DNA of 50,096 nucleotides from a virus. The stretch spans positions 1-50,096 of IMG/VR virus record IMGVR_UViG_3300044615_001819. The stretch is one strand, 5' to 3'. How positions within the stretch are numbered: position 1 is the first letter of the stretch; each line of letters opens with the position of its first letter. Positions 1-50,096 of this stretch are shown piece after piece. Made by a program: the position numbers and the translations under genes. The notes under the pieces were generated by a model. It was not told the origin of the DNA and searched no databases. It saw only the letters and a program-made list of their open reading frames with translations.

Positions 1-36
1 TTAACTTGGTTAAATTTTGGTTAACCCTTGATTAAG
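1..36 (-). repeat. 36-bp upstream box (box B), copy 1
   Basis: One of three nearly identical 36-bp boxes (also 861-896 and 2119-2154). Read on the minus strand it contains GGTTAACC-AAAATT-TAACC. In the other two copies a TTGACA -35 hexamer follows directly, so this copy probably lies upstream of a promoter for a gene left of the window. Function as an operator or activator site is inferred. Confidence 0.6.
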
Positions 37-38
37 TT

Positions 39-341
39 TTAGCACTTAAATGTTCCGTAGGGTGTTAAAAAGAACTCGGCAGAACCCTTTCGGTTAGGTG
101 GAAATGCCTCTACCCAATCACTTATAGCATCTATCAAAAAATCTCGGTCGTCTTCCATTGTGGATAAATTCTGATAGAATATTTTTTCATCGTAGTACAA
201 GTCGTCCCCCAGTGGGTTTTCTAAGTCGGAAATTTCTAATCCATCTTCTGCTAGTAATTGCTCACAAGTTAAGTTTTCAGCAAAGATTTCTTGTAATTTA
301 CTGGTTGACAGTGTTTCTAGATACCGGAGGTAAGTAGTCAT
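39..341 (-). CDS. Hypothetical small acidic phage protein
   Basis: Encodes 100 residues, rich in Asp and Glu in the middle and without membrane segments or recognisable motifs. The ATG is preceded by a GGAAA ribosome-binding site about 6 nt upstream. It is the leftmost complete member of the minus-strand array of small genes. Its promoter block (CATAAT at 372-377 with a GACAGTT/AACTGTC dyad at 405-422) is almost identical to the block before the gene at 903-1229, so both genes are probably expressed together early in infection. Function is unknown; small acidic early phage proteins often bind host proteins, but nothing here shows a target. Confidence 0.7.
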   Translation of the reverse strand: MTTYLRYLETLSTSKLQEIFAENLTCEQLLAEDGLEISDLENPLGDDLYYDEKIFYQNLSTMEDDRDFLIDAISDWVEAFPPNRKGSAEFFLTPYGTFKC

Positions 342-371
342 AATCGGTTTCCTTTTTGGTTGGTTGTTACT

Positions 372-424
372 ATTATGGCATTGTTTAAGGGGTAAAGTCT
401 AGTGGACAGTTAAGGAACTGTCAC
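372..424 (-). promoter_or_regulatory. Cassette promoter with dyad operator
   Basis: On the minus strand a CATAAT -10 hexamer (372-377) lies 31 nt before the gene. There is no good TTGACA; the matching position reads ACTTTA. Upstream is the dyad GACAGTT-AAGG-AACTGTC (405-422). The block of about 75 bp is repeated almost exactly at 1257-1333. Confidence 0.6.
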
Positions 425-448
425 ACTCCCTACTTAACTAGGTTAAGT

Positions 449-805
449 TTATGCAGGTCTTTTATAGCCGTTTTGAAGCGGTGTGTCAAGGGCTAACCTG
501 ATTAAGTCTATGTGTGTTTTTCTGGTTTCTAGGAACTCCGGACGGTTACGGGTTATCACCTTGAGTTGATACCCGTAGTGTTCCTCTAGGTATTTTTTAT
601 CCCATGAATAATCATAAAAAGTGGCAGGGAAAGTATTGTTAATAACCTCACAGGGGTCACATGAACCATGCTCCCCTACATATTCCCATGATAGACATTT
701 ATAGGGGTTATCGCAACTGACGATTTCTGGAAAAATGGCGATAATACGCCAAGTGTATTTTTCCCATTTACGGAAGATTACTTTTGTGGGGTTTTCAGTG
801 GTCAT
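449..805 (-). CDS. Hypothetical protein, paralogue A
   Basis: Encodes 118 residues and is a clear paralogue of the next gene upstream (903-1229). They share the start (TKVIFRKW), the centre (IIAIFPEIVS, then HGSCDP) and YGYQLKVITRNR near the C-terminus. It has a well-placed GAGGAAA ribosome-binding site. The promoter at 830-857 is one of the best host-type promoters in the window (TTGACA-N16-TATAAT) and has box B upstream. The family is not recognised. The conserved Cys in HGSCDP and the aromatic residues suggest a compact folded domain. Tandem duplication followed by divergence is visible directly. Confidence 0.75.
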   Translation of the reverse strand: MTTENPTKVIFRKWEKYTWRIIAIFPEIVSCDNPYKCLSWEYVGEHGSCDPCEVINNTFPATFYDYSWDKKYLEEHYGYQLKVITRNRPEFLETRKTHIDLIRLALDTPLQNGYKRPA

Positions 806-829
806 AATTGGTTTCCTCGTGATGTTTTC

Positions 830-857
830 ATTATAGCACTTTTCGGGGGACTGTCAA
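830..857 (-). promoter_or_regulatory. Host-type promoter TTGACA-N16-TATAAT
   Basis: On the minus strand TTGACA (complement of 852-857) and TATAAT (complement of 830-835) are separated by 16 nt, a near-consensus sigma-70 promoter for the gene at 449-805. Box B (861-896) lies directly upstream of the -35. Confidence 0.8.
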
Positions 858-860
858 GGG

Positions 861-896
861 TTAACTTGGTTAAATTTTGGTTAACCCGTGATTAAG
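861..896 (-). repeat. 36-bp upstream box (box B), copy 2
   Basis: Differs from copy 1 (1-36) at one position. It sits immediately upstream of the TTGACA hexamer of the promoter at 830-857, in the place of an UP element or activator site, between two divergently evolved paralogues. Confidence 0.6.
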
Positions 897-902
897 TTGA
901 GG

Positions 903-1229
903 TTAGACTAGAAACTGTGCCATGCGAGCTATTTCAGCTTCTCTGATTTCTAGGAACTCCCGACGGTTTCGGGTTATTACCTTGAGTTGATAGCCGTATT
1001 GTTTTTCTAGGACTTCCTTATCCCAAGCATATTCATCGGGACTTGCCGGTACAGTATCGCTAATGACCCAATGGGGGTCACATGAACCATGCCCTCCTAC
1101 ATATACCCATGATAGACATTCATAAGGGTTATCCGTACTGACGATTTCTGGAAAAATGGCGATAATACTATTTGAGTATTTTACCCATTTACGGAAGATT
1201 ACTTTTGTCGGGGAGTTGTCAGTAGTCAT
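903..1229 (-). CDS. Hypothetical protein, paralogue B
   Basis: Encodes 108 residues, paralogous to the gene at 449-805 over most of its length; the C-terminal 20 residues and the region after HGSCDP have diverged. The start is set by GAGGAAAC before the ATG. The promoter block (CATAAT at 1259-1264, dyad at 1291-1308) matches that of the gene at 39-341 rather than that of its own paralogue. Promoter cassettes and coding sequences therefore appear to have been shuffled independently. Function unknown. Confidence 0.75.
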   Translation of the reverse strand: MTTDNSPTKVIFRKWVKYSNSIIAIFPEIVSTDNPYECLSWVYVGGHGSCDPHWVISDTVPASPDEYAWDKEVLEKQYGYQLKVITRNRREFLEIREAEIARMAQFLV

Positions 1230-1258
1230 AATGTTTCCTCTTTGGTTGGTATGTTACT

Positions 1259-1310
1259 ATTATGGCATTGTCTAAGGGTAAAGTCTAGTGGACAGTTAAG
1301 GAACTGTCAC
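1259..1310 (-). promoter_or_regulatory. Cassette promoter with dyad operator (second copy)
   Basis: Near-exact repeat of the block at 372-424: CATAAT at 1259-1264 on the minus strand and GACAGTT-AAGG-AACTGTC at 1291-1308, continuing into the same downstream CTCCCTACTTAACTAGGTT. Confidence 0.6.
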
Positions 1311-1355
1311 ACTCCCTACTTAACTAGGTTGGATTGAGTTTAACTTAGTTGAACT

Positions 1356-1748
1356 CTATTCTAAGTAAATCCATCCACGAATGGCCATAGAGTCGCACTC
1401 ACCAAAATTTTTTGAAGCTTCAGAAAGTCGGTCTAAGACCGCCTTATCACAACCTTTCTCATCCCAGAACCCAGAACCATAACGATTACGGTTTAGATAG
1501 AAGTTATGACCAACGTGGTCTTCGCTAAACCCAGACTCTAGAAAGATATTAATATCCTCTTGGTTTTCGCTTACGAATCGTTCTACATCATCCCGTGCGG
1601 ACAGTAGTGATTTTTTGGTGAAACCGTGACCCATTTTAGGGAAATCCTCTCCATTTTCCCCCTGACAACACCATTCTGCGGCCGTTAAATAACCACTTAT
1701 AAAGGGGAAAACATCATCAGGGACGTGGTTAGGGTTAAATTGGGGCAT
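1356..1748 (-). CDS. Conserved phage hypothetical protein (GSGFWD family)
   Basis: Encodes 130 residues from an ATG with GGAG 8 nt upstream; a longer frame exists to 1835, but it would overlap the neighbouring gene and lacks a ribosome-binding site. The C-terminal half (HNFYLNRNRYGSGFWD, then LSEASKNFGECD) resembles a conserved hypothetical family found in many unrelated phages, with the pattern F-L-x-R-N-x-x-G-x-G-F-W-D followed by a helix and a short strand. The biochemical role of that family is not known to me. It is probably transcribed from TTGACA at 1791-1796, which lies inside the end of the preceding gene. Confidence 0.75.
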   Translation of the reverse strand: MPQFNPNHVPDDVFPFISGYLTAAEWCCQGENGEDFPKMGHGFTKKSLLSARDDVERFVSENQEDINIFLESGFSEDHVGHNFYLNRNRYGSGFWDEKGCDKAVLDRLSEASKNFGECDSMAIRGWIYLE

Positions 1749-1779
1749 ATTTTTGGCTCCTGTGCTTGGTTTTAAGGGT

Positions 1780-2052
1780 TTAAGTCTGTGTGTCAAGATT
1801 AAATTTCTTGCCAGAGTAGGTTTTTTTGCAATCATTACACTGGAACACGGAGTAAGGTTTTCCGTTTACATCCTTTTTAGTGGCTCGTTTCCGAACATTA
1901 AATGAACCGCAATGGGGGCATCGTTTTCCGACTAGGTATTCATAAAAACCTTTAGATTTTTTTAACCATTGTTCATCGGAAATAATTCCTTCTCCCCAAT
2001 CTGATAAATCGGGCAAAATTTTGGACAGAATTGGTAATCTTGAATGAGTCAT
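1780..2052 (-). CDS. Zinc-ribbon protein
   Basis: Encodes 90 residues. A zinc-binding cluster of the CPHC-x(n)-CNDC type sits at residues 45-75, with basic residues between the pairs, as in the zinc ribbons of transposase-associated (InsA-like) and replication proteins. Nucleic-acid binding is likely. The N-terminal 40 residues are mixed and unrecognised. A TTGACA (2110-2115) with box B upstream precedes it, but no clear -10 was found. Its last codons contain the putative -35 of the next gene. Confidence 0.7.
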   Translation of the reverse strand: MTHSRLPILSKILPDLSDWGEGIISDEQWLKKSKGFYEYLVGKRCPHCGSFNVRKRATKKDVNGKPYSVFQCNDCKKTYSGKKFNLDTQT

Positions 2053-2118
2053 ACGTTTTAATTGGTAAGGGTTAAATGGGGTTAGATTGGGTTAGGAAGA
2101 TTCACTACTTGTCAAGGG

Positions 2119-2154
2119 TTAACTAGGTTAAATTTTGGTTAACCCTTGATTAAG
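2119..2154 (-). repeat. 36-bp upstream box (box B), copy 3
   Basis: Third copy of the box at 1-36 and 861-896, again immediately followed on the minus strand by TTGACA (complement of 2110-2115). Retention of the same position relative to a -35 hexamer supports a regulatory role. Confidence 0.6.
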
Positions 2155-2172
2155 GTTAGGACAGGGTTAATT

Positions 2173-2790
2173 CTAATTGGATACCGTCTTCCCAACGAGT
2201 AACATTAGTGCATCAAGTAAATCCGACCGTTGTGGTGTGCTTAAATCTTCAAATCCGAAACTACCATGTAAACCCTGATATACTTCACATATACTAACTG
2301 TTTCATCGTTTAGATAGTCTAAGAATGGATTTATGACCTTTAGTAAGTCTTCTGGGGATACCAATAGGTCTATTTCATGACGATACTTATAGGCTATTTT
2401 GTCCTCTAATTCTGGTAATATCTCCAAAATTTCCTTAGCACACTCATTACATCCTGTCTCGTTCCAATATTCCATCCATTTTTCATTTAGTATTTCACCG
2501 TACACTTGTTCGTCTAGCAGGTAATAAACGGTCTTTGTCTTCTCAATAAGGTTGTCAATCTCTTCCACTAGGGGACTATCCTTTTTTAACAGGATGGCTG
2601 TAAACCGTCCGAAAAACCCACGAAAACTAGCTTCTATACAGTCCTCATTGTTAATAAAACGGGATAGCACTCGATAGTTCGCCATATCCATTAAATCCGA
2701 CGCATCGGACTGTGAATAGACAACATAATATCCTTCGTAGTTTATGCCAAAGAAGTTATCTTGGCATAATTTCAGGTGTTTCGCTTTCAT
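2173..2790 (-). CDS. Conserved phage hypothetical protein (LLDE family)
   Basis: Encodes 205 residues, with AAGGAAGG ahead of the ATG. The centre (NYRVLSRF, then FTAILLKKDSPLVEEI, then YYLLDEQVYGEI and W-M-E-Y-W) resembles a hypothetical family found in many phages, where a short beta domain is followed by a YPLLDE-type segment and a helical tail. No catalytic residues are evident, and the family has no known activity that I can name. The paired cysteines C-x-x-C near residue 115 are unusual. Five 10-bp repeats lie just upstream (2811-2860). Confidence 0.7.
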   Translation of the reverse strand: MKAKHLKLCQDNFFGINYEGYYVVYSQSDASDLMDMANYRVLSRFINNEDCIEASFRGFFGRFTAILLKKDSPLVEEIDNLIEKTKTVYYLLDEQVYGEILNEKWMEYWNETGCNECAKEILEILPELEDKIAYKYRHEIDLLVSPEDLLKVINPFLDYLNDETVSICEVYQGLHGSFGFEDLSTPQRSDLLDALMLLVGKTVSN

Positions 2791-2810
2791 TTTTTCCTTC
2801 CTTGATTGGT

Positions 2811-2860
2811 TTAGATTGGTTTAGATAGGGTTAGATAGGGTTAGATTGGGTTAGATTGGG
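2811..2860. repeat. Five 10-bp direct repeats TTAGAT(T/A)GGG
   Basis: Five head-to-tail 10-bp units of the form TTAGATTGGT, TTAGATAGGG or TTAGATTGGG fill the space between the end of one gene (2861) and the leader of the next (2790). A 10-bp period places each unit on the same DNA face, as expected for a cooperative protein-binding site. Confidence 0.7.
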
Positions 2861-3133
2861 CTAGTAGGTATGAAATCCCTTGCTATCGAAGCAAAATAAC
2901 TCCATATAAGTTCGAGAAATTTTAGAATGAACAAAAGCCTTAATCTTTATTTGATTTTCTGGCATCCAAGCTTCTAAAGTAGTATAATATGACTTTAAGA
3001 AGCTTTTTAGTTGTGCATTATTCTTGACTTCTAAATCAAAGCTTAATCGATTTTGAATCTCGCCAGTTGTATCCTTAATTAAGCGATTTTCAGAGTTGCG
3101 AACTTCAAAACAAATAACAAATTTTTCCGACAT
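2861..3133 (-). CDS. Hypothetical protein
   Basis: Encodes 90 residues with a GAGGG ribosome-binding site. The predicted pattern is strand-rich at both ends with a helical middle. No known domain was recognised. The TAG stop abuts the 10-bp repeats. A tandem heptamer repeat (3165-3192) lies upstream, between this gene and the next cassette. Confidence 0.65.
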   Translation of the reverse strand: MSEKFVICFEVRNSENRLIKDTTGEIQNRLSFDLEVKNNAQLKSFLKSYYTTLEAWMPENQIKIKAFVHSKISRTYMELFCFDSKGFHTY

Positions 3134-3164
3134 TTTGCCCTCTTTTGTGTTTCTACTGTTTACC

Positions 3165-3192
3165 GATAACTGATAACTGATGACTGATAATT
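3165..3192. repeat. Tandem heptamer repeats (GATAACT type)
   Basis: Four consecutive heptamers: GATAACT, GATAACT, GATGACT, GATAATT. Short tandemly repeated heptamers of this kind are a known feature of Nostoc/Anabaena-type cyanobacterial genomes and are rare elsewhere, which supports a cyanobacterial host. Confidence 0.7.
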
Positions 3193-3394
3193 AATCCTCT
3201 AATTCCCAATCTACATAATCGAGATTATCACGCCAGTCAAGCAGATTGGGCATCTCATTCTCATCCCCAAAACTAAGCGTGATAGCCGGGTAGATGTTTT
3301 CAAGCAATTCTAAGGCTTGTTTTTTGCTAGAAGCGGGCAAGGTTACTTCCAATTCAATGCGAAGTATTCCAGTAAATTCTTTAAGTTTTGTCAT
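3191..3394 (-). CDS. Hypothetical small acidic protein
   Basis: Encodes 67 residues from the ATG with GAGGAAAC upstream. The open frame runs on to 3442, but those codons lie over the promoter (CATAAT 3414-3419, TTGACA 3437-3442), so the shorter form is correct. The C-terminus is strongly acidic (DW-x-DN-x-D-x-x-DWELED). Function unknown; same cassette type as the genes at 3505-3807 and 3908-4135. Confidence 0.65.
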   Translation of the reverse strand: MTKLKEFTGILRIELEVTLPASSKKQALELLENIYPAITLSFGDENEMPNLLDWRDNLDYVDWELED

Positions 3395-3413
3395 TGTTTC
3401 CTCGTTGGTATCC

Positions 3414-3477
3414 ATTATGGCATTTTTCATCTGGTCTGTCAAGTCTTTTTGGAGTGGACAGTTTAGGAAGTGTCCAC
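3414..3477 (-). promoter_or_regulatory. Cassette promoter with GTGGACA dyad
   Basis: On the minus strand TTGACA (complement of 3437-3442), 17 nt, CATAAT (complement of 3414-3419). Upstream is the inverted repeat GTGGACA-N10-TGTCCAC (3454-3477), centred about 25 bp upstream of the -35, a typical activator position. Confidence 0.75.
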
Positions 3478-3504
3478 TGTCTAAGCCCTTAGCTACGGGT
3501 TATA

Positions 3505-3807
3505 TTAGTCTTCATCGGAGTAACAATCCCTGAATTTATATTCACTTTCAGGGTCTGTCCAGTCTATAACTACATTCTCCGATTTAATTTCCAAGTCTGC
3601 CATAAAATCAGTTGGCATTCCCTGAAAATCCCCAGTATTATACAGTAACCATTCCTCTATTCCTTCTTTAACATCTCCATTCTGTTTTATTTTTTCCTCA
3701 ATGCCATCTAATTGATAGCTGTCTAGGAAAATCTCTTGACACTGTTCTTGACCGTACCAACCGTACCCGATTAGTCTTACGAAGCTTTTAACTACTATGT
3801 ACTTCAT
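3505..3807 (-). CDS. Hypothetical protein
   Basis: Encodes 100 residues from the ATG with AGGAAA upstream; the frame extends to 3873 but crosses the promoter. It starts MKYIVVKSFVR, has a Gly/Tyr-rich turn (GYGWYGQE) and an acidic C-terminus. No family was recognised. The promoter at 3845-3873 is TTGACA-N17-CATAAT with the dyad at 3885-3908 directly upstream, giving the same cassette structure as its neighbours. Confidence 0.65.
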   Translation of the reverse strand: MKYIVVKSFVRLIGYGWYGQEQCQEIFLDSYQLDGIEEKIKQNGDVKEGIEEWLLYNTGDFQGMPTDFMADLEIKSENVVIDWTDPESEYKFRDCYSDED

Positions 3808-3844
3808 GATTTTTGGTTTCCTGTTTGTTTTGGTTGATGTGTCT

Positions 3845-3908
3845 ATTATGGCATTGTTTTTCTGGACTGTCAACCTTTTTTGGGGTGGACAGTTTAGGAA
3901 GTGTCCAC
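3845..3908 (-). promoter_or_regulatory. Cassette promoter with GTGGACA dyad
   Basis: Minus-strand TTGACA (complement of 3868-3873), N17, CATAAT (complement of 3845-3850). The inverted repeat GTGGACA-N10-TGTCCAC lies at 3885-3908 and touches the stop codon of the preceding gene. Confidence 0.75.
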
Positions 3909-4135
3909 TAGGGGTTGAATTGGGGATAACTGTCTCTCAAACGTCCCCTGTACTCTTGACAGTATTCACTAAAGTCAAAACTGTTACTTCCCATATAGAT
4001 TGTATGCACCAATTGAGTACCGTGCAAATGGTACACCCTGCGACTGAAAAATCCTACTCCCCGTTCTATATATCGGGGGAAAATTTCCCCATTGGGTTTA
4101 GGGAGATTACCTATAAATATTTTGCTCTCGTCCAC
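3908..4135 (-). CDS. Hypothetical protein, GTG start
   Basis: Encodes 75 residues. The start is GTG, chosen because AGGAG lies 8 nt upstream and no ATG is available. The sequence is basic and aromatic in the centre (IERGVGFFSRRVYHLHG) and has no recognised motif. Its leader is repeated at 4280-4302 before an 11-codon frame, indicating a duplicated cassette that lost its coding sequence. Confidence 0.6.
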   Translation of the reverse strand: MDESKIFIGNLPKPNGEIFPRYIERGVGFFSRRVYHLHGTQLVHTIYMGSNSFDFSEYCQEYRGRLRDSYPQFNP

Positions 4136-4168
4136 TTGTTTGACTCCTGTTTTTCGGCTTATGTGTCT

Positions 4169-4232
4169 ATTATGGCATTGTTCATCTGGTCTGTCAAGTC
4201 TTTTTGGAGTGGACAGTTTAGGAAGTGTCCAC
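4169..4232 (-). promoter_or_regulatory. Cassette promoter with GTGGACA dyad
   Basis: Minus-strand TTGACA (complement of 4192-4197), N17, CATAAT (complement of 4169-4174), with GTGGACA-N10-TGTCCAC at 4209-4232. Almost identical in sequence to the block at 3414-3477. Confidence 0.75.
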
Positions 4233-4243
4233 TAGGGGTTTTA

Positions 4244-4279
4244 CTAGGGATACTTCACATTGTTTTGATTGGTTCCCAC
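4244..4279 (-). pseudogene. Remnant cassette: leader plus 11-codon frame
   Basis: On the minus strand an AGGAG leader identical over about 20 nt to that of the gene at 3908-4135 is followed by a GTG and then only 11 codons before TAG. A promoter-like TTGCAC-N18-TATAGT (4313-4342) and a half dyad (GTGGACA-like, 4349-4355) lie upstream. It reads as a cassette whose gene was deleted, though a micropeptide cannot be excluded. Confidence 0.45.
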
Positions 4280-4390
4280 TTGTTTGACTCCTGTTTTTCT
4301 TTCGATGTCACTACTATAGCAGTGTTTTCTATGGTAGTGCAACCCCTAGTGGACACTTTGATAATTGGCACACTGGGTAATATTTACCCC

Positions 4391-4669
4391 TCTTCCCTAT
4401 GTTTAGTACAAGTGTACCAAAGGATGGGCTTCATCGGCTGACGTGAAAGCCTTATTTGTACCTGCAATTCATTTACCACAGGTTAAGATTTGGTTATGGT
4501 TGGCGGGAAAGCCTTATTCGTGCCTGCAATGTTTTTACACTTAACCCAGTCTTAACCTCTCTTAACCCAGTCTTAACCCAGTCTTAACCCATCTTCCCTA
4601 TGTCTAGTACAAGTGTACCAAAGGGTGGGCTTCATCGGCTGACGTGAGACTCAGATTTGTGCCTGCAAT
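4391..4669. repeat. Pair of 78-bp direct repeats with GTACAAGTGTAC
   Basis: 4391-4468 and 4592-4669 are near-identical 78-bp units, each containing GTACAAGTGTAC (4406-4417, 4607-4618), GGGCTTCATCGGCTGACGTG and ending TTTGT-CCTGCAAT. A third fragment with the terminal part is at 4501-4530. Between them are repeats of AACCCAGTCTT. No gene is seen between 4280 and 4789. Confidence 0.65.
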
Positions 4670-4739
4670 GTTTTTTACGCCCTAAACTCCCCTTTAACAC
4701 TTGGGCTAGTACAAGTGTACTAGGGGTGGAGGAGGTGTC

Positions 4740-4750
4740 CGCCCAAACTA
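4740..4750 (+). promoter_or_regulatory. Phage-type promoter element (CGCCCAAACTA)
   Basis: Copy of the dispersed GCCCAA element, 40 bp upstream of the start at 4790, followed by TATATT and GATAAT. There is no TTGACA. Confidence 0.65.
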
Positions 4751-4789
4751 TATTGGACAAGATAATTATTCCTAGCTAGGATAGAAAAT

Positions 4790-5074
4790 ATGGCTTTAAC
4801 TTTTGCCCCCCCAGTCCCCGCAAGTGGACATTATCAACTAGACCCTTTATATGTTAACTCCGGTGTTGACATCGTTCGTGCTTCTTACGGTTATGATTTG
4901 AATGGTACTGCTGATGCTGACCAATTACTTCAACGTCAAGCCATCATTGCTCTTTTAGAGTTTGCTATCGAAGATACCGCTTTCGTTAATGCTATTCAGG
5001 CAATTGCCGCTACTGCTGGTGTTACTACCCCTGTTTCCTTCGTTTCGGCGTTGGTTACTAAATTAACTGCTTAA
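4790..5074 (+). CDS. Small hypothetical protein, probably late/virion-associated
   Basis: Encodes 94 residues, Ala-rich and neutral, with a Pro-rich start (TFAPPVPASG) and an aliphatic helical C-terminal half. Codons are regular and the gene is preceded by the same promoter element as the capsid, scaffold and tape-measure genes, which suggests late expression and possibly a structural role such as capsid decoration. That role is inference only; no homologue is recognised. The ATG follows a short AT-rich leader without a strong Shine-Dalgarno sequence. Confidence 0.65.
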   Translation: MALTFAPPVPASGHYQLDPLYVNSGVDIVRASYGYDLNGTADADQLLQRQAIIALLEFAIEDTAFVNAIQAIAATAGVTTPVSFVSALVTKLTA

Positions 5075-5121
5075 TCCGTCCTAATCTGGGTCTGATTCAG
5101 CCTTAACCAAGCCCCCCAGTC

Positions 5122-5361
5122 ATGGGTGGGTATTTTTTTGTACCTATTCCCCTTATTGCAAGCATATTATTATTAAGTCCCAAACCCCTTTCCATAATGG
5201 TTTTTTTATTGCTTTTAGCTTCTTTAATGGTCTTTGCCATTACTATTGTAGCCATTGTTGGTTTACTGTTGGCTTACCGTCAACCTCCTGAACCTCAACG
5301 CTTTGATGATTTATCCGATTTCGATTTATTAGACCCTAGGGAATTTGCTGACCGTAATTAA
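5122..5361 (+). CDS. Small membrane protein, holin candidate
   Basis: Encodes 79 residues with two hydrophobic segments (about residues 5-18 and 24-50), the second long enough for a membrane span, followed by a hydrophilic acidic tail (FDDLSDFDLLDPREF). Size and layout fit a phage holin or a membrane accessory protein, but there is no lysin gene alongside, and the start codon lacks a clear ribosome-binding site. It follows the gene at 4790 by 47 nt and is probably cotranscribed with it. Confidence 0.55.
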   Translation: MGGYFFVPIPLIASILLLSPKPLSIMVFLLLLASLMVFAITIVAIVGLLLAYRQPPEPQRFDDLSDFDLLDPREFADRN

Positions 5362-5474
5362 ACCGTCAACAACCACACATTTTTGTTGTGTTCTAATGGG
5401 TGATAAGGGGTCATCCTTTTGGGTGATGGGTGTGGATAACTTTAACCCCCTTGAACAGTACAAATGAACTAATA

Positions 5475-5520
5475 TATAACTGTATAGTTATATAATTATA
5501 TGGTCAAAAAGTGCTTTTTG
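5475..5520. other. AT-rich dyad and hairpin
   Basis: TATAACT-GTAT-AGTTATA (5475-5492), a 7-bp inverted repeat, is followed by CAAAAA-GTGC-TTTTTG (5505-5520). Both lie in the 5362-5652 gap, which otherwise shows no supportable gene. They could be a protein-binding dyad and a weak terminator. Confidence 0.4.
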
Positions 5521-5652
5521 TGTGGCTGAAATCAGCCCCTAACCCTAAACCTTCCTAATTTCGCCTCCAAAATGATGTATAATGATGTATATCAAACTCC
5601 TGGTCGGTATTGGTTTTCTCTGGTCAACCTAAAGGATTGTGAGACAATTATG

Positions 5653-5766
5653 AAAAAGAGTTATGGTGGATTTTACCATTATTTGGGGTTGAGGGGGAAA
5701 AAGAGTTATGGTGAATTTCACCATTATTATCTTAGGTGGAAAAAGAGTTATGGTAATTTTTACCAT
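5653..5766. repeat. Three tandem 42-45-bp units, each with a palindrome
   Basis: Units start at 5653, 5698 and 5740 with AAAAAGAGTTATGGT and contain 17-nt palindromes at 5663-5679, 5708-5724 and 5750-5766. The stems read ATGGTGG/TTACCAT, ATGGTGA/TCACCAT and ATGGTAA/TTACCAT, so changes in one arm are matched in the other (one as G-U). This indicates selection for pairing or dyad symmetry. A 76-codon frame across it repeats KKSYG-x-F-x-HYY only because of the repeats. Confidence 0.7.
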
Positions 5767-5879
5767 TATTATCTTGGGTTGGGGGGGGTGGGGATTTGTT
5801 GAGAAATGTTTCTTCGGTTAAAGCTCTTTGAGTGTCTTATCATACCTAAGATTGGCTCAGGGTCAGCCTTTTAGACTAT

Positions 5880-5890
5880 ACGCCCAATCC
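5880..5890 (+). promoter_or_regulatory. Phage-type promoter element (ACGCCCAATCC)
   Basis: GCCCAA element 35 bp before the start at 5925. It runs into the dyad AATCCA-GAAAT-TGGATT (5885-5901). Confidence 0.6.
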
Positions 5891-5924
5891 AGAAATTGGA
5901 TTCTAAAACTATTTATAGAGGGAT

Positions 5925-6416
5925 ATGAGAAAGAAAGACGTTAGAATGAGCAAAGAGGTCGTGGAACAAACCAAAAAATTGTACCAAATCTATAAACTGG
6001 GAGGGGTGTCTGTTAGGACTTTAGCAGAACGGTTCGATATTCCCTGGACTACTTTAAGAGATAGATTTCGTTCCCAATATGGAAAACAGTATACCAAACA
6101 TAGAGCAGATGAAGGGACTGTCCATGCTGTGATTAAAGAACATTTAAGTCGTCTAGAAGGTATTCACTTACGCAGGGCGGCTGAATGGTATCGGAAGAAT
6201 CAAGCAGAACTCCTAATGCAAGCTCTTGAAGACCAAATGAATCCAGGGCAACGACCTAAAGTATATACCGAACGTCGTATGGATTCTGATACCAAAGCTA
6301 TGTGTCGTTTGAACCATGATATAGGGTCTTCTCCTTATTTATCCGATGGTAGGTATGAACCTAAAATCGATGGTGAAGATTCAGACGAACCTTTACCATC
6401 AGACTTTTGGGATTAA
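5925..6416 (+). CDS. Helix-turn-helix protein, possible small terminase subunit
   Basis: Encodes 163 residues. Residues about 25-60 form a typical HTH (LGGVSVRTLAERFDIPWTTL, then RDRF), similar to resolvase/Psq-type DNA-binding domains; a basic helical middle and an acidic C-terminal tail (DGEDSDEPLPSDFWD) follow. It has the phage-type late promoter element, is followed by a good terminator, and lies next to a large repeat-rich non-coding region. This layout would suit a terminase small subunit binding a packaging site, or a regulator. It is not adjacent to TerL, so the assignment is tentative. Confidence 0.6.
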   Translation: MRKKDVRMSKEVVEQTKKLYQIYKLGGVSVRTLAERFDIPWTTLRDRFRSQYGKQYTKHRADEGTVHAVIKEHLSRLEGIHLRRAAEWYRKNQAELLMQALEDQMNPGQRPKVYTERRMDSDTKAMCRLNHDIGSSPYLSDGRYEPKIDGEDSDEPLPSDFWD

Positions 6417-6473
6417 TTGGGTCTAACGGGGTCTAACGGGGTCTGACCCATCCTCAACCCTACCTGACCCCTC

Positions 6474-6498
6474 CTGACCCCTTTGGAAGGGGTTTTTT
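6474..6498 (+). terminator. Intrinsic terminator
   Basis: CCCCTTTGGAAGGGG followed by TTTTTT, about 60 bp after the stop of the HTH gene. Confidence 0.8.
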
Positions 6499-6591
6499 AT
6501 TGTCAACCCCCAGTCTGCCCCGGTTAAGCTGGGGGGTGGTTCAAATGTACTAGACAAAGATGAACTGGGGGGGGTAGGGGGGGGTTCTCTT

Positions 6592-7066
6592 TTTTCAGGG
6601 CGACCCTTCCTATTCCATCCCCCCCAAGTTTGACAGGGCTTAACTGGGTTTGACCCCTAGACCCCCTTTTACCTTGGGTATGAGTATTTATACCTATCCC
6701 TAAAGACATAGTACGGGGTTTGACCCGACCAGACCCCGTTTAACCACTTCCACCCAACCTGACCCAGTTAGCTAAGGGTGGAAGTGGGGGGGTTCTTGGG
6801 TTTTTTTATGGAGACCTCCTTGATTCCACTTGGTCGGATTGGGTTGAATCTGGTTTGACCCTGCCAGCCCCAGCCTAAGCCAACCAGCCCCAGCCATTCC
6901 TTACTAAGGGGGTAGGGGGGTTAGGTTGGTTTTTCAGGGCGACCCCCCTTATTTCATCCCTCCCAAGTTTAACAGGGCTTAACTGGGTTTGACCCCCCAG
7001 ACCCCCTTTTACCTTGGGTATGAGTATTTATACCTATTTCTAAAGACATAGTACGGGGTTTGACCC
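6592..7066. repeat. 135-bp direct duplication
   Basis: 6592-6726 and 6931-7066 share most of their sequence, including TTGGGTATGAGTATTTATAC and AAAGACATAGTACGGGG. The core GGTATGAGTATTTATACC recurs inverted at 7856-7889 within the same non-coding region. Confidence 0.75.
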
Positions 7067-7290
7067 TGCCAGACCAGTCTTAGCCAACCAGTCCCAACTA
7101 TTCTATACTAGGGGGGTAGGGGGGGTTAGGTTGGTTTTTATAACGGACAGTTATAACTCCGCACCTGGTCTGACCTGTTTTAGCCCGGTTCAACCCCAGT
7201 TTAATACATTTGTACTATATAAATCCACAACTGGGGGGGTTCGAGGCATTTTTCACCCCCCTAGTTTCCCCTTTAGACTCAGATGAAACC

Positions 7291-7360
7291 CAGTCTGGCC
7301 ATGTTCAACCCAGTCTGGTCATGTTCAACCCCGTCTGGCCATGCTTAACCCAGTCTGGTA
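7291..7360. repeat. 20-bp tandem repeats (iteron-like)
   Basis: Three and a half exact-period 20-bp units, CAGTCTGG(C/T)C followed by ATG(T/C)T(C/T)AACC, at 7291, 7311, 7331 and 7351. The last unit runs into GTACAAGTGTAC (7358-7369), the same dodecamer as at 4406, 4607 and 4709. A period of two helical turns suggests bound protein. Confidence 0.7.
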
Positions 7361-7583
7361 CAAGTGTACTAAGGGTCTAACAAGTAGGGGGGTTACTTGA
7401 ATCTGAAATTCTCTCCGAACCCCCCCACTTGCCCCCTTAGACCCAGGTGAAACCTAGACAGGACAAGGTTTCCAGGTTGCCCCCTGACTTCCCCTATTAG
7501 GACTTAATTGCCGTTGTTGATGATGGTTAGACCAAGTTTAAAATCTGTCAAAAGTTCAGTGTTTTAAGGGTTGCAAAATATTC

Positions 7584-7600
7584 ACGCCCAAGTTATAATA
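7584..7600 (+). promoter_or_regulatory. Phage-type promoter element with TATAAT
   Basis: ACGCCCAAGTTATAATA: the GCCCAA element is fused to a perfect TATAAT, about 75 bp upstream of a 54-codon frame. Confidence 0.55.
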
Positions 7601-7672
7601 GGGAAAGAGTCTTGAGGTCAAATTATACTCTAGGACAAACATTTAACCTAACCATTTTTAGGAAATGTATAA

Positions 7673-7837
7673 ATGGATACATTTTGGGTCAAACTGGGGC
7701 TTAAGGGACACCAACATCGTCAAACCATTCCAGCATGGGGTTTGCGGGGGATTTGCCAAGTCGAAACTGGAGTAGATAGGGCTAACTGGGAAATTGATGC
7801 CCTGGACATAAAAAACCAAAGCAACCCCCCCACTTGA
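7673..7837 (+). CDS. Possible 54-residue protein
   Basis: An open frame starting MDTFWVKLGLKGHQHRQTIP and ending NQSNPPT. Its amino acid composition looks more protein-like than other frames in this region (Trp, Cys, Gly, balanced charge). A weak GGA lies 9-10 nt before the ATG, and a phage-type promoter element with TATAAT is upstream. It is the only plausible gene between 6417 and 8235; no homologue is recognised. Confidence 0.35.
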   Translation: MDTFWVKLGLKGHQHRQTIPAWGLRGICQVETGVDRANWEIDALDIKNQSNPPT

Positions 7838-7898
7838 TGGGTTAAAACAGGGCTATATCTTTAGAGGTAGGTATAAATACTCATACCTTGTACATAAC

Positions 7899-8043
7899 GG
7901 TTAGTCGAGGGCAGTGCGGGGAGAATTAGTCCTCCCCTGTAGAAAAAACTGACCTACCCCCCCCCCACCCCCCCTAGGAGATGAGAGACTGGTTAGTCGA
8001 AGGCAGTGCGGGGGGAATTAGGTCTCCCCCGTAGAAAAAAACT
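7899..8043. repeat. Twin 52-nt hairpin units
   Basis: 7899-7950 and 7991-8043 share GGTTAGTCGA-GGCAGTGCGGG and GTAGAAAAAA. Each has a central stem, GGGGAG/CTCCCC in the first and a G/C-run equivalent in the second, with compensating differences between arms. Confidence 0.6.
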
Positions 8044-8111
8044 TATCCACCCCCCTACCTACCCCGTTGACGGGTTAACCTAGAAACTCTACGGGGTCGG
8101 GACTTCAGTAA

Positions 8112-8153
8112 CAACTAGGGGGGTTATTTTAGGATTCAGACCCCCCCTAGTTG
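8112..8153. other. Perfect 12-bp stem
   Basis: CAACTAGGGGGG (8112-8123) pairs with CCCCCCTAGTTG (8142-8153) across an 18-nt loop. There is no U-tract, so it is not a standard terminator. Confidence 0.6.
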
Positions 8154-8173
8154 GGAATTTAATACCTAAAACA

Positions 8174-8222
8174 AATAGGGTTTTATCAACTCTAAACAGG
8201 TTAGACATTGATAAAACCTATT
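8174..8222 (-). terminator. Large hairpin terminator after the antirepressor-like gene
   Basis: AATAGGGTTTTATCAA and TTGATAAAACCTATT form a stem of about 15 bp with one bulge, and TCTAA/TTAGA extends it inside. On the minus strand it is followed by TTTGTTTT, just beyond the stop at 8236. Confidence 0.65.
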
Positions 8223-8235
8223 CGCTATGTTAGCC

Positions 8236-8973
8236 TTACTCTAAACCAATTTGTTTGATTTTGCCAATTTCACAAGCCTTTTTGACAGCTTCAAATGGTT
8301 CTAAACCATCTTCAACAATAAATCTGGAAGCTAATTCTTCTGCAAACTTTAGCTCTCTTAAGGCTTCAGTAGGAATATGGTCACGGATAGCTCCTGATTC
8401 CTTAAGTTGATAGTGGTCTTTGGCTTGTTTTGATTTAACGCCTAAGACTAGCCCATTGAGATAGTCTGTAGAATTAGGATAGATGAACTTTTTGTAATTA
8501 GAACTTAGTTCTGGGTTATTTTCCAAATAATATTTGAAAGAGTCAGTTAGGGTGCGACGGGCGATTTTGCTTTCAACTCTGGTTTGGAGACGGTCATTGC
8601 GTTCTTCTTCAGTACGTTGAATATTGAAAGCATGGTCTAAGCGACGTTCTAAAGATTCTACCAAACAGGAAAAAGCTACGGCTTGGCATTTTTTGTTGCC
8701 CAGTTGAGCATAAGCACTTACTATAGTACAAAAGGTCTCCATACCCATAAGTCTAGCTAATGCGTTAGTACCCTCTACATGAACCTTCTCAACAGAAAGA
8801 TTGTCCAGTGCCAGTAAGGGTTTGGCGTATTTTTTACCGGTTGAGTCACCTATAAGAATATCTAATGCTTTGCAACCATTTTGGGACATAGCATAGCTAC
8901 CATCAGGTAATTGATACCCTTCAAGTTGGATGCCGCCTAATTTAATTGTGGCTTTTTTGGCTTTGTTGTTCAT
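8236..8973 (-). CDS. Antirepressor/KilA-N-like regulatory protein
   Basis: Encodes 245 residues from ATG 8973; an upstream in-frame TTG at 9018 lies in the promoter -10. The N-terminal part (KLGGIQLEGYQLPDGSYAMS, then a segment around LARLMGMETF) is of the type found in phage antirepressor or Bro/KilA-N-like proteins frequent in cyanobacterial genomes and phages. A second protein of similar layout is encoded at 44606-45445. The C-terminal half is helical and charged. It probably acts as a DNA-binding regulator. It is expressed from a host-type promoter divergently from the scaffold gene, whose start carries the phage-type element. Confidence 0.65.
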   Translation of the reverse strand: MNNKAKKATIKLGGIQLEGYQLPDGSYAMSQNGCKALDILIGDSTGKKYAKPLLALDNLSVEKVHVEGTNALARLMGMETFCTIVSAYAQLGNKKCQAVAFSCLVESLERRLDHAFNIQRTEEERNDRLQTRVESKIARRTLTDSFKYYLENNPELSSNYKKFIYPNSTDYLNGLVLGVKSKQAKDHYQLKESGAIRDHIPTEALRELKFAEELASRFIVEDGLEPFEAVKKACEIGKIKQIGLE

Positions 8974-9017
8974 AGCTAAATTCCAGTCTGTGAAAAAGAA
9001 TAACAGACCATAAATCA

Positions 9018-9046
9018 ATTATAGCAATTTGTCAATGTTCAGACAA
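9018..9046 (-). promoter_or_regulatory. Host-type promoter TTGTCT-N17-TATAAT
   Basis: On the minus strand TTGTCT (complement of 9041-9046), 17 nt, then a perfect TATAAT (complement of 9018-9023). It drives the gene at 8236-8973. Confidence 0.7.
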
Positions 9047-9080
9047 TGTGAAAAATACGGAAATCCTGACCCCTGTTAGA

Positions 9081-9096
9081 CAATAACGCCCAAAGC
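9081..9096 (+). promoter_or_regulatory. Phage-type promoter element
   Basis: CAATAACGCCCAAAGC, with the extended upstream GACAATAAC shared with the copies at 24684, 34392 and 37929. It lies 37 bp before the scaffold start. Confidence 0.7.
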
Positions 9097-9132
9097 AGAA
9101 AATGTAAACCCAAGTGTACAATTAAAAGAGAT

Positions 9133-9750
9133 ATGACACCGGAAGAAATTAAACTATTATTAGAGGAATCGCAACAGGCGTTTCTATCCCAACTACAAGG
9201 GGAATTGGGAACGCTAAAGGCAGGCATCTTAAGCGAGGTAGACCGAAAAAACAGTGGATTGGCGAGTAGTCTACAAAAATCCTGGGATAAAAAAACCACT
9301 AAAGCACCCGAACCTGAGCCAGAATTAGAAGTGGAAGTGGAGACACCCAAACAGAAACTAAGTCTTCAAGCCCTACAGAAACAGATTGAAGATTTGAAAA
9401 AACAGTCAGAGGAAAAAGACAGAAAAATAGTTGCCAAAGAATTAGAATCCACATTAAATGCAACAATCTCCAAATTTAAACCGCTAGACTTAGGAATTGC
9501 GACCAAAGCCTTTAAGCTACAGTACGAGGATAACTTAGTTTACGAGGATGGTGTAGCCTTTGTCAAAAATGGGGATAATGTGGAAAGTCTGGATGAGGCG
9601 TTAGGAAAATTCCTAGAAACTGATTTCGGTAAAAGTCTATTACCCCCGACATCCAAAGCTCGTGGTGCTGGATTAAAACCCCAAAACAGTAGCCCTGCCC
9701 CCACAGAGGGGAAACGGGACATTCTGGAAGATTTGTTTATTGAGGATTAA
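9133..9750 (+). CDS. Capsid scaffolding protein
   Basis: Encodes 205 residues, immediately ahead of the capsid module. It is highly charged and helical, with a long coiled-coil-like stretch (LQALQKQIEDLKKQSEEKDR, residues about 76-100), a Pro/Glu-rich linker (EPEPELEVEVE) and a disordered Pro/Ser/Thr C-terminal section ending in acidic residues. This composition and position just before the major capsid gene are typical of scaffold proteins that guide procapsid assembly and leave before DNA packaging. No protease domain is visible. A phage-type promoter element precedes it. Confidence 0.75.
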   Translation: MTPEEIKLLLEESQQAFLSQLQGELGTLKAGILSEVDRKNSGLASSLQKSWDKKTTKAPEPEPELEVEVETPKQKLSLQALQKQIEDLKKQSEEKDRKIVAKELESTLNATISKFKPLDLGIATKAFKLQYEDNLVYEDGVAFVKNGDNVESLDEALGKFLETDFGKSLLPPTSKARGAGLKPQNSSPAPTEGKRDILEDLFIED

Positions 9751-9789
9751 GTTAAGGTTAAGAGGGTTCTAAAACAGAACCCTCCCCCC

Positions 9790-10107
9790 CTACCCCAAAT
9801 TACCCCAAACGAGTCCATCATGGGTAGTCAGGCAATATAGAGCCTCGACTACCTTAATTAGTTTTAAAGTCAGAAACGGGGTAAGTTCGGGTAGTTTAGA
9901 GAGGGCAAACAAATCACGAATGATACCATCAAAAGCATTACAACGGATAACAGAAAGACTAACACAGATAGGGTTGTTATAGTCAGAAGAACCTAGTAGG
10001 GCAAGGCGTTCAGCCAATTCATAGGGGGCGGAGTCGAGACCAGAGATAAGGAAAGAAATATTGCAATGGGTCTCAAACTTTTCCAATTCCAACTGAAATA
10101 TACGCAT
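9790..10107 (-). CDS. Hypothetical protein inserted between scaffold and capsid genes
   Basis: Encodes 105 residues on the opposite strand to its neighbours. The ATG is preceded by AGGTG; a longer frame to 10122 begins with TTG and is unlikely. It is helical and aliphatic with a central FDGIIRDLFALSKLPELTPF segment; no domain was recognised. It has its own phage-type promoter element (10134-10144, minus strand), divergent from the one of the capsid gene, so it should be expressed late. This is a small independent unit within the head module. Confidence 0.6.
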   Translation of the reverse strand: MRIFQLELEKFETHCNISFLISGLDSAPYELAERLALLGSSDYNNPICVSLSVIRCNAFDGIIRDLFALSKLPELTPFLTLKLIKVVEALYCLTTHDGLVWGNLG

Positions 10108-10133
10108 CTTAACACCTACCAATATTTAGACTT

Positions 10134-10144
10134 AGATTGAGCGG
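10134..10144 (-). promoter_or_regulatory. Phage-type promoter element, minus strand
   Basis: CCGCTCAATCT followed by AAGTCTA on the minus strand, matching the version at 24684 (CAAACTAAGTCTA). It is 27 bp before the start at 10107 and back-to-back with the capsid element at 10158. Confidence 0.6.
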
Positions 10145-10157
10145 AGTAAAAAGGGGT

Positions 10158-10177
10158 TCGCCCATTTCCTATTATAG
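10158..10177 (+). promoter_or_regulatory. Phage-type promoter element before the capsid gene
   Basis: TCGCCCATTTCCTATTATAG, a slightly divergent element. It leaves a leader of about 85 nt before the capsid ATG, longer than for most other copies. Confidence 0.5.
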
Positions 10178-10264
10178 AGGCGAACTACGGCCTATTGAAC
10201 AGTAGAAACCCTGTGTGGGATAAAACACAAAAGAATCTACTGAAAATAATAGGAAAATTAGAAA

Positions 10265-11311
10265 ATGGCAAAGCTTAATTTAGCAGTAGTCAACACGATT
10301 TTTTCGGAATTGTTGACCAAAGAGGTAAACCGTGAAGCAACCTTCTTGTCGTTGCTGTCGAAGTTACCCGAACGTAAGTCCAATATCCAGTGGTCTGTAG
10401 GAGTTGGTGGAACGCAAGCAACGGGAGTAGCAATTACTGGTTCAGCACCTGCGGCCAGCCAAGACGTAACTATTCCGGCACAGTTACCCATCAATAGTTC
10501 TTCGTTACAATCTACTTTCACCTTGAACTTGAAAGAGATTGAGGAAGCTAAAGAAATGGTTTCCAATGCAGAATTACGTCAGTTGCTGTCTGCACAAATG
10601 CGTAATGCAGTAGACGAACAAGCTACTACTTTAAACCGTAAATTATACAATGGAACCGGTGCGATTTCTGATGGAGGAATCATCGGTCTATCCATTGCGG
10701 CTGGTACTGGAGATTATGCGGGTATTCCTTCAGCGACCTACCCTTTATGGCAAGGACAGGTCGTAGATTGCTGGGATGCCGCCGCCGCCGCCGCCGACAA
10801 ACGCCAAGCCTTAAAAACCGACTTTATGCTGGAATTAGACCGTAAAATCCGCTACCGTCCTGGTCGGTATGACCTAATCCTAACTACCCCTAAAGTCGTT
10901 GAACAATACAAGAAAGTCTTTGAAGCCAATCGTAGCTTCCAAATCATGACTTTTGACGGCAACCGAGTTCCTTTGGTGGACTTAGGATTCAACGTGGCTG
11001 GTTACATGGGAACCCCAATCATCGATGATGTGTATTGTAACCGTACCCGTACTGCGGCTGAATCGGCCATTACCACTGCTCTCGGTACTGATGTTGACGA
11101 AGGTGTAATGTATTTCTTACGTCGTGAAGACTTAACGTTCTATTCCGCACCCGTACAGAACTCGTTTTCGGCTAACGGTGTTTATACCTTAATGCGTCAA
11201 CTGGCTCAAACTAGCTTGTATGTGGACAACTTCGTAGTTGGTTGTATTGCCCAGTTGCAATTAGCCACTCGGAAAAACGTTGGAGTTATCCGTAATATTA
11301 AAGTCGCCTAA
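10265..11311 (+). CDS. Major capsid protein (HK97-like)
   Basis: Encodes 348 residues, the usual size for an HK97-fold major capsid protein. It follows a scaffold gene and ends in a strong terminator. The N-terminal arm is helical (LLTKEVNREATFLSLLSKLP), followed by a long-loop region, a helical spine (EEAKEMVSNAELRQLLSAQM), and the characteristic late segment with a target-site strand (YDLILTTPKVVEQYKKVFE, GTPIIDD). No separate protease or delta domain is seen. An alanine run at about residue 173 is coded by repeated GCC. It forms the shell of the head. Confidence 0.85.
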   Translation: MAKLNLAVVNTIFSELLTKEVNREATFLSLLSKLPERKSNIQWSVGVGGTQATGVAITGSAPAASQDVTIPAQLPINSSSLQSTFTLNLKEIEEAKEMVSNAELRQLLSAQMRNAVDEQATTLNRKLYNGTGAISDGGIIGLSIAAGTGDYAGIPSATYPLWQGQVVDCWDAAAAAADKRQALKTDFMLELDRKIRYRPGRYDLILTTPKVVEQYKKVFEANRSFQIMTFDGNRVPLVDLGFNVAGYMGTPIIDDVYCNRTRTAAESAITTALGTDVDEGVMYFLRREDLTFYSAPVQNSFSANGVYTLMRQLAQTSLYVDNFVVGCIAQLQLATRKNVGVIRNIKVA

Positions 11312-11329
11312 GACTTAATAAACCCTAAA

Positions 11330-11357
11330 TCACCCCTTTAACGGGGGGTGGTTTTTT
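11330..11357 (+). terminator. Intrinsic terminator after the capsid gene
   Basis: CACCCC-TTTAACGG-GGGGTG followed by GTTTTTT. Confidence 0.8.
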
Positions 11358-11428
11358 GTCCTTACCCCACGCCTAAGTGTACGGGAATCCCTACTGAAAG
11401 ACCGTAGATAATGCTGGAAAAATTGGCA

Positions 11429-11434
11429 TATAAT
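11429..11434 (+). promoter_or_regulatory. TATAAT -10 hexamer before 11463
   Basis: Perfect TATAAT, 29 bp before the chosen start. No good -35 at the 17-nt spacing; the matching hexamer is AGATAA. Confidence 0.45.
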
Positions 11435-11462
11435 GGAAGGGAACATACATTATAGGTCAAAT

Positions 11463-12140
11463 ATGGCTATCATTCCAAGCAATCAGACTGAATTACTCGC
11501 TTTCGTTTCCCAAGATGCCAGTGAACAAGGGAATTTGTCAATCCGTGGCGTGGCGAAAATGGTGGGAGTAGACGATATGTCTATCATCCGAGCCTGTAAA
11601 TTTCTAGAGATATACATGGAGGATGAAACTATAAAGCCGTCCGATACCGTTCTACTATTGGATTATTTATCTGAAACAGATAGTACATTATTATCCGAAA
11701 GTTTTGTTAGACGCTTTGGCTTACTGGGTATTTATGCTTCGACAATCCATTTGTTTGATGGGGTGAGTTTAGGACAAGCTTATAAGACAGCCGCACTAAG
11801 TTCTGAGGATTGCCTCAAAGGATTATTTCAGCAAACTAACAAGGGGAAAAGTAAGGTTACAGGCTATATTTATTGGATACAGCAAGCTACAACAGGTTAC
11901 ACAAAGATAGGGGTTAGTGTAGACCCCTATAAAAGACTAAGTTCATTACAAGTGGCATCGCCTACCCGTTTAACCTTAATACATAAAAAGCGGTATAATA
12001 ATTGTGATTTATATGAAATAGAGAAACGTATTCACAGACAATATAAAGAATATCATGTCTTAGGCGAATGGTTTGCGCTACCTCAAGATGTGGTCACTAA
12101 TTTAACTAAGTCCAATAGTAAGTCTAACGGATTAGGCTAA
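11463..12140 (+). CDS. T5orf172/GIY-YIG-type protein with HTH-like N-terminus
   Basis: Encodes 225 residues. An upstream in-frame ATG at 11433 overlaps a TATAAT (11429-11434), so the start at 11463 is chosen. The N-terminal part (LSIRGVAKMVGVDDMSIIRA) looks like the HTH of KilA-N/antirepressor proteins. The C-terminal 90 residues (GYIYWIQQATTGYTKIGVSV, then RLSSLQ, E-K-R-I-H-R-x-Y, GEWF) match the T5orf172/MUG113 branch of the GIY-YIG superfamily. Such fusions occur in phages as regulators or mobile endonuclease-like genes. The host-type -10 suggests it is transcribed outside the late programme despite lying between head genes. Confidence 0.75.
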   Translation: MAIIPSNQTELLAFVSQDASEQGNLSIRGVAKMVGVDDMSIIRACKFLEIYMEDETIKPSDTVLLLDYLSETDSTLLSESFVRRFGLLGIYASTIHLFDGVSLGQAYKTAALSSEDCLKGLFQQTNKGKSKVTGYIYWIQQATTGYTKIGVSVDPYKRLSSLQVASPTRLTLIHKKRYNNCDLYEIEKRIHRQYKEYHVLGEWFALPQDVVTNLTKSNSKSNGLG

Positions 12141-12150
12141 ACTAAACAAA

Positions 12151-12181
12151 ATGGGGAGGGTCTAAAAGCCCTCTTTTTTTT
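12151..12181 (+). terminator. Intrinsic terminator
   Basis: GAGGG-TCTAAAAG-CCCTC followed by eight T, after the stop at 12140. Confidence 0.8.
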
Positions 12182-12224
12182 GTCCTTACCAGTCTTAACA
12201 AAACTTAACATGGGTAAAACCACA

Positions 12225-12237
12225 ACGCTCAAACTAA
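12225..12237 (+). promoter_or_regulatory. Phage-type promoter element (ACGCTCAAACTAA)
   Basis: CTCAA variant of the element, identical over 13 nt to the copy at 37483. It lies 26 bp before the start at 12263. Confidence 0.65.
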
Positions 12238-12262
12238 ATAAAACACCTGCCAAGAGATAAAA

Positions 12263-12622
12263 ATGCTGTTCACACCAGATGAAATATCTAGAATTAAAAT
12301 AGCACTTGGGTATGAAGAATTTCCTAAGTATGAAGCTGATGTGCAGTTCATGCTAGAAGTGATTGAAGACGAAGTGCGCTATAACAGAATCTTATTTCTA
12401 CTGGACAAAGTGGAAGAAATAGATAGTAAAATACAACAATATGTAGAGAAACTCTATGTAGAACAGGTAGAGGGTATAACTTTGAACTATGAAAAAGTGG
12501 TACTGGGATTGAAAAAAGAAGGTCTGCGGAGACTAAAAGAATTGTCTTGGCAGACCAACTTAGATATAAGAAACTCCCCGTTCAAAGGCGGGGAGTCAGG
12601 GTTTAGCTTTGTCGCCTATTGA
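12263..12622 (+). CDS. Hypothetical late protein, possible head-tail connector
   Basis: Encodes 119 residues, mainly helical (YEADVQFMLEVIEDEVRYNR and LLDKVEEIDSKIQQYVEKLY) with a short beta/disordered C-terminus. Helical proteins of this size soon after the capsid gene often act as head completion or connector proteins, and the phage-type late promoter supports a virion role. Sequence evidence for a specific family is lacking. The last codons form a hairpin (CTCCCCG/CGGGGAG, 12575-12597), and the gene overlaps the convergent neighbour by 7 nt. Confidence 0.55.
   Translation: MLFTPDEISRIKIALGYEEFPKYEADVQFMLEVIEDEVRYNRILFLLDKVEEIDSKIQQYVEKLYVEQVEGITLNYEKVVLGLKKEGLRRLKELSWQTNLDIRNSPFKGGESGFSFVAY
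12575..12597 (-). terminator. Hairpin inside the 3' end of a convergent gene
   Basis: CTCCCCG/CGGGGAG stem, followed on the minus strand by TTTCTTAT. It lies just past the stop of the gene at 12616-13065 and probably ends its transcript while coding on the other strand. Confidence 0.45.
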
Positions 12623-13065
12623 GAAAAGGGAGGTAGTTTACAGGTTTCTGTTGTTTTGATTAGGAACTGGAGTTGCTCGGCTTTCATCAAGACATCAGAG
12701 TAGTCTACCCCATCTTGAATATGCCAAGACCAATATTTTAGGTCATCCATGACTTCTTCCAATTCCAATCGGGTAGCGATTTCTGCTTGACGTGCCATGT
12801 CTTTGTCTTCTGGGGGTAGAAATTGTACAGTACCGCCTTTGAAGGGGGGATTCTCGGTAATTAACCAAATTACTTGAGGTACGATACCTGTTTTTATTTT
12901 AGTCCAAGCAAGGTAATACTTTCCTCGGCAAAAAACAACTGCCATATCCCCATTTTGCTTTAACTCAGTCACTTCAAAAATCGCCCCCCCACAAGGTTCT
13001 CCCTCAAAACAATCTTGACCCCGTAGGATGAAGACATCGCCTAATTCGAGAAATCCCTTAGTCAT
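12616..13065 (-). CDS. Hypothetical protein
   Basis: Encodes 149 residues with a strong AAGGAG ribosome-binding site. The N-terminal half is beta-rich and may be an SH3-like or small barrel fold (GDVFILRGQDCFEG, GGAIFEVTEL, MAVVFCRGKYYLAW). The C-terminal half is helical (LELEEVMDDLKYWSWHIQ). No family was recognised. The promoter at 13090-13118 is host-type, so it is probably expressed with the ThyX and sigma genes rather than as a late gene. Confidence 0.65.
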   Translation of the reverse strand: MTKGFLELGDVFILRGQDCFEGEPCGGAIFEVTELKQNGDMAVVFCRGKYYLAWTKIKTGIVPQVIWLITENPPFKGGTVQFLPPEDKDMARQAEIATRLELEEVMDDLKYWSWHIQDGVDYSDVLMKAEQLQFLIKTTETCKLPPFSQ

Positions 13066-13089
13066 ATAAACTCCTTGTTAGTTGTGTTC

Positions 13090-13118
13090 AGTTTAACAGA
13101 TTACAATACCGTTGTCAA
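13090..13118 (-). promoter_or_regulatory. Host-type promoter TTGACA-N17-TAAACT
   Basis: On the minus strand TTGACA (complement of 13113-13118), 17 nt, TAAACT (complement of 13090-13095), upstream of the gene at 12616-13065. The -35 overlaps the stop of a small frame at 13115. Confidence 0.7.
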
Positions 13119-13252
13119 CCCTGGGATGAGGTGAAAAGACAACCCCATCCTTCAGAATCTTTGATGTGCTGTTCTAACCAGTGGTCGAGCAAATCCTCTG
13201 CATCATCCGTTTCCGTCTCAGCCAGAGTAGTCAGGATGTCAAGGTTTTCAAT
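13115..13252 (-). pseudogene. Small frame without a normal start, possibly frameshifted
   Basis: A minus-strand frame of 45 codons (IENLDILTTLAETETDDAED, then LLDHWLEQHIKDSEGWGC) reads like real protein but has no ATG, GTG or suitable TTG. Immediately upstream, in another frame, AGGAG (behind the thyX stop) precedes TTG-ACC-ACG-GAA-AAC-TAG. A one-base change would join them as MTTEN-x-TFIENLD. It may alternatively start at ATT 13252, with AGGA upstream. Confidence 0.4.
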
Positions 13253-13294
13253 GAAAGTCCTAGTTTTCCGTGGTCAAAGGGACGGGTTTTACTC

Positions 13295-14251
13295 CTAAAG
13301 ATGAGAATCTTGGTCAGAATCAAAAAAGTCCTTTGCTTCTAAATCGGAGTTAAATGGCTTAACCCATTGGGTAATTTTTTGGCGGATTTCAGTCCCATTA
13401 AGAATCCTGGTATCTTTTTCCATAGCAGAGTCACCAGACTCACCTGTAAAAAATTTACGGGCAGGAACCCAACCAATAAACCCGCCACACATCACAGATG
13501 CGTCGATGGCTACGGCAGTATGCTCTAAAGCTGACCAATGCTTTGAGCTAACTAGACGTAAAAATAGTTTAACATCCTTTTCCACATCCATATTCCCTTC
13601 GTGGTTTAGGTAAGACACTCTCGCACAACGAGAGGCTGACAGAGCAATGAGTAAAAGAGTATTACCTTTGTACAGTTCTCTTTCCTCATGGGTTACATAG
13701 GGCAGATGCAAACCACCATCTGATAGGATATAAGCAGAACATTTGTGGTAAGCCTCAAGCATTAAGCGGGCTACTTTTCTAATCTCTGGCTGGGCTTTTT
13801 CAGAAGTACGAAGTTCAAAAAAGTTGAACCATTGAGTGCCGGTCAGCACCACATCCACCATTTGAAAAGGCTCAGTAAGTCGGTTCACAATTTCTTTATG
13901 AACCCCAAGCAGGTTCAATAAATTAGCCCAAAACCGTTGGGAGTGCATGGAGCAGAACCATACAAGGTCAGCTAATTTAGCCTTTAGACCCGTCAGGGGC
14001 TTACCAGCTTGCATTCCTGACTTATTCGTACCCCATTGGTCAGGGTGATAGGGATTCTCTACTAATTTTCGGTCTTTTTTCTTAATCGGAACAGCCCGAT
14101 TCGACTCGGTATTAGAGGACAAAATACGGTGTTTATTGAGTTGAGCTAAGACAAATCGGGGAATACGAATTTGAAAAGTGGTAATAGTGTCGCCTGTGAT
14201 GGAATTGACACTTTGTTCGATGACCTTAGCGTGGTATTGGGTAGGTTTCAA
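13295..14251 (-). CDS. thyX: Flavin-dependent thymidylate synthase
   Basis: Encodes 318 residues. It makes dTMP from dUMP with FAD and methylene-tetrahydrofolate, supplying phage DNA synthesis. The ThyX signature R-H-R-x7-S appears as K40-H41-R42-x7-S50 (KHRILSSNTES). The later SALEHTA and GFIGWVPARKFF segments correspond to the substrate-binding S-x-x-E-H and the conserved R-K region of the family. At 318 residues it is longer than most ThyX proteins (about 220-260), with extra sequence in the middle. The start is TTG, overlapping the TGA of the sigma gene as TTGA, with AGGAG 7 nt upstream, so translation is coupled. Confidence 0.85.
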   Translation of the reverse strand: MKPTQYHAKVIEQSVNSITGDTITTFQIRIPRFVLAQLNKHRILSSNTESNRAVPIKKKDRKLVENPYHPDQWGTNKSGMQAGKPLTGLKAKLADLVWFCSMHSQRFWANLLNLLGVHKEIVNRLTEPFQMVDVVLTGTQWFNFFELRTSEKAQPEIRKVARLMLEAYHKCSAYILSDGGLHLPYVTHEERELYKGNTLLLIALSASRCARVSYLNHEGNMDVEKDVKLFLRLVSSKHWSALEHTAVAIDASVMCGGFIGWVPARKFFTGESGDSAMEKDTRILNGTEIRQKITQWVKPFNSDLEAKDFFDSDQDSHL

Positions 14252-14775
14252 GAATTTGCTCCTAATTTCTTAATTTTTCTGACTTCTGACTTATAAGTTC
14301 GCAGGGTAAGACCCAGAGTTTTAGCTATTACCTCTTGGGTAAGACCCATTAGACGTTTGCGGACAATTTGCTTTTGGAGGGGGGTGAGTTTTGACCAGAA
14401 GAGGTTCAGGGTCATTTGGTATTCAGTGGAATCGACTAGGGATGCCATATTGTCTAGGGGAAAATCTCGAAGTTGGCATTCCATGACATAGGTTTTGTGC
14501 CGAATAAGGCGGAACCTTTTGCGAATATCCAACCAGCAATAGCTGGTGAGCGTTCCTTTGTTGGGGTTCCAAGTCTTAAGTTTTTCTAGAACCAGACAAA
14601 GACCTTCCTGAAAGTAATCCTCTCCTTTGACTGACGTATCACGCATAGCACGACGGATAGCGGGGATTTGGGATTTAACCAAATTTAGTTTAGACGTTTC
14701 ACAGGCTTGTTGTTCGATGGTTAGATGACAGTATTCCATGACAGAGGTTTTGAATTTTAGACGGCTTAACCCCAC
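14248..14775 (-). CDS. Phage RNA polymerase sigma factor (sigma-70 family)
   Basis: Encodes 175 residues. Residues about 52-95 (DYFQEGLCLVLEKLKTWNPN, then TSYCWLDIRKRFRL) correspond to sigma region 2, which binds core RNA polymerase and the -10. Residues about 128-171 (LTPLQKQIVRKRLMGLTQEV, then AKTLGLTLRTYKSEVRKIKK) are a region 4 helix-turn-helix for the -35. There is no region 1 or 3, as in compact group IV or phage sigma factors. Likely role: redirecting host polymerase to the phage-type GCCCAA elements. The promoter is a strong host type, divergent from the tape-measure element. Start is GTG 14775 or ATG 14739; neither has a clear ribosome-binding site. Confidence 0.8.
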   Translation of the reverse strand: MGLSRLKFKTSVMEYCHLTIEQQACETSKLNLVKSQIPAIRRAMRDTSVKGEDYFQEGLCLVLEKLKTWNPNKGTLTSYCWLDIRKRFRLIRHKTYVMECQLRDFPLDNMASLVDSTEYQMTLNLFWSKLTPLQKQIVRKRLMGLTQEVIAKTLGLTLRTYKSEVRKIKKLGANS

Positions 14776-14876
14776 TCCACAAGCTAACTGCTCGTTTTAC
14801 CCTAGTTAAAGGGGGTTTTAACCCTGATTGATTAAGCTTGGTTCTCACTTAACCAGTTTTTTGTTGGGTTAACCCC

Positions 14877-14905
14877 AGTATAACAGAGAGTAGATTAGGT
14901 GTCAA
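14877..14905 (-). promoter_or_regulatory. Host-type promoter TTGACA-N17-TATACT
   Basis: Minus strand: TTGACA (complement of 14900-14905), 17 nt, TATACT (complement of 14877-14882). Drives the sigma-thyX operon. It leaves a leader of about 100 nt. Confidence 0.8.
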
Positions 14906-14921
14906 GGGGTTTGAGAAAAAA

Positions 14922-14935
14922 TCGCCCAAAGCTAA
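14922..14935 (+). promoter_or_regulatory. Phage-type promoter element before the tape measure
   Basis: TCGCCCAAAGCTAA, 30 bp before the start at 14965 and divergent from the host-type sigma-factor promoter. Confidence 0.7.
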
Positions 14936-14964
14936 GTTAGACCCCGCTTGGAGTATAACTGAGG

Positions 14965-17900
14965 ATGCCAGAACAGCAAGGATACAATGTATCGTCACTA
15001 TTTGTTTCGATAGGATTAGATACAAGTCCAGCAGAAAGAACTTTAAACCAATTTGAGAACTTATTGCAAAGTTCTGTAAATCGGTTAATCTTCACATTTA
15101 CAGAAGACGTATCGCAAAGATTCGCCAGAAGTTTTGAAGGTCTAGGTCGTGGCATTGGTAACTCTGTCCAAAGAAGTCTGAACGAGGCTATGGGGCAAAC
15201 CAAGAGAATTGAGAAAGAAGCCACAGAATCCTTAGCAAATATAAATAAAGCGGCTCAAACAGGTTTAAGTGAAGTATCAAGTGCCACAACTGGGGCTTTA
15301 AGTGAGGTCAACAAAGCCTTAAAAGATTTAGAAGCCAATTCCAAAAAAACCTTAGAAAACACTCAAAAAGAAGTAAAACGACAATTAGACGGTATAAGAA
15401 ATTTAGCGGCATCCTCCAATCTAGACCAAGATAAGGTAATAGGGGCGATGGCCGGTAGTCTTTCTAGGCAACTAAAAGCGATGGACTTTTCGCAAATAGA
15501 GGGGAGTTTACAAGCTATTCAAAGAAAAGCTTTAGATTTAGGGTCTACACTGGAAAAACAGGTAGGAGACATAAGAAATAGCCTAGCCCAACCTGCGGAA
15601 GAATTAGAAAAGGCATTAAATAACTCGTTAAAAAAGACCCAAGAAGCAGTAGGAATAGCTGACAAAGCCTTAGAAGAATCTGGGGTAAAATTTGCTGAAA
15701 AAGTAGGTTCAGCCTACAAACAAGCATCGGAAACTTTTGCTAAAGAAGGAGTAGGTTCAGCAGAGAAAGCGATAAATAGTCTATCAAAAGGTGTAGAATC
15801 CGCAATTAAAGAATATGAGAGAGCGGTAGAAAGTACAGCCAACGATTTGTCTAAAAAAGCGCAACAGTTTCAAGTCTTGGGTACAACTGTGGCCATGGCT
15901 GAAGCCGAAAGACTTTATGCTTTAGCCAATAGTGTTCGTTTAACGTCAGTGAACACCATAGCATCAGTGAGAGAAAGTGCTACCCAAGCAACCCAAAGCA
16001 TATCCAAAGAAATGGGTAAAGCGGGGAGTGAAGCGGGGTCTGCATTCGGAGGTGGATTTGGAGCGGCTTTAGGGGGGGTCGTTGGTGGCCCGGTGGGAAG
16101 TCTTCTAGGTGCGGCAATAGCAGAAGCCCTGGCCAACGGACTTCAGTTAGCTTTAAACTCCAGAATGGAGGTCATTAAAGCTACTCTCGGCGGTTATATG
16201 AACACGGTAGCCCGTGGGATGATGAACTTTGCCGAAGAAGAAAGGCGTATAAACATGGGTTTATATGTTACGGGGAAAAGGGAAGGCTTTGGACAAGATA
16301 GTGAGGAATTTAACACAAAATCTAAGGACGTACAGAGGGCAGTTACCTTGACTGCATCTGACCTGTCTTATGGACGGGTAGAAATTGCGGAACTATTCAA
16401 ACAATTGGTAAAAGCCGGGTTTAATTATAATGAGATTATAGGTGGAACAACCCCCGAAGAAATGAGACGGGGGGCATTGTATCAAACTGCTGGTTTAGGG
16501 GAAGCAGTAGAGTTACCAGGAGACCAATTAGATGAAACCAGCATCTTAGTAAAACAATTTAAAATGGCATTCCCTGAAAATAGTATAAAAACTATTGTTA
16601 GAGAAATCGCCGCATTGGGACTGTCCACTCCTGCCCAATTTGATAGATTTAAATATGCAACTCAGGATTCGCTATCTGCGGCGGCCGTAGCTGGAATCCC
16701 GATGAGAGATGTGATGCAAGGGTTTGCAACGATGTTTAACTTAAGTACCCCTGAAGTAGCGGGTACAATGTTAAAAACCATCTACAACGGTATAAGTGGG
16801 GGTAATGTAAACCGCCAGATGTACGGGGTAGTGTCCAAGTATTATCAGGGAGAGGATGGGCAAGGAGATTTACTAACAGCATTAAGAAATCCTGGAGACT
16901 TTGCCGCAGAATTTGCTAGATTAGACACTGTGATGGATTCAATCCTGAAAAAGGGTGAGGCAGTGGGAATTGCGGGGATGGAGAATGTAACAGGAGACTA
17001 TTACAAAAGTCTAGGGTTACAAGAACAAGCAGATATGAGGGCTAGAGGGGTATCTAATCTGTTCGGTGGTGGAGACACCTTCCAAATTGGTTATAGAAAC
17101 TTAACTCTTGAAGGACGTGAAAAAGCAGAAGAACAAAAACGAGAGTTTGCCAACTTTAATAATGAGAAAGACGGGGAATTACTACCCGACTTCATTCGAC
17201 TGCGCCAAAAGGGATTAAAGGGGGCAATGGAGTTAATCGAATCCACCAAAGAAAACGTGGAATCGTTTGCCGCTAAATTGGCTCCTGGTTTTACTCAAAT
17301 GGTGCTATTTTTCAACAAAGTAGCCAACGAGTTAACTGCTGGTATGGAGAAGTTTTCCGGGCCACTGGAGAGAATATCTGAAAAATTAGGCGAAGTATTT
17401 GGCAATCTATCAGAGAATAAACTCATTGATAAATTTGTGGATGGAATTTCCAGTACAATGGGTAATGTTGGTAGAATCTTTGAGAACTGGTTAAACTCAG
17501 CAATAGAATTTGTATCTAAAGGGGAAAACGTAGATACAGTATTTTTAAATCTTAACAATCTGTTATCGGATTTTGCGGGGTTAATGCAAAACCTAGCAGT
17601 AGCATTTAAGTCATTTCTACCTTTGATAAACGAAGCCACTGGTGCATTATCTAAAGCGGGGGTAGAGTCCGAAGTAAGACAAGTTTCAGAAGAACTAAAA
17701 ATCAGGGGAGTAGGAGAGGTTAGTGAAAGAGTATTTAACTATGGGAGTCAAGTAGGCAATGTAGAGGGAATTAAAATTACAAACTCCGAGGCACTAGGGA
17801 CAGTATCGGAGGAAGAAGCTAAACAAATAGCAAAATCCATTAAGGGTAAAAGCTCTACTGCCACACAAAGTTATATAAGAACTGGGAGAGAACGGTCTCA

Positions 17901-20900
17901 TGCTGGAATGTTTGGGGCAGTAACAGCCCCAGAAAGTTTTGCGGATGTGGATGAATCTACCAGTGTTGGGTTAATCCAACAAGGAATGAAAAGGGTAGAA
18001 GCTAACGGTAGAACCTACTATATAACCGGAGGTACAGGGGAGGGTCAGAGTCAGTTTTACGAATTAATAGATGGTGATTTTAGAAAGGCCACAGGAACAA
18101 TCGACTCAGACCCTAAAACCCGTGAAAATCTGATAGAAACTCTAATGCCTAGGGAGGGGAATAATCCCCCCCCAATGGATTTATCAACGGCTGGTATGGG
18201 GTCATTCCTAAATCCTAAAATACTGGCAGAAATCGCTAAGGAAAATGGGAATCTTAAAAACCGTCAAGCCGCCACATTAGAAGCCCAACAATCAAGAGTT
18301 CGGGACTTATTTGGTAATAATGCAGTTTTTGATGAGAAAACAGGGAAAGTAAGAGAACAGGATAGTGAGGGTAACAGAGCAGATTTATCTTCTAGTAGTT
18401 TCGGTACAGAGGCATTATCCAAAACCCCTGAACGTCTGAATGCCTTAATCCGTACTGGGGCAGGTCTAGAGGGAAGTTCTGCGGAGCAAGCCCTAAGAGA
18501 AACGGCAAGCAGAAGCAAAATCACCAATCTACAAACAATTACTGGTCTATCTTCTGGTAAAACCAAAGGTAAAGAGGGGGAAGCCTTCTTATTAAGTCAA
18601 GCAGATGTCTTAGAAACGGTAAGGAGAAATGAGAAAGAAGGGGCGGACATAGCCAAAACTGCTTCGGAGTTAACACAAGACACAACCAAAGAATTAGAGG
18701 AAGCCCTACGGAAAAAGGGACAATTAAAACCTGCGTGGGATAGAATTAAGAAACAGATTGAGTCTGGAGAAATTGTAGGGGACAGCACAACGTTCCTAGA
18801 ACAATTTATCACAAAAGCCCGTGAAAAGGTAAGCGACAATAAAACCCCGTTTGCCGAAAGAAATGCAATGAATGAGAATTTAATTGCATTGACTAAAGAT
18901 TTAAACACGGATAAACCAAAACCTTTAGAAAAACCTGGGGCAGTTAAAGAAGGTGTTCCTGCTGACCTAGAAAAGTACCGTCGTCTTATTGACGATATGA
19001 ACCGGAGCAGAATTGAGCAAGAAAACCAGATTCTCCAACTAAGGCAAAAATCTTTAGAATTGGAGCGTCAATCTTTTGTGTTGGCTACGGCATTTAAAGG
19101 ACAAGTAAATGCTAATTTGGAGCAATTCTTTGGTATCTTAAGTCAGGCAGAAAATACCCTGTTAGGGAATCAGACAAAACTAAGACAAATAGACCAATTC
19201 TTTGTTGACCGTCGGAACAATCTTGCTAATCAGTTTAAAGATGTAAACCCGCAGGTAGGTGGGGGCATCCAGGACAACTATGAGGGTACGGGGCAACCAG
19301 TATTTGTACCTAAAGCATCCCCTGATAAAAATGTTAATGCACTATCTAAAGACTTGATAAAAGGGCAATTAGATGCTATCAAAGAGAAACAGAATGAAAG
19401 GGCTGAGATTGCTAAACAGAATGAGCTAATTCAGCGTAATCTTACCCAACAAATAAGAAATGCTGTAGCCCAAACGTTCCAACAAGCCACAAACACAGCA
19501 ACTGGGTTAGCCTCATCTTTCGGGGGTAACAGTGAGTTTATGGTAAAAACCACTCAACTCTTTGATGGGGTAAGAACTCAAGGGGTACAATTAGCTCAAC
19601 AAATACAAGCCTTAAAAGTTATTCAACAGACAAATCCTAGTGGTTTTGGGGCGCAGGATGCTAAAGCCCTCTCAGGATTAGAAGGTGTATTTAAGCAAAT
19701 TCCCAGGATGCTGAAGGAAGCGTTAGGAGACGCACTTGCTTCCCTACTCCGTCAGGTAAATACTTTCTTCCAAGACCTATCAGAACGGTCTAGACAAAGA
19801 AGTAATGAATTGATGGGTATGGTGATGCCTGGTGGAGCTTCTTCGGGTTTATTGACGATTGTGGGGGACTTACAAAATAGTCTGTTCAAAAATCAACAAG
19901 AGAGTTTAGAACTACAACAAGAATCTTCACAGATAAGAAGACAAGTAGAGCTAAACCGTTCACTGGGGGCTGTGTTCCCTGACCAATTCTTTGCCCAAAA
20001 AGTATCGATGGGTGAGGCATCTATAGGTGTGAATGATGCAAAAAGAGGGGGGTTAGAGTTAGAAGCTAAAAATCTCCTAGAGACTTCCAAAATTAAAGCC
20101 AATATAACCTACTTCAACAGCTTTATTGAGTTATTTCAAGGAGCTAGAGGTCTTAGCAGAGGATTCAGTAGTGTCTCAGATGCTGTAACAGAAGTAGAGC
20201 AAAGACGAGAAGCAATTACTAAATCTATCTTCGACTTAGAAACTCAAATACAGCTAATGGAATCTCAACTTGAGACCATGAATAGTGTATTTGGTTCTCT
20301 GAGTTTAGTTGACCGTGAGAGACTAGAAGAAGGTAAGAAATATTTAGAGCAACAAAAACAAGCCACAATAGCCCTTCAAAAAATCAATGATGCACTAAGA
20401 GGGGAATTAGGGAAATTGGCAATAGCTAAAGTCCAAGAGGATGCTAGGGGTAATGCTCAAAGTGCATTGATGGAATCTAATTCTGCCCGGTCACAAATTC
20501 TCGGAATGTCAGATTCCCGGTCTACTCGTAGGGAAGCCGCTTCTATAGATTTAGAAAATTCCCGTATTGATGCAATAAAAAGAGTAACAGAAGCTACTCT
20601 CAAAAGTGCTGAAGAAAGAGCTAATATAGTTGCAGAATTAGCCAACATGGACTCAAATGCGGCTAAGGGTATGTATAACACACCTGAAGCTCAAGCGGAA
20701 ATAGCTAGAAAATATGTTGAGTACCAATCTCGACTCATAGCAATAGACAATGAAGTTGGGAATGCCCGTGTGATGGCGTACAACAACTTAAAAGTCCAAG
20801 TTGAAAAATCTGCCTTAGAGTTGGATGAAGGCTATCGTGCAAACGTTCAAATAGCCAATACTGTTGATGGGGCTTTCTCCAATCTTTATGATATTCTCAC

Positions 20901-22803
20901 CGACTCCAGTAAATCTTTTGCTGATAGAATGAGAGATTTTTCCCAGAGTTTAATCAAAGACTTTGGACGGATAGGTTGGGAACAATTGAGGGATGTGATT
21001 GTATCCCCCTTCAAGGATATGCTAACTAAAAGAGACACATCTGGGATATTAAACCCAAGTATGCCTGATTTTAGTAGGGTGGGGGCTAATTTAAACTTCC
21101 AGTCCGCCGCAATGTCCAACCCTGACGACCCGAAATCGAAGGAAAAACTCAGAGAGCAAATTTTAGCTGTAGATGCCCAACAACAAACAGCATTAAAAGA
21201 GTTAAACGAGAGAATGCGTCGTCAAATAGTTTCCTCTGCCAACATAGATGATGCGGGCAAAGCGGCTTCTACGATGTATTCAACTTTGGCCAAGGAAATT
21301 GCTAACAACACTAAGGACGCTGAATTATCTAAATTAATCTCAATAGGTTCTGCGAATGGTCAAGAAGGTATGGCAACAAATATTGCCTTACAAACTTCCA
21401 TTCAAGAAAACATCAAAAACACGCTGTTGCAAAGTCAGACTACACTGAAAGAGATTTTAGTTAAGTTAAGCTCTAATACTGTACAAAACCCAACAGCTAA
21501 TCCTCAATATTCTTCAACCGCTAACACCCAGTATCCTAGTAACTTTGGTGCTGAGATTCTACCCCCGCCTCCTAACGTAAAACCTGGTACAAAGCCCCAA
21601 ACTGGCTCCCAGTCTAATGTTTTACCTGCTCCCCCCAGTGTTGGGCAAACTCCGGTTAAACCCCAACCTAAACCTAAACCAGTTGTCAATGAACAAGCAG
21701 TAGATTACCAATTGAATAACAACCCTGCCAACGCAGAGTTTAATCGTTTGTTCAAAGAGAGAAAGAGACAAGGATTGACAGGGGGAACCCTAGAGAGAAC
21801 TGGGAAACCAGAAGTACCACAACCGCTTAAGGATGAGGACACCCGGAGGATTCTGGATGACCAGTTAAGAAGGGGGATGTTTAAAAATGAGAAGAATCGC
21901 ACTCGTAGAAATCTACAGAATCAGTTAAGAAGTTCTACCCCTAATGAAACTCTTGTTTCAGGGTTAATGGGGGATATGCCGGTAGATTGGTTTGGGGCTT
22001 CAACCCCCACTTCTAACTTCCAATCCCTAACTAATCTCCAAATGGGTACAGGATTAGACCGACTTATCCTTGACAATCTTCAAACGGGTTCAGGATTAAA
22101 CCCTGGCAATTTCTTAATGGGTTTAGGGCTACAACAAGGGCAAGGGCAAGGATTTGGTGCTACCCCAGCTTTCTCATTGGAAAATTTAGATATGCTCAGT
22201 GTCGCCTCCCAACAAGGGGGTGGAGGTTGGTTATCTAAATTTCTAGGGGGAATGGGGGGTATGAACTGGATGAGCATGGGTATGATGGCATTACCCTTTA
22301 TCATGTCCCTATTTAATTCTGGGAAGCGTAAAAGATACAACTCCGGAGGGGTTGTCCCCGGTGCTGGTACTACCGATACTGTACCTGCCATGTTAACTCC
22401 TGGTGAGGGGATTTTAACCAACGCTGGTATGTCCAGAATTGGTGGTGAGAAAAATCTTTATGCCTTGAACTCTGGCAGTCTGAAAATGGGGGCGATTCAA
22501 CCCCCCAAAAACTTAGGGATGCCCAATCTACCTACCGCAGAAGCCAACAAGAGTAAGAGTGCAATACCCGTTCCAGTTAAAACGGAGGCTGAAAAAACGA
22601 TAGCCCAATATATGGGTGGTAATGAGGAATACAGCTTACCACCAATTGAACTATCGTACACCAGCACTACCATAGCTGGTCAAAATTATGTTACCGAACA
22701 AATGTTCAAGTCGGCCATTGAGCAATCAGTGGAACGGGCTAAAATGGAAGTTTTCGGTACATTAAAAAATTCCCCCAACACTAGGCGTAAATTGGGGCTT
22801 TGA
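14965..22803 (+). CDS. Tail tape measure protein
   Basis: Encodes 2612 residues, the longest gene in the window. It sets tail length and is ejected with the DNA; at about 0.15 nm per residue the predicted tail is close to 390 nm. The N-terminal 350 residues are helical repeats of Ala, Lys and Glu. A Gly/Ala-rich hydrophobic section (AFGGGFGAALGGVVGGPVGS, near residue 360) could insert in membrane. Long coiled-coil blocks follow (about 1340-1900). The C-terminus contains the common tape-measure motif GGVVPGAGTTDTVPAMLTPG near residue 2460. A phage-type promoter precedes it. No lysozyme or peptidase domain was recognised inside it. Confidence 0.93.
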   Translation: MPEQQGYNVSSLFVSIGLDTSPAERTLNQFENLLQSSVNRLIFTFTEDVSQRFARSFEGLGRGIGNSVQRSLNEAMGQTKRIEKEATESLANINKAAQTGLSEVSSATTGALSEVNKALKDLEANSKKTLENTQKEVKRQLDGIRNLAASSNLDQDKVIGAMAGSLSRQLKAMDFSQIEGSLQAIQRKALDLGSTLEKQVGDIRNSLAQPAEELEKALNNSLKKTQEAVGIADKALEESGVKFAEKVGSAYKQASETFAKEGVGSAEKAINSLSKGVESAIKEYERAVESTANDLSKKAQQFQVLGTTVAMAEAERLYALANSVRLTSVNTIASVRESATQATQSISKEMGKAGSEAGSAFGGGFGAALGGVVGGPVGSLLGAAIAEALANGLQLALNSRMEVIKATLGGYMNTVARGMMNFAEEERRINMGLYVTGKREGFGQDSEEFNTKSKDVQRAVTLTASDLSYGRVEIAELFKQLVKAGFNYNEIIGGTTPEEMRRGALYQTAGLGEAVELPGDQLDETSILVKQFKMAFPENSIKTIVREIAALGLSTPAQFDRFKYATQDSLSAAAVAGIPMRDVMQGFATMFNLSTPEVAGTMLKTIYNGISGGNVNRQMYGVVSKYYQGEDGQGDLLTALRNPGDFAAEFARLDTVMDSILKKGEAVGIAGMENVTGDYYKSLGLQEQADMRARGVSNLFGGGDTFQIGYRNLTLEGREKAEEQKREFANFNNEKDGELLPDFIRLRQKGLKGAMELIESTKENVESFAAKLAPGFTQMVLFFNKVANELTAGMEKFSGPLERISEKLGEVFGNLSENKLIDKFVDGISSTMGNVGRIFENWLNSAIEFVSKGENVDTVFLNLNNLLSDFAGLMQNLAVAFKSFLPLINEATGALSKAGVESEVRQVSEELKIRGVGEVSERVFNYGSQVGNVEGIKITNSEALGTVSEEEAKQIAKSIKGKSSTATQSYIRTGRERSHAGMFGAVTAPESFADVDESTSVGLIQQGMKRVEANGRTYYITGGTGEGQSQFYELIDGDFRKATGTIDSDPKTRENLIETLMPREGNNPPPMDLSTAGMGSFLNPKILAEIAKENGNLKNRQAATLEAQQSRVRDLFGNNAVFDEKTGKVREQDSEGNRADLSSSSFGTEALSKTPERLNALIRTGAGLEGSSAEQALRETASRSKITNLQTITGLSSGKTKGKEGEAFLLSQADVLETVRRNEKEGADIAKTASELTQDTTKELEEALRKKGQLKPAWDRIKKQIESGEIVGDSTTFLEQFITKAREKVSDNKTPFAERNAMNENLIALTKDLNTDKPKPLEKPGAVKEGVPADLEKYRRLIDDMNRSRIEQENQILQLRQKSLELERQSFVLATAFKGQVNANLEQFFGILSQAENTLLGNQTKLRQIDQFFVDRRNNLANQFKDVNPQVGGGIQDNYEGTGQPVFVPKASPDKNVNALSKDLIKGQLDAIKEKQNERAEIAKQNELIQRNLTQQIRNAVAQTFQQATNTATGLASSFGGNSEFMVKTTQLFDGVRTQGVQLAQQIQALKVIQQTNPSGFGAQDAKALSGLEGVFKQIPRMLKEALGDALASLLRQVNTFFQDLSERSRQRSNELMGMVMPGGASSGLLTIVGDLQNSLFKNQQESLELQQESSQIRRQVELNRSLGAVFPDQFFAQKVSMGEASIGVNDAKRGGLELEAKNLLETSKIKANITYFNSFIELFQGARGLSRGFSSVSDAVTEVEQRREAITKSIFDLETQIQLMESQLETMNSVFGSLSLVDRERLEEGKKYLEQQKQATIALQKINDALRGELGKLAIAKVQEDARGNAQSALMESNSARSQILGMSDSRSTRREAASIDLENSRIDAIKRVTEATLKSAEERANIVAELANMDSNAAKGMYNTPEAQAEIARKYVEYQSRLIAIDNEVGNARVMAYNNLKVQVEKSALELDEGYRANVQIANTVDGAFSNLYDILTDSSKSFADRMRDFSQSLIKDFGRIGWEQLRDVIVSPFKDMLTKRDTSGILNPSMPDFSRVGANLNFQSAAMSNPDDPKSKEKLREQILAVDAQQQTALKELNERMRRQIVSSANIDDAGKAASTMYSTLAKEIANNTKDAELSKLISIGSANGQEGMATNIALQTSIQENIKNTLLQSQTTLKEILVKLSSNTVQNPTANPQYSSTANTQYPSNFGAEILPPPPNVKPGTKPQTGSQSNVLPAPPSVGQTPVKPQPKPKPVVNEQAVDYQLNNNPANAEFNRLFKERKRQGLTGGTLERTGKPEVPQPLKDEDTRRILDDQLRRGMFKNEKNRTRRNLQNQLRSSTPNETLVSGLMGDMPVDWFGASTPTSNFQSLTNLQMGTGLDRLILDNLQTGSGLNPGNFLMGLGLQQGQGQGFGATPAFSLENLDMLSVASQQGGGGWLSKFLGGMGGMNWMSMGMMALPFIMSLFNSGKRKRYNSGGVVPGAGTTDTVPAMLTPGEGILTNAGMSRIGGEKNLYALNSGSLKMGAIQPPKNLGMPNLPTAEANKSKSAIPVPVKTEAEKTIAQYMGGNEEYSLPPIELSYTSTTIAGQNYVTEQMFKSAIEQSVERAKMEVFGTLKNSPNTRRKLGL

Positions 22804-22869
22804 CCAGGTTTAGGGGTTTAATTGAAATTCCCTAACAGAATCTTTCTTCGTCTCTTAAGTCAAACTGTA

Positions 22870-22882
22870 TCGCTCAAACTAA
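22870..22882 (+). promoter_or_regulatory. Phage-type promoter element (TCGCTCAAACTAA)
   Basis: CTCAA variant, 22 bp before the start at 22905, between the tape measure and the first gpM-like gene. Confidence 0.65.
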
Positions 22883-22904
22883 AAGAAACCTGCCTTAATT
22901 TCGG

Positions 22905-24677
22905 ATGCCTTTAGAATTTCCGTCAAATCTAGCCCCCAACTTCTTTCATGTGGATAAACTACCCGATTACGGGCTAAAACTACATGAAAACGAATTAGGA
23001 CGGGAAATTAGACGTTTTACAGAGACTACAGGGAATGAAACAGAGTTAAGAGTTCTTTATACGGGGATGAGGGCTACGGAGGTAAATACTCTTTTATCCT
23101 TTTTCAGGGATACAAAGGGGACATTTGAAGCTTTTACCCTGCCAACAAGTTTTTACTTAAGTCCTGATGAAATCACTAACTCTTTGGCAGGATTAGACGA
23201 CACAGAAACTTGGCGTTTCCTAAGACAACCAATAATAAAAACAATTATAAGTGATATTTACCAGACCGAAATAAACCTTATTTCGCTGAAAGAACCACCA
23301 TCCCAAAGTTCAGGAAATGTAGTGGGGTTTGTGGAATCAGTGGTTTTAAGTTTAACACCTTCAAAAATAACACTAGCCCCCCTTCTTGTTAGTAGGGTTT
23401 TTGATTCAATCCAGTTGGATTTTAGCGAGGGGGGTTCAACAGTTATTCCTAGAACTACCGCCCTACTCACTAATTTAAACTTTAGTCTAGCTAGTCTGAC
23501 TACTTTGGCTAATGCGGGGGCGGGGGCATCATCTGGCAGTCTAAACTTTAGTCTACCCATAGTGATTCCCAGAATACCGGTGCTTATGGGTTTTGAATCT
23601 ATAACACTAGAGTTAACACAAGGTAGTACAGGTTACTATGAATTAGCAGGATGGGATGAAATGCAAAGCATAATAGTTTCTGGGACTTTTACATCGACAT
23701 TAAGAACAATCCATCTGGTGAATACAGGTAGTGGTGTGGCATCCACAACTTTACCCTCAAATGCCCCTGATAATTCAATAATCATCTACTCGGATTATGC
23801 CGGTACAAGTAGCCAAAGCCCCACGGGGTTTGGGTTAAATAGTTTTACCCTGAACGCTCCTGCGGGTCAAACAATTCAGGGGCAAAATAGTAGGGTTTTT
23901 AACGTTGAAAACACTTCTATTCAGTTGATAAAGAAAGGAACCCGTTGGAATATAGTAGGGACAGAATTGGCTACTGGAAATTCTAGTGGTGGTAATAATT
24001 TGCCAGTGGAGTCCCTTCAAACTCAGAACGGAGGTAACTTAGATTTAAATACTAATCAAGCTGGGAAAATTCTTGCAAATAGTGTCAACACCAGTAACTT
24101 TAATTTAACTTTAACTCAAAATACTTTATTTATTAACGGTTGGTACTGCTATGTAAGAAATGATAGTAATTGTATCATCACTGTAAATCCCTCATCGGGT
24201 GTAACAATAAACCATAGTAACGGTTTAACACTAGGTCAAAATGAGTTAGGATTACTAATATGTAATGGAAGTAACAATTGGTATTTCCAAAAGCTATCTA
24301 ACTTTATAAAATCGATTGGGAACGGGCTTAACTTATCTGGAGCGGGGGCATTAGCAACGACACCCCTTACAGAATCCATGGATGGGCAAATTGACTCCCC
24401 ATCAAACAAAACATACACTTTAATAGCCAGTGCTAGATATGGTTTCACTATTGAAAACTTAACAGTCTTTACTACCAGTGGAACTTGTACTGTTGCCGTC
24501 CAAATTAATGGGGTAAATGTAGGGGCATTAAGTGGTATTAACGTGACTAGCTCTAGTCAAACTGTTAATAGTACGACGGCCAAGACAGTAACCACGGGAC
24601 AACGAGTAACCTTCGTGGTATCTAGTAACAGTAGTGCTAGTGAATTGGTTTTCTCTCTAGGAACCCTGAGAACTTAG
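22905..24677 (+). CDS. gpM-like minor tail protein with fibre-like extension
   Basis: Encodes 590 residues. Residues 1-130 resemble lambda gpM (minor tail family): a strand beginning LPDYGLKLHENELGREIRRF, a central TRATEVNTLL-type helix region, and a closing strand after W-R-F. The same domain recurs at 25146, 29975 and 30406. Residues about 140-590 are beta-rich, Ser/Thr/Gly-rich and fibre-like, with NSIIIYSDYAGTSSQSPTGF and a C-terminal strand-rich domain. The layout suggests a tip protein carrying an external adhesive part. It follows the tape measure, as M does in lambda, and has its own phage-type promoter. Confidence 0.7.
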   Translation: MPLEFPSNLAPNFFHVDKLPDYGLKLHENELGREIRRFTETTGNETELRVLYTGMRATEVNTLLSFFRDTKGTFEAFTLPTSFYLSPDEITNSLAGLDDTETWRFLRQPIIKTIISDIYQTEINLISLKEPPSQSSGNVVGFVESVVLSLTPSKITLAPLLVSRVFDSIQLDFSEGGSTVIPRTTALLTNLNFSLASLTTLANAGAGASSGSLNFSLPIVIPRIPVLMGFESITLELTQGSTGYYELAGWDEMQSIIVSGTFTSTLRTIHLVNTGSGVASTTLPSNAPDNSIIIYSDYAGTSSQSPTGFGLNSFTLNAPAGQTIQGQNSRVFNVENTSIQLIKKGTRWNIVGTELATGNSSGGNNLPVESLQTQNGGNLDLNTNQAGKILANSVNTSNFNLTLTQNTLFINGWYCYVRNDSNCIITVNPSSGVTINHSNGLTLGQNELGLLICNGSNNWYFQKLSNFIKSIGNGLNLSGAGALATTPLTESMDGQIDSPSNKTYTLIASARYGFTIENLTVFTTSGTCTVAVQINGVNVGALSGINVTSSSQTVNSTTAKTVTTGQRVTFVVSSNSSASELVFSLGTLRT

Positions 24678-24683
24678 ACAATA

Positions 24684-24696
24684 ACGCCCAAACTAA
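24684..24696 (+). promoter_or_regulatory. Phage-type promoter element (ACGCCCAAACTAA)
   Basis: Best match to the consensus, preceded by GACAATA, which includes the stop codon of the previous gene. It lies 25 bp before the start at 24721. Confidence 0.75.
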
Positions 24697-24720
24697 GTCT
24701 AGTAAACCCGATAAAAACCT

Positions 24721-25143
24721 ATGCCATCATTTTTATTCAACGATGCTAAAACTAAAATTCTACAAGCGTTACTAGACCTTGATGGGGATACGTTTTATGC
24801 GTGTTTAGTAACAGCCAGTCCTGCGGCCACTGTAACCCAAAGAACCGGGTTGACCGAAGCTACAGGGGGTAATTATGCAATACAGGCTTTAACTGGAAGA
24901 ATACTGGACAACCCGACGGCTTCGACTGTCAGATGGACATTCTCAAATCCTATTTGGAACAATTTGACTACTGCAAACTCCGCCCCAATAGTTGGGATGG
25001 TGATTGTGAAACAAGCTAGTGGAAGTCCTGCTACATCCGACCAACCAGTATGTTTTTTAGAGTTTAACACTGCTTTTACCCCAAGTGGAGCCACGTTCCA
25101 AGTGGATATTCCAGTTAACACCGGTATCCTAACCGCAACCTAA
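24721..25143 (+). CDS. Hypothetical virion structural protein
   Basis: Encodes 140 residues, beta-rich, Thr/Ala-rich, with few charges (FYACLVTASPAATVTQRTG, TVRWTFSNPIWNNL). Compositionally it looks like a small tail decoration or tip-accessory protein. It lies between two gpM-like genes, with only 2 nt to the next start, and is under a phage-type promoter. No homologue was recognised. Confidence 0.6.
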   Translation: MPSFLFNDAKTKILQALLDLDGDTFYACLVTASPAATVTQRTGLTEATGGNYAIQALTGRILDNPTASTVRWTFSNPIWNNLTTANSAPIVGMVIVKQASGSPATSDQPVCFLEFNTAFTPSGATFQVDIPVNTGILTAT

Positions 25144-25145
25144 TC

Positions 25146-25538
25146 ATGTCTGGATTTACTTATCCCTCCCTAGTTCCCAACGTTATCGACAACTTAGAGT
25201 TGCCAGATTTCGGTGTAAAGATATACGACAATGATGACGGGTCTGAGACTCGGAGATTCGTTCATCAAACAGGGAACCATACCAAAATATTGTTAAAATA
25301 TGAGGGGAGAAGTGAAATTGAAGTTTCGTCTCTAATCAATTTTTGGGGTCTGGTTAAGGGTATGAAGGAGGCCTTCATACTCCCTGAAGGAATTAATCGT
25401 CACCCTAGTGCTTACCAATCCGGTATTAGCTTATTAGGGGATACAACTCTTTGGCGATTTGAAGCCCCCATTAAAATTGTTACAGTCTTTACAAAAATTT
25501 ATAATTTTGATGTACCCCTAATTTCAGTAATTCAGTAA
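25146..25538 (+). CDS. gpM-like minor tail protein (single domain)
   Basis: Encodes 130 residues, the smallest of four gpM-like paralogues. It shares LELPDFGVKIYDNDDGSETR, R-x-E-I-E-V-x-x-L-I-N-F-W and L-W-R-F-E-A-P-I-K with the copies at 22905, 29975 and 30406. In lambda-type phages gpM caps the tape measure at the tip. Having no fused extension, this copy is the likely functional equivalent of gpM. It is cotranscribed with the previous gene. Confidence 0.7.
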   Translation: MSGFTYPSLVPNVIDNLELPDFGVKIYDNDDGSETRRFVHQTGNHTKILLKYEGRSEIEVSSLINFWGLVKGMKEAFILPEGINRHPSAYQSGISLLGDTTLWRFEAPIKIVTVFTKIYNFDVPLISVIQ

Positions 25539-25543
25539 CGATA

Positions 25544-25556
25544 ACGCCCAGACTAT
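25544..25556 (+). promoter_or_regulatory. Phage-type promoter element (ACGCCCAGACTAT)
   Basis: Slight variant (CCCAGA), 23 bp before the chosen start at 25580; it begins the long tip operon. Confidence 0.65.
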
Positions 25557-25579
25557 AGAAAAGTTGAGTGATAAAACTG

Positions 25580-26068
25580 ATGACAGCCCAAGCCCCACAC
25601 TTATCACCTGAACATTTCTATGGAAGATTGGTGTATCTGAAAACAAAGGAAGGTACAGAATACTACTTTCAGAATTTTCAGACAGCCCCCTACAGCTTTG
25701 AAGGGGAGAATTATCTCTATCTTCCTTTCAGTATGTTATCTAGTAAAGAAGATTTGGAGATAAGTTCGTCTTCAGTGGAGATAATGTTGGCCAACACTGA
25801 AACACTCAGAAACTTATTAAGGGAGACTGATATTAGAGGGTGTAGGCTTAGAGTATACACAATCTTTCCCGAAGAAGAAGGGGCTATTTATGAAACACAA
25901 AATACCCGAATATCTTCCTACTCTTTTCAAAAGGGAGTAGTCAGTGTCAGTTGTCGTTCCCCTGTAGATGCCATTTCTAATCAAATACCCTCTAAAGTAT
26001 TTGACCCAGAAGTGTTCCCAGAGCTACCGTATGTGAACAGTGTAAAAACTAACTATAGACCCTTATAA
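25580..26068 (+). CDS. gpL-like minor tail protein
   Basis: Encodes 162 residues; an in-frame GTG 12 nt upstream is an alternative start. Strand-rich sequence such as FYGRLVYLKTKEGTEYYFQN and FPEEEGAIYETQNTRISSYS, in the slot directly before the gpK-like gene, matches lambda gpL-type proteins that form the ring at the tail tip. The cysteines usually binding an iron-sulphur cluster in lambda gpL are not all present (only two Cys). It overlaps nothing; the next gene starts 4 nt downstream. Confidence 0.6.
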   Translation: MTAQAPHLSPEHFYGRLVYLKTKEGTEYYFQNFQTAPYSFEGENYLYLPFSMLSSKEDLEISSSSVEIMLANTETLRNLLRETDIRGCRLRVYTIFPEEEGAIYETQNTRISSYSFQKGVVSVSCRSPVDAISNQIPSKVFDPEVFPELPYVNSVKTNYRPL

Positions 26069-26071
26069 ATC

Positions 26072-26515
26072 ATGGAAACACCATATACACCCACTCCCTC
26101 AGTATTTGACTTTCAAGGTATCCCCTATGCTTGGGGTGGTAAATCCTATAAAGAAGGACTGGATTGTTTTGGATTAACGAACCAAGTCTATAGAAAATTT
26201 AATTGTGAGCAGATTAATGGTTATGATTGGGTCTATGGGGAGTATGGCTCTGATTCTGATTTACCTACTGGTAAATTGGCGGAACTTTGTGATACTCTGG
26301 AACGAGAAGAAAGCCAAGTAATATCAACTTTAGACCTGGTTCTTATTGATTGGTGGGGTAAACACGGTTTAGGAGTTATTGTAGAACACATGAACCAAAA
26401 ATATGTGGTATATACAGGGAGTGCTGGTACTGGAACTAGCGCATTTATCCCCCTTAGAAGAATTAAACAACGAATAGTTAAATCTTGGAAATGTGTTAAG
26501 GGGGGCGGAAAGTGA
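26072..26515 (+). CDS. gpK-like NlpC/P60 cysteine peptidase
   Basis: Encodes 147 residues with an NlpC/P60 (C40) fold: Cys32 in GLDCFGLT, His98 in KHGLGVIVEH (with H106 nearby) and the Y-A-W-G-G entry motif at residues 19-23. In lambda this gene order is M-L-K-I-J, and gpK carries the peptidase that helps the tail cross the peptidoglycan or assists tip assembly. The C-terminus is basic. Its stop overlaps the next start (GTGA). Confidence 0.8.
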   Translation: METPYTPTPSVFDFQGIPYAWGGKSYKEGLDCFGLTNQVYRKFNCEQINGYDWVYGEYGSDSDLPTGKLAELCDTLEREESQVISTLDLVLIDWWGKHGLGVIVEHMNQKYVVYTGSAGTGTSAFIPLRRIKQRIVKSWKCVKGGGK

Positions 26516-28125
26516 TTAACCCTGAGAAAAATTTTCAAGACTTCTTTTTTAGTCTAAGTTTAAAAACAGAGTCTAAACTTGCCAATGTTCCCGTGTCCGT
26601 GGTTAGTGAAGATTTAAAAATTTATAATGGGAGAATGGGTGGAGCAATTGCTCTGGGTATTGTAGGGGGGGCAATCGGGTTTTTCACGGGGGGTACAAGT
26701 TTCCTTTTCACCGGTTTAACTCTAGGATTTGCTCTGGGTTCTGCCTTATTTGGCTCAGAGCCTAAAAAGAAGAAAAAACCCCGTGCGCCTAGTTCTTCTT
26801 TTTCCTCCATGTCTGGGGATGATATAGCAATACAAGGCTCCGCTATTCCAATTATTTATGCTAGTAGAAGCAAAAACCCTAAAGGGGGAGTTAGGGCTAC
26901 TGGGAAACTAATTGCTTGTAAAGTGGAAAATCTTGGTGATTCAGCTTATCAGTACAATATTATTGCCCTTAGCTTAGGGGAAATAGGCACAATAGATTCC
27001 AGTCTAATGCTTATCGATGGCCAAACAATAGAGAGATTCTATGCTGAAGATTTAACCTTTAATTATTTAATTGGGACTCCTACTTACTATAATGATGCGG
27101 CACAGGGTAGTTTACCTACCGAATTTAACTTCTTTGGTCAGTGTATAACTCCTAACACCTATAATCTACTTGGTTCGTCCAGAAGGGCGCAATCTAAATC
27201 TACCTCCCAACAAGGGACAACGGTAGCAATTAATACTTGGCAAACCTCTAATTGTTATGTTTCTGGGCGCAATGGTAATTCAGTCCTAATAACAAAAAAT
27301 GCGGGTTCAACAAGTAACCCCGATGCCTACGCCCAGTCTAATGAAAATGTTAGGGATGGGGGCGGTAGTATAGGTTGGAGTCTAACAAACAATCGTAGGG
27401 TAGCGGTAGGTTACGGTACTAGGGGTAGTAGCAATATTACTTATGGCATCCTTAACGACATTGTAGTTACCCCCCAGCCTGTCCCCCCGTCTCCCCCTCC
27501 CCCCGCCGAACCCCTTACTGTTACTACTTATCCCGTCGTTTTAATCCATAACGGTTCACCAGTAGCTATCTCCGGTGCAACTTGGTCAGTAAATGACACC
27601 TTTCAAGTTGAGTTGGGTAATGACGGGGGTAATAAAGTGGTTAAATATAGCCAAAATGGAAATCTCCTAGTGGCGTACTCCGGTGTGAATTGGGGTAGTC
27701 TTCCAGCTAAGGGGGTAATTTATGATATAGGGACATCCATAAACATAACTTCTTCTGTGGGTATAAGTTTCCCCACTGGTAATTTTGGGGTAGATGTTGT
27801 AAACTCTACTCAAGATACTGCCACACTGGTAGTCTATGAAGATGAGCAAGATTCTATTGAAAATTGGAGTCGCTTCACACCTGCTGAAATTTATGAGGTT
27901 AACTCTGCTAGATTTAGGGTACTAAAGAAAAACGATGCAAGCCGTCAAATCACTATTACCCCCTCAGTCAATATATCAGAAGATGATGACATTTATTGTG
28001 TTTGGGAATCTTATTATCAAACCAGTAAAAAAGTGACCAATATTGTGATAAATTTTGAAGGTATGTTTTTCTCTCGTAGAAAACCGGTTAATGCTGATTC
28101 TGGGAAAGCAGGAGGTAAAAAGTAA
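26512..28125 (+). CDS. gpI/gpJ-like tail hub, N-terminal half, with inserted lectin-like domain
   Basis: Encodes 537 residues, starting at a GTG that overlaps the previous stop. A short N-terminal stretch is followed by a glycine-rich hydrophobic region (ALGIVGGAIGFFTGG, residues about 46-80), as in gpI. The next part (SGDDIAIQGSAIPIIYASRS, then GGVRATGKLI) matches the start of lambda gpJ. From about residue 240 there is an inserted block with WSLTNNRRVAVGYG, a Pro linker (VPPSPPPPAEP) and VVKYSQNGNLLVAYSG, which resembles carbohydrate-binding sandwich domains. It ends in TAATG, overlapping the next gene. Hub function is likely. Confidence 0.65.
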   Translation: MINPEKNFQDFFFSLSLKTESKLANVPVSVVSEDLKIYNGRMGGAIALGIVGGAIGFFTGGTSFLFTGLTLGFALGSALFGSEPKKKKKPRAPSSSFSSMSGDDIAIQGSAIPIIYASRSKNPKGGVRATGKLIACKVENLGDSAYQYNIIALSLGEIGTIDSSLMLIDGQTIERFYAEDLTFNYLIGTPTYYNDAAQGSLPTEFNFFGQCITPNTYNLLGSSRRAQSKSTSQQGTTVAINTWQTSNCYVSGRNGNSVLITKNAGSTSNPDAYAQSNENVRDGGGSIGWSLTNNRRVAVGYGTRGSSNITYGILNDIVVTPQPVPPSPPPPAEPLTVTTYPVVLIHNGSPVAISGATWSVNDTFQVELGNDGGNKVVKYSQNGNLLVAYSGVNWGSLPAKGVIYDIGTSINITSSVGISFPTGNFGVDVVNSTQDTATLVVYEDEQDSIENWSRFTPAEIYEVNSARFRVLKKNDASRQITITPSVNISEDDDIYCVWESYYQTSKKVTNIVINFEGMFFSRRKPVNADSGKAGGKK

Positions 28126-29978
28126 TGGGTGGTAAGACGCAAGCTGACGCATCCAATTTTGAAGATATTTATCCCTATGGGGTAGCCTTTGATGTATACA
28201 TACAACCTCTGACTAATGAGGAAGGTGAACCAATAGCTTTTTCTGAGGGAAATTGGCAATTCTTAAAGACAATTTTTATTAGGGAGAAATCTGAGAATGC
28301 TAAACAGTTTAAGTTTGAGATTCGTAATCTCCCTTATGGTCGCTACTATGTTAAGTTAAAACCGTATACTACTGCCCCTAGTAGCACATCAAATACCATA
28401 AAATTAAGTTGTACGGGGGAAAATGCGGAAATAACTACCCCTTACACTCTAAGAGGAAAAAATGTAGGCTTAAGGGGGGAGTTCTCATCGCAACCTTCTA
28501 ACCAAGATATGGCAAAAACCATTAACTATGATGAGGAAAAGAGAATAGTATCGTCAGAAAGTGGTGCGCCCATCCGAATTACCACTGTTTCAGAAGTTGT
28601 CATACCCTCTGAAATAAGTAAAATTGCTAACTACAAGGGTGTAGCAATAGTGGGAGTGAAAATAAAGGCCTCTGACCGTATAAGTTCATCACCTGAAGTA
28701 TCCTTCTTTGTCTCAGAAGGGAGAAAGATTCGTAATCATCTTCACTATGGGACTCAACAATCTCTGACCCCTTCAAATCAAATTACTGATACTACCGTAG
28801 ACTATTCAGAAATCCCTGAGTTAACCATTGGTCAAACCAAAGTAAGAAACTTAGATACTAAACAAGAGGGTGGTGTTACAGCTTTATCTAATAACCGTAT
28901 CACGGCGGGTATTACCCTAAACCCAAAAGACCGCTATATTGTTTTTAATTATGCGGCTTCTAATTATTTCCCAGATATTTATGTGGATTGGCTAATTAAC
29001 CCCGAAGGTGGTTTAGGTGCTGTTATTGATGGGGATGAGGACATTGATTACTCCTCAATTGTAGAGACTAGAAAATTTGTCCGAGAGAATGGATTCTTTT
29101 GGGACGGGGTTATCTCGGAAACAGAAAGTTTATCTTCTAAAGTAACTCAAGAAGCTGGTCTATCCTTACTCTACCCTTATTCACCTAATGGGTTATTCGG
29201 ATTGACTATGGAGAACGAGGATAGATTACCAATAGCAGTTTTTAACTCATCTAACATCCTTAAAGATTCCTTTGAAGAAAGTGTTCTACCTTGGCAAGAT
29301 ACCAGCGTTAACCAAGTGATTGTGGTCTATACGGATGGTACTGATAATCAACGCCCTGCTACCGCCGTTATAGCCCGTACACAAGAATTAGATAATGGCT
29401 GGGAAAAGTTAAACTCCATCACTATCCAAGCTCCTTCGATTACCAATCCTGAACAGGCTAAAACCGTGGCAGGGGTAACTCTTAACTCTAAACGATTACA
29501 AGACCGTAACATTCGATTTAGAACTGCCACTCAGGGTTTATTCTTATCCCCTGGTGAAGCCATTTTAGTTCAACATCAGACCACTGAATTTAGTTATGAA
29601 CTGTCTGGTTATGTGACTGAGACGGAGGATTATGATACCTTGGGGCAAACACAAAGAGTTCTTTTATCTCGTTACCCTTCACCATTTATAACTTCCGATT
29701 ACCGTGCCACAATCCAACTCCAGACTACCGGTGAAGTTATCACTGATTTGCCATTTACTCTGGAACAAGTGGGTGGTAAAACTTATATGAATCTTAGTGA
29801 ACTACCGTCGCCCGTATCCCTGTATGACCCTGTGGTTGTTGGTAGAGATATGATTGAAAATAAAGTTTATCGTATACAATCTCTTTCCATAAGTGAATCA
29901 GGAGAAATAAGTATCGATGCCGTAATTTGGTCGGATAAGCTTTTCGATTTCACTAATCTGGAGTTTATTTTCCAATGA
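28125..29978 (+). CDS. gpJ-like tail hub, C-terminal half
   Basis: Encodes 617 residues and continues the hub split between two genes. The order of beta-rich domains (KFEIRNLPYGRYYVKLKPYT, then a central region with AIVGVKIKASDRISSSPEVS, and a C-terminal barrel-like section) is as in central tip proteins of siphophages. The gene overlaps the previous one (TAATG) and the next (ATGA). In lambda these parts are one protein. The separation here implies a two-chain hub. Confidence 0.6.
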   Translation: MGGKTQADASNFEDIYPYGVAFDVYIQPLTNEEGEPIAFSEGNWQFLKTIFIREKSENAKQFKFEIRNLPYGRYYVKLKPYTTAPSSTSNTIKLSCTGENAEITTPYTLRGKNVGLRGEFSSQPSNQDMAKTINYDEEKRIVSSESGAPIRITTVSEVVIPSEISKIANYKGVAIVGVKIKASDRISSSPEVSFFVSEGRKIRNHLHYGTQQSLTPSNQITDTTVDYSEIPELTIGQTKVRNLDTKQEGGVTALSNNRITAGITLNPKDRYIVFNYAASNYFPDIYVDWLINPEGGLGAVIDGDEDIDYSSIVETRKFVRENGFFWDGVISETESLSSKVTQEAGLSLLYPYSPNGLFGLTMENEDRLPIAVFNSSNILKDSFEESVLPWQDTSVNQVIVVYTDGTDNQRPATAVIARTQELDNGWEKLNSITIQAPSITNPEQAKTVAGVTLNSKRLQDRNIRFRTATQGLFLSPGEAILVQHQTTEFSYELSGYVTETEDYDTLGQTQRVLLSRYPSPFITSDYRATIQLQTTGEVITDLPFTLEQVGGKTYMNLSELPSPVSLYDPVVVGRDMIENKVYRIQSLSISESGEISIDAVIWSDKLFDFTNLEFIFQ

Positions 29979-30409
29979 GCAATCTTTCTTTTCCTGCTAT
30001 AACTCCTGATTTTATGCGAGAGATTGAATTACCTCCTTATGGTATCCATATAGTGACATTCCCTGATGGGGGGGAAGTTCGACAAGTCCTATCAGAGCAA
30101 AGCACAAAGTCCAAAGTCAAACTAGAGTTTATTAACCGTAATGCTGTTGAAGTAGGAAATGTGTTAAACTTTTATAAGAATACCAGAGGTGTTTTTGGTA
30201 GTTTTACACTACCCCTATCTATTTGGCGACACCCTCTAGTATTGACAAATGCCTATTCCAATCTCCTGAAAAATATTGTCTGGCGTTTTGACCGTCCAAT
30301 TAGTATAAAAACCATTAGACAAGATGTATACTCTTTTGATACCTACCTAATATCCGTATCGCCTGTAACACCGCCTAACCCCAATAGTTTCCCTGACCAA
30401 ATTCTATGA
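29975..30409 (+). CDS. gpM-like minor tail protein (third copy)
   Basis: Encodes 144 residues, paralogous to those at 22905, 25146 and 30406: IELPPYGIHIVTFPDGGEVR, N-A-V-E-V-G-N-V-L-N-F-Y-K and I-V-W-R-F-D-R-P-I-S. A short Pro-rich C-terminal tail follows. It lies downstream of the hub rather than before it, so it is an accessory duplicate. It overlaps both neighbours by 4 nt (ATGA). Confidence 0.7.
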   Translation: MSNLSFPAITPDFMREIELPPYGIHIVTFPDGGEVRQVLSEQSTKSKVKLEFINRNAVEVGNVLNFYKNTRGVFGSFTLPLSIWRHPLVLTNAYSNLLKNIVWRFDRPISIKTIRQDVYSFDTYLISVSPVTPPNPNSFPDQIL

Positions 30410-31716
30410 GTTTCCCTAACTTTCACCCTACAAGAATTGAGGGCTTTACTCTCCCTGATTTCGGACTTCTAACCATTGAAGACCAAGCAGGGGAAGAGCG
30501 TAGAGCTATGCAATACACTGGTGGTAGGGATGCTAAGTTGGACGTTTTTTTTGAAGGGCTTAATGAGTCTCAAATTCTTGAACTATTAGATTTCTATAAA
30601 AATATTTATAGCTCTGGGAGGGGGTTCGGTTTCCCCTCTAACTTTTTTGTCGGGCAAGAAATTTACTATGAGGCTTTGAAAAAATCTCTAGGTAAATTTT
30701 TACTTTATTTTACAAGCCCCCCCACTGTAAAAACTCTATACAGTGGTATCTACAGCATAAGAACACAACTAAAGGCCAGTAATGCCTTCATTTCTGCCCC
30801 CTCCAAAATATATGTCACGTTACAAACTCAAACTTCTGTTAGTGCTATAGCCTCCACAACTTTTGTTGTTTGGAGTCAAGTGTCGGGTTCCCCTGTAACT
30901 TTCTCTGAACCTAACAGCTTAAACACTCTTGTGACTTCTCAAGGTGGTGTTTTTAACACTGTCAACGGACGGATTTTCTTAAAAATAGCATTGGTTGATA
31001 ACCTTGATGTCTTCAGTCTTGTGGAGATAGTACCTTCCCCAACCAGTTTCGATGTTTTAGGTGGTCTTAGCTTGTACCCCTCTGTCCCTGAACACCCCTC
31101 TAGCTTAAAGGTTTCCCCCCCTTTAATCTTTTCCCCCGCAGACTCCGAGGAAGCTTACTTCAAACGCAAAATAAATATTGACTCTGTTAGTTTTAGATGG
31201 TCTTTACCCGCTCAACCAGCTTTCTTAACCCACTTTAATATTGAGGTTTATAACAAGCCTAATTGGGAATCTGTAGCTACTACCGAATCTAACTCTTATA
31301 CTCTCCCCCCTAAAACTACTTTTCGTATAGTTTCTAGTTACAATATTGGCGGGCGTATCTTTTCCGTCCCCTCTGATATTTTCTATGTAGACCCCTTGAT
31401 TCATCTTGATAGCTATGGTTATGGTTCAGATACAGTTAGCGAAATAAAAGTTATCCCTTCTTTCCTAGAGAGCCGAGTTTTAGATTTATTTAATACTCAA
31501 AAGTTTCCAGAGAGTTTTTGGGATACCACTATAGGCTTTGTAGGCTCAAACCCTAATGAAAACCCTTTGCCTCTTTCCAACAGTTTCATCTTTGCTTATT
31601 CTCTTTCCAGTACCAACGACTCCCCCACTCAAAGTTCGTGGCACGCCCAAGTTTCTGTTATAGGCGGAATTAAATCTGTAACTGACTTAAATCTAGGTGG
31701 GGTAGTAATTGGCTAA
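30406..31716 (+). CDS. gpM-like minor tail protein with Fn3-like extension (fourth copy)
   Basis: Encodes 436 residues. Residues 1-120 are the gpM-like domain (FTLPDFGLLTIEDQAGEERR, L-D-F-Y-K-N-I-Y). The rest is beta-rich; residues about 245-330 (VSFRWSLPAQPAFLTHFNIE, then FRIVSSYNIGGRIFSVPSDI) look like a fibronectin type III repeat, common on tail tips. Overlap with the next gene is TAATG. A likely role is adhesion or fibre anchoring. Confidence 0.65.
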   Translation: MSFPNFHPTRIEGFTLPDFGLLTIEDQAGEERRAMQYTGGRDAKLDVFFEGLNESQILELLDFYKNIYSSGRGFGFPSNFFVGQEIYYEALKKSLGKFLLYFTSPPTVKTLYSGIYSIRTQLKASNAFISAPSKIYVTLQTQTSVSAIASTTFVVWSQVSGSPVTFSEPNSLNTLVTSQGGVFNTVNGRIFLKIALVDNLDVFSLVEIVPSPTSFDVLGGLSLYPSVPEHPSSLKVSPPLIFSPADSEEAYFKRKINIDSVSFRWSLPAQPAFLTHFNIEVYNKPNWESVATTESNSYTLPPKTTFRIVSSYNIGGRIFSVPSDIFYVDPLIHLDSYGYGSDTVSEIKVIPSFLESRVLDLFNTQKFPESFWDTTIGFVGSNPNENPLPLSNSFIFAYSLSSTNDSPTQSSWHAQVSVIGGIKSVTDLNLGGVVIG

Positions 31717-34385
31717 TGTTTAAAGCTATTGGTGAAGTAAGACTCGTTATTACAGACACTCAAACGGGTCAACAAAAAGAAATTATAAAGAATAATACCT
31801 TCACTGAACGAGGGTATCAGGCGGCCATGAACTTGAATGGGTCTGTTTCAGGTCTAAAACAATCCCCATTTTCTAACCCCCAGAATATGGTAATTTCTAC
31901 TTCCAGTGCTACCCCTAATCGGTATACTATTTCTGTTCCAGATATTATTGATGAGTGTCAAGACCCTTCTGGTGCTTCCGGGACAACCTGGGTAGAAGCT
32001 ACAGAAGATACACCGATGTACGGTGAATTAAGGGGTAGATTAACCTTTACAGGGGCAAATCGTACTTTTCAAACTGTCGCTATAGTAGATAAGGGTTCGG
32101 GTGCGGCGGGTGTTGGTTTTACGACTGCCAATGCCTACGCTTACGTTAGATTTGAGTCCCCAGTCACTCAAGCCTCCTTTGAAACCATCGACATTTTTTA
32201 TCGGGTCTACTTTATTAACAGCCCTGGGTTTGGTCTACCACTAGGGGGAGACTTTGTAAGACATCTCGGACGGCGTTTATTCGGTTTTGAGTCTATTGCC
32301 GAATTGATTGGAAGTAGCTCAGGCTCAGAGGAAAAACCTGGTCAGTATCCTAGTCTTACTAGCGTCCCTAATCCTGATAGTTATAACTTTTTTGCCGTAA
32401 GAGATACACTAGAAACCAACGTCTCAGCACAACCTATTAATAACGGTAGTTCTGGTTTGGCCACTTGGAGATATAATGAAAGCACTTCCCCTAGCCTTAG
32501 TTTTACCTTTGGTGGAACTTCCATAGGTCTAGATGCTTTCACTGGACGGGTTCTCAATTCTTTAGCTTTCGGGGTTATTCCTAGTAATAATAATCGGTGT
32601 ATATCTGCTTTCCGCTTTGCTGACCCTAATCGAAGCCCTATTCAAACCTCTTGGGGTAAAAGAAATGGCGCACCTTCAGCTTTTTACGATGCTTCCTGGA
32701 GTGCCAACGGGACTGGTAGGGTTATCCCTTCTGGTTCTTGGACGGGTTTTTACCCAGATATGTACCGTGTTCGCATTGTGGATTCTGGTAATGTGGGTTC
32801 AGCAACTTATAAGTTAGAACGTCAAAGATTTACTCACTACAACGGAAATTCTTGGGGACAAATTACTGACACCCCGCCCCATCTCTCACGGGGTAATACT
32901 GCTATCCCCTTTCCAGATTCACACGGACATCAAGATTTTCTTAATTACAAGGCTTTTTCAGAACGTAAGCTAATACGTTGGGATGCTACAGGTGTAGTCC
33001 TAATTGATATTTTCAATGGGGAATATAAGGTTTTTGATGCTGATAATGACCTGACAGTTTCCAACGCTAATTTGCCAGTTACAAATATCAAACAGGTAGA
33101 AGTTGTTAATGGTCTCATCTATGTTGCTTGCTCTAACACGGGACTTTGGAGAATTAACCCTGCTGGTGGTACAAATTCTATAACTTTACTATTGAATGAA
33201 TCCGTCCACGGAGTTACCAGTATTTATTACCAAACTGGTTTAATTATTGTTGCTGTCACATCTAACGGATTTAGATGTTCCGATAATTGGTCTACTCTGT
33301 TCACCCCTTCTTCTACTTGGATTACTGATTTAGGTTTCTTTAGAGCTAAAGTAATTGTAGGTTGTAAGTCGGCTAATCGTCCTAATGGTGAATTGGCTCT
33401 CTACCTTACTAATGGTTCCGACCGTAGGATTGTTTGGTGGTCACGGACTATTGCTAATGGTAACGCTATTGACGCATTTTCTTCAGGGGGTTTATTTGAT
33501 TTAGAAAATACTATTCAATGCTCTACTTTTGGTGATTTTTGGCTTGCATCTTCCGCTAATAACAATACCAGGACTATGACGTTTGGTTCTACCAATAATC
33601 CTGTACTAGGTGGAGTTAATATTCATTACATGGACAATAATATCCCTGTTTTAGGGTTTTTTGATGAAAAAAATTCATATTATTTTTCTGCCCATTACAG
33701 TAATGCTTATGATGTTTTAATAAACGGTTCGGTTACGAGAGTTGAGGCTGTCAGTCCTTCCTACCCAAGCAATTCACCCCGTCCCCCTGGTACTCTTGTT
33801 TATCTGGGTAGAAATTTAGTATTTTCTTTTGGTAGTATTTATACTTGCTCGTATGGGTGGGAAGAATGGGGCTGGGACGGCTCTACCTGGGTTGAGGGTC
33901 ATTCAGGCTCTAAACTTACCCATAGCGGCTCTCAAGCCATTTTAGATGGTCTTTCTGTTCGATTTGAGAATGGTTCGGCTGGTACTGCTTTTACCACCAC
34001 TGATTTCTACACAGTTCCCGTTTGTTACGGGGTTTTAGGGGATAACGCCCGCTATGTGGACAGTTTCATCACAATTACTGCCTCTAATGTAACCTATCAG
34101 TCCAACATAGGAAGTTTAACTGTACCATCTTCCCCCCCATATAGTCTCCCTTTACCAGCCTCTACAAATTCAAATTTTGCTGGTTTAATCGGTTCTGATG
34201 TAAATTCCATTTCCGTTTCTCTTAATGGTACACCCGTTCCTAATTCTAACTTACTTTTTAATGGGGCTACCCCTCCTGAAGGCGGTTTAATCTCCTTCAA
34301 CAACACCACTGGGACTGCCTTTTTCCATCCTTCCGATGCTGGAAAAACTTTCTCTGGTTATTACTCGTATTTGACCTCTGGTTAG
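31716..34385 (+). CDS. Tail fibre / receptor-binding protein
   Basis: Encodes 889 residues. The N-terminal part (FKAIGEVRLVITDTQTGQQK, then FTERGYQAAM) is of the kind that attaches fibres to phage tails. The rest is beta-rich, Gly/Ser/Asn/Trp-rich, with propeller-like repeats around residues 400-560. It has no collagen repeats or obvious depolymerase signature. Its position at the end of the tip operon fits a host-range determinant. The next gene has its own phage-type promoter, so this gene closes the operon. Confidence 0.7.
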   Translation: MFKAIGEVRLVITDTQTGQQKEIIKNNTFTERGYQAAMNLNGSVSGLKQSPFSNPQNMVISTSSATPNRYTISVPDIIDECQDPSGASGTTWVEATEDTPMYGELRGRLTFTGANRTFQTVAIVDKGSGAAGVGFTTANAYAYVRFESPVTQASFETIDIFYRVYFINSPGFGLPLGGDFVRHLGRRLFGFESIAELIGSSSGSEEKPGQYPSLTSVPNPDSYNFFAVRDTLETNVSAQPINNGSSGLATWRYNESTSPSLSFTFGGTSIGLDAFTGRVLNSLAFGVIPSNNNRCISAFRFADPNRSPIQTSWGKRNGAPSAFYDASWSANGTGRVIPSGSWTGFYPDMYRVRIVDSGNVGSATYKLERQRFTHYNGNSWGQITDTPPHLSRGNTAIPFPDSHGHQDFLNYKAFSERKLIRWDATGVVLIDIFNGEYKVFDADNDLTVSNANLPVTNIKQVEVVNGLIYVACSNTGLWRINPAGGTNSITLLLNESVHGVTSIYYQTGLIIVAVTSNGFRCSDNWSTLFTPSSTWITDLGFFRAKVIVGCKSANRPNGELALYLTNGSDRRIVWWSRTIANGNAIDAFSSGGLFDLENTIQCSTFGDFWLASSANNNTRTMTFGSTNNPVLGGVNIHYMDNNIPVLGFFDEKNSYYFSAHYSNAYDVLINGSVTRVEAVSPSYPSNSPRPPGTLVYLGRNLVFSFGSIYTCSYGWEEWGWDGSTWVEGHSGSKLTHSGSQAILDGLSVRFENGSAGTAFTTTDFYTVPVCYGVLGDNARYVDSFITITASNVTYQSNIGSLTVPSSPPYSLPLPASTNSNFAGLIGSDVNSISVSLNGTPVPNSNLLFNGATPPEGGLISFNNTTGTAFFHPSDAGKTFSGYYSYLTSG

Positions 34386-34391
34386 ACAATA

Positions 34392-34402
34392 ACGCCCAAT
34401 CT
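34392..34402 (+). promoter_or_regulatory. Phage-type promoter element (ACGCCCAATCT)
   Basis: Preceded by GACAATA overlapping the stop of the fibre gene; 21 bp before the start at 34423, which has a strong AGGAGG. Confidence 0.75.
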
Positions 34403-34422
34403 GATGACAGCAGGAGGTTTTT

Positions 34423-34854
34423 ATGAGTTTAAATTTAAATGACTTAGGATTAGTTGATGTAGTTAGAGAAATTGTCGATAGTTTACAGGCGGGTGTGGTA
34501 CACATTGTTCGTCCTTCGAGTATTGCCTCTAACCCCTTTGAGAGTTCGGATAACACTCCCCTTTTAGTAGGGTCTTTCCCTTTAATATCTTTTAAGGATG
34601 GTACAATCCATGAAAGACTTCAATTTAGCTCCAATGCTTCTGGTATTTTCAGGTTTAAAATGGCTATTCCTAATGCAGAGGTCTTAGTTGGGGATTACGC
34701 ATTTATTAATTGGTCTGAAGGTGTCCGTATTATTCCTGCTGTTGTAAAAGAAGTTAATTACAATTTATCTGCATTATCTCCAGTTACGGTTAATTCTAAT
34801 GAGGGTGTTCCTTATACTTGGACACAGGTTCAGGAGTTATTAGCCGATGATTAG
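34423..34854 (+). CDS. Putative neck / head-closure protein
   Basis: Encodes 143 residues; AGGAGG precedes the ATG. The C-terminal half (FRFKMAIPNAEVLVGDYAFI, then VRIIPAVVKEVNYN) has the short beta-barrel look of head-closure (stopper) proteins. It lies in the set stopper - small protein - terminator - tail tube (34423-36245). The assignment rests mainly on gene order; sequence support is weak. It overlaps the next gene by 8 nt. Confidence 0.5.
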   Translation: MSLNLNDLGLVDVVREIVDSLQAGVVHIVRPSSIASNPFESSDNTPLLVGSFPLISFKDGTIHERLQFSSNASGIFRFKMAIPNAEVLVGDYAFINWSEGVRIIPAVVKEVNYNLSALSPVTVNSNEGVPYTWTQVQELLADD

Positions 34855-35071
34855 AAGAAATAATTCAGAACTTAATAGGTTTAAACAAGATGTGCGTGTT
34901 AATCTCTTGGAAAAAGCCGAAATGGTTGCCCAAAGAACTGAGGGCGTTACTGTTTCTGTATCAAATGATACTATCTTTCTTTCTAGCGAGACTTCTATTC
35001 CGGAAGAAATTCTAGACCCAAAAATGCGCCCCCTTTCAGATGAACTTAAGAAGGAAATTGGAGGCTTTTAA
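34847..35071 (+). CDS. Small neck-module protein
   Basis: Encodes 74 residues with a basic, helical N-terminal half (RRNNSELNRFKQDVRVNLLE) and a beta/acidic C-terminal half. It is fully embedded in the operon, overlapping the previous gene by 8 nt and ending TAATG into the next. It resembles the small HK97 gp10-type proteins of the neck in size and position only. Confidence 0.5.
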   Translation: MIRRNNSELNRFKQDVRVNLLEKAEMVAQRTEGVTVSVSNDTIFLSSETSIPEEILDPKMRPLSDELKKEIGGF

Positions 35072-35550
35072 TGTTAAGTATTGTTAAGCTAGAATCGGCT
35101 ATTTTCACCCTATTAACCTCCAAATTTCCTCCTTCTTCAGGGATTACTTTTTCTAGTAATTATCCTCGAAGCCAAAAAGAACTCACACAAAATAAAACAA
35201 TTGTCTGTATTAGTTCTATTTCCGATTCTGTGGAAGGTAAGATTATTACCAGAGAATTACTTCATCCTTTAGTTTCTTTAGCCATCTTTAGTATCGATTA
35301 TTTCCGAAATAGACAAGTCCAAGAACTACTTATTTCTACTTTAGACTCTAGTAGTCCTTTTGAACTTATAATGCCCAATCAACAGGCTTTTCACTGGTTT
35401 TGTGAGAGACGTTTACCCCCCACGTTTACTCCTTCCTTAGAAATTTACTCTGGGGCTGTAGATTATCGGATTTTGCTTAGAGACTCCCCACCCCTGAACC
35501 GTAATTTCCAACCGTTGAGCATTAATTTAAGCTTGCCAATCGTTCAATAA
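35071..35550 (+). CDS. Putative tail terminator protein
   Basis: Encodes 159 residues. The layout (a starting helix with LESAIFTLLTSKF, the strand KTIVCISSISDSVEGKIITR, a helix, then a closing strand YSGAVDYRILLRDSPPL) resembles tail terminator/completion proteins that cap the tube. It is directly upstream of the tail tube gene, the usual position. The evidence is structural pattern plus position, without a recognised signature. Confidence 0.55.
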   Translation: MLSIVKLESAIFTLLTSKFPPSSGITFSSNYPRSQKELTQNKTIVCISSISDSVEGKIITRELLHPLVSLAIFSIDYFRNRQVQELLISTLDSSSPFELIMPNQQAFHWFCERRLPPTFTPSLEIYSGAVDYRILLRDSPPLNRNFQPLSINLSLPIVQ

Positions 35551-35558
35551 ATTCCCTA

Positions 35559-35570
35559 ACGCCCAATTTC
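35559..35570 (+). promoter_or_regulatory. Phage-type promoter element (ACGCCCAATTTC)
   Basis: 34 bp before the tail-tube gene, giving it a dedicated promoter despite its place in a gene row. This matches the high copy number needed. Confidence 0.7.
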
Positions 35571-35603
35571 ATACTTGAAATCTCTATATTTGAGGCTACT
35601 TTA

Positions 35604-36245
35604 ATGGCAAAACGTGCCGGCCCTGCGCTAATCGAAATCGGTGAAGGTGCTTCCAAGATTACTTTGACTAATGATGACCAGCTTAATGATGCGGTTATCA
35701 TGATTGAACGGGATGAGTTCCAACTTAAATCTCAAATTTCCTCCAAACCAGTTGGATACATTAAGGTGGGTATCGAAACAAAGCTAGAAATCTCGATTGC
35801 GGAGATTGATGCCGCTCAAATCGCTTTACTATTCGGCACTCCCCTTGTTACTGCTACTGACACGGTTAACTCTGTTAACTACACTATGACCAAAACGGAA
35901 GTTACTGACCAAGCTGGTCAGCTTATCACCGGTCAAAAAGTAGTTATCAAACCCTACCCTATTGTAGCTGACCCTGGCACTACTGCTCCTACTACCACTA
36001 CCTATAACGGTAAAACTTATGCGACGATTCAGTTAGCTGAAGACGCTTTTGATGCTGATGTTGCTCTTTTTAAAGCATGGGAAAATACAGTAATTACTTT
36101 CCCCAACGGTGCGCTCACATCTATTAATGGGTCTCGTTTATCGATGGGTTTACAGACGCAACAAGAATTAAAAATTACAATCACCGGACTCCCTGACCCA
36201 TTAACAGGGGTGAGAATGATTTACGGTGACGCAAGTATCGTATAA
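35604..36245 (+). CDS. Major tail tube protein
   Basis: Encodes 213 residues, beta-rich. The early strand KITLTNDDQLNDAVIMIERD, the segment YIKVGIETKLEISIAEIDAA and the C-terminal MGLQTQQELKITITGLPDPL are typical of siphophage tube proteins with a sandwich fold. It has a dedicated late promoter and is followed by a terminator. Tube genes are usually upstream of the tape measure; here it is 13 kb downstream of it. Confidence 0.7.
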   Translation: MAKRAGPALIEIGEGASKITLTNDDQLNDAVIMIERDEFQLKSQISSKPVGYIKVGIETKLEISIAEIDAAQIALLFGTPLVTATDTVNSVNYTMTKTEVTDQAGQLITGQKVVIKPYPIVADPGTTAPTTTTYNGKTYATIQLAEDAFDADVALFKAWENTVITFPNGALTSINGSRLSMGLQTQQELKITITGLPDPLTGVRMIYGDASIV

Positions 36246-36276
36246 ATACTTAGCCGCTTAGAGCTAATTGCAACCA

Positions 36277-37425
36277 CTAAACCCCCTGCTCTGCGGGGGG
36301 TTTTTGTTTTGGCTGTTCCCCCACTGGAATAGTCAAAGCATCTTCCACACTCCAGCCTTTTTTAAGCCTGTGTCTTAATGTGTGCGGTTTCATACCTAAC
36401 TCTCTCGCCCAGCAAGAAACAGTCTGAATCTTCCCATTAAATTCTACCATGTTTAGGTGGTCATTTACGGGGGTTTCAAAGGCTTTCTCTACTGACCAAC
36501 CGTACTTGTTTAATCTAACACTGAGGGTTGATGATTGCAAACCTAATTCTTTAGCCCATTCCCCTAAACTTTGACTTCTACCCTGATATTCAATCTGGGG
36601 GATATAATCACCAGACGGGGTAGTTAATGCTTTATCCACGCTCCAACCCAAGTCTATTATGCGTGAACGAACACAACCTTCATCGAGTCCCATTCGTTCT
36701 GCCCAATGTCTTAGCGGCAAAATCTCCCCCCTGAAAGTTAGTAGACGATTGTTTCTTTTGTTAGCGGCTTGTTCTTCTAGCGGAATCCATTTGCAATTTT
36801 CAGGACAATAATCACCGTTAACATCAATTCTTTCAATAGAGTATCCTTCAGGACATTCACCCATATCTTCTAGGAAGTTTTCAAAAGAATTTAACCAACG
36901 GTCACACACTTTAATCCCTCTTTTCACATAACCCCCATTAGGGTCTTGATTAGAATTAGTGCATCTGGCTTTCATTGAACGCCATTTAATATATGTCGGG
37001 GACTCCCCAATTTTAGGACTATGCCCATGCTTGGTTTTAGTTTCTATAACTCTTTCTAAGTTGTAGCAACCGCAGGAAGTAGTTTGACCCTTTCTCAAGT
37101 TACTACCTCTAACTGTAGTTTTATTTCCACAATCACAAACGCAATCCCACATAACCTGTCTGAAGTTATCTCTTTCCGGGTTCTCGCCCGTGACTGTTAA
37201 TCTACCAAATTTCTGCCCTAACAAATCCTTTTTGCTAATTACTTCTTGTAGTTTGCACCCGCAGGAATTAGTGTGTCCACCTGTCAAACAGCTACTTACT
37301 GTAGTTTTGGTTCCGCCACAGTCACAAACACAGTCCCATTGAATTTGACTATTTTTTCTAACTGGGTTTTCTCCCACTACCGTCAGTTTTCCAAATCTTT
37401 GTCCCAGTAAATCTCTCTTAGGCAT
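36277..37425 (-). CDS. HNH-type homing endonuclease with zinc ribbons and NUMOD-like repeats
   Basis: Encodes 382 residues with AAAGGAG before the ATG. Residues 1-122 are two copies of G-Q-(R/K)-F-G-(K/R)-L-T-V followed by W-D-C-V-C-D-C-G and S-C-G-C, a tandem zinc-binding module. Residues about 140-225 (WRSMKARC, CDRWLNSFENFLEDMG, YSIERIDVNGDYCPENCKWI) form the HNH-like core common in phage free-standing endonucleases. Three C-terminal repeats of W-A-x-x-x-G-L/M ... GWSVEKAL resemble NUMOD HTH motifs for site recognition. It is a selfish element inserted convergently behind the tube gene; its promoter is host type. Confidence 0.85.
   Translation of the reverse strand: MPKRDLLGQRFGKLTVVGENPVRKNSQIQWDCVCDCGGTKTTVSSCLTGGHTNSCGCKLQEVISKKDLLGQKFGRLTVTGENPERDNFRQVMWDCVCDCGNKTTVRGSNLRKGQTTSCGCYNLERVIETKTKHGHSPKIGESPTYIKWRSMKARCTNSNQDPNGGYVKRGIKVCDRWLNSFENFLEDMGECPEGYSIERIDVNGDYCPENCKWIPLEEQAANKRNNRLLTFRGEILPLRHWAERMGLDEGCVRSRIIDLGWSVDKALTTPSGDYIPQIEYQGRSQSLGEWAKELGLQSSTLSVRLNKYGWSVEKAFETPVNDHLNMVEFNGKIQTVSCWARELGMKPHTLRHRLKKGWSVEDALTIPVGEQPKQKPPAEQGV
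36280..36305 (+). terminator. Terminator of the tail operon, inside the HNH gene
   Basis: ACCCCC/GGGGGT stem followed by TTTTTGTTTT on the plus strand. It lies within the last codons of the convergent endonuclease gene, so one sequence codes and terminates. Confidence 0.7.
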
Positions 37426-37451
37426 AAAAGCTCCTTTAACTCTATTTCTAC

Positions 37452-37480
37452 ATCATAAACCCTTACCCGTCTTTTGTCAA
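37452..37480 (-). promoter_or_regulatory. Host-type promoter TTGACA-N17-TATGAT
   Basis: Minus strand: TTGACA (complement of 37475-37480), N17, TATGAT (complement of 37452-37457), for the HNH gene. The -35 touches the divergent phage-type element at 37483. Confidence 0.7.
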
Positions 37481-37482
37481 TA

Positions 37483-37495
37483 ACGCTCAAACTAA
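37483..37495 (+). promoter_or_regulatory. Phage-type promoter element (ACGCTCAAACTAA)
   Basis: CTCAA variant preceded by GTCAATA; 29 bp before the 23-codon gene. Confidence 0.7.
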
Positions 37496-37524
37496 AATAG
37501 GACACTTTTATATTTTAACTTGGC

Positions 37525-37596
37525 ATGAAAAAAAGTTCTGGCTGTAAGAAACCCAAAATGCCTAAGCCCAAACCCCTAAAACCTAAAAAGGCTTAG
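37525..37596 (+). CDS. 23-residue basic Lys/Pro peptide
   Basis: Encodes MKKSSGCKKPKMPKPKPLKP followed by KKA, with 10 Lys and 5 Pro in 23 residues and no acidic residue. It is shorter than normal gene-finding limits, but it is bracketed by its own phage-type promoter element (37483) and a perfect terminator (37607-37629), leaving it as the only product of the transcript. There is no clear ribosome-binding site. It could be a DNA-binding or packaging-related peptide, or the transcript may act as an RNA. Confidence 0.5.
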   Translation: MKKSSGCKKPKMPKPKPLKPKKA

Positions 37597-37606
37597 TCTC
37601 CCCAAA

Positions 37607-37629
37607 AAAACCCCATTAACTGGGGTTTT
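37607..37629. terminator. Bidirectional terminator
   Basis: AAAACCCCA-TTAAC-TGGGGTTTT, perfect 9-bp stem with A-tract and T-tract, between two convergent late genes. Confidence 0.8.
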
Positions 37630-37636
37630 GCAGTAT

Positions 37637-37900
37637 CTAGGCTTGGTCTCCCAATCTGCCAAATTTAATTGCTTTCCCTTTTGACTGGGGTTTACTGGTG
37701 TTTTCACTATACTTGGGGGTATAGGCTTTTGAGGCTCCTTTGTCTCTAAAAGTCCCGTCCTCGTTACGAAGGACTAACCATTCTTTAAACGTCCTCCAAA
37801 CACTAAATTTCCCAAAGGCTTTTTGTTTATACGCCCCCCCTACAGTTTTTACTTTGTCTTGAACTGCTGACCCCTTTCTTTTATTATTTCGTTTCTTCAT
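37637..37900 (-). CDS. Basic hypothetical protein, late
   Basis: Encodes 87 residues, very basic (start MKKRNNKRKGSAV; many Lys and Arg), with one conserved-looking segment FSVWRTFKEWLVLRNEDGTF in the middle and a disordered C-terminus. It has a phage-type promoter element (37929-37939, minus strand). Likely a DNA-binding or head-packaged protein; inference only. Confidence 0.6.
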   Translation of the reverse strand: MKKRNNKRKGSAVQDKVKTVGGAYKQKAFGKFSVWRTFKEWLVLRNEDGTFRDKGASKAYTPKYSENTSKPQSKGKAIKFGRLGDQA

Positions 37901-37928
37901 TAAAAGTTTTAACCCAAGCTCTAATTTG

Positions 37929-37939
37929 GGCTTGGGCGT
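37929..37939 (-). promoter_or_regulatory. Phage-type promoter element, minus strand
   Basis: ACGCCCAAGCC preceded by GACAATA on the minus strand; 29 bp before the start at 37900. Confidence 0.7.
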
Positions 37940-37983
37940 TATTGTCTAAGTACATATTTGTTTAAAAACGCTCATATTTGTTT

Positions 37984-38601
37984 ATGAACACTGATAACTG
38001 GTTTATGCTCGTTCCTTCTAGAATAGCCTCCTCCAAATTAGGGCTTCACCCCCATACCCTTAGAAAATATTTTGATGACGGTTTGATTAAGGGGATTAAA
38101 AACCCCGCAGGTCAACGATATTACGATGTTGAATCCTATTTAGCCGACCCTCTTGACAAACCCTCAGTTATCTGTTATGCTAGGGTTAGTTCAAGAAAAC
38201 AGTCTGCTGATTTGGCTAGACAGGTCGATTTCTTGAAATCAGTTTACCCCGATTCGGAGATTATTACAGATGTCGGTTCTGGACTTAACTTCAAAAGAAA
38301 AGGTATTCAAACCCTATTGGACAGATTACTCTCAGGAGATTAGTTCACTCTTGCTATCTCCCACCGAGATAGACTCTGCCGATTCGGATTTGAATTGTTC
38401 CAATACCTTTTCCTCAAGAACGGTGGAACAATCGTGGTTCTCAACAATACTCAAACAAGTCCCGAACAAGAACTTACCCCCTACTTACTATCAATCCTCC
38501 ATATTTTCAGTTGCAGAGTCTACGGACTTAGAAAAAACAACAAAAATATCGAGGAAGATAAGACTTTACCCCGACAAAACTCAACAAAATCTACTGAATG
38601 A
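37984..38601 (+). pseudogene. tnpA: IS607-type serine recombinase TnpA, interrupted by TAG
   Basis: The frame begins with a MerR-like HTH (LGLHPHTLRKYFDDGLIKGI) and the serine recombinase start YARVSSRKQS, both typical of IS607 TnpA. It stops at TAG 38341-38343. The same frame continues without a break to 38601 with the missing catalytic-domain end (SHRDRLCRFGFELF, then NGGTIVVLNN). One nonsense codon therefore splits an otherwise intact gene of about 205 codons. Without readthrough, the protein lacks the C-terminal half of the recombinase domain, and transposition would be lost. The end of the gene overlaps tnpB. Confidence 0.85.
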
Positions 38602-39700
38602 GCTAATCTCTCAATATCGGTTTGTTTACAATAAAACTGTAGATTTGCTGATAAACGGTAAAATTGGGGCTAATTGTGATTTAAAGACTAAGAAAGAAAG
38701 AAAAGGTTTGTCAAGCTATGACATCCGTGACACATTCTTTCAATTTTGGTTGGAGAAACACACTTGGTTAACCAATTGCATAAACATAAATACAGTAAAG
38801 GAGGCTATCACCGAAGCTATCAATGCCCAACAAGTAGGGTTTGCCCAATTAAAAGCGGGGTTAGTTGAAAGGTTTGAGTTAAAATTCAAATCTAGAAAAA
38901 AGCCCCGACAAACTATCAACCTAAAAAAGGAAATACTCTCAGCTAAGGGAGTGTTAGCCCCCCGAAACCTAAAACTAGAAACCCCCCTAAAATCAGACAC
39001 AAGGGGTAGTTTTGATGGTCTAACCCTCACAACTACTGGGGGATTGTTCTACCTAATTTATACTGAAGATATTGCTAATAATCCAGAAGTCGAAAACCAA
39101 GACCTAAAGATTGTAGCATTAGACCCTGGTGTTAGAACTTTCCAAACTATTTTCTCGTCTAATGGGGTTTTCGGTAAATTTGGTCAAGAAGCCATTAAAA
39201 GATTGGCTAAACTATGCCATAAAGCAGACAAAATCCAATCTAAAATAGCTAAAACCAAAAACCAAAGTCGGATTAATTATCTAAGAATGTGGCAACAACG
39301 AACCACATTAAAGATAAGAAATCTGAGGAAAGAACTCCACCACAAAATTAGTAGATTTCTAGTAGATAACTTTGATGTAATCCTGCTACCCTGCTTTAAC
39401 ACCGGTGAAATGGTTAAAAAGAAGGACAGAAAAATCAATAAATCTACTACCCGTTCAATGTTAAATTTTGGACATTATGAGTTTAAGGAATTATTAAAGT
39501 TCAAAGCCAATAAATTTGGTAAAAAACTAATAATAGTTTCTGAGGCTTATACCTCCAAAACCGTATCATGGACAGGGGAAATAATAGCTAATCTAGGTGG
39601 GAGGAAAGTAATCAAATCTCAGAGTAACGAAAGTTTAGACAGAGATTTAAATGGAGCCAGAGGAATCCTAATAAAATTCTTAACTGAGCTACCCCAATAG
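38423..39700 (+). CDS. tnpB: IS607-associated TnpB (RNA-guided nuclease family)
   Basis: About 425 residues; GTG 38423 is the chosen start because earlier codons lie inside tnpA, but the start is uncertain. TnpB proteins are omega-RNA-guided DNA nucleases that favour maintenance of the element. Visible: N-terminal RKIRLYPDKTQQNLLNELIS, RuvC-I with D-P-G (KIVALDPGVRTFQTIF), and RuvC-III with D (LDRDLNGARGILIK). Normal family members have a zinc finger of four Cys between the last two; here the segment reads YTSKTVSWTG and has none. This may be a natural zinc-free subfamily or decay. The reading frame is intact. Confidence 0.85.
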   Translation: MEQSWFSTILKQVPNKNLPPTYYQSSIFSVAESTDLEKTTKISRKIRLYPDKTQQNLLNELISQYRFVYNKTVDLLINGKIGANCDLKTKKERKGLSSYDIRDTFFQFWLEKHTWLTNCININTVKEAITEAINAQQVGFAQLKAGLVERFELKFKSRKKPRQTINLKKEILSAKGVLAPRNLKLETPLKSDTRGSFDGLTLTTTGGLFYLIYTEDIANNPEVENQDLKIVALDPGVRTFQTIFSSNGVFGKFGQEAIKRLAKLCHKADKIQSKIAKTKNQSRINYLRMWQQRTTLKIRNLRKELHHKISRFLVDNFDVILLPCFNTGEMVKKKDRKINKSTTRSMLNFGHYEFKELLKFKANKFGKKLIIVSEAYTSKTVSWTGEIIANLGGRKVIKSQSNESLDRDLNGARGILIKFLTELPQ

Positions 39701-39772
39701 GGAGTTACTACCCTTACATATTAACGAATGTTAATGTTTTAGTAACCGTGTTAATGGGCTAGACCCCAGATA

Positions 39773-39937
39773 CTAGAATAATATCTGAAATAGCCATATA
39801 ATAGAAGCTACACAAATTAATGCCAAAACCCCATAGACTATATAATTAAGCAAAATTAGTCTGGAAATCACATTCAAGTTTTCCCAAACCAGCCAAGATA
39901 CTACAAGGGTTAGTGCGATGAAACCTAAAGCCAACAT
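39773..39937 (-). CDS. Two-span small membrane protein
   Basis: Encodes 54 residues, too short for usual gene lists. Two hydrophobic helices (about residues 2-18 and 27-53) flank a short polar turn (ENLNVISR). GAGG lies 8 nt upstream of the ATG. It sits between the portal gene and the inserted element, on the portal strand. A TTGACA (40011-40016) lies upstream with an imperfect -10. It is a holin or spanin-like candidate, or a moron. Confidence 0.45.
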   Translation of the reverse strand: MLALGFIALTLVVSWLVWENLNVISRLILLNYIVYGVLALICVASIIWLFQILF

Positions 39938-40031
39938 ATAGATAACCTCAAAGTCTAAATTGTTTAGGGGTTATTGCCCCTGTTTATAGGGTATACGGTT
40001 TATCAGAGTTTGTCAAGGGTTTTGCAAAACT

Positions 40032-41912
40032 TTATTCCATCCCCGAAACCATAGATTTAACTTCCTCTAGGGGGATTTCCAACTTCTGCGATAATTCAGC
40101 CATTAAGGTATCTAAAATCCCTTGTAGGTTATCTCCTCCCTCAACATACCCTACACCGTTTAGAACCTCAACTACAGTAGCATCAGTAGCCATAGCTAAA
40201 GCACTTGCCACTTCCTGGATTTGCATATCAAGGTCAACTGCTACCGTGGCTCCTGTTTCACCTTCAGCTTCAGCTTCTGGTTCTGCTTCTGCCTGAATCT
40301 CTTGCATATTTCGCATTTGTTCAGATATGTTTTCCCATTCTGCTTCAGGGTCAAATCCTAACAATTCTTGTGCTGTCTTAACTGATACAATCTGATTCAG
40401 GACTAAAGAACTTAATTCCTCCATAGATAGTTCAAAATGTTCTTCTGGTTTGAAAGATTCCTTAGTTTCATTTTGAATAGTATTTTGTTCATCAATAGAA
40501 GCATTAGGAGTTAAAGCTCGTTGTAAATCTTCAGTTACCAATCTCATCGCAGTGTCAGCGATTGGTGTTTCTAGTTTCTCCAATCGGGCAAGGCGGTCTA
40601 CCTTAGCATCAACAGAATCTAGAACGAACTCATTCAACCCTGAAACTGAAATCATTTCGGCTTTATCAGGGGGTAAACCGTGGGCTAAGGCTACCAACTT
40701 ATAACAGTTCTCTAGGAATCTTAACAATTCCTCACCATAGGCGGTCAAAGCTTGTTCTTGGCTGATAAAGTCCATACTTTTGGCCACACCCGACTCTTGC
40801 ATTGGTCTATCAGTACCAGCAGAAATACCGTTACTAAATACTAAATCTTTGATTCTAGATTCAATACCTTGTAAATAGCCTGTAATAGTGGAAATCGCTG
40901 AACCAGTAGTCTCATTAAAGCTAAATCCTGACCCAATCAAAACTCTATGATTACCAGTTTGTTGTTTGGCTTCTTCAATGTCCACCATTTTATCAACAGT
41001 TTCCGCCATCGGAGTAAATAGTCTTTGAATCTGTCCAGCCAAATTAGCAGTATAGGAAAGATTATTGTGAACTCGGATGTGTTCTAGAACCAAATAAATG
41101 GCTTCTTTGACTACCCATAGATTCTCTGGGGCTTGAATCTTAACTACCGGAATACTATCTCTACCATGTTCAATAGTTGATTTCTTACTGACCATGTATT
41201 CTTTAGTTTCTAAGTCTAAACCCATGACAGGACTAGGTGTACCATCTTTTGCTAATTCTACTGGACACGAATAAATATTTATTTCTTTATCATCAATAAA
41301 AGTCCAGTTTAGGTATACTCTAGGAATACCCACTGGGTCATATTCAGTCATTAACTCTCTAATTTTTATCCATTGTAACCGTCCATCCTTTTCGTCATAG
41401 TGGACTACTTTACAGGGGTCATATAGGGCAATATAAGGCATTAAACCTTGTTCATCTTGTTCCTTACGGTTTTTAGGTAGGTTCTCAGTATATTCAATAT
41501 CAATTACTGCATAAACTCGTTCATACTTCAAAAGTCTGTAAAATACTTCTTTAATAAAGTTCTTTTCTTTTTGGTTATTTCCATTTACGGATTCCCTAAA
41601 TTTAGCCCAGAACTTCCCCTCGTCTCCCTGAGTTCCCAAACCATTAATAACATGATTTGAAGCAGTCATCCGATTCATTAATTGGGCTAAACATTGCCCT
41701 AAAATAGGTGTGTAGGTAAAAATCTTTTTGCGGTACTTATAGACTTCTGCATCCTCATCTGGCTTTTTGCAGAGGTATTTCTCCAGATTTTCCCTAATCT
41801 GATTACCCCCCGCTAACAAATCGTCAGCAGTCTCATAGATGTATTTTTTAGCCAGTACATCGGGGTGATAAGTTTCTAACTGATTAAACGGGACTTTCTC
41901 AGGGTATCGCAT
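40032..41912 (-). CDS. Portal protein
   Basis: Encodes 626 residues, 56 nt downstream of TerL in the same operon. It has the layout of the DUF4055-type portal family: an early segment KYRKKIFTYTPILGQCLAQL, a central wing region with EHGRDSIPVVKI, a crown-helix region (DRPMQESGVAKSMDFISQEQ) and a C-terminal acidic stretch rich in Glu/Ala (EAEPEAEAEGETGA). The portal forms the dodecameric vertex through which DNA is packaged and ejected. The sequence is complete. Confidence 0.75.
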   Translation of the reverse strand: MRYPEKVPFNQLETYHPDVLAKKYIYETADDLLAGGNQIRENLEKYLCKKPDEDAEVYKYRKKIFTYTPILGQCLAQLMNRMTASNHVINGLGTQGDEGKFWAKFRESVNGNNQKEKNFIKEVFYRLLKYERVYAVIDIEYTENLPKNRKEQDEQGLMPYIALYDPCKVVHYDEKDGRLQWIKIRELMTEYDPVGIPRVYLNWTFIDDKEINIYSCPVELAKDGTPSPVMGLDLETKEYMVSKKSTIEHGRDSIPVVKIQAPENLWVVKEAIYLVLEHIRVHNNLSYTANLAGQIQRLFTPMAETVDKMVDIEEAKQQTGNHRVLIGSGFSFNETTGSAISTITGYLQGIESRIKDLVFSNGISAGTDRPMQESGVAKSMDFISQEQALTAYGEELLRFLENCYKLVALAHGLPPDKAEMISVSGLNEFVLDSVDAKVDRLARLEKLETPIADTAMRLVTEDLQRALTPNASIDEQNTIQNETKESFKPEEHFELSMEELSSLVLNQIVSVKTAQELLGFDPEAEWENISEQMRNMQEIQAEAEPEAEAEGETGATVAVDLDMQIQEVASALAMATDATVVEVLNGVGYVEGGDNLQGILDTLMAELSQKLEIPLEEVKSMVSGME

Positions 41913-41968
41913 AGGGTGGGCGGGGTTAGGTCTTCTACTTAGGTCATGAGCGTCCCTACCCTCGCCCC

Positions 41969-43729
41969 TTAATAGCCAGAATTATAATTTCCGTAGAGAC
42001 TATCATCTTGGGGGACACTGGGTATTAGGGTATTTGCACCCATACTATCGATGATATTCTCAATATTCCGATGCTCCAAAGTAGCCAAAACGTAACGTAA
42101 AGCATCGCAAAAATGGTCTCTTTGCCCTTCAGCCACTTTCTCGGTAACATTCCCTTCTTTAGACTCTCGGTGATATGCAGTCATGTCCTCAAAAACCCTT
42201 TTACAGGATTTGGCAATAAAAAGTTTATCTTGGTGTAATAAAGTGTTAACCACCCCATTACCTTCTGATACCCTATTATAGCCCTCCATTAACTTGGGAA
42301 CACCCGCTTTTCTCATGGTTAAAATTCTTCCCGGTTGTGACGGGTCAGCATATCCACGGTTGACACCATGCGTTCTGGCTAACTCAATGGCTTTCTCATT
42401 GTGGACTCGTTGTTCAATGGCCGCTTTAGGGTTGGGATTTTCCCAACAATCAATCACAAAATAAGCGGCTCCCCGTCTTCCCACCACTACTAGGGCAGGA
42501 TTCACATCTCCCCAGTCCACTCCGATATATACTTGGTCAAATTTTGTCGGTAAATCGTCATCATCCAGTAAGTGTCTCTTATCTAAATCTGAGAATATCT
42601 GACCATCAAAAGATTCCCAAGATGCTAAAAATTCTTGTCTAAAGATTTTTTCGGGTAATGACTCTTTGGTTCTTTGGATTTCATCAAGGGGAATAAAGGG
42701 ATTATCATAAACTGTTTTTAAAAAACTAGCCCAATTAGGAACTTCACCACCTTGTAGGTAAAGACTATGGAAAAATGTACCTGCCCCCTTGGGCGTACCA
42801 ATAATTAGAGATGTACTATTTTTAGTATCAACTAAAGCAGGGCGAATCACTTCCGTCCATACAATAGGTTTTATATCTTGCATCTCATCTAATCCAGCAA
42901 AATATATCTTCAACCCCCGCATATTGTCGCCGTTATCTTCATTGGCTCCTCTGAGGATGATGTCTGGTTTATTTCCTTTAAAAACGATTCTGCATTCAGA
43001 CTTAAAAATTCTTTTAACTGCTGGGTGTCCATCTAGAATATTTACAAGTGGTTCCCAGTGGATTTGTTTAGCCTGTTTTAAGCTAGGCATAACGAGCAAA
43101 ACGACGGGGGGTGAAGCTTTATCATAGTTGCCGTTGTAATTAATAGCCCTTTCGATTAAAGTAGTTAATAGTAGCCTGGAATTATGGGTAGGGATGTTAC
43201 TTTTACTACATAGGAAAATCCCTCCTTCTACTTGAATACACTTAGTTCGATGTCTTCCAACAGGGATTACATCGGCTATAAAAAAGCTTTCCCACGGATG
43301 CAAAATTTTACGAGGAACAGATAAATTAAGTTTTTTACTTCCCTTTTGAATGTTTTGATGGTAATAGAATATTTCCTCAGTAGTCCATGTGTTAGACTCT
43401 AACTTACGGTTTAGCTCCAAAACCCACTCATGGTTTTTCCCTGCTCTGATAACCTGTCCATTTTCAAAGACAATATCGTAGCAATCATCTTCAAATACCT
43501 CGGTAGCCGCTAAAACTTTTACAGGTAAACCCTGTTCATTATATACAGTGTCCCCAGTGAAAATTTTCTTAATCGGTTTATAACCATTTTTGGTCAAAAT
43601 AGGGGTGTTTTCTTCTAAATTTTTCCCAAATCTCCTCGATGAAACCAAAACCTTGAATCTGGCAGGGTCTCCGAATACTTCTTGTTGTCCCGGGTGTAAA
43701 TATAATTTTAATTTTCCAGGTTTTGCCAT
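41969..43729 (-). CDS. terL: Terminase large subunit with mini-intein
   Basis: Encodes 586 residues as a precursor; after removal of a 147-residue intein the product is 439 residues. Packaging motor: Walker A FGK-S (split by the intein), Walker B IYFAGLDE, and a nuclease domain with IGVDWGD, YADPSQPG and DHFCDALRY acids. The start is ATG 43729, with GAG close upstream; a longer frame uses TTG 43744. A phage-type promoter element is 26 bp upstream. The intein sits in the ATP-binding loop, so unspliced protein should be inactive. Confidence 0.9.
   Translation of the reverse strand: MAKPGKLKLYLHPGQQEVFGDPARFKVLVSSRRFGKNLEENTPILTKNGYKPIKKIFTGDTVYNEQGLPVKVLAATEVFEDDCYDIVFENGQVIRAGKNHEWVLELNRKLESNTWTTEEIFYYHQNIQKGSKKLNLSVPRKILHPWESFFIADVIPVGRHRTKCIQVEGGIFLCSKSNIPTHNSRLLLTTLIERAINYNGNYDKASPPVVLLVMPSLKQAKQIHWEPLVNILDGHPAVKRIFKSECRIVFKGNKPDIILRGANEDNGDNMRGLKIYFAGLDEMQDIKPIVWTEVIRPALVDTKNSTSLIIGTPKGAGTFFHSLYLQGGEVPNWASFLKTVYDNPFIPLDEIQRTKESLPEKIFRQEFLASWESFDGQIFSDLDKRHLLDDDDLPTKFDQVYIGVDWGDVNPALVVVGRRGAAYFVIDCWENPNPKAAIEQRVHNEKAIELARTHGVNRGYADPSQPGRILTMRKAGVPKLMEGYNRVSEGNGVVNTLLHQDKLFIAKSCKRVFEDMTAYHRESKEGNVTEKVAEGQRDHFCDALRYVLATLEHRNIENIIDSMGANTLIPSVPQDDSLYGNYNSGY
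43181..43621 (-). other. Class 3 mini-intein in TerL
   Basis: A 147-residue intein with no homing endonuclease. It starts NLEENTPILT (block A, Asn at position 1 in place of Cys/Ser) and ends IPTHN before Ser+1. Block B GQVIRAGKNHEWVL carries His and Trp66; block F KCIQV has Cys128; block G has Thr145 before His146-Asn147. Trp-Cys-Thr at these places is the class 3 signature, in which the block F Cys is the first nucleophile. The flanking exteins join as SSRRFGK-SRLLL, a normal terminase Walker A. Confidence 0.85.
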
Positions 43730-43754
43730 TATCTCTACGCTCAATCGCTTCTGT

Positions 43755-43768
43755 CTTAGATTGGGCGA
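43755..43768 (-). promoter_or_regulatory. Phage-type promoter element before terL
   Basis: TCGCCCAATCTAAG on the minus strand, 26 bp before the ATG of terL. Confidence 0.7.
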
Positions 43769-43837
43769 TGGGGGCTTACCCTAGCGATAAGATTTACTTA
43801 TACTTCATTGATAGCTTTTTCTTACGGATAAAATATG

Positions 43838-43877
43838 TTGACAAACCAATAAGCGGTATGTTATGTTGGGAACATAC
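43838..43877 (+). promoter_or_regulatory. Host-type promoter with dyad
   Basis: TTGACA (43838-43843) and TATGTT at 18-nt spacing (43862-43867), overlaid by the inverted repeat GTATGTT-N8-AACATAC (43856-43877), a possible operator over the start region of the mazG-like gene. Confidence 0.6.
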
Positions 43878-43900
43878 AGACCTTAAAGACCTAAAAACCT

Positions 43901-44482
43901 ATGCGATTTGAATTAACACCAGAAAATTTGGCTTACCTAGACTCATATATGGAGTTTACGGACTCTACAGCAGTTTACCCCGATGAAGTAGCCCTGACTT
44001 ATTCCATTCTGGGTTTGGTTAATGAGTTAGCTGAAACCATCGAGTGCTATAATGACCAAATAGCTCAAGATGACACTAACCTTAAGGCAATCGCCCTAGA
44101 ACTGGGGGACGTAGTTTACTACTTGTGTCGAATAGTTAAGCACCTGGGACTCCCCCCACTGTCCACCTTATTTTCACAATACTCTTTGGGCAAACCAGAT
44201 TCGGTTTCTTCATTGAGATTGAGTAAAGTGTTTGAAAGAGCGGTAATTTTTGCTGGCTCCCTCGCTAGTATTCACAAAAAACAACTACGGGGTGATGAAG
44301 CATACCAATCCCCAGCTATCTTACAGTCTAAGATGCGGGTAATGCCCCTGTTCGTCATTCTTGATGAGTTATCCTGCCTGTTCGGGTTTAACAACCTTCT
44401 CAGTGTAATGAACATGAACATGGCAAAGCTATCTGCCCGAAAATTGGCAGGTACTATTAAAGGGGATGGAGATTATCGCTAA
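43901..44482 (+). CDS. MazG-like nucleotide pyrophosphohydrolase
   Basis: Encodes 193 residues. The metal-binding pattern E-x-x-E ... E-x-x-D is E42/E45 (NELAE) and E67/D70 (ELGD), flanked by helices (VALTYSILGLVNELAETIEC and LGDVVYYLCRIVKHL), which defines the MazG/NTP-PPase fold. Such enzymes hydrolyse NTPs or dNTPs; cyanophages often carry them, and proposed roles are nucleotide recycling or alarmone control. The C-terminal half is unrelated. A good terminator follows. Confidence 0.8.
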   Translation: MRFELTPENLAYLDSYMEFTDSTAVYPDEVALTYSILGLVNELAETIECYNDQIAQDDTNLKAIALELGDVVYYLCRIVKHLGLPPLSTLFSQYSLGKPDSVSSLRLSKVFERAVIFAGSLASIHKKQLRGDEAYQSPAILQSKMRVMPLFVILDELSCLFGFNNLLSVMNMNMAKLSARKLAGTIKGDGDYR

Positions 44483-44500
44483 TTAAACTGACTCAACTTT

Positions 44501-44531
44501 AATAACCCTAGCCTAGCTAGGGATTTTTTTT
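44501..44531 (+). terminator. Intrinsic terminator
   Basis: CCCTAG-CCTAG-CTAGGG followed by a run of nine T after one A, just past the mazG-like gene. Confidence 0.85.
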
Positions 44532-44541
44532 TTGTTGGGGG

Positions 44542-44571
44542 TTGACAAACCCATAAAGGCTAAGTTATACT
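44542..44571 (+). promoter_or_regulatory. Host-type promoter, copy 1 of a duplicated pair
   Basis: TTGACA-N17-TTATAC (44542-44570). The 23-nt span from TTGACA matches the tRNA promoter at 45431 at all but one base. Confidence 0.8.
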
Positions 44572-44605
44572 GTTAAAGTAATCAGAAAACACTAAAGAGG
44601 TAAAT

Positions 44606-45445
44606 ATGGAAATCGTAAAACCCACAACTGTTAAAGTCCCCGAATTAGATATGGAATTGCAATTTTTTGTCAGTGCAGACGGGAAAACCTGTGGCATGAG
44701 TCAGTCTGCGTTAGCCCGATTATGTGGAGTTCAACGTGGGAGTATGTTCTCAGAGGGTCGGGTTATCGCAAATCTTTCTCAAGAAACCCCCGAATCAAAA
44801 ACAGTCCCAGAATGCTTGAAACCCTTCCAAGGTAAGGTTTTCTCCCAGACGCTGAAAGGGGATTGCGACAGTGTTAATCTTGCGAACATTGTCAACAGTA
44901 AAGCCGCCGCCGCTATCATTTCCTATTACGGTTTTGAATCAAAAGCCGCTAATCCAGTGGCTCGAAAAAGTCTTTTAGCTTTTGCTTCAATCGGAATCGA
45001 CACATGGATTAAATCTGTCACTGGTTATGTCTCTGACTCAGACCGTCTGGCTAACATTGAAATGGTCATGACGGGTTTAGTTGGTGAAGTACGGGAAATG
45101 CGAGAAGAAATCCGTGACTTCAAAAAAGTAGTCACGGTCTATCCTAAAATCGATGGGTGGAAAAATGGACTAAAAGGTTTGCCCTTTTATCTGCCGGAAG
45201 ATTTCTCCCTAAAAGATTACCTAGAAGCAAAGGCTTTAGACTTCACTAACACAGAGTTCCGCAAAATCCGCCTTCAAGTTGCTCAAGCATGGGAAACCTT
45301 AATGGGTGAAAAACCCCCAAAACGCCATGTCTACGGGTTAAAAAACGGCAAGAAAAAACGAATCAGCACTGAGTATTTCTACCGACGGGAAGACATCCCG
45401 ATGATTGAGGAAATTCTTTTGGGTTTAGACTTGACAAACCCATAA
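44606..45445 (+). CDS. Antirepressor-like regulatory protein
   Basis: Encodes 279 residues with GAGG before the ATG. The N-terminal section (DGKTCGMSQSALARLCGVQR) is an HTH-like element of the type seen in cyanobacterial/phage antirepressor-like proteins; the middle contains SKAAAAIISYYGFES and a helical charged segment (GEVREMREEIRDFKKVV), and the C-terminal domain carries an RHVYG/KRIST-type basic patch. The gene at 8236-8973 is of similar design. Probably a DNA-binding regulator; the target is unknown. The last codons overlap the tRNA promoter. Confidence 0.6.
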   Translation: MEIVKPTTVKVPELDMELQFFVSADGKTCGMSQSALARLCGVQRGSMFSEGRVIANLSQETPESKTVPECLKPFQGKVFSQTLKGDCDSVNLANIVNSKAAAAIISYYGFESKAANPVARKSLLAFASIGIDTWIKSVTGYVSDSDRLANIEMVMTGLVGEVREMREEIRDFKKVVTVYPKIDGWKNGLKGLPFYLPEDFSLKDYLEAKALDFTNTEFRKIRLQVAQAWETLMGEKPPKRHVYGLKNGKKKRISTEYFYRREDIPMIEEILLGLDLTNP

Positions 45446-45460
45446 CGGCTAAGTTATAAT
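45431..45460 (+). promoter_or_regulatory. Host-type promoter, copy 2, for the tRNA
   Basis: TTGACA (45431-45436) and TATAAT (45455-45460), with the stop codon of the previous gene in the spacer. Near-duplicate of 44542-44571. Confidence 0.8.
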
Positions 45461-45485
45461 AAAGAGGTCTGGAGCAAAAGACCTT

Positions 45486-45557
45486 CTGGGTTTAGCTTAT
45501 CGGATAAGCACCGTCCTCATAAGACGGCATAGGTGGGTTCGACTCCCACAACCCAGA
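45486..45557 (+). tRNA. tRNA with anticodon CAU (Met or Ile2)
   Basis: A 72-nt cloverleaf: acceptor CTGGGTT/AACCCAG, discriminator A, D stem GCTT/AAGC, anticodon stem CCGTC/GACGG with loop CTCATAA, T arm GTGGG-TTCGACT-CCCAC. There is no encoded CCA and no GGG/CCC run in the anticodon stem, so it is not an initiator. CAU may decode AUG, or AUA after lysidine modification; sequence alone does not settle it. Confidence 0.85.
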
Positions 45558-45579
45558 TTTGTTCCTTGTTTGGTTTATT

Positions 45580-45609
45580 TAACCCCCTAGAGTATAGGGG
45601 GTTTTTTCT
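45580..45609 (+). terminator. Terminator after the tRNA
   Basis: CCCCCTA-GAGTA-TAGGGGG followed by TTTTTT. Confidence 0.8.
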
Positions 45610-45615
45610 TGCCTG

Positions 45616-46458
45616 TTAATAGTTACTGAACCATATATCCTTAAATTCTTCTAAAGCCTTTTCTAATTGTTCCCACACTCCTAAGACCGACTCTCCCCCT
45701 TGTTCCCACAGTTCTAAGACAGACTCTCCTCCTTGTTCTGGAATTACTCTAGACTTAAAGGGGGGGGTTTTCCGTCCGTTCCAGTTAACCCCTAGATTTC
45801 CATGTTCTGACTCTAAATGGATTCCTACAGCATTAGCGATTAATTTGCGCTTCTGTCCTCCCCATCGCATAGCAAATAGCATATCGGCTCTAGCGGCATT
45901 TTGATGGACTGTAGGGTAGGAATTTTCACTATTGGGAGCATACCAAGCTTGAAAGAATCCAATGGGGACATAATACCCATCCTTAAAGACACGGGGCATA
46001 ATCGGGAAACGGTCTAATCTGAGCCAGACTTCCTGTTCATAAAATACGTTAGGGTCGCTAACATAATCTGTCCATTTATCAAAACCTACTGCACTAACTC
46101 GGTCAATACCGTAAATACAATCGGTTTCTATAAGCTCTTTTCGGATATGATTCATTGAGCGAGGGGGTAGAACAATATCAGAGTCAAAGTGGACTAGCCA
46201 ACCGCTTTTAGATAAAATATTAGACTTCAAAAATTCATCGATTGCCTGGGATTTACCGAAAGTTTGACCCTCAGCAAAAAAAGCTTCAGTAGCATAACAC
46301 TGAACATGGTGAAAGGAACATACCTCTTGGGTCTTCAGGTCTTGGGGTGTAGTGAGGACTACCAGATTGTCGAACTGCGGACGATTGAAAAGTAAAGACC
46401 AAGACAAAAAATCCGAATAACCAACACAAGTGGTAAAAGCTTCAACGGGAGAGTACAT
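45616..46458 (-). CDS. Glycosyltransferase (GT-A type), late
   Basis: Encodes 280 residues. The nucleotide-sugar metal motif is D92-S93-D94 in LVHFDSDIVLP; the N-terminal beta-alpha start (LVVLTTPQDLKTQEVCSFHH) and GKSQAIDEFL are as in GT-A enzymes. It could modify virion proteins or host surface sugars. The C-terminus contains a tandem duplication, EQGGESVLELW then EQGGESVLGVW, from a DNA repeat near 45680-45740. The promoter is a phage-type element (46488), so it is expressed late with virion genes. It has a Gly/Trp-rich segment but no membrane span. Confidence 0.75.
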   Translation of the reverse strand: MYSPVEAFTTCVGYSDFLSWSLLFNRPQFDNLVVLTTPQDLKTQEVCSFHHVQCYATEAFFAEGQTFGKSQAIDEFLKSNILSKSGWLVHFDSDIVLPPRSMNHIRKELIETDCIYGIDRVSAVGFDKWTDYVSDPNVFYEQEVWLRLDRFPIMPRVFKDGYYVPIGFFQAWYAPNSENSYPTVHQNAARADMLFAMRWGGQKRKLIANAVGIHLESEHGNLGVNWNGRKTPPFKSRVIPEQGGESVLELWEQGGESVLGVWEQLEKALEEFKDIWFSNY

Positions 46459-46487
46459 ATTTTCTCAGTGGGCAGGGGGATTCAAGA

Positions 46488-46500
46488 ATATTTTGGGCGC
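46488..46500 (-). promoter_or_regulatory. Phage-type promoter element, minus strand
   Basis: GCGCCCAAAATAT on the minus strand, 30 bp before the glycosyltransferase start, immediately after a terminator hairpin. Confidence 0.6.
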
Positions 46501-46514
46501 ATACTTTTAGGCAC

Positions 46515-46539
46515 AAAAAAACCACCGGTTAAGGTGGTT
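46515..46539 (-). terminator. Terminator of the AACCACC type, third copy
   Basis: AACCACC-TTAACC-GGTGGTT with seven T on the minus strand. Same family as 46926-46952 and 47742-47768, but the loop is TTAACC and the -10 place reads TAAAAG, so the promoter part has decayed. Confidence 0.7.
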
Positions 46540-46562
46540 AAATTTACCGACATCCAAAATCA

Positions 46563-46889
46563 TTACCACACATCAAGCGGCAATCCAGGGTAACGTATTT
46601 GAATCCCTAGAGCGTCGCAAGTGAACTGCAAACTATCAGATAATGGATGACTTTCTCCAAACAAATAAATGACTTTATGTGTCAGTGGGAAGTATATGTG
46701 CAAAATACTGATTAGTCTAATGGCTTTTTCGGCATTGTAATCTTCTGAGACTATTACCAATTCCTCATCTGTTAAAAAGTCAATAACACCCTCTGGAAGT
46801 TTGATAGTTCTTGGGGGAGTTATATACTCTAGTGCCAAAAAGTCGCAACAATCCTGCTTACTTTTAAACTGTGGGGGTTTGATATTCAT
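46563..46889 (-). CDS. Hypothetical protein
   Basis: Encodes 108 residues. A mixed alpha/beta pattern (LVIVSEDYNAEKAIRLISIL, then KVIYLFGESHPLSDSLQFTC) suggests a small Rossmann-like or P-loop-free domain; no catalytic motif is seen. The promoter is a host-type hybrid with a terminator (46917-46952). Confidence 0.65.
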   Translation of the reverse strand: MNIKPPQFKSKQDCCDFLALEYITPPRTIKLPEGVIDFLTDEELVIVSEDYNAEKAIRLISILHIYFPLTHKVIYLFGESHPLSDSLQFTCDALGIQIRYPGLPLDVW

Positions 46890-46916
46890 GGCTACATGGG
46901 TTAAATGTACTTTCTT

Positions 46917-46952
46917 ATTATAGCAACAAAAAAACCACCCGTCAAGGTGGTT
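46917..46952 (-). promoter_or_regulatory. Terminator-promoter hybrid, copy 1
   Basis: On the minus strand the hairpin AACCACC-TTGACG-GGTGGTT with a T-run is followed 17 nt after the loop by TATAAT (complement of 46917-46922). The 6-nt loop TTGACG is the -35 hexamer. It ends the upstream gene and starts the gene at 46563-46889. Confidence 0.75.
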
Positions 46953-46971
46953 AATGTTTTATTTTGTATCG

Positions 46972-47703
46972 TTAACCGTTTATAGTGCTGAAAAATCCTT
47001 CTATTGCCTCTCTCACTTCTGGGTGATTTGCCGGATAAACTGCTATCTCTCGCATTGCCCCGTTGACTAACCGTTTCTCTTGTTGACTTAGTTGACGACA
47101 ACTCTTTTTAACGTATTTTCCAAGTTGAGACCGATTATCATGGGAAGGGTTAAATCCCATTTCTAGTGCAATCTCAACAACTCCTTGCAAGGAATCCCCA
47201 GTTAAAGTAGCCTGACTTGGCATTAAATCGGAAATAGCATGGTCAATTAGAAATTGGGCTAATCGGGGGTTATTTCGAGAAATCAATCCCTCAATTTCCA
47301 CAACTGCCTTAGCTGTTTCAACAGCAACCTGACGAGATGTTAATTTAGGCTGTTCTACATGGTGCAGACTAACTGTGCCAGTTGTGACTAGCGTTTTGAT
47401 TTGCTGTAGCATCCAGATTTTGAACTTCACCGAACACCAACCAGCAAACTCTAAAGCGACTTCTTCAATTGCCCATGTTCCAGTAGTTGCAGGTAAGCCC
47501 CCAACGTTAGACACCATTACGGGAATCCCCGCAATGCCCTCAAACTCAGTCAGGAACTCGGTTGTAGCATTTAGTCGATTCCAATCATTAATCCGTTTCC
47601 CACTAGCCTTAGCCATATCGGTTAGACAAACCCAGACCCGACCTTCACGATTTTCAAAGCGAATGTTGTTGGAGTTGAAATCAAAAACAGATAAATTAGA
47701 CAT
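46972..47703 (-). CDS. KilA-N domain regulator
   Basis: Encodes 243 residues. Residues about 20-105 (VWVCLTDMAKASGKRINDWN, then WAIEEVALEFAGWCSVKFKI, W-M) are a KilA-N DNA-binding domain. The C-terminal half is helical, with the segments LISRNNPRLAQFLIDHAISD and LGKYVKKSCRQLSQQEKRLV. Found in phages and large DNA viruses as transcription regulators. The promoter is the hybrid at 47733-47768. Confidence 0.8.
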   Translation of the reverse strand: MSNLSVFDFNSNNIRFENREGRVWVCLTDMAKASGKRINDWNRLNATTEFLTEFEGIAGIPVMVSNVGGLPATTGTWAIEEVALEFAGWCSVKFKIWMLQQIKTLVTTGTVSLHHVEQPKLTSRQVAVETAKAVVEIEGLISRNNPRLAQFLIDHAISDLMPSQATLTGDSLQGVVEIALEMGFNPSHDNRSQLGKYVKKSCRQLSQQEKRLVNGAMREIAVYPANHPEVREAIEGFFSTING

Positions 47704-47732
47704 AGTTTAGTCCAGAAATAGGTATCCCGTTT

Positions 47733-47768
47733 ATTATAGCAACAAAAAAACCACCCGTCAAGGTGGTT
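47733..47768 (-). promoter_or_regulatory. Terminator-promoter hybrid, copy 2
   Basis: As copy 1: stem GGTGGTT/AACCACC (47762-47768 and 47749-47755), loop TTGACG (complement of 47756-47761), TATAAT (complement of 47733-47738) with a 17-nt spacer that contains the T-run. Confidence 0.75.
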
Positions 47769-47796
47769 TAATATTTAATTCAGAAGTAACTTTAGA

Positions 47797-48432
47797 TTAA
47801 CCTAGTGCTTCTAAAATTTTGGCCAGAATTGGATGGCGAACCGACGTACCCTTCGGAAAGAAAGTTACCCCAACACCTTCCACATCATTCAACCGGTTTG
47901 CGGCAATTGGTAAATAGGCTTCAGTTTTCAAACTACATTGGGTGGGGTCTCCGATAATACAGAGCTTTGAACCGTGTGCAATTCTAGTTACCACGGCTTT
48001 AAACAGACGTTCAGTAGCGTCCTCAGCCTCATCAAAAATAATAAAGGTATTAGACAAACTAGCTCCTTTAATATTACCGATGTGGCTAATTTCTATAGTA
48101 GAACGGAGCTTCTGGAAATCTTTAGGGTGGGCAATTTCAGAAAGATTAGTCCATAGGGGAGTTCCCAATGAATCTACTTTTTCCCCATAATCACCTGGCA
48201 TAGCCCCAATATCAACCTCATCCCTGTCTCTTACAAACGGTCTTACATATAAAACACTATTAATGGGGTCATCTGGATTATTAAGAGCTAAAAGGGCGGA
48301 ATACATCGCAATCAGAGTCTTACCAGTACCAGCCTCACCAACACCAATAGAAATGGTATTTGTCCGTAAAGACCGTAGAAACTGTTCTTGATAGCGGTTC
48401 TTGGGTTTCAATCCGTGGGCAATATTGACCAT
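47797..48432 (-). CDS. phoH: PhoH-like ATPase
   Basis: Encodes 211 residues. Walker A is GEAGTGKT (residues 32-39) and Walker B FIIFDEAED (D134, E135), with R-P-F-V-R and G-D-P-T-Q downstream, as in the PhoH/RecD-like helicase core. PhoH is frequent in cyanophages; proposed roles include RNA or phosphate-stress metabolism, but its function in infection is unresolved. It ends the operon 49902-47797. Confidence 0.9.
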   Translation of the reverse strand: MVNIAHGLKPKNRYQEQFLRSLRTNTISIGVGEAGTGKTLIAMYSALLALNNPDDPINSVLYVRPFVRDRDEVDIGAMPGDYGEKVDSLGTPLWTNLSEIAHPKDFQKLRSTIEISHIGNIKGASLSNTFIIFDEAEDATERLFKAVVTRIAHGSKLCIIGDPTQCSLKTEAYLPIAANRLNDVEGVGVTFFPKGTSVRHPILAKILEALG

Positions 48433-48455
48433 GTTGTTTTTATGGTTGTTAGTGA

Positions 48456-49028
48456 CTAAATGTTTTCAACGGAATCGGGGGCTAATTCAGCACTAGCCTC
48501 AATCTGATTTGGGGCGGGTTCTAGGAATTGAGGGTAAACAGCGACATCAACATAGTCTTCTTCACTGACTACTTCAGTAGCACCCTCTACCATAAACATG
48601 ATGGCAGTAAGTTGTTTATGTGCTTCCAAAGAGGCAGAAAGATTTTTAGAAACTAATTCGATAACATCACCCCGACCAGTAACTTTTTGGTCACTGTAGC
48701 CAGACTTACCCATATCCATTACCTCGGCCAAGAACTGAACCCGGGAATATAAAGTAGCATACTTTAACTCCTTTAATTCCATGCCCATTTTGACGGCTTC
48801 AGCCCCGCCCTTCCGGTATTTAGCAACCAAATTAGGTTCAGCCTCAATAACTCTGACTACTAAATCCTCATTAATATCCAAAGGAGTTATCTTCCGATTT
48901 ACCCTTCGACAGATTTCCGAGAATGAGTATTCAGGGTAGCAACCCTTATAGAAACAAATAGCCTCCTTTACTAAATCTGGTAGACTTCCCTCCGTATTTA
49001 CCACAATATCTTTTTTAGACCTGGACAT
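48456..49028 (-). CDS. Hypothetical protein with HTH-like N-terminus
   Basis: Encodes 190 residues. The N-terminal 60 residues (LVKEAICFYKGCYPEYSFSE, then I-C-R-R-V-N-R-K-I) look like an HTH. The helical middle (RVQFLAEVMDMGKSGYSDQK) and acidic C-terminus resemble DUF2280-type or small-terminase-like proteins, but this is weak. It overlaps the previous gene (TAATG). Candidate small terminase subunit, in competition with 5925-6416. Confidence 0.5.
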   Translation of the reverse strand: MSRSKKDIVVNTEGSLPDLVKEAICFYKGCYPEYSFSEICRRVNRKITPLDINEDLVVRVIEAEPNLVAKYRKGGAEAVKMGMELKELKYATLYSRVQFLAEVMDMGKSGYSDQKVTGRGDVIELVSKNLSASLEAHKQLTAIMFMVEGATEVVSEEDYVDVAVYPQFLEPAPNQIEASAELAPDSVENI

Positions 49029-49330
49029 TAAATAGCCCCCATTAAATCAGAAGTCCAAGATTTACCCGTAAATTTCTTGGGGACTTTGGTTTTAATCCGG
49101 GGGAAACCTGCTCTACCAGCAATCATATTGCGGAGATTTTCTTTTTCCTCTGGTTCACCAAATCCAGAACCTAACGCAACAGCATCGGTCATGTCAAGAA
49201 TGTCCCTAGCCCGATGTTTATAATGACCAGCTAAAGCATTCATGACTTCCCAATGTGGCATAGATAGTAATTGTTTACGGCTAATTCCCATTTTGTAAAA
49301 TACGGGTAAAACATCGATTAGAGTTTCCAC
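49028..49330 (-). CDS. Hypothetical protein
   Basis: Encodes 100 residues from a GTG at 49330. Helical N-terminal half (VLPVFYKMGISRKQLLSMPH) and a basic C-terminal half (RIKTKVPKKFTGKSWTS). It lies 8 nt after the preceding stop and overlaps the following start, so it is in a tight operon with its neighbours. No domain was recognised. Confidence 0.55.
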   Translation of the reverse strand: METLIDVLPVFYKMGISRKQLLSMPHWEVMNALAGHYKHRARDILDMTDAVALGSGFGEPEEKENLRNMIAGRAGFPRIKTKVPKKFTGKSWTSDLMGAI

Positions 49331-49338
49331 ATAGAGAT

Positions 49339-49902
49339 TTACTCTTGCTCGATTTTGGAATCCAAAGGGACATCTAATTCCTCCTGTTGAACGGGGGTAA
49401 CACCATCCTGTTCTGGTGTTTGCCCAATTTCATCCAGTAGTGTTTGTAAATGGTTATAAATACCCATGATGGTTTTAGAGCGTAATCTTTTAAAGGTTCC
49501 TACTGGTTGGCCAAGCAGTGCCTCAATCATTTTTCGAGCGGGGGCTAACATCTGGGCTTCCAATTTAGCTTTCCGTACAGCATCTTTGGCATCTTTGGTC
49601 TGTACTAGCACCACAGTACCATTTTCATCTTCTTGTCCAAAAATATTAATGTAGGCATCCATAGCCTCGCTCCGTCCAGCAAAATAGGCAATATACTGTT
49701 CTTCTAAAAGATTCTCTGGGCTAGTTACCTGATAGGTCTTACCATTTACAGTTACTTCACCCAAAGGCTCAGTGTCATCTAAGAACTGGGGGATAATCTT
49801 TTCGTCAATAAGGGTCATAAACTTTTTTATTTGTGTGACTACACTCTCAAATTGGGCGTATTTGTCTGGATAGACTGCGAGATTATGAAGATTAAGTTTC
49901 AT
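49339..49902 (-). CDS. Hypothetical protein
   Basis: Encodes 187 residues: a helical N-terminal half, the strand pair GEVTVNGKTYQVTS, a helical section (DAKDAVRKAKLEAQMLAPAR) and an acidic, Gln/Pro-rich tail. A copy of the phage-type element lies inside its first codons (49847-49859), 29 bp before an in-frame ATG at 49818. Either that is chance or the true start is 49818 (159 residues). Neither start has a strong ribosome-binding site. Confidence 0.55.
   Translation of the reverse strand: MKLNLHNLAVYPDKYAQFESVVTQIKKFMTLIDEKIIPQFLDDTEPLGEVTVNGKTYQVTSPENLLEEQYIAYFAGRSEAMDAYINIFGQEDENGTVVLVQTKDAKDAVRKAKLEAQMLAPARKMIEALLGQPVGTFKRLRSKTIMGIYNHLQTLLDEIGQTPEQDGVTPVQQEELDVPLDSKIEQE
49847..49859 (-). 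promoter_or_regulatory. Phage-type element inside a coding sequence
   Basis: ACGCCCAATTTGA with GACAAAT upstream, on the minus strand, within the first 20 codons of the gene at 49339-49902. Spacing to ATG 49818 is 29 bp, like the intergenic copies. Confidence 0.35.
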
Positions 49903-50009
49903 GAAGTTAACGAGAATTTAATCGTAAAACCCAGTGGTTGATTTTTTATTTGTACCTAAAGTCGGGATTGCAGGCATATTATATGTGAGACCTATAAGGA
50001 CTAAAAACT

Positions 50010-50096
50010 ATGTCTGAATTTACCAACGCCCCTATTATTGTTAACGACTTTAGGGTAGCAGTGTACCAGATTTACCATCAGTACCAGTTTATTAAA
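50010..50096 (+). CDS. Start of a plus-strand gene, cut by the window end
   Basis: ATG at 50010 with AAGGA 9 nt upstream; 29 codons are present (MSEFTNAPIIVNDFRVAVYQ, then IYHQYQFIK). No stop within the window. The leader contains ATTGCAGGCA and TATTATA (about 49967-49983); the first also appears inverted near 4460-4670. Product unknown. Confidence 0.55.
   Translation, partial: MSEFTNAPIIVNDFRVAVYQIYHQYQFIK

Follow-up and report, generated by a model that had tools for sequence, protein, structure and literature searches.

Late promoters of bacteriophage T4, which carry the motif TATAAATA, lack a -35 element and are served by gp55, gp33 and the gp45 clamp. They have been likened to extended -10 promoters, and the T4 late polymerase is without a sigma4-equivalent domain (PMC2988020). 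In phages phiEco32 and 7-11, structural genes are preceded by a compact promoter of one block (TG-TGATGT-TATA), used with a phage sigma, and early genes by host promoters; an anti-sigma has also been described for these systems (PMC4331800). Among cyanophages, Ma-LMM01 is a Microcystis phage with three phases and shares its host genus with phage Mic1 (MN013189), whose gp36 is described as an 'RNA polymerase sigma-70 factor' of the middle cluster M2 (PMC11237433). The passages of the Mic1 papers available to us name gp36 and the phases and describe no late motif.

Here we analyse a window of 50,096 nt of viral DNA (the whole stretch). The window is kin of Mic1: the late regions are colinear, and both belong to one family of freshwater cyanophages, with Mic1 as its one cultured member. 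Many of the genes that build the particle have CGC(C/T)CAA some 40 bases ahead of them, most likely as a late start signal read by a phage sigma factor. By analogy, this system would work like those of T4 gp55 and of phiEco32/7-11, but it is a member of neither. Judged by conservation, its late promoter has no -35 element, as in T4, but its sigma, unlike the T4 late polymerase, has sigma4 by sequence and fold; the core is CGCYCAA and not the TGATGT of phiEco32/7-11. Mic1 has an orthologous sigma (41% identical), the same gene order and the same box before 12 annotated genes whose orthologues also carry it in the window lineage (gp1, 9, 16, 20, 23, 33, 35, 38, 40, 42, 47 and 94). The earlier note's sigma switch adds a further case to a strategy already known; what stands is a phage-specific, promoter-like element before late genes and a sigma-like protein with a middle-phase orthologue in Mic1.

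The earlier note had listed 17 places for the element, and CGC(C/T)CA is present at all of them, with coordinates exact to 1-2 bases. The 12-mer WCGCYCAAWCTA has five exact matches in the window against 0.05 expected, and 41 matches with at most two mismatches against 20 ± 4.5. CGCYCAA occurs 22 times, 17 copies being intergenic and five lying within genes (binomial p = 7e-11; the map holds 51 ORFs and is 85.5% coding, with two weak ORFs excluded and five gene starts set by homology or at an inner start). The reversed word (A/T)ACYCGC, our control, gives 11 copies, none intergenic. An equal frequency in coding DNA, named beforehand as grounds for discarding the element, was not what we found, and on the 12-mer excess together with the intergenic bias we rejected a chance origin. 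The fuller 20-base form GACAATAA does exist (family D20, four copies), but it is a minority form, seen at none of the Mic1 sites and inconsistently kept among close relatives (changed at the 24685, 9087 and 37484 sites, kept at 34393), and we rejected it as the signal. On the sequences compared, the element consists of seven core bases and a weaker 3' portion, and does not require the extension on its upstream side. The box is spelled CGCTCAA at 10 of 16 sites in Mic1 and CGCCCAA at 21 of 27 in the window lineage; counting its first C as position 1, 41 of the 43 sites have a pyrimidine at position 10 and 39 have a purine at position 18.

Spacing before start codons is narrow, as had been claimed: 15 of the 17 listed sites lie at 30-50 nt. 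On the plus strand, copies stand before the homologues of the cement protein (4740-4757; Mic1 gp47; 50 nt to the ATG, 81 nt in Mic1) and of gp48 (5881-5898; 44 nt; none seen at Mic1 gp48), before a 54-aa ORF (7585-7602; an exception at 88 nt, with TATAAT after the box), scaffold gene gp42 (9087-9104; 46 nt in both phages) and major capsid protein gene gp40 (10159-10176; the other exception, at 106 nt, with 104 nt in Mic1). Further along come the gp38 homologue (12226-12243; 37 nt in both), the tape measure gene gp35 (14923-14940; 42 nt, with 53 nt and CGCCCAC in Mic1), the gp34 homologue (22871-22888; 34 nt; none seen at Mic1 gp34), the gp33 homologue (24685-24702; 36 nt, 48 nt in Mic1), the gp31 homologue (25545-25562, spelled CGCCCAG; 35 nt to the conserved ATG at 25580; none seen at Mic1 gp31), the gp23 homologue (34393-34410; 30 nt, 37 nt in Mic1) and the tail tube gene gp20 (35560-35577; 44 nt, with 50 nt and CGCTCAT in Mic1). 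Minus-strand copies precede a short minus-strand ORF amid the scaffold and capsid genes (10126-10143), the gp3 homologue (37921-37938; 38 nt, adjoining a transposase-bearing insertion), the terminase large subunit gene gp1 (43750-43767; 35-38 nt, with 49 nt and CGCCCAT in Mic1) and a 280-aa ORF without assigned function (46482-46499; 41 nt). Two minus-strand sites were absent from the list of 17: a weak element (CGCTCAT) at 41935-41952 before the portal gene gp2 (40 nt), and one at 49841-49858 before the gp94 homologue and a gene run up to phoH (40 nt, 45 nt in Mic1). Taken as a whole, the earlier observation was right about core, positions and spacing; it was not, or only in part, borne out for the fuller form, for host promoters everywhere and for a 'glycosyltransferase' (45616-46458), to which neither PHROGs nor Pfam gave a match at E 0.01.

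Substitutions in box positions 1-6 occupy none of 372 cells in lineage A and three of 252 in lineage B, the two lineages that scans for remoter ones recovered by identity; in the 21 bases upstream of the box the counts are 103 of 1286 and 249 of 860. The 5' edge of constraint is sharp, and the stretch just upstream is the fastest-changing DNA; thus no -35 element is conserved, and the conserved -35 motif seen in ECF-like sigma promoters is absent, the sequence upstream of the box being unconstrained. Two relatives carry a transposase-bearing insertion upstream of the capsid element, and in one (G004) about 15 bp lie between the insertion end and the box, which is kept. A search of genome contigs for the transposase returned 10 loci, none from Microcystis; the same contigs gave no match to the phage sigma. 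Scanning with a 16-base form of the element yielded 64 stretches; Mic1-like genes are present on 18 of them, and the other 46, which show none, are taken as chance matches.

A scan of 11 late genes for TTGACA/TATAAT pairs at 16-18 bp gave no good promoter before any of them (top scores of 7-10 out of 12, the 10 sitting 80 nt upstream), and on these scores we rejected host -35/-10 promoters for the late genes. Such promoters had been proposed for the genes without the element, where at least 10 of 12 matches were found at 7 of 17 scanned, KilA-N and mazG included; the proposal holds for these and not for all. A phage single-subunit RNA polymerase as late reader was also rejected, PF00940 being found in none of the four family records compared (the window, G002, G007 and Mic1, of which Mic1 alone is complete; the T7 positive control scored 1e-109). 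That the box serves as an operator, or at the RNA level as a processing signal, terminator or leader hairpin, and not as a promoter is very improbable. By eye, inverted repeats or terminator-like hairpins occur at 43767 and 10159, at Mic1 gp2 and gp9, where the element copies overlap them, and at G002 gp9, but at most listed copies no such hairpin was seen; the narrow spacing to the start codon (15 of 17), the missing good host-type promoters at all 11 late genes scanned and a sequence-level constraint with a sharp 5' edge speak for a promoter instead.

The putative reader, a phage sigma factor with sigma2 and sigma4 and no sigma3 (PHROG, Pfam and fold), is encoded at 14248-14739 on the minus strand and is the orthologue of Mic1 gp36 (about 41-46% identity). 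ATG 14739 is favoured as its start by the homologues and GTG 14775 is possible, giving 163-175 aa; this is the ECF-like sigma-70 architecture of about 160-190 aa. The claim of a compact sigma-70-like protein is supported, and in Mic1 the orthologue belongs to the middle-phase genes. The PHROG sigma match covers residues 47-170 at 3.8e-6. Pfam sigma70_r4_2 scores 1.3e-5 and 25.2 bits, below the curated cut-off of 25.7, and sigma70_r2 scores 14.3 bits in the window and 19.4 in Mic1, both below the cut-off of 24. The fold model is of moderate quality (pLDDT 72.7, pTM 0.44). Its residues 23-98 align with a SigE N-terminal domain over 76 positions (Z 7.8, rmsd 2.5) and residues 115-175 with sigma4 domains over about 60 (Z about 8, rmsd 2.2-2.7), Z scores of this size being attainable by helical bundles too. 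LuxR-type helix-turn-helix domains tie with sigma4 domains over the C-terminal part, and a whole-chain Foldseek search gave no match at E 0.001.

The sigma gene adjoins thyX (13295-14251, minus; PHROG thymidylate synthase, 5e-63), overlapping it by 4 bases, and diverges from the tape measure gene, in the window as in Mic1; sigma and thyX are probably co-transcribed. The host-type promoter reported on the sigma side is real: TTGACA-N17-TATACT at 14877-14905 on the minus strand points towards sigma and thyX, back-to-back with the tape-measure element at 14923. It lies 102-138 nt upstream of the sigma start codon, just outside the 140 nt scanned before the ATG, in which the best score was 8 of 12.

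In Mic1, with gene phases taken from the main text of PMC11237433, a matrix trained on the window scored 10.5-18.4 at five of 12 named late genes and matched none of 41 early or named middle genes (all at or below 4.6; Fisher 2.8e-4); this comparison leaves aside 45 of the 98 genes (35 unnamed, eight that we classed as structural from their annotation, plus gp61 and gp67). Seven of the 12 named late genes have no element of their own, some of them probably being operon-internal. De novo EM on 37 Mic1 upstream regions, taken as late or structural, returned aacGCTcAAaaT with a log-likelihood of 65.5 against 38-45 in five shuffles; from the named middle genes, EM brought out no motif clearly. High scores also fall inside gp34 (36630, minus; the second-best site), 1958 nt from the next gene (54438, minus) and 240 nt ahead of gp86, one of the named middle genes (83438, minus). 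In the window, one of the 17 intergenic CGCYCAA copies, 43738(+), is antisense to the terminase element and points at mazG from 163 nt away; mazG is published as middle (PMC11237433). Transcripts of gp36 are high at 4-6 h and late transcripts rise after 4 h (PMC11237433), a timing that permits, without proving, an order of sigma, then late genes.

Cyanobacteria carry group 1, 2 and 3 sigmas (PMC5780444), and one of these alternative host sigmas might read the element in place of the phage sigma. We regard this as the most improbable alternative, since the phage spends a gene on a middle-phase sigma and the element is lacking in Elbi and Lbo402, two other cyanophages tested. The pattern stands 20-60 nt before 13 of 98 genes in Mic1, 1 of 73 in Elbi (first 50 kb) and 0 of 69 in Lbo402, with 2, 1 and 0 for the reversed word; tblastn found no sigma homologue in either Elbi or Lbo402.

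We put a probability of about 0.7 on a late promoter core of extended -10-like type read by the phage's two-domain sigma on host core polymerase. The core would be (A/T)CGCYCAAWNY-N7-R, with no conserved -35 element. The sigma, produced in the middle phase from its host-type promoter, would displace the host sigma on the core RNA polymerase, direct it to the late elements and so switch on the head, tail, packaging and lysis operons together. In the register we favour, CGCY would be the extended -10 contact and CAAWNY the -10 hexamer (A6 at -11, Y10 at -7), and transcription would start at the purine around position 18. Between the lineages, the helix-turn-helix of sigma4 shows little conservation although the box is the same; if the sigma reads the box, region 2 must therefore do most of the reading. 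A stricter version, in which a sigma that kept its -35-binding domain serves -35-less promoters across the family, region 2 alone reading the GC-rich CGCY as an extended -10 block joined directly to C-A-A-W-N-Y as the -10 hexamer, is tentative and rather less likely to be right than wrong; if true, this promoter grammar would be unusual among two-domain sigmas.

On the model of MotA, which assists transcription from the middle promoters of T4, a phage activator bound to the box might help host holoenzyme at a -10 immediately downstream (TANNNT, positions 10-16). TANNNT-like hexamers do trail the box at narrow spacing, with TATAAT, TAAAAT or TATATT at several sites; in Mic1, TANNNT or CANNNT starts at position 10 or 11 in 10 of the 16 intergenic sites and in 2 of the 21 coding ones, and T16 is conserved at 14 of 16. 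The window encodes further putative regulators, the candidates being the regulator at 8236-9018, the KilA-N protein and an HTH protein at 5925-6416. We nevertheless consider an activator unlikely. The box ends 2-3 bp before such a -10, which would leave little room for a protein beside sigma; the hexamer's -7 T shows poor conservation across the window lineage (T15 13/27, T16 11/27); at 34393 a transcript starting 7 nt past the hexamer would lose part of the AGGAGG ribosome site; and the sigma would be left without a target.

Direct reading by the phage sigma would give the late genes of a freshwater cyanophage family both a promoter code and a likely reader. Phase data exist for Mic1, to which the late motif adds beyond what the available parts of its papers describe, and the existence of this cultured relative makes the switch easy to test. 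The element predicts transcription starts almost to the base and suggests which operons are late-activated; with the sigma, it may form an orthogonal sigma-promoter pair for cyanobacteria. It also marks an overlooked gene for a 22-23-aa basic peptide: the copy at 37484-37501 on the plus strand stands 41 nt before an unannotated 23-aa reading frame (37525-37596), and its Mic1 counterpart at 40 nt.

The window, a linear IMG/VR contig of 50,096 bases (GC 0.41), has its kin in Mic1, a cultured 92.6-kb Microcystis cyanosiphophage: the terminases are 68.5% and the sigma factors 41% identical, and the late region is colinear between the two. Megablast of window bases 8000–32000 against a phage collection gave no match. 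It is through kinship alone that we infer the window's host. IMG/VR relatives fall into two lineages, A (the window and the related stretches L009–L013) and B (Mic1-like: the records G006–G009 and further contigs). The terminase large subunit (41969–43744) has 591 aa vs 952 aa in Mic1, whose protein is reported to carry two inteins (PMC7156551); the window's copy appears to be intein-free. A tRNA-Met (CAT) gene lies at 45485–45558.

The putative late-promoter core CGCYCAA (the box; its first C is position 1) occurs 22 times in the window, 17 of them intergenic, with intergenic DNA making up 14.5% of the window on the map made in this analysis; the reversed word never occurs between genes. The earlier note had listed 17 sites, and CGCYCA is present at every one, with two late-gene copies, 41952 (-) and 49858 (-), missing from that list; the 12-base consensus is matched exactly in 5 copies. 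Counting against a late-only reading, the copy at 43738 (+) faces mazG. Another copy lies 72 nt upstream of gp25, within the gp26 coding region (window 31644, Mic1 28524), and could be an internal promoter or reflect protein constraint.

In Mic1, CGCYCA occurs 16 times between genes and 21 times in coding DNA, not counting the copy 49 nt before the terminase gene gp1, close to the end of the record. Ten intergenic boxes lie 33–53 nt upstream of gp2, gp9, gp16, gp23, gp33, gp35, gp38, gp42, gp94 and gp97, four are 81–104 nt upstream of gp47, gp7, gp84 and gp40, a further one is 240 nt upstream of the middle gene gp86, and the last is 1958 nt upstream of gp48, in a long region with no annotated gene. 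The box that precedes gp20 by 50 nt falls within the final part of gp21. Both lineages share the box at twelve annotated orthologues. Expectation maximization (EM) without a prior on 37 Mic1 upstream regions taken as late or structural returned aacGCTcAAaaT; the same procedure returned the GACATAATGG repeat family, known from Mic1 (PMC7156551), from 23 early genes, and no clear motif from 18 named middle genes. Evidence to the contrary is that the second-best Mic1 site is inside gp34, that the gp86 and gp48 copies have the positions given above, and that the gp2 and gp9 copies overlap terminator-like hairpins. As controls we used the cyanophages Elbi (first 50 kb) and Lbo402, which have a related terminase and no tblastn match to the sigma factor: CGCYCA[AT] stands 20–60 nt before 1/73 and 0/69 genes, respectively, vs 13/98 in Mic1, and the reversed word before 1, 0 and 2.

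According to PMC11237433, 23 Mic1 genes are early (gp49–gp73 minus gp61 and gp67) and late genes rise after 4 h. We trained a scoring matrix on the 17 listed window sites and scored the zone 20–130 nt upstream of Mic1 genes, setting aside 35 unnamed genes, gp61 and gp67. With phases so assigned, 5 of the 12 named late genes score 10.5–18.4, and none of the 41 genes that are early or named as middle exceeds 4.6 (Fisher 2.8e-4, 12 vs 41 genes); with eight structural genes assumed late, 9/20 score (1e-5). However, 7 of the 12 named late genes lack a box copy of their own. Within the early block gp67 is an exception; a box copy lies 157 nt before its annotated start and 40 nt before a 22-aa peptide. 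Directly 3' of a late element, both lineages have an unannotated lysine/proline-rich peptide of 22–23 aa (window 37525–37596, Mic1 65582; MKKSSGCKKPKMPKPKPLKPKKA and MKKKSCGKKIKKVTPKPVKPNK).

Orthologous sites, picked by the box in the reference regardless of the relatives, were aligned within each lineage and substitutions counted per cell; Mic1 site 35455 had no aligned relative. Box positions 1–6 are substituted in 3/252 cells in B and 0/372 in A, the 21 bases upstream in 249/860 and 103/1286, and positions 20–40 in 118/882 and 27/1302; since two of the five relatives in A are near-identical to the window, the cell count overstates the number of independent comparisons. The sharp 5' edge of this constraint indicates that no -35 element is kept. 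The capsid promoter offers a natural test: a transposase-bearing insertion ends ~15 bp ahead of the box in record G004 and lies upstream in the opposite orientation in G005, and G003 has yet another flank; the box is kept in all three. In the window the transposase-bearing insertion (PHROG transposase) is at 37932–39748; it lies upstream of the capsid-gene element in two relatives (L012, L013), in opposite orientations.

In lineage B, positions 11–19 are mildly constrained (31/378) and positions 8–10 unconstrained (25/126). Of the 43 sites listed, 41 have a pyrimidine at position 10 and 39 have a purine at position 18, which fits a register in which CAAWNY (positions 5–10) would act as the -10, CGCY as an extended -10, and transcription would start near 18. 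Part of the sites also show TANNNT at positions 10–16, which might instead be the -10, but at site 34393 a transcript beginning at 22 would lose part of the AGGAGG ribosome site. We favor the CAAWNY register, at about 60%.

The putative reader is the sigma-70-like protein encoded beside thyX (14248–14739, -), orthologous to Mic1 gp36, which PMC11237433 lists as 'RNA polymerase sigma-70 factor' in middle cluster M2, high at 4–6 h. Its region 2 is strongly conserved across lineages (GEDY-QEG...KLKTWNP-KG-LT--CWLD-R), region 4 less so. An AlphaFold model (7 sequences; pLDDT 72.7, pTM 0.44) matches sigma2 and sigma4 domain-wise, LuxR-type domains tying with sigma4. The host-type promoter that the earlier note placed on the sigma side is there (TTGACA-N17-TATACT, 102–138 nt ahead of the gene and back to back with the element of the tape-measure gene), and Mic1 has TATAAT within the corresponding interval; no box was seen before the sigma gene in either. 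This makes the order host sigma, phage sigma, late genes plausible. T7-type polymerase was absent from 4/4 family records, with a positive T7 control. Both T4 (PMC2988020) and phiEco32/7-11 (PMC4331800) are reported to have compact late promoters recognized by a phage sigma, and Ma-LMM01, another Microcystis phage, is described as without a phage-specific motif (PMC5780444). In the open-access literature found, including the accessible parts of two Mic1 papers, CGCYCAA is undescribed (a bare-word query was too unspecific); the strategy is therefore known and the specificity new.

Certain palindromes are strongly depleted: GATC is missing from the window (144 expected) and from the related 90.6-kb record G002 (~255 expected), which has one CGCG (54 expected) and no GAATTC (23 expected), and Mic1 has 11 GATC (235 expected) and 4 GGCC (96 expected); restriction avoidance is our guess. 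A stretch of neighboring small ORFs is duplicated in tandem (window 508–791 and 929–1212, 82% identical DNA), and AGGGTTAGATT-like units form a short tandem run between small ORFs at 2807–2864. A hairpin-like repeat, ACCACC...GGTGGT, has three copies (46502, 46915, 47731), and in two of them TTGACG-N17-TATAAT stands immediately ahead of a gene, which makes these two predicted combined terminators and promoters.
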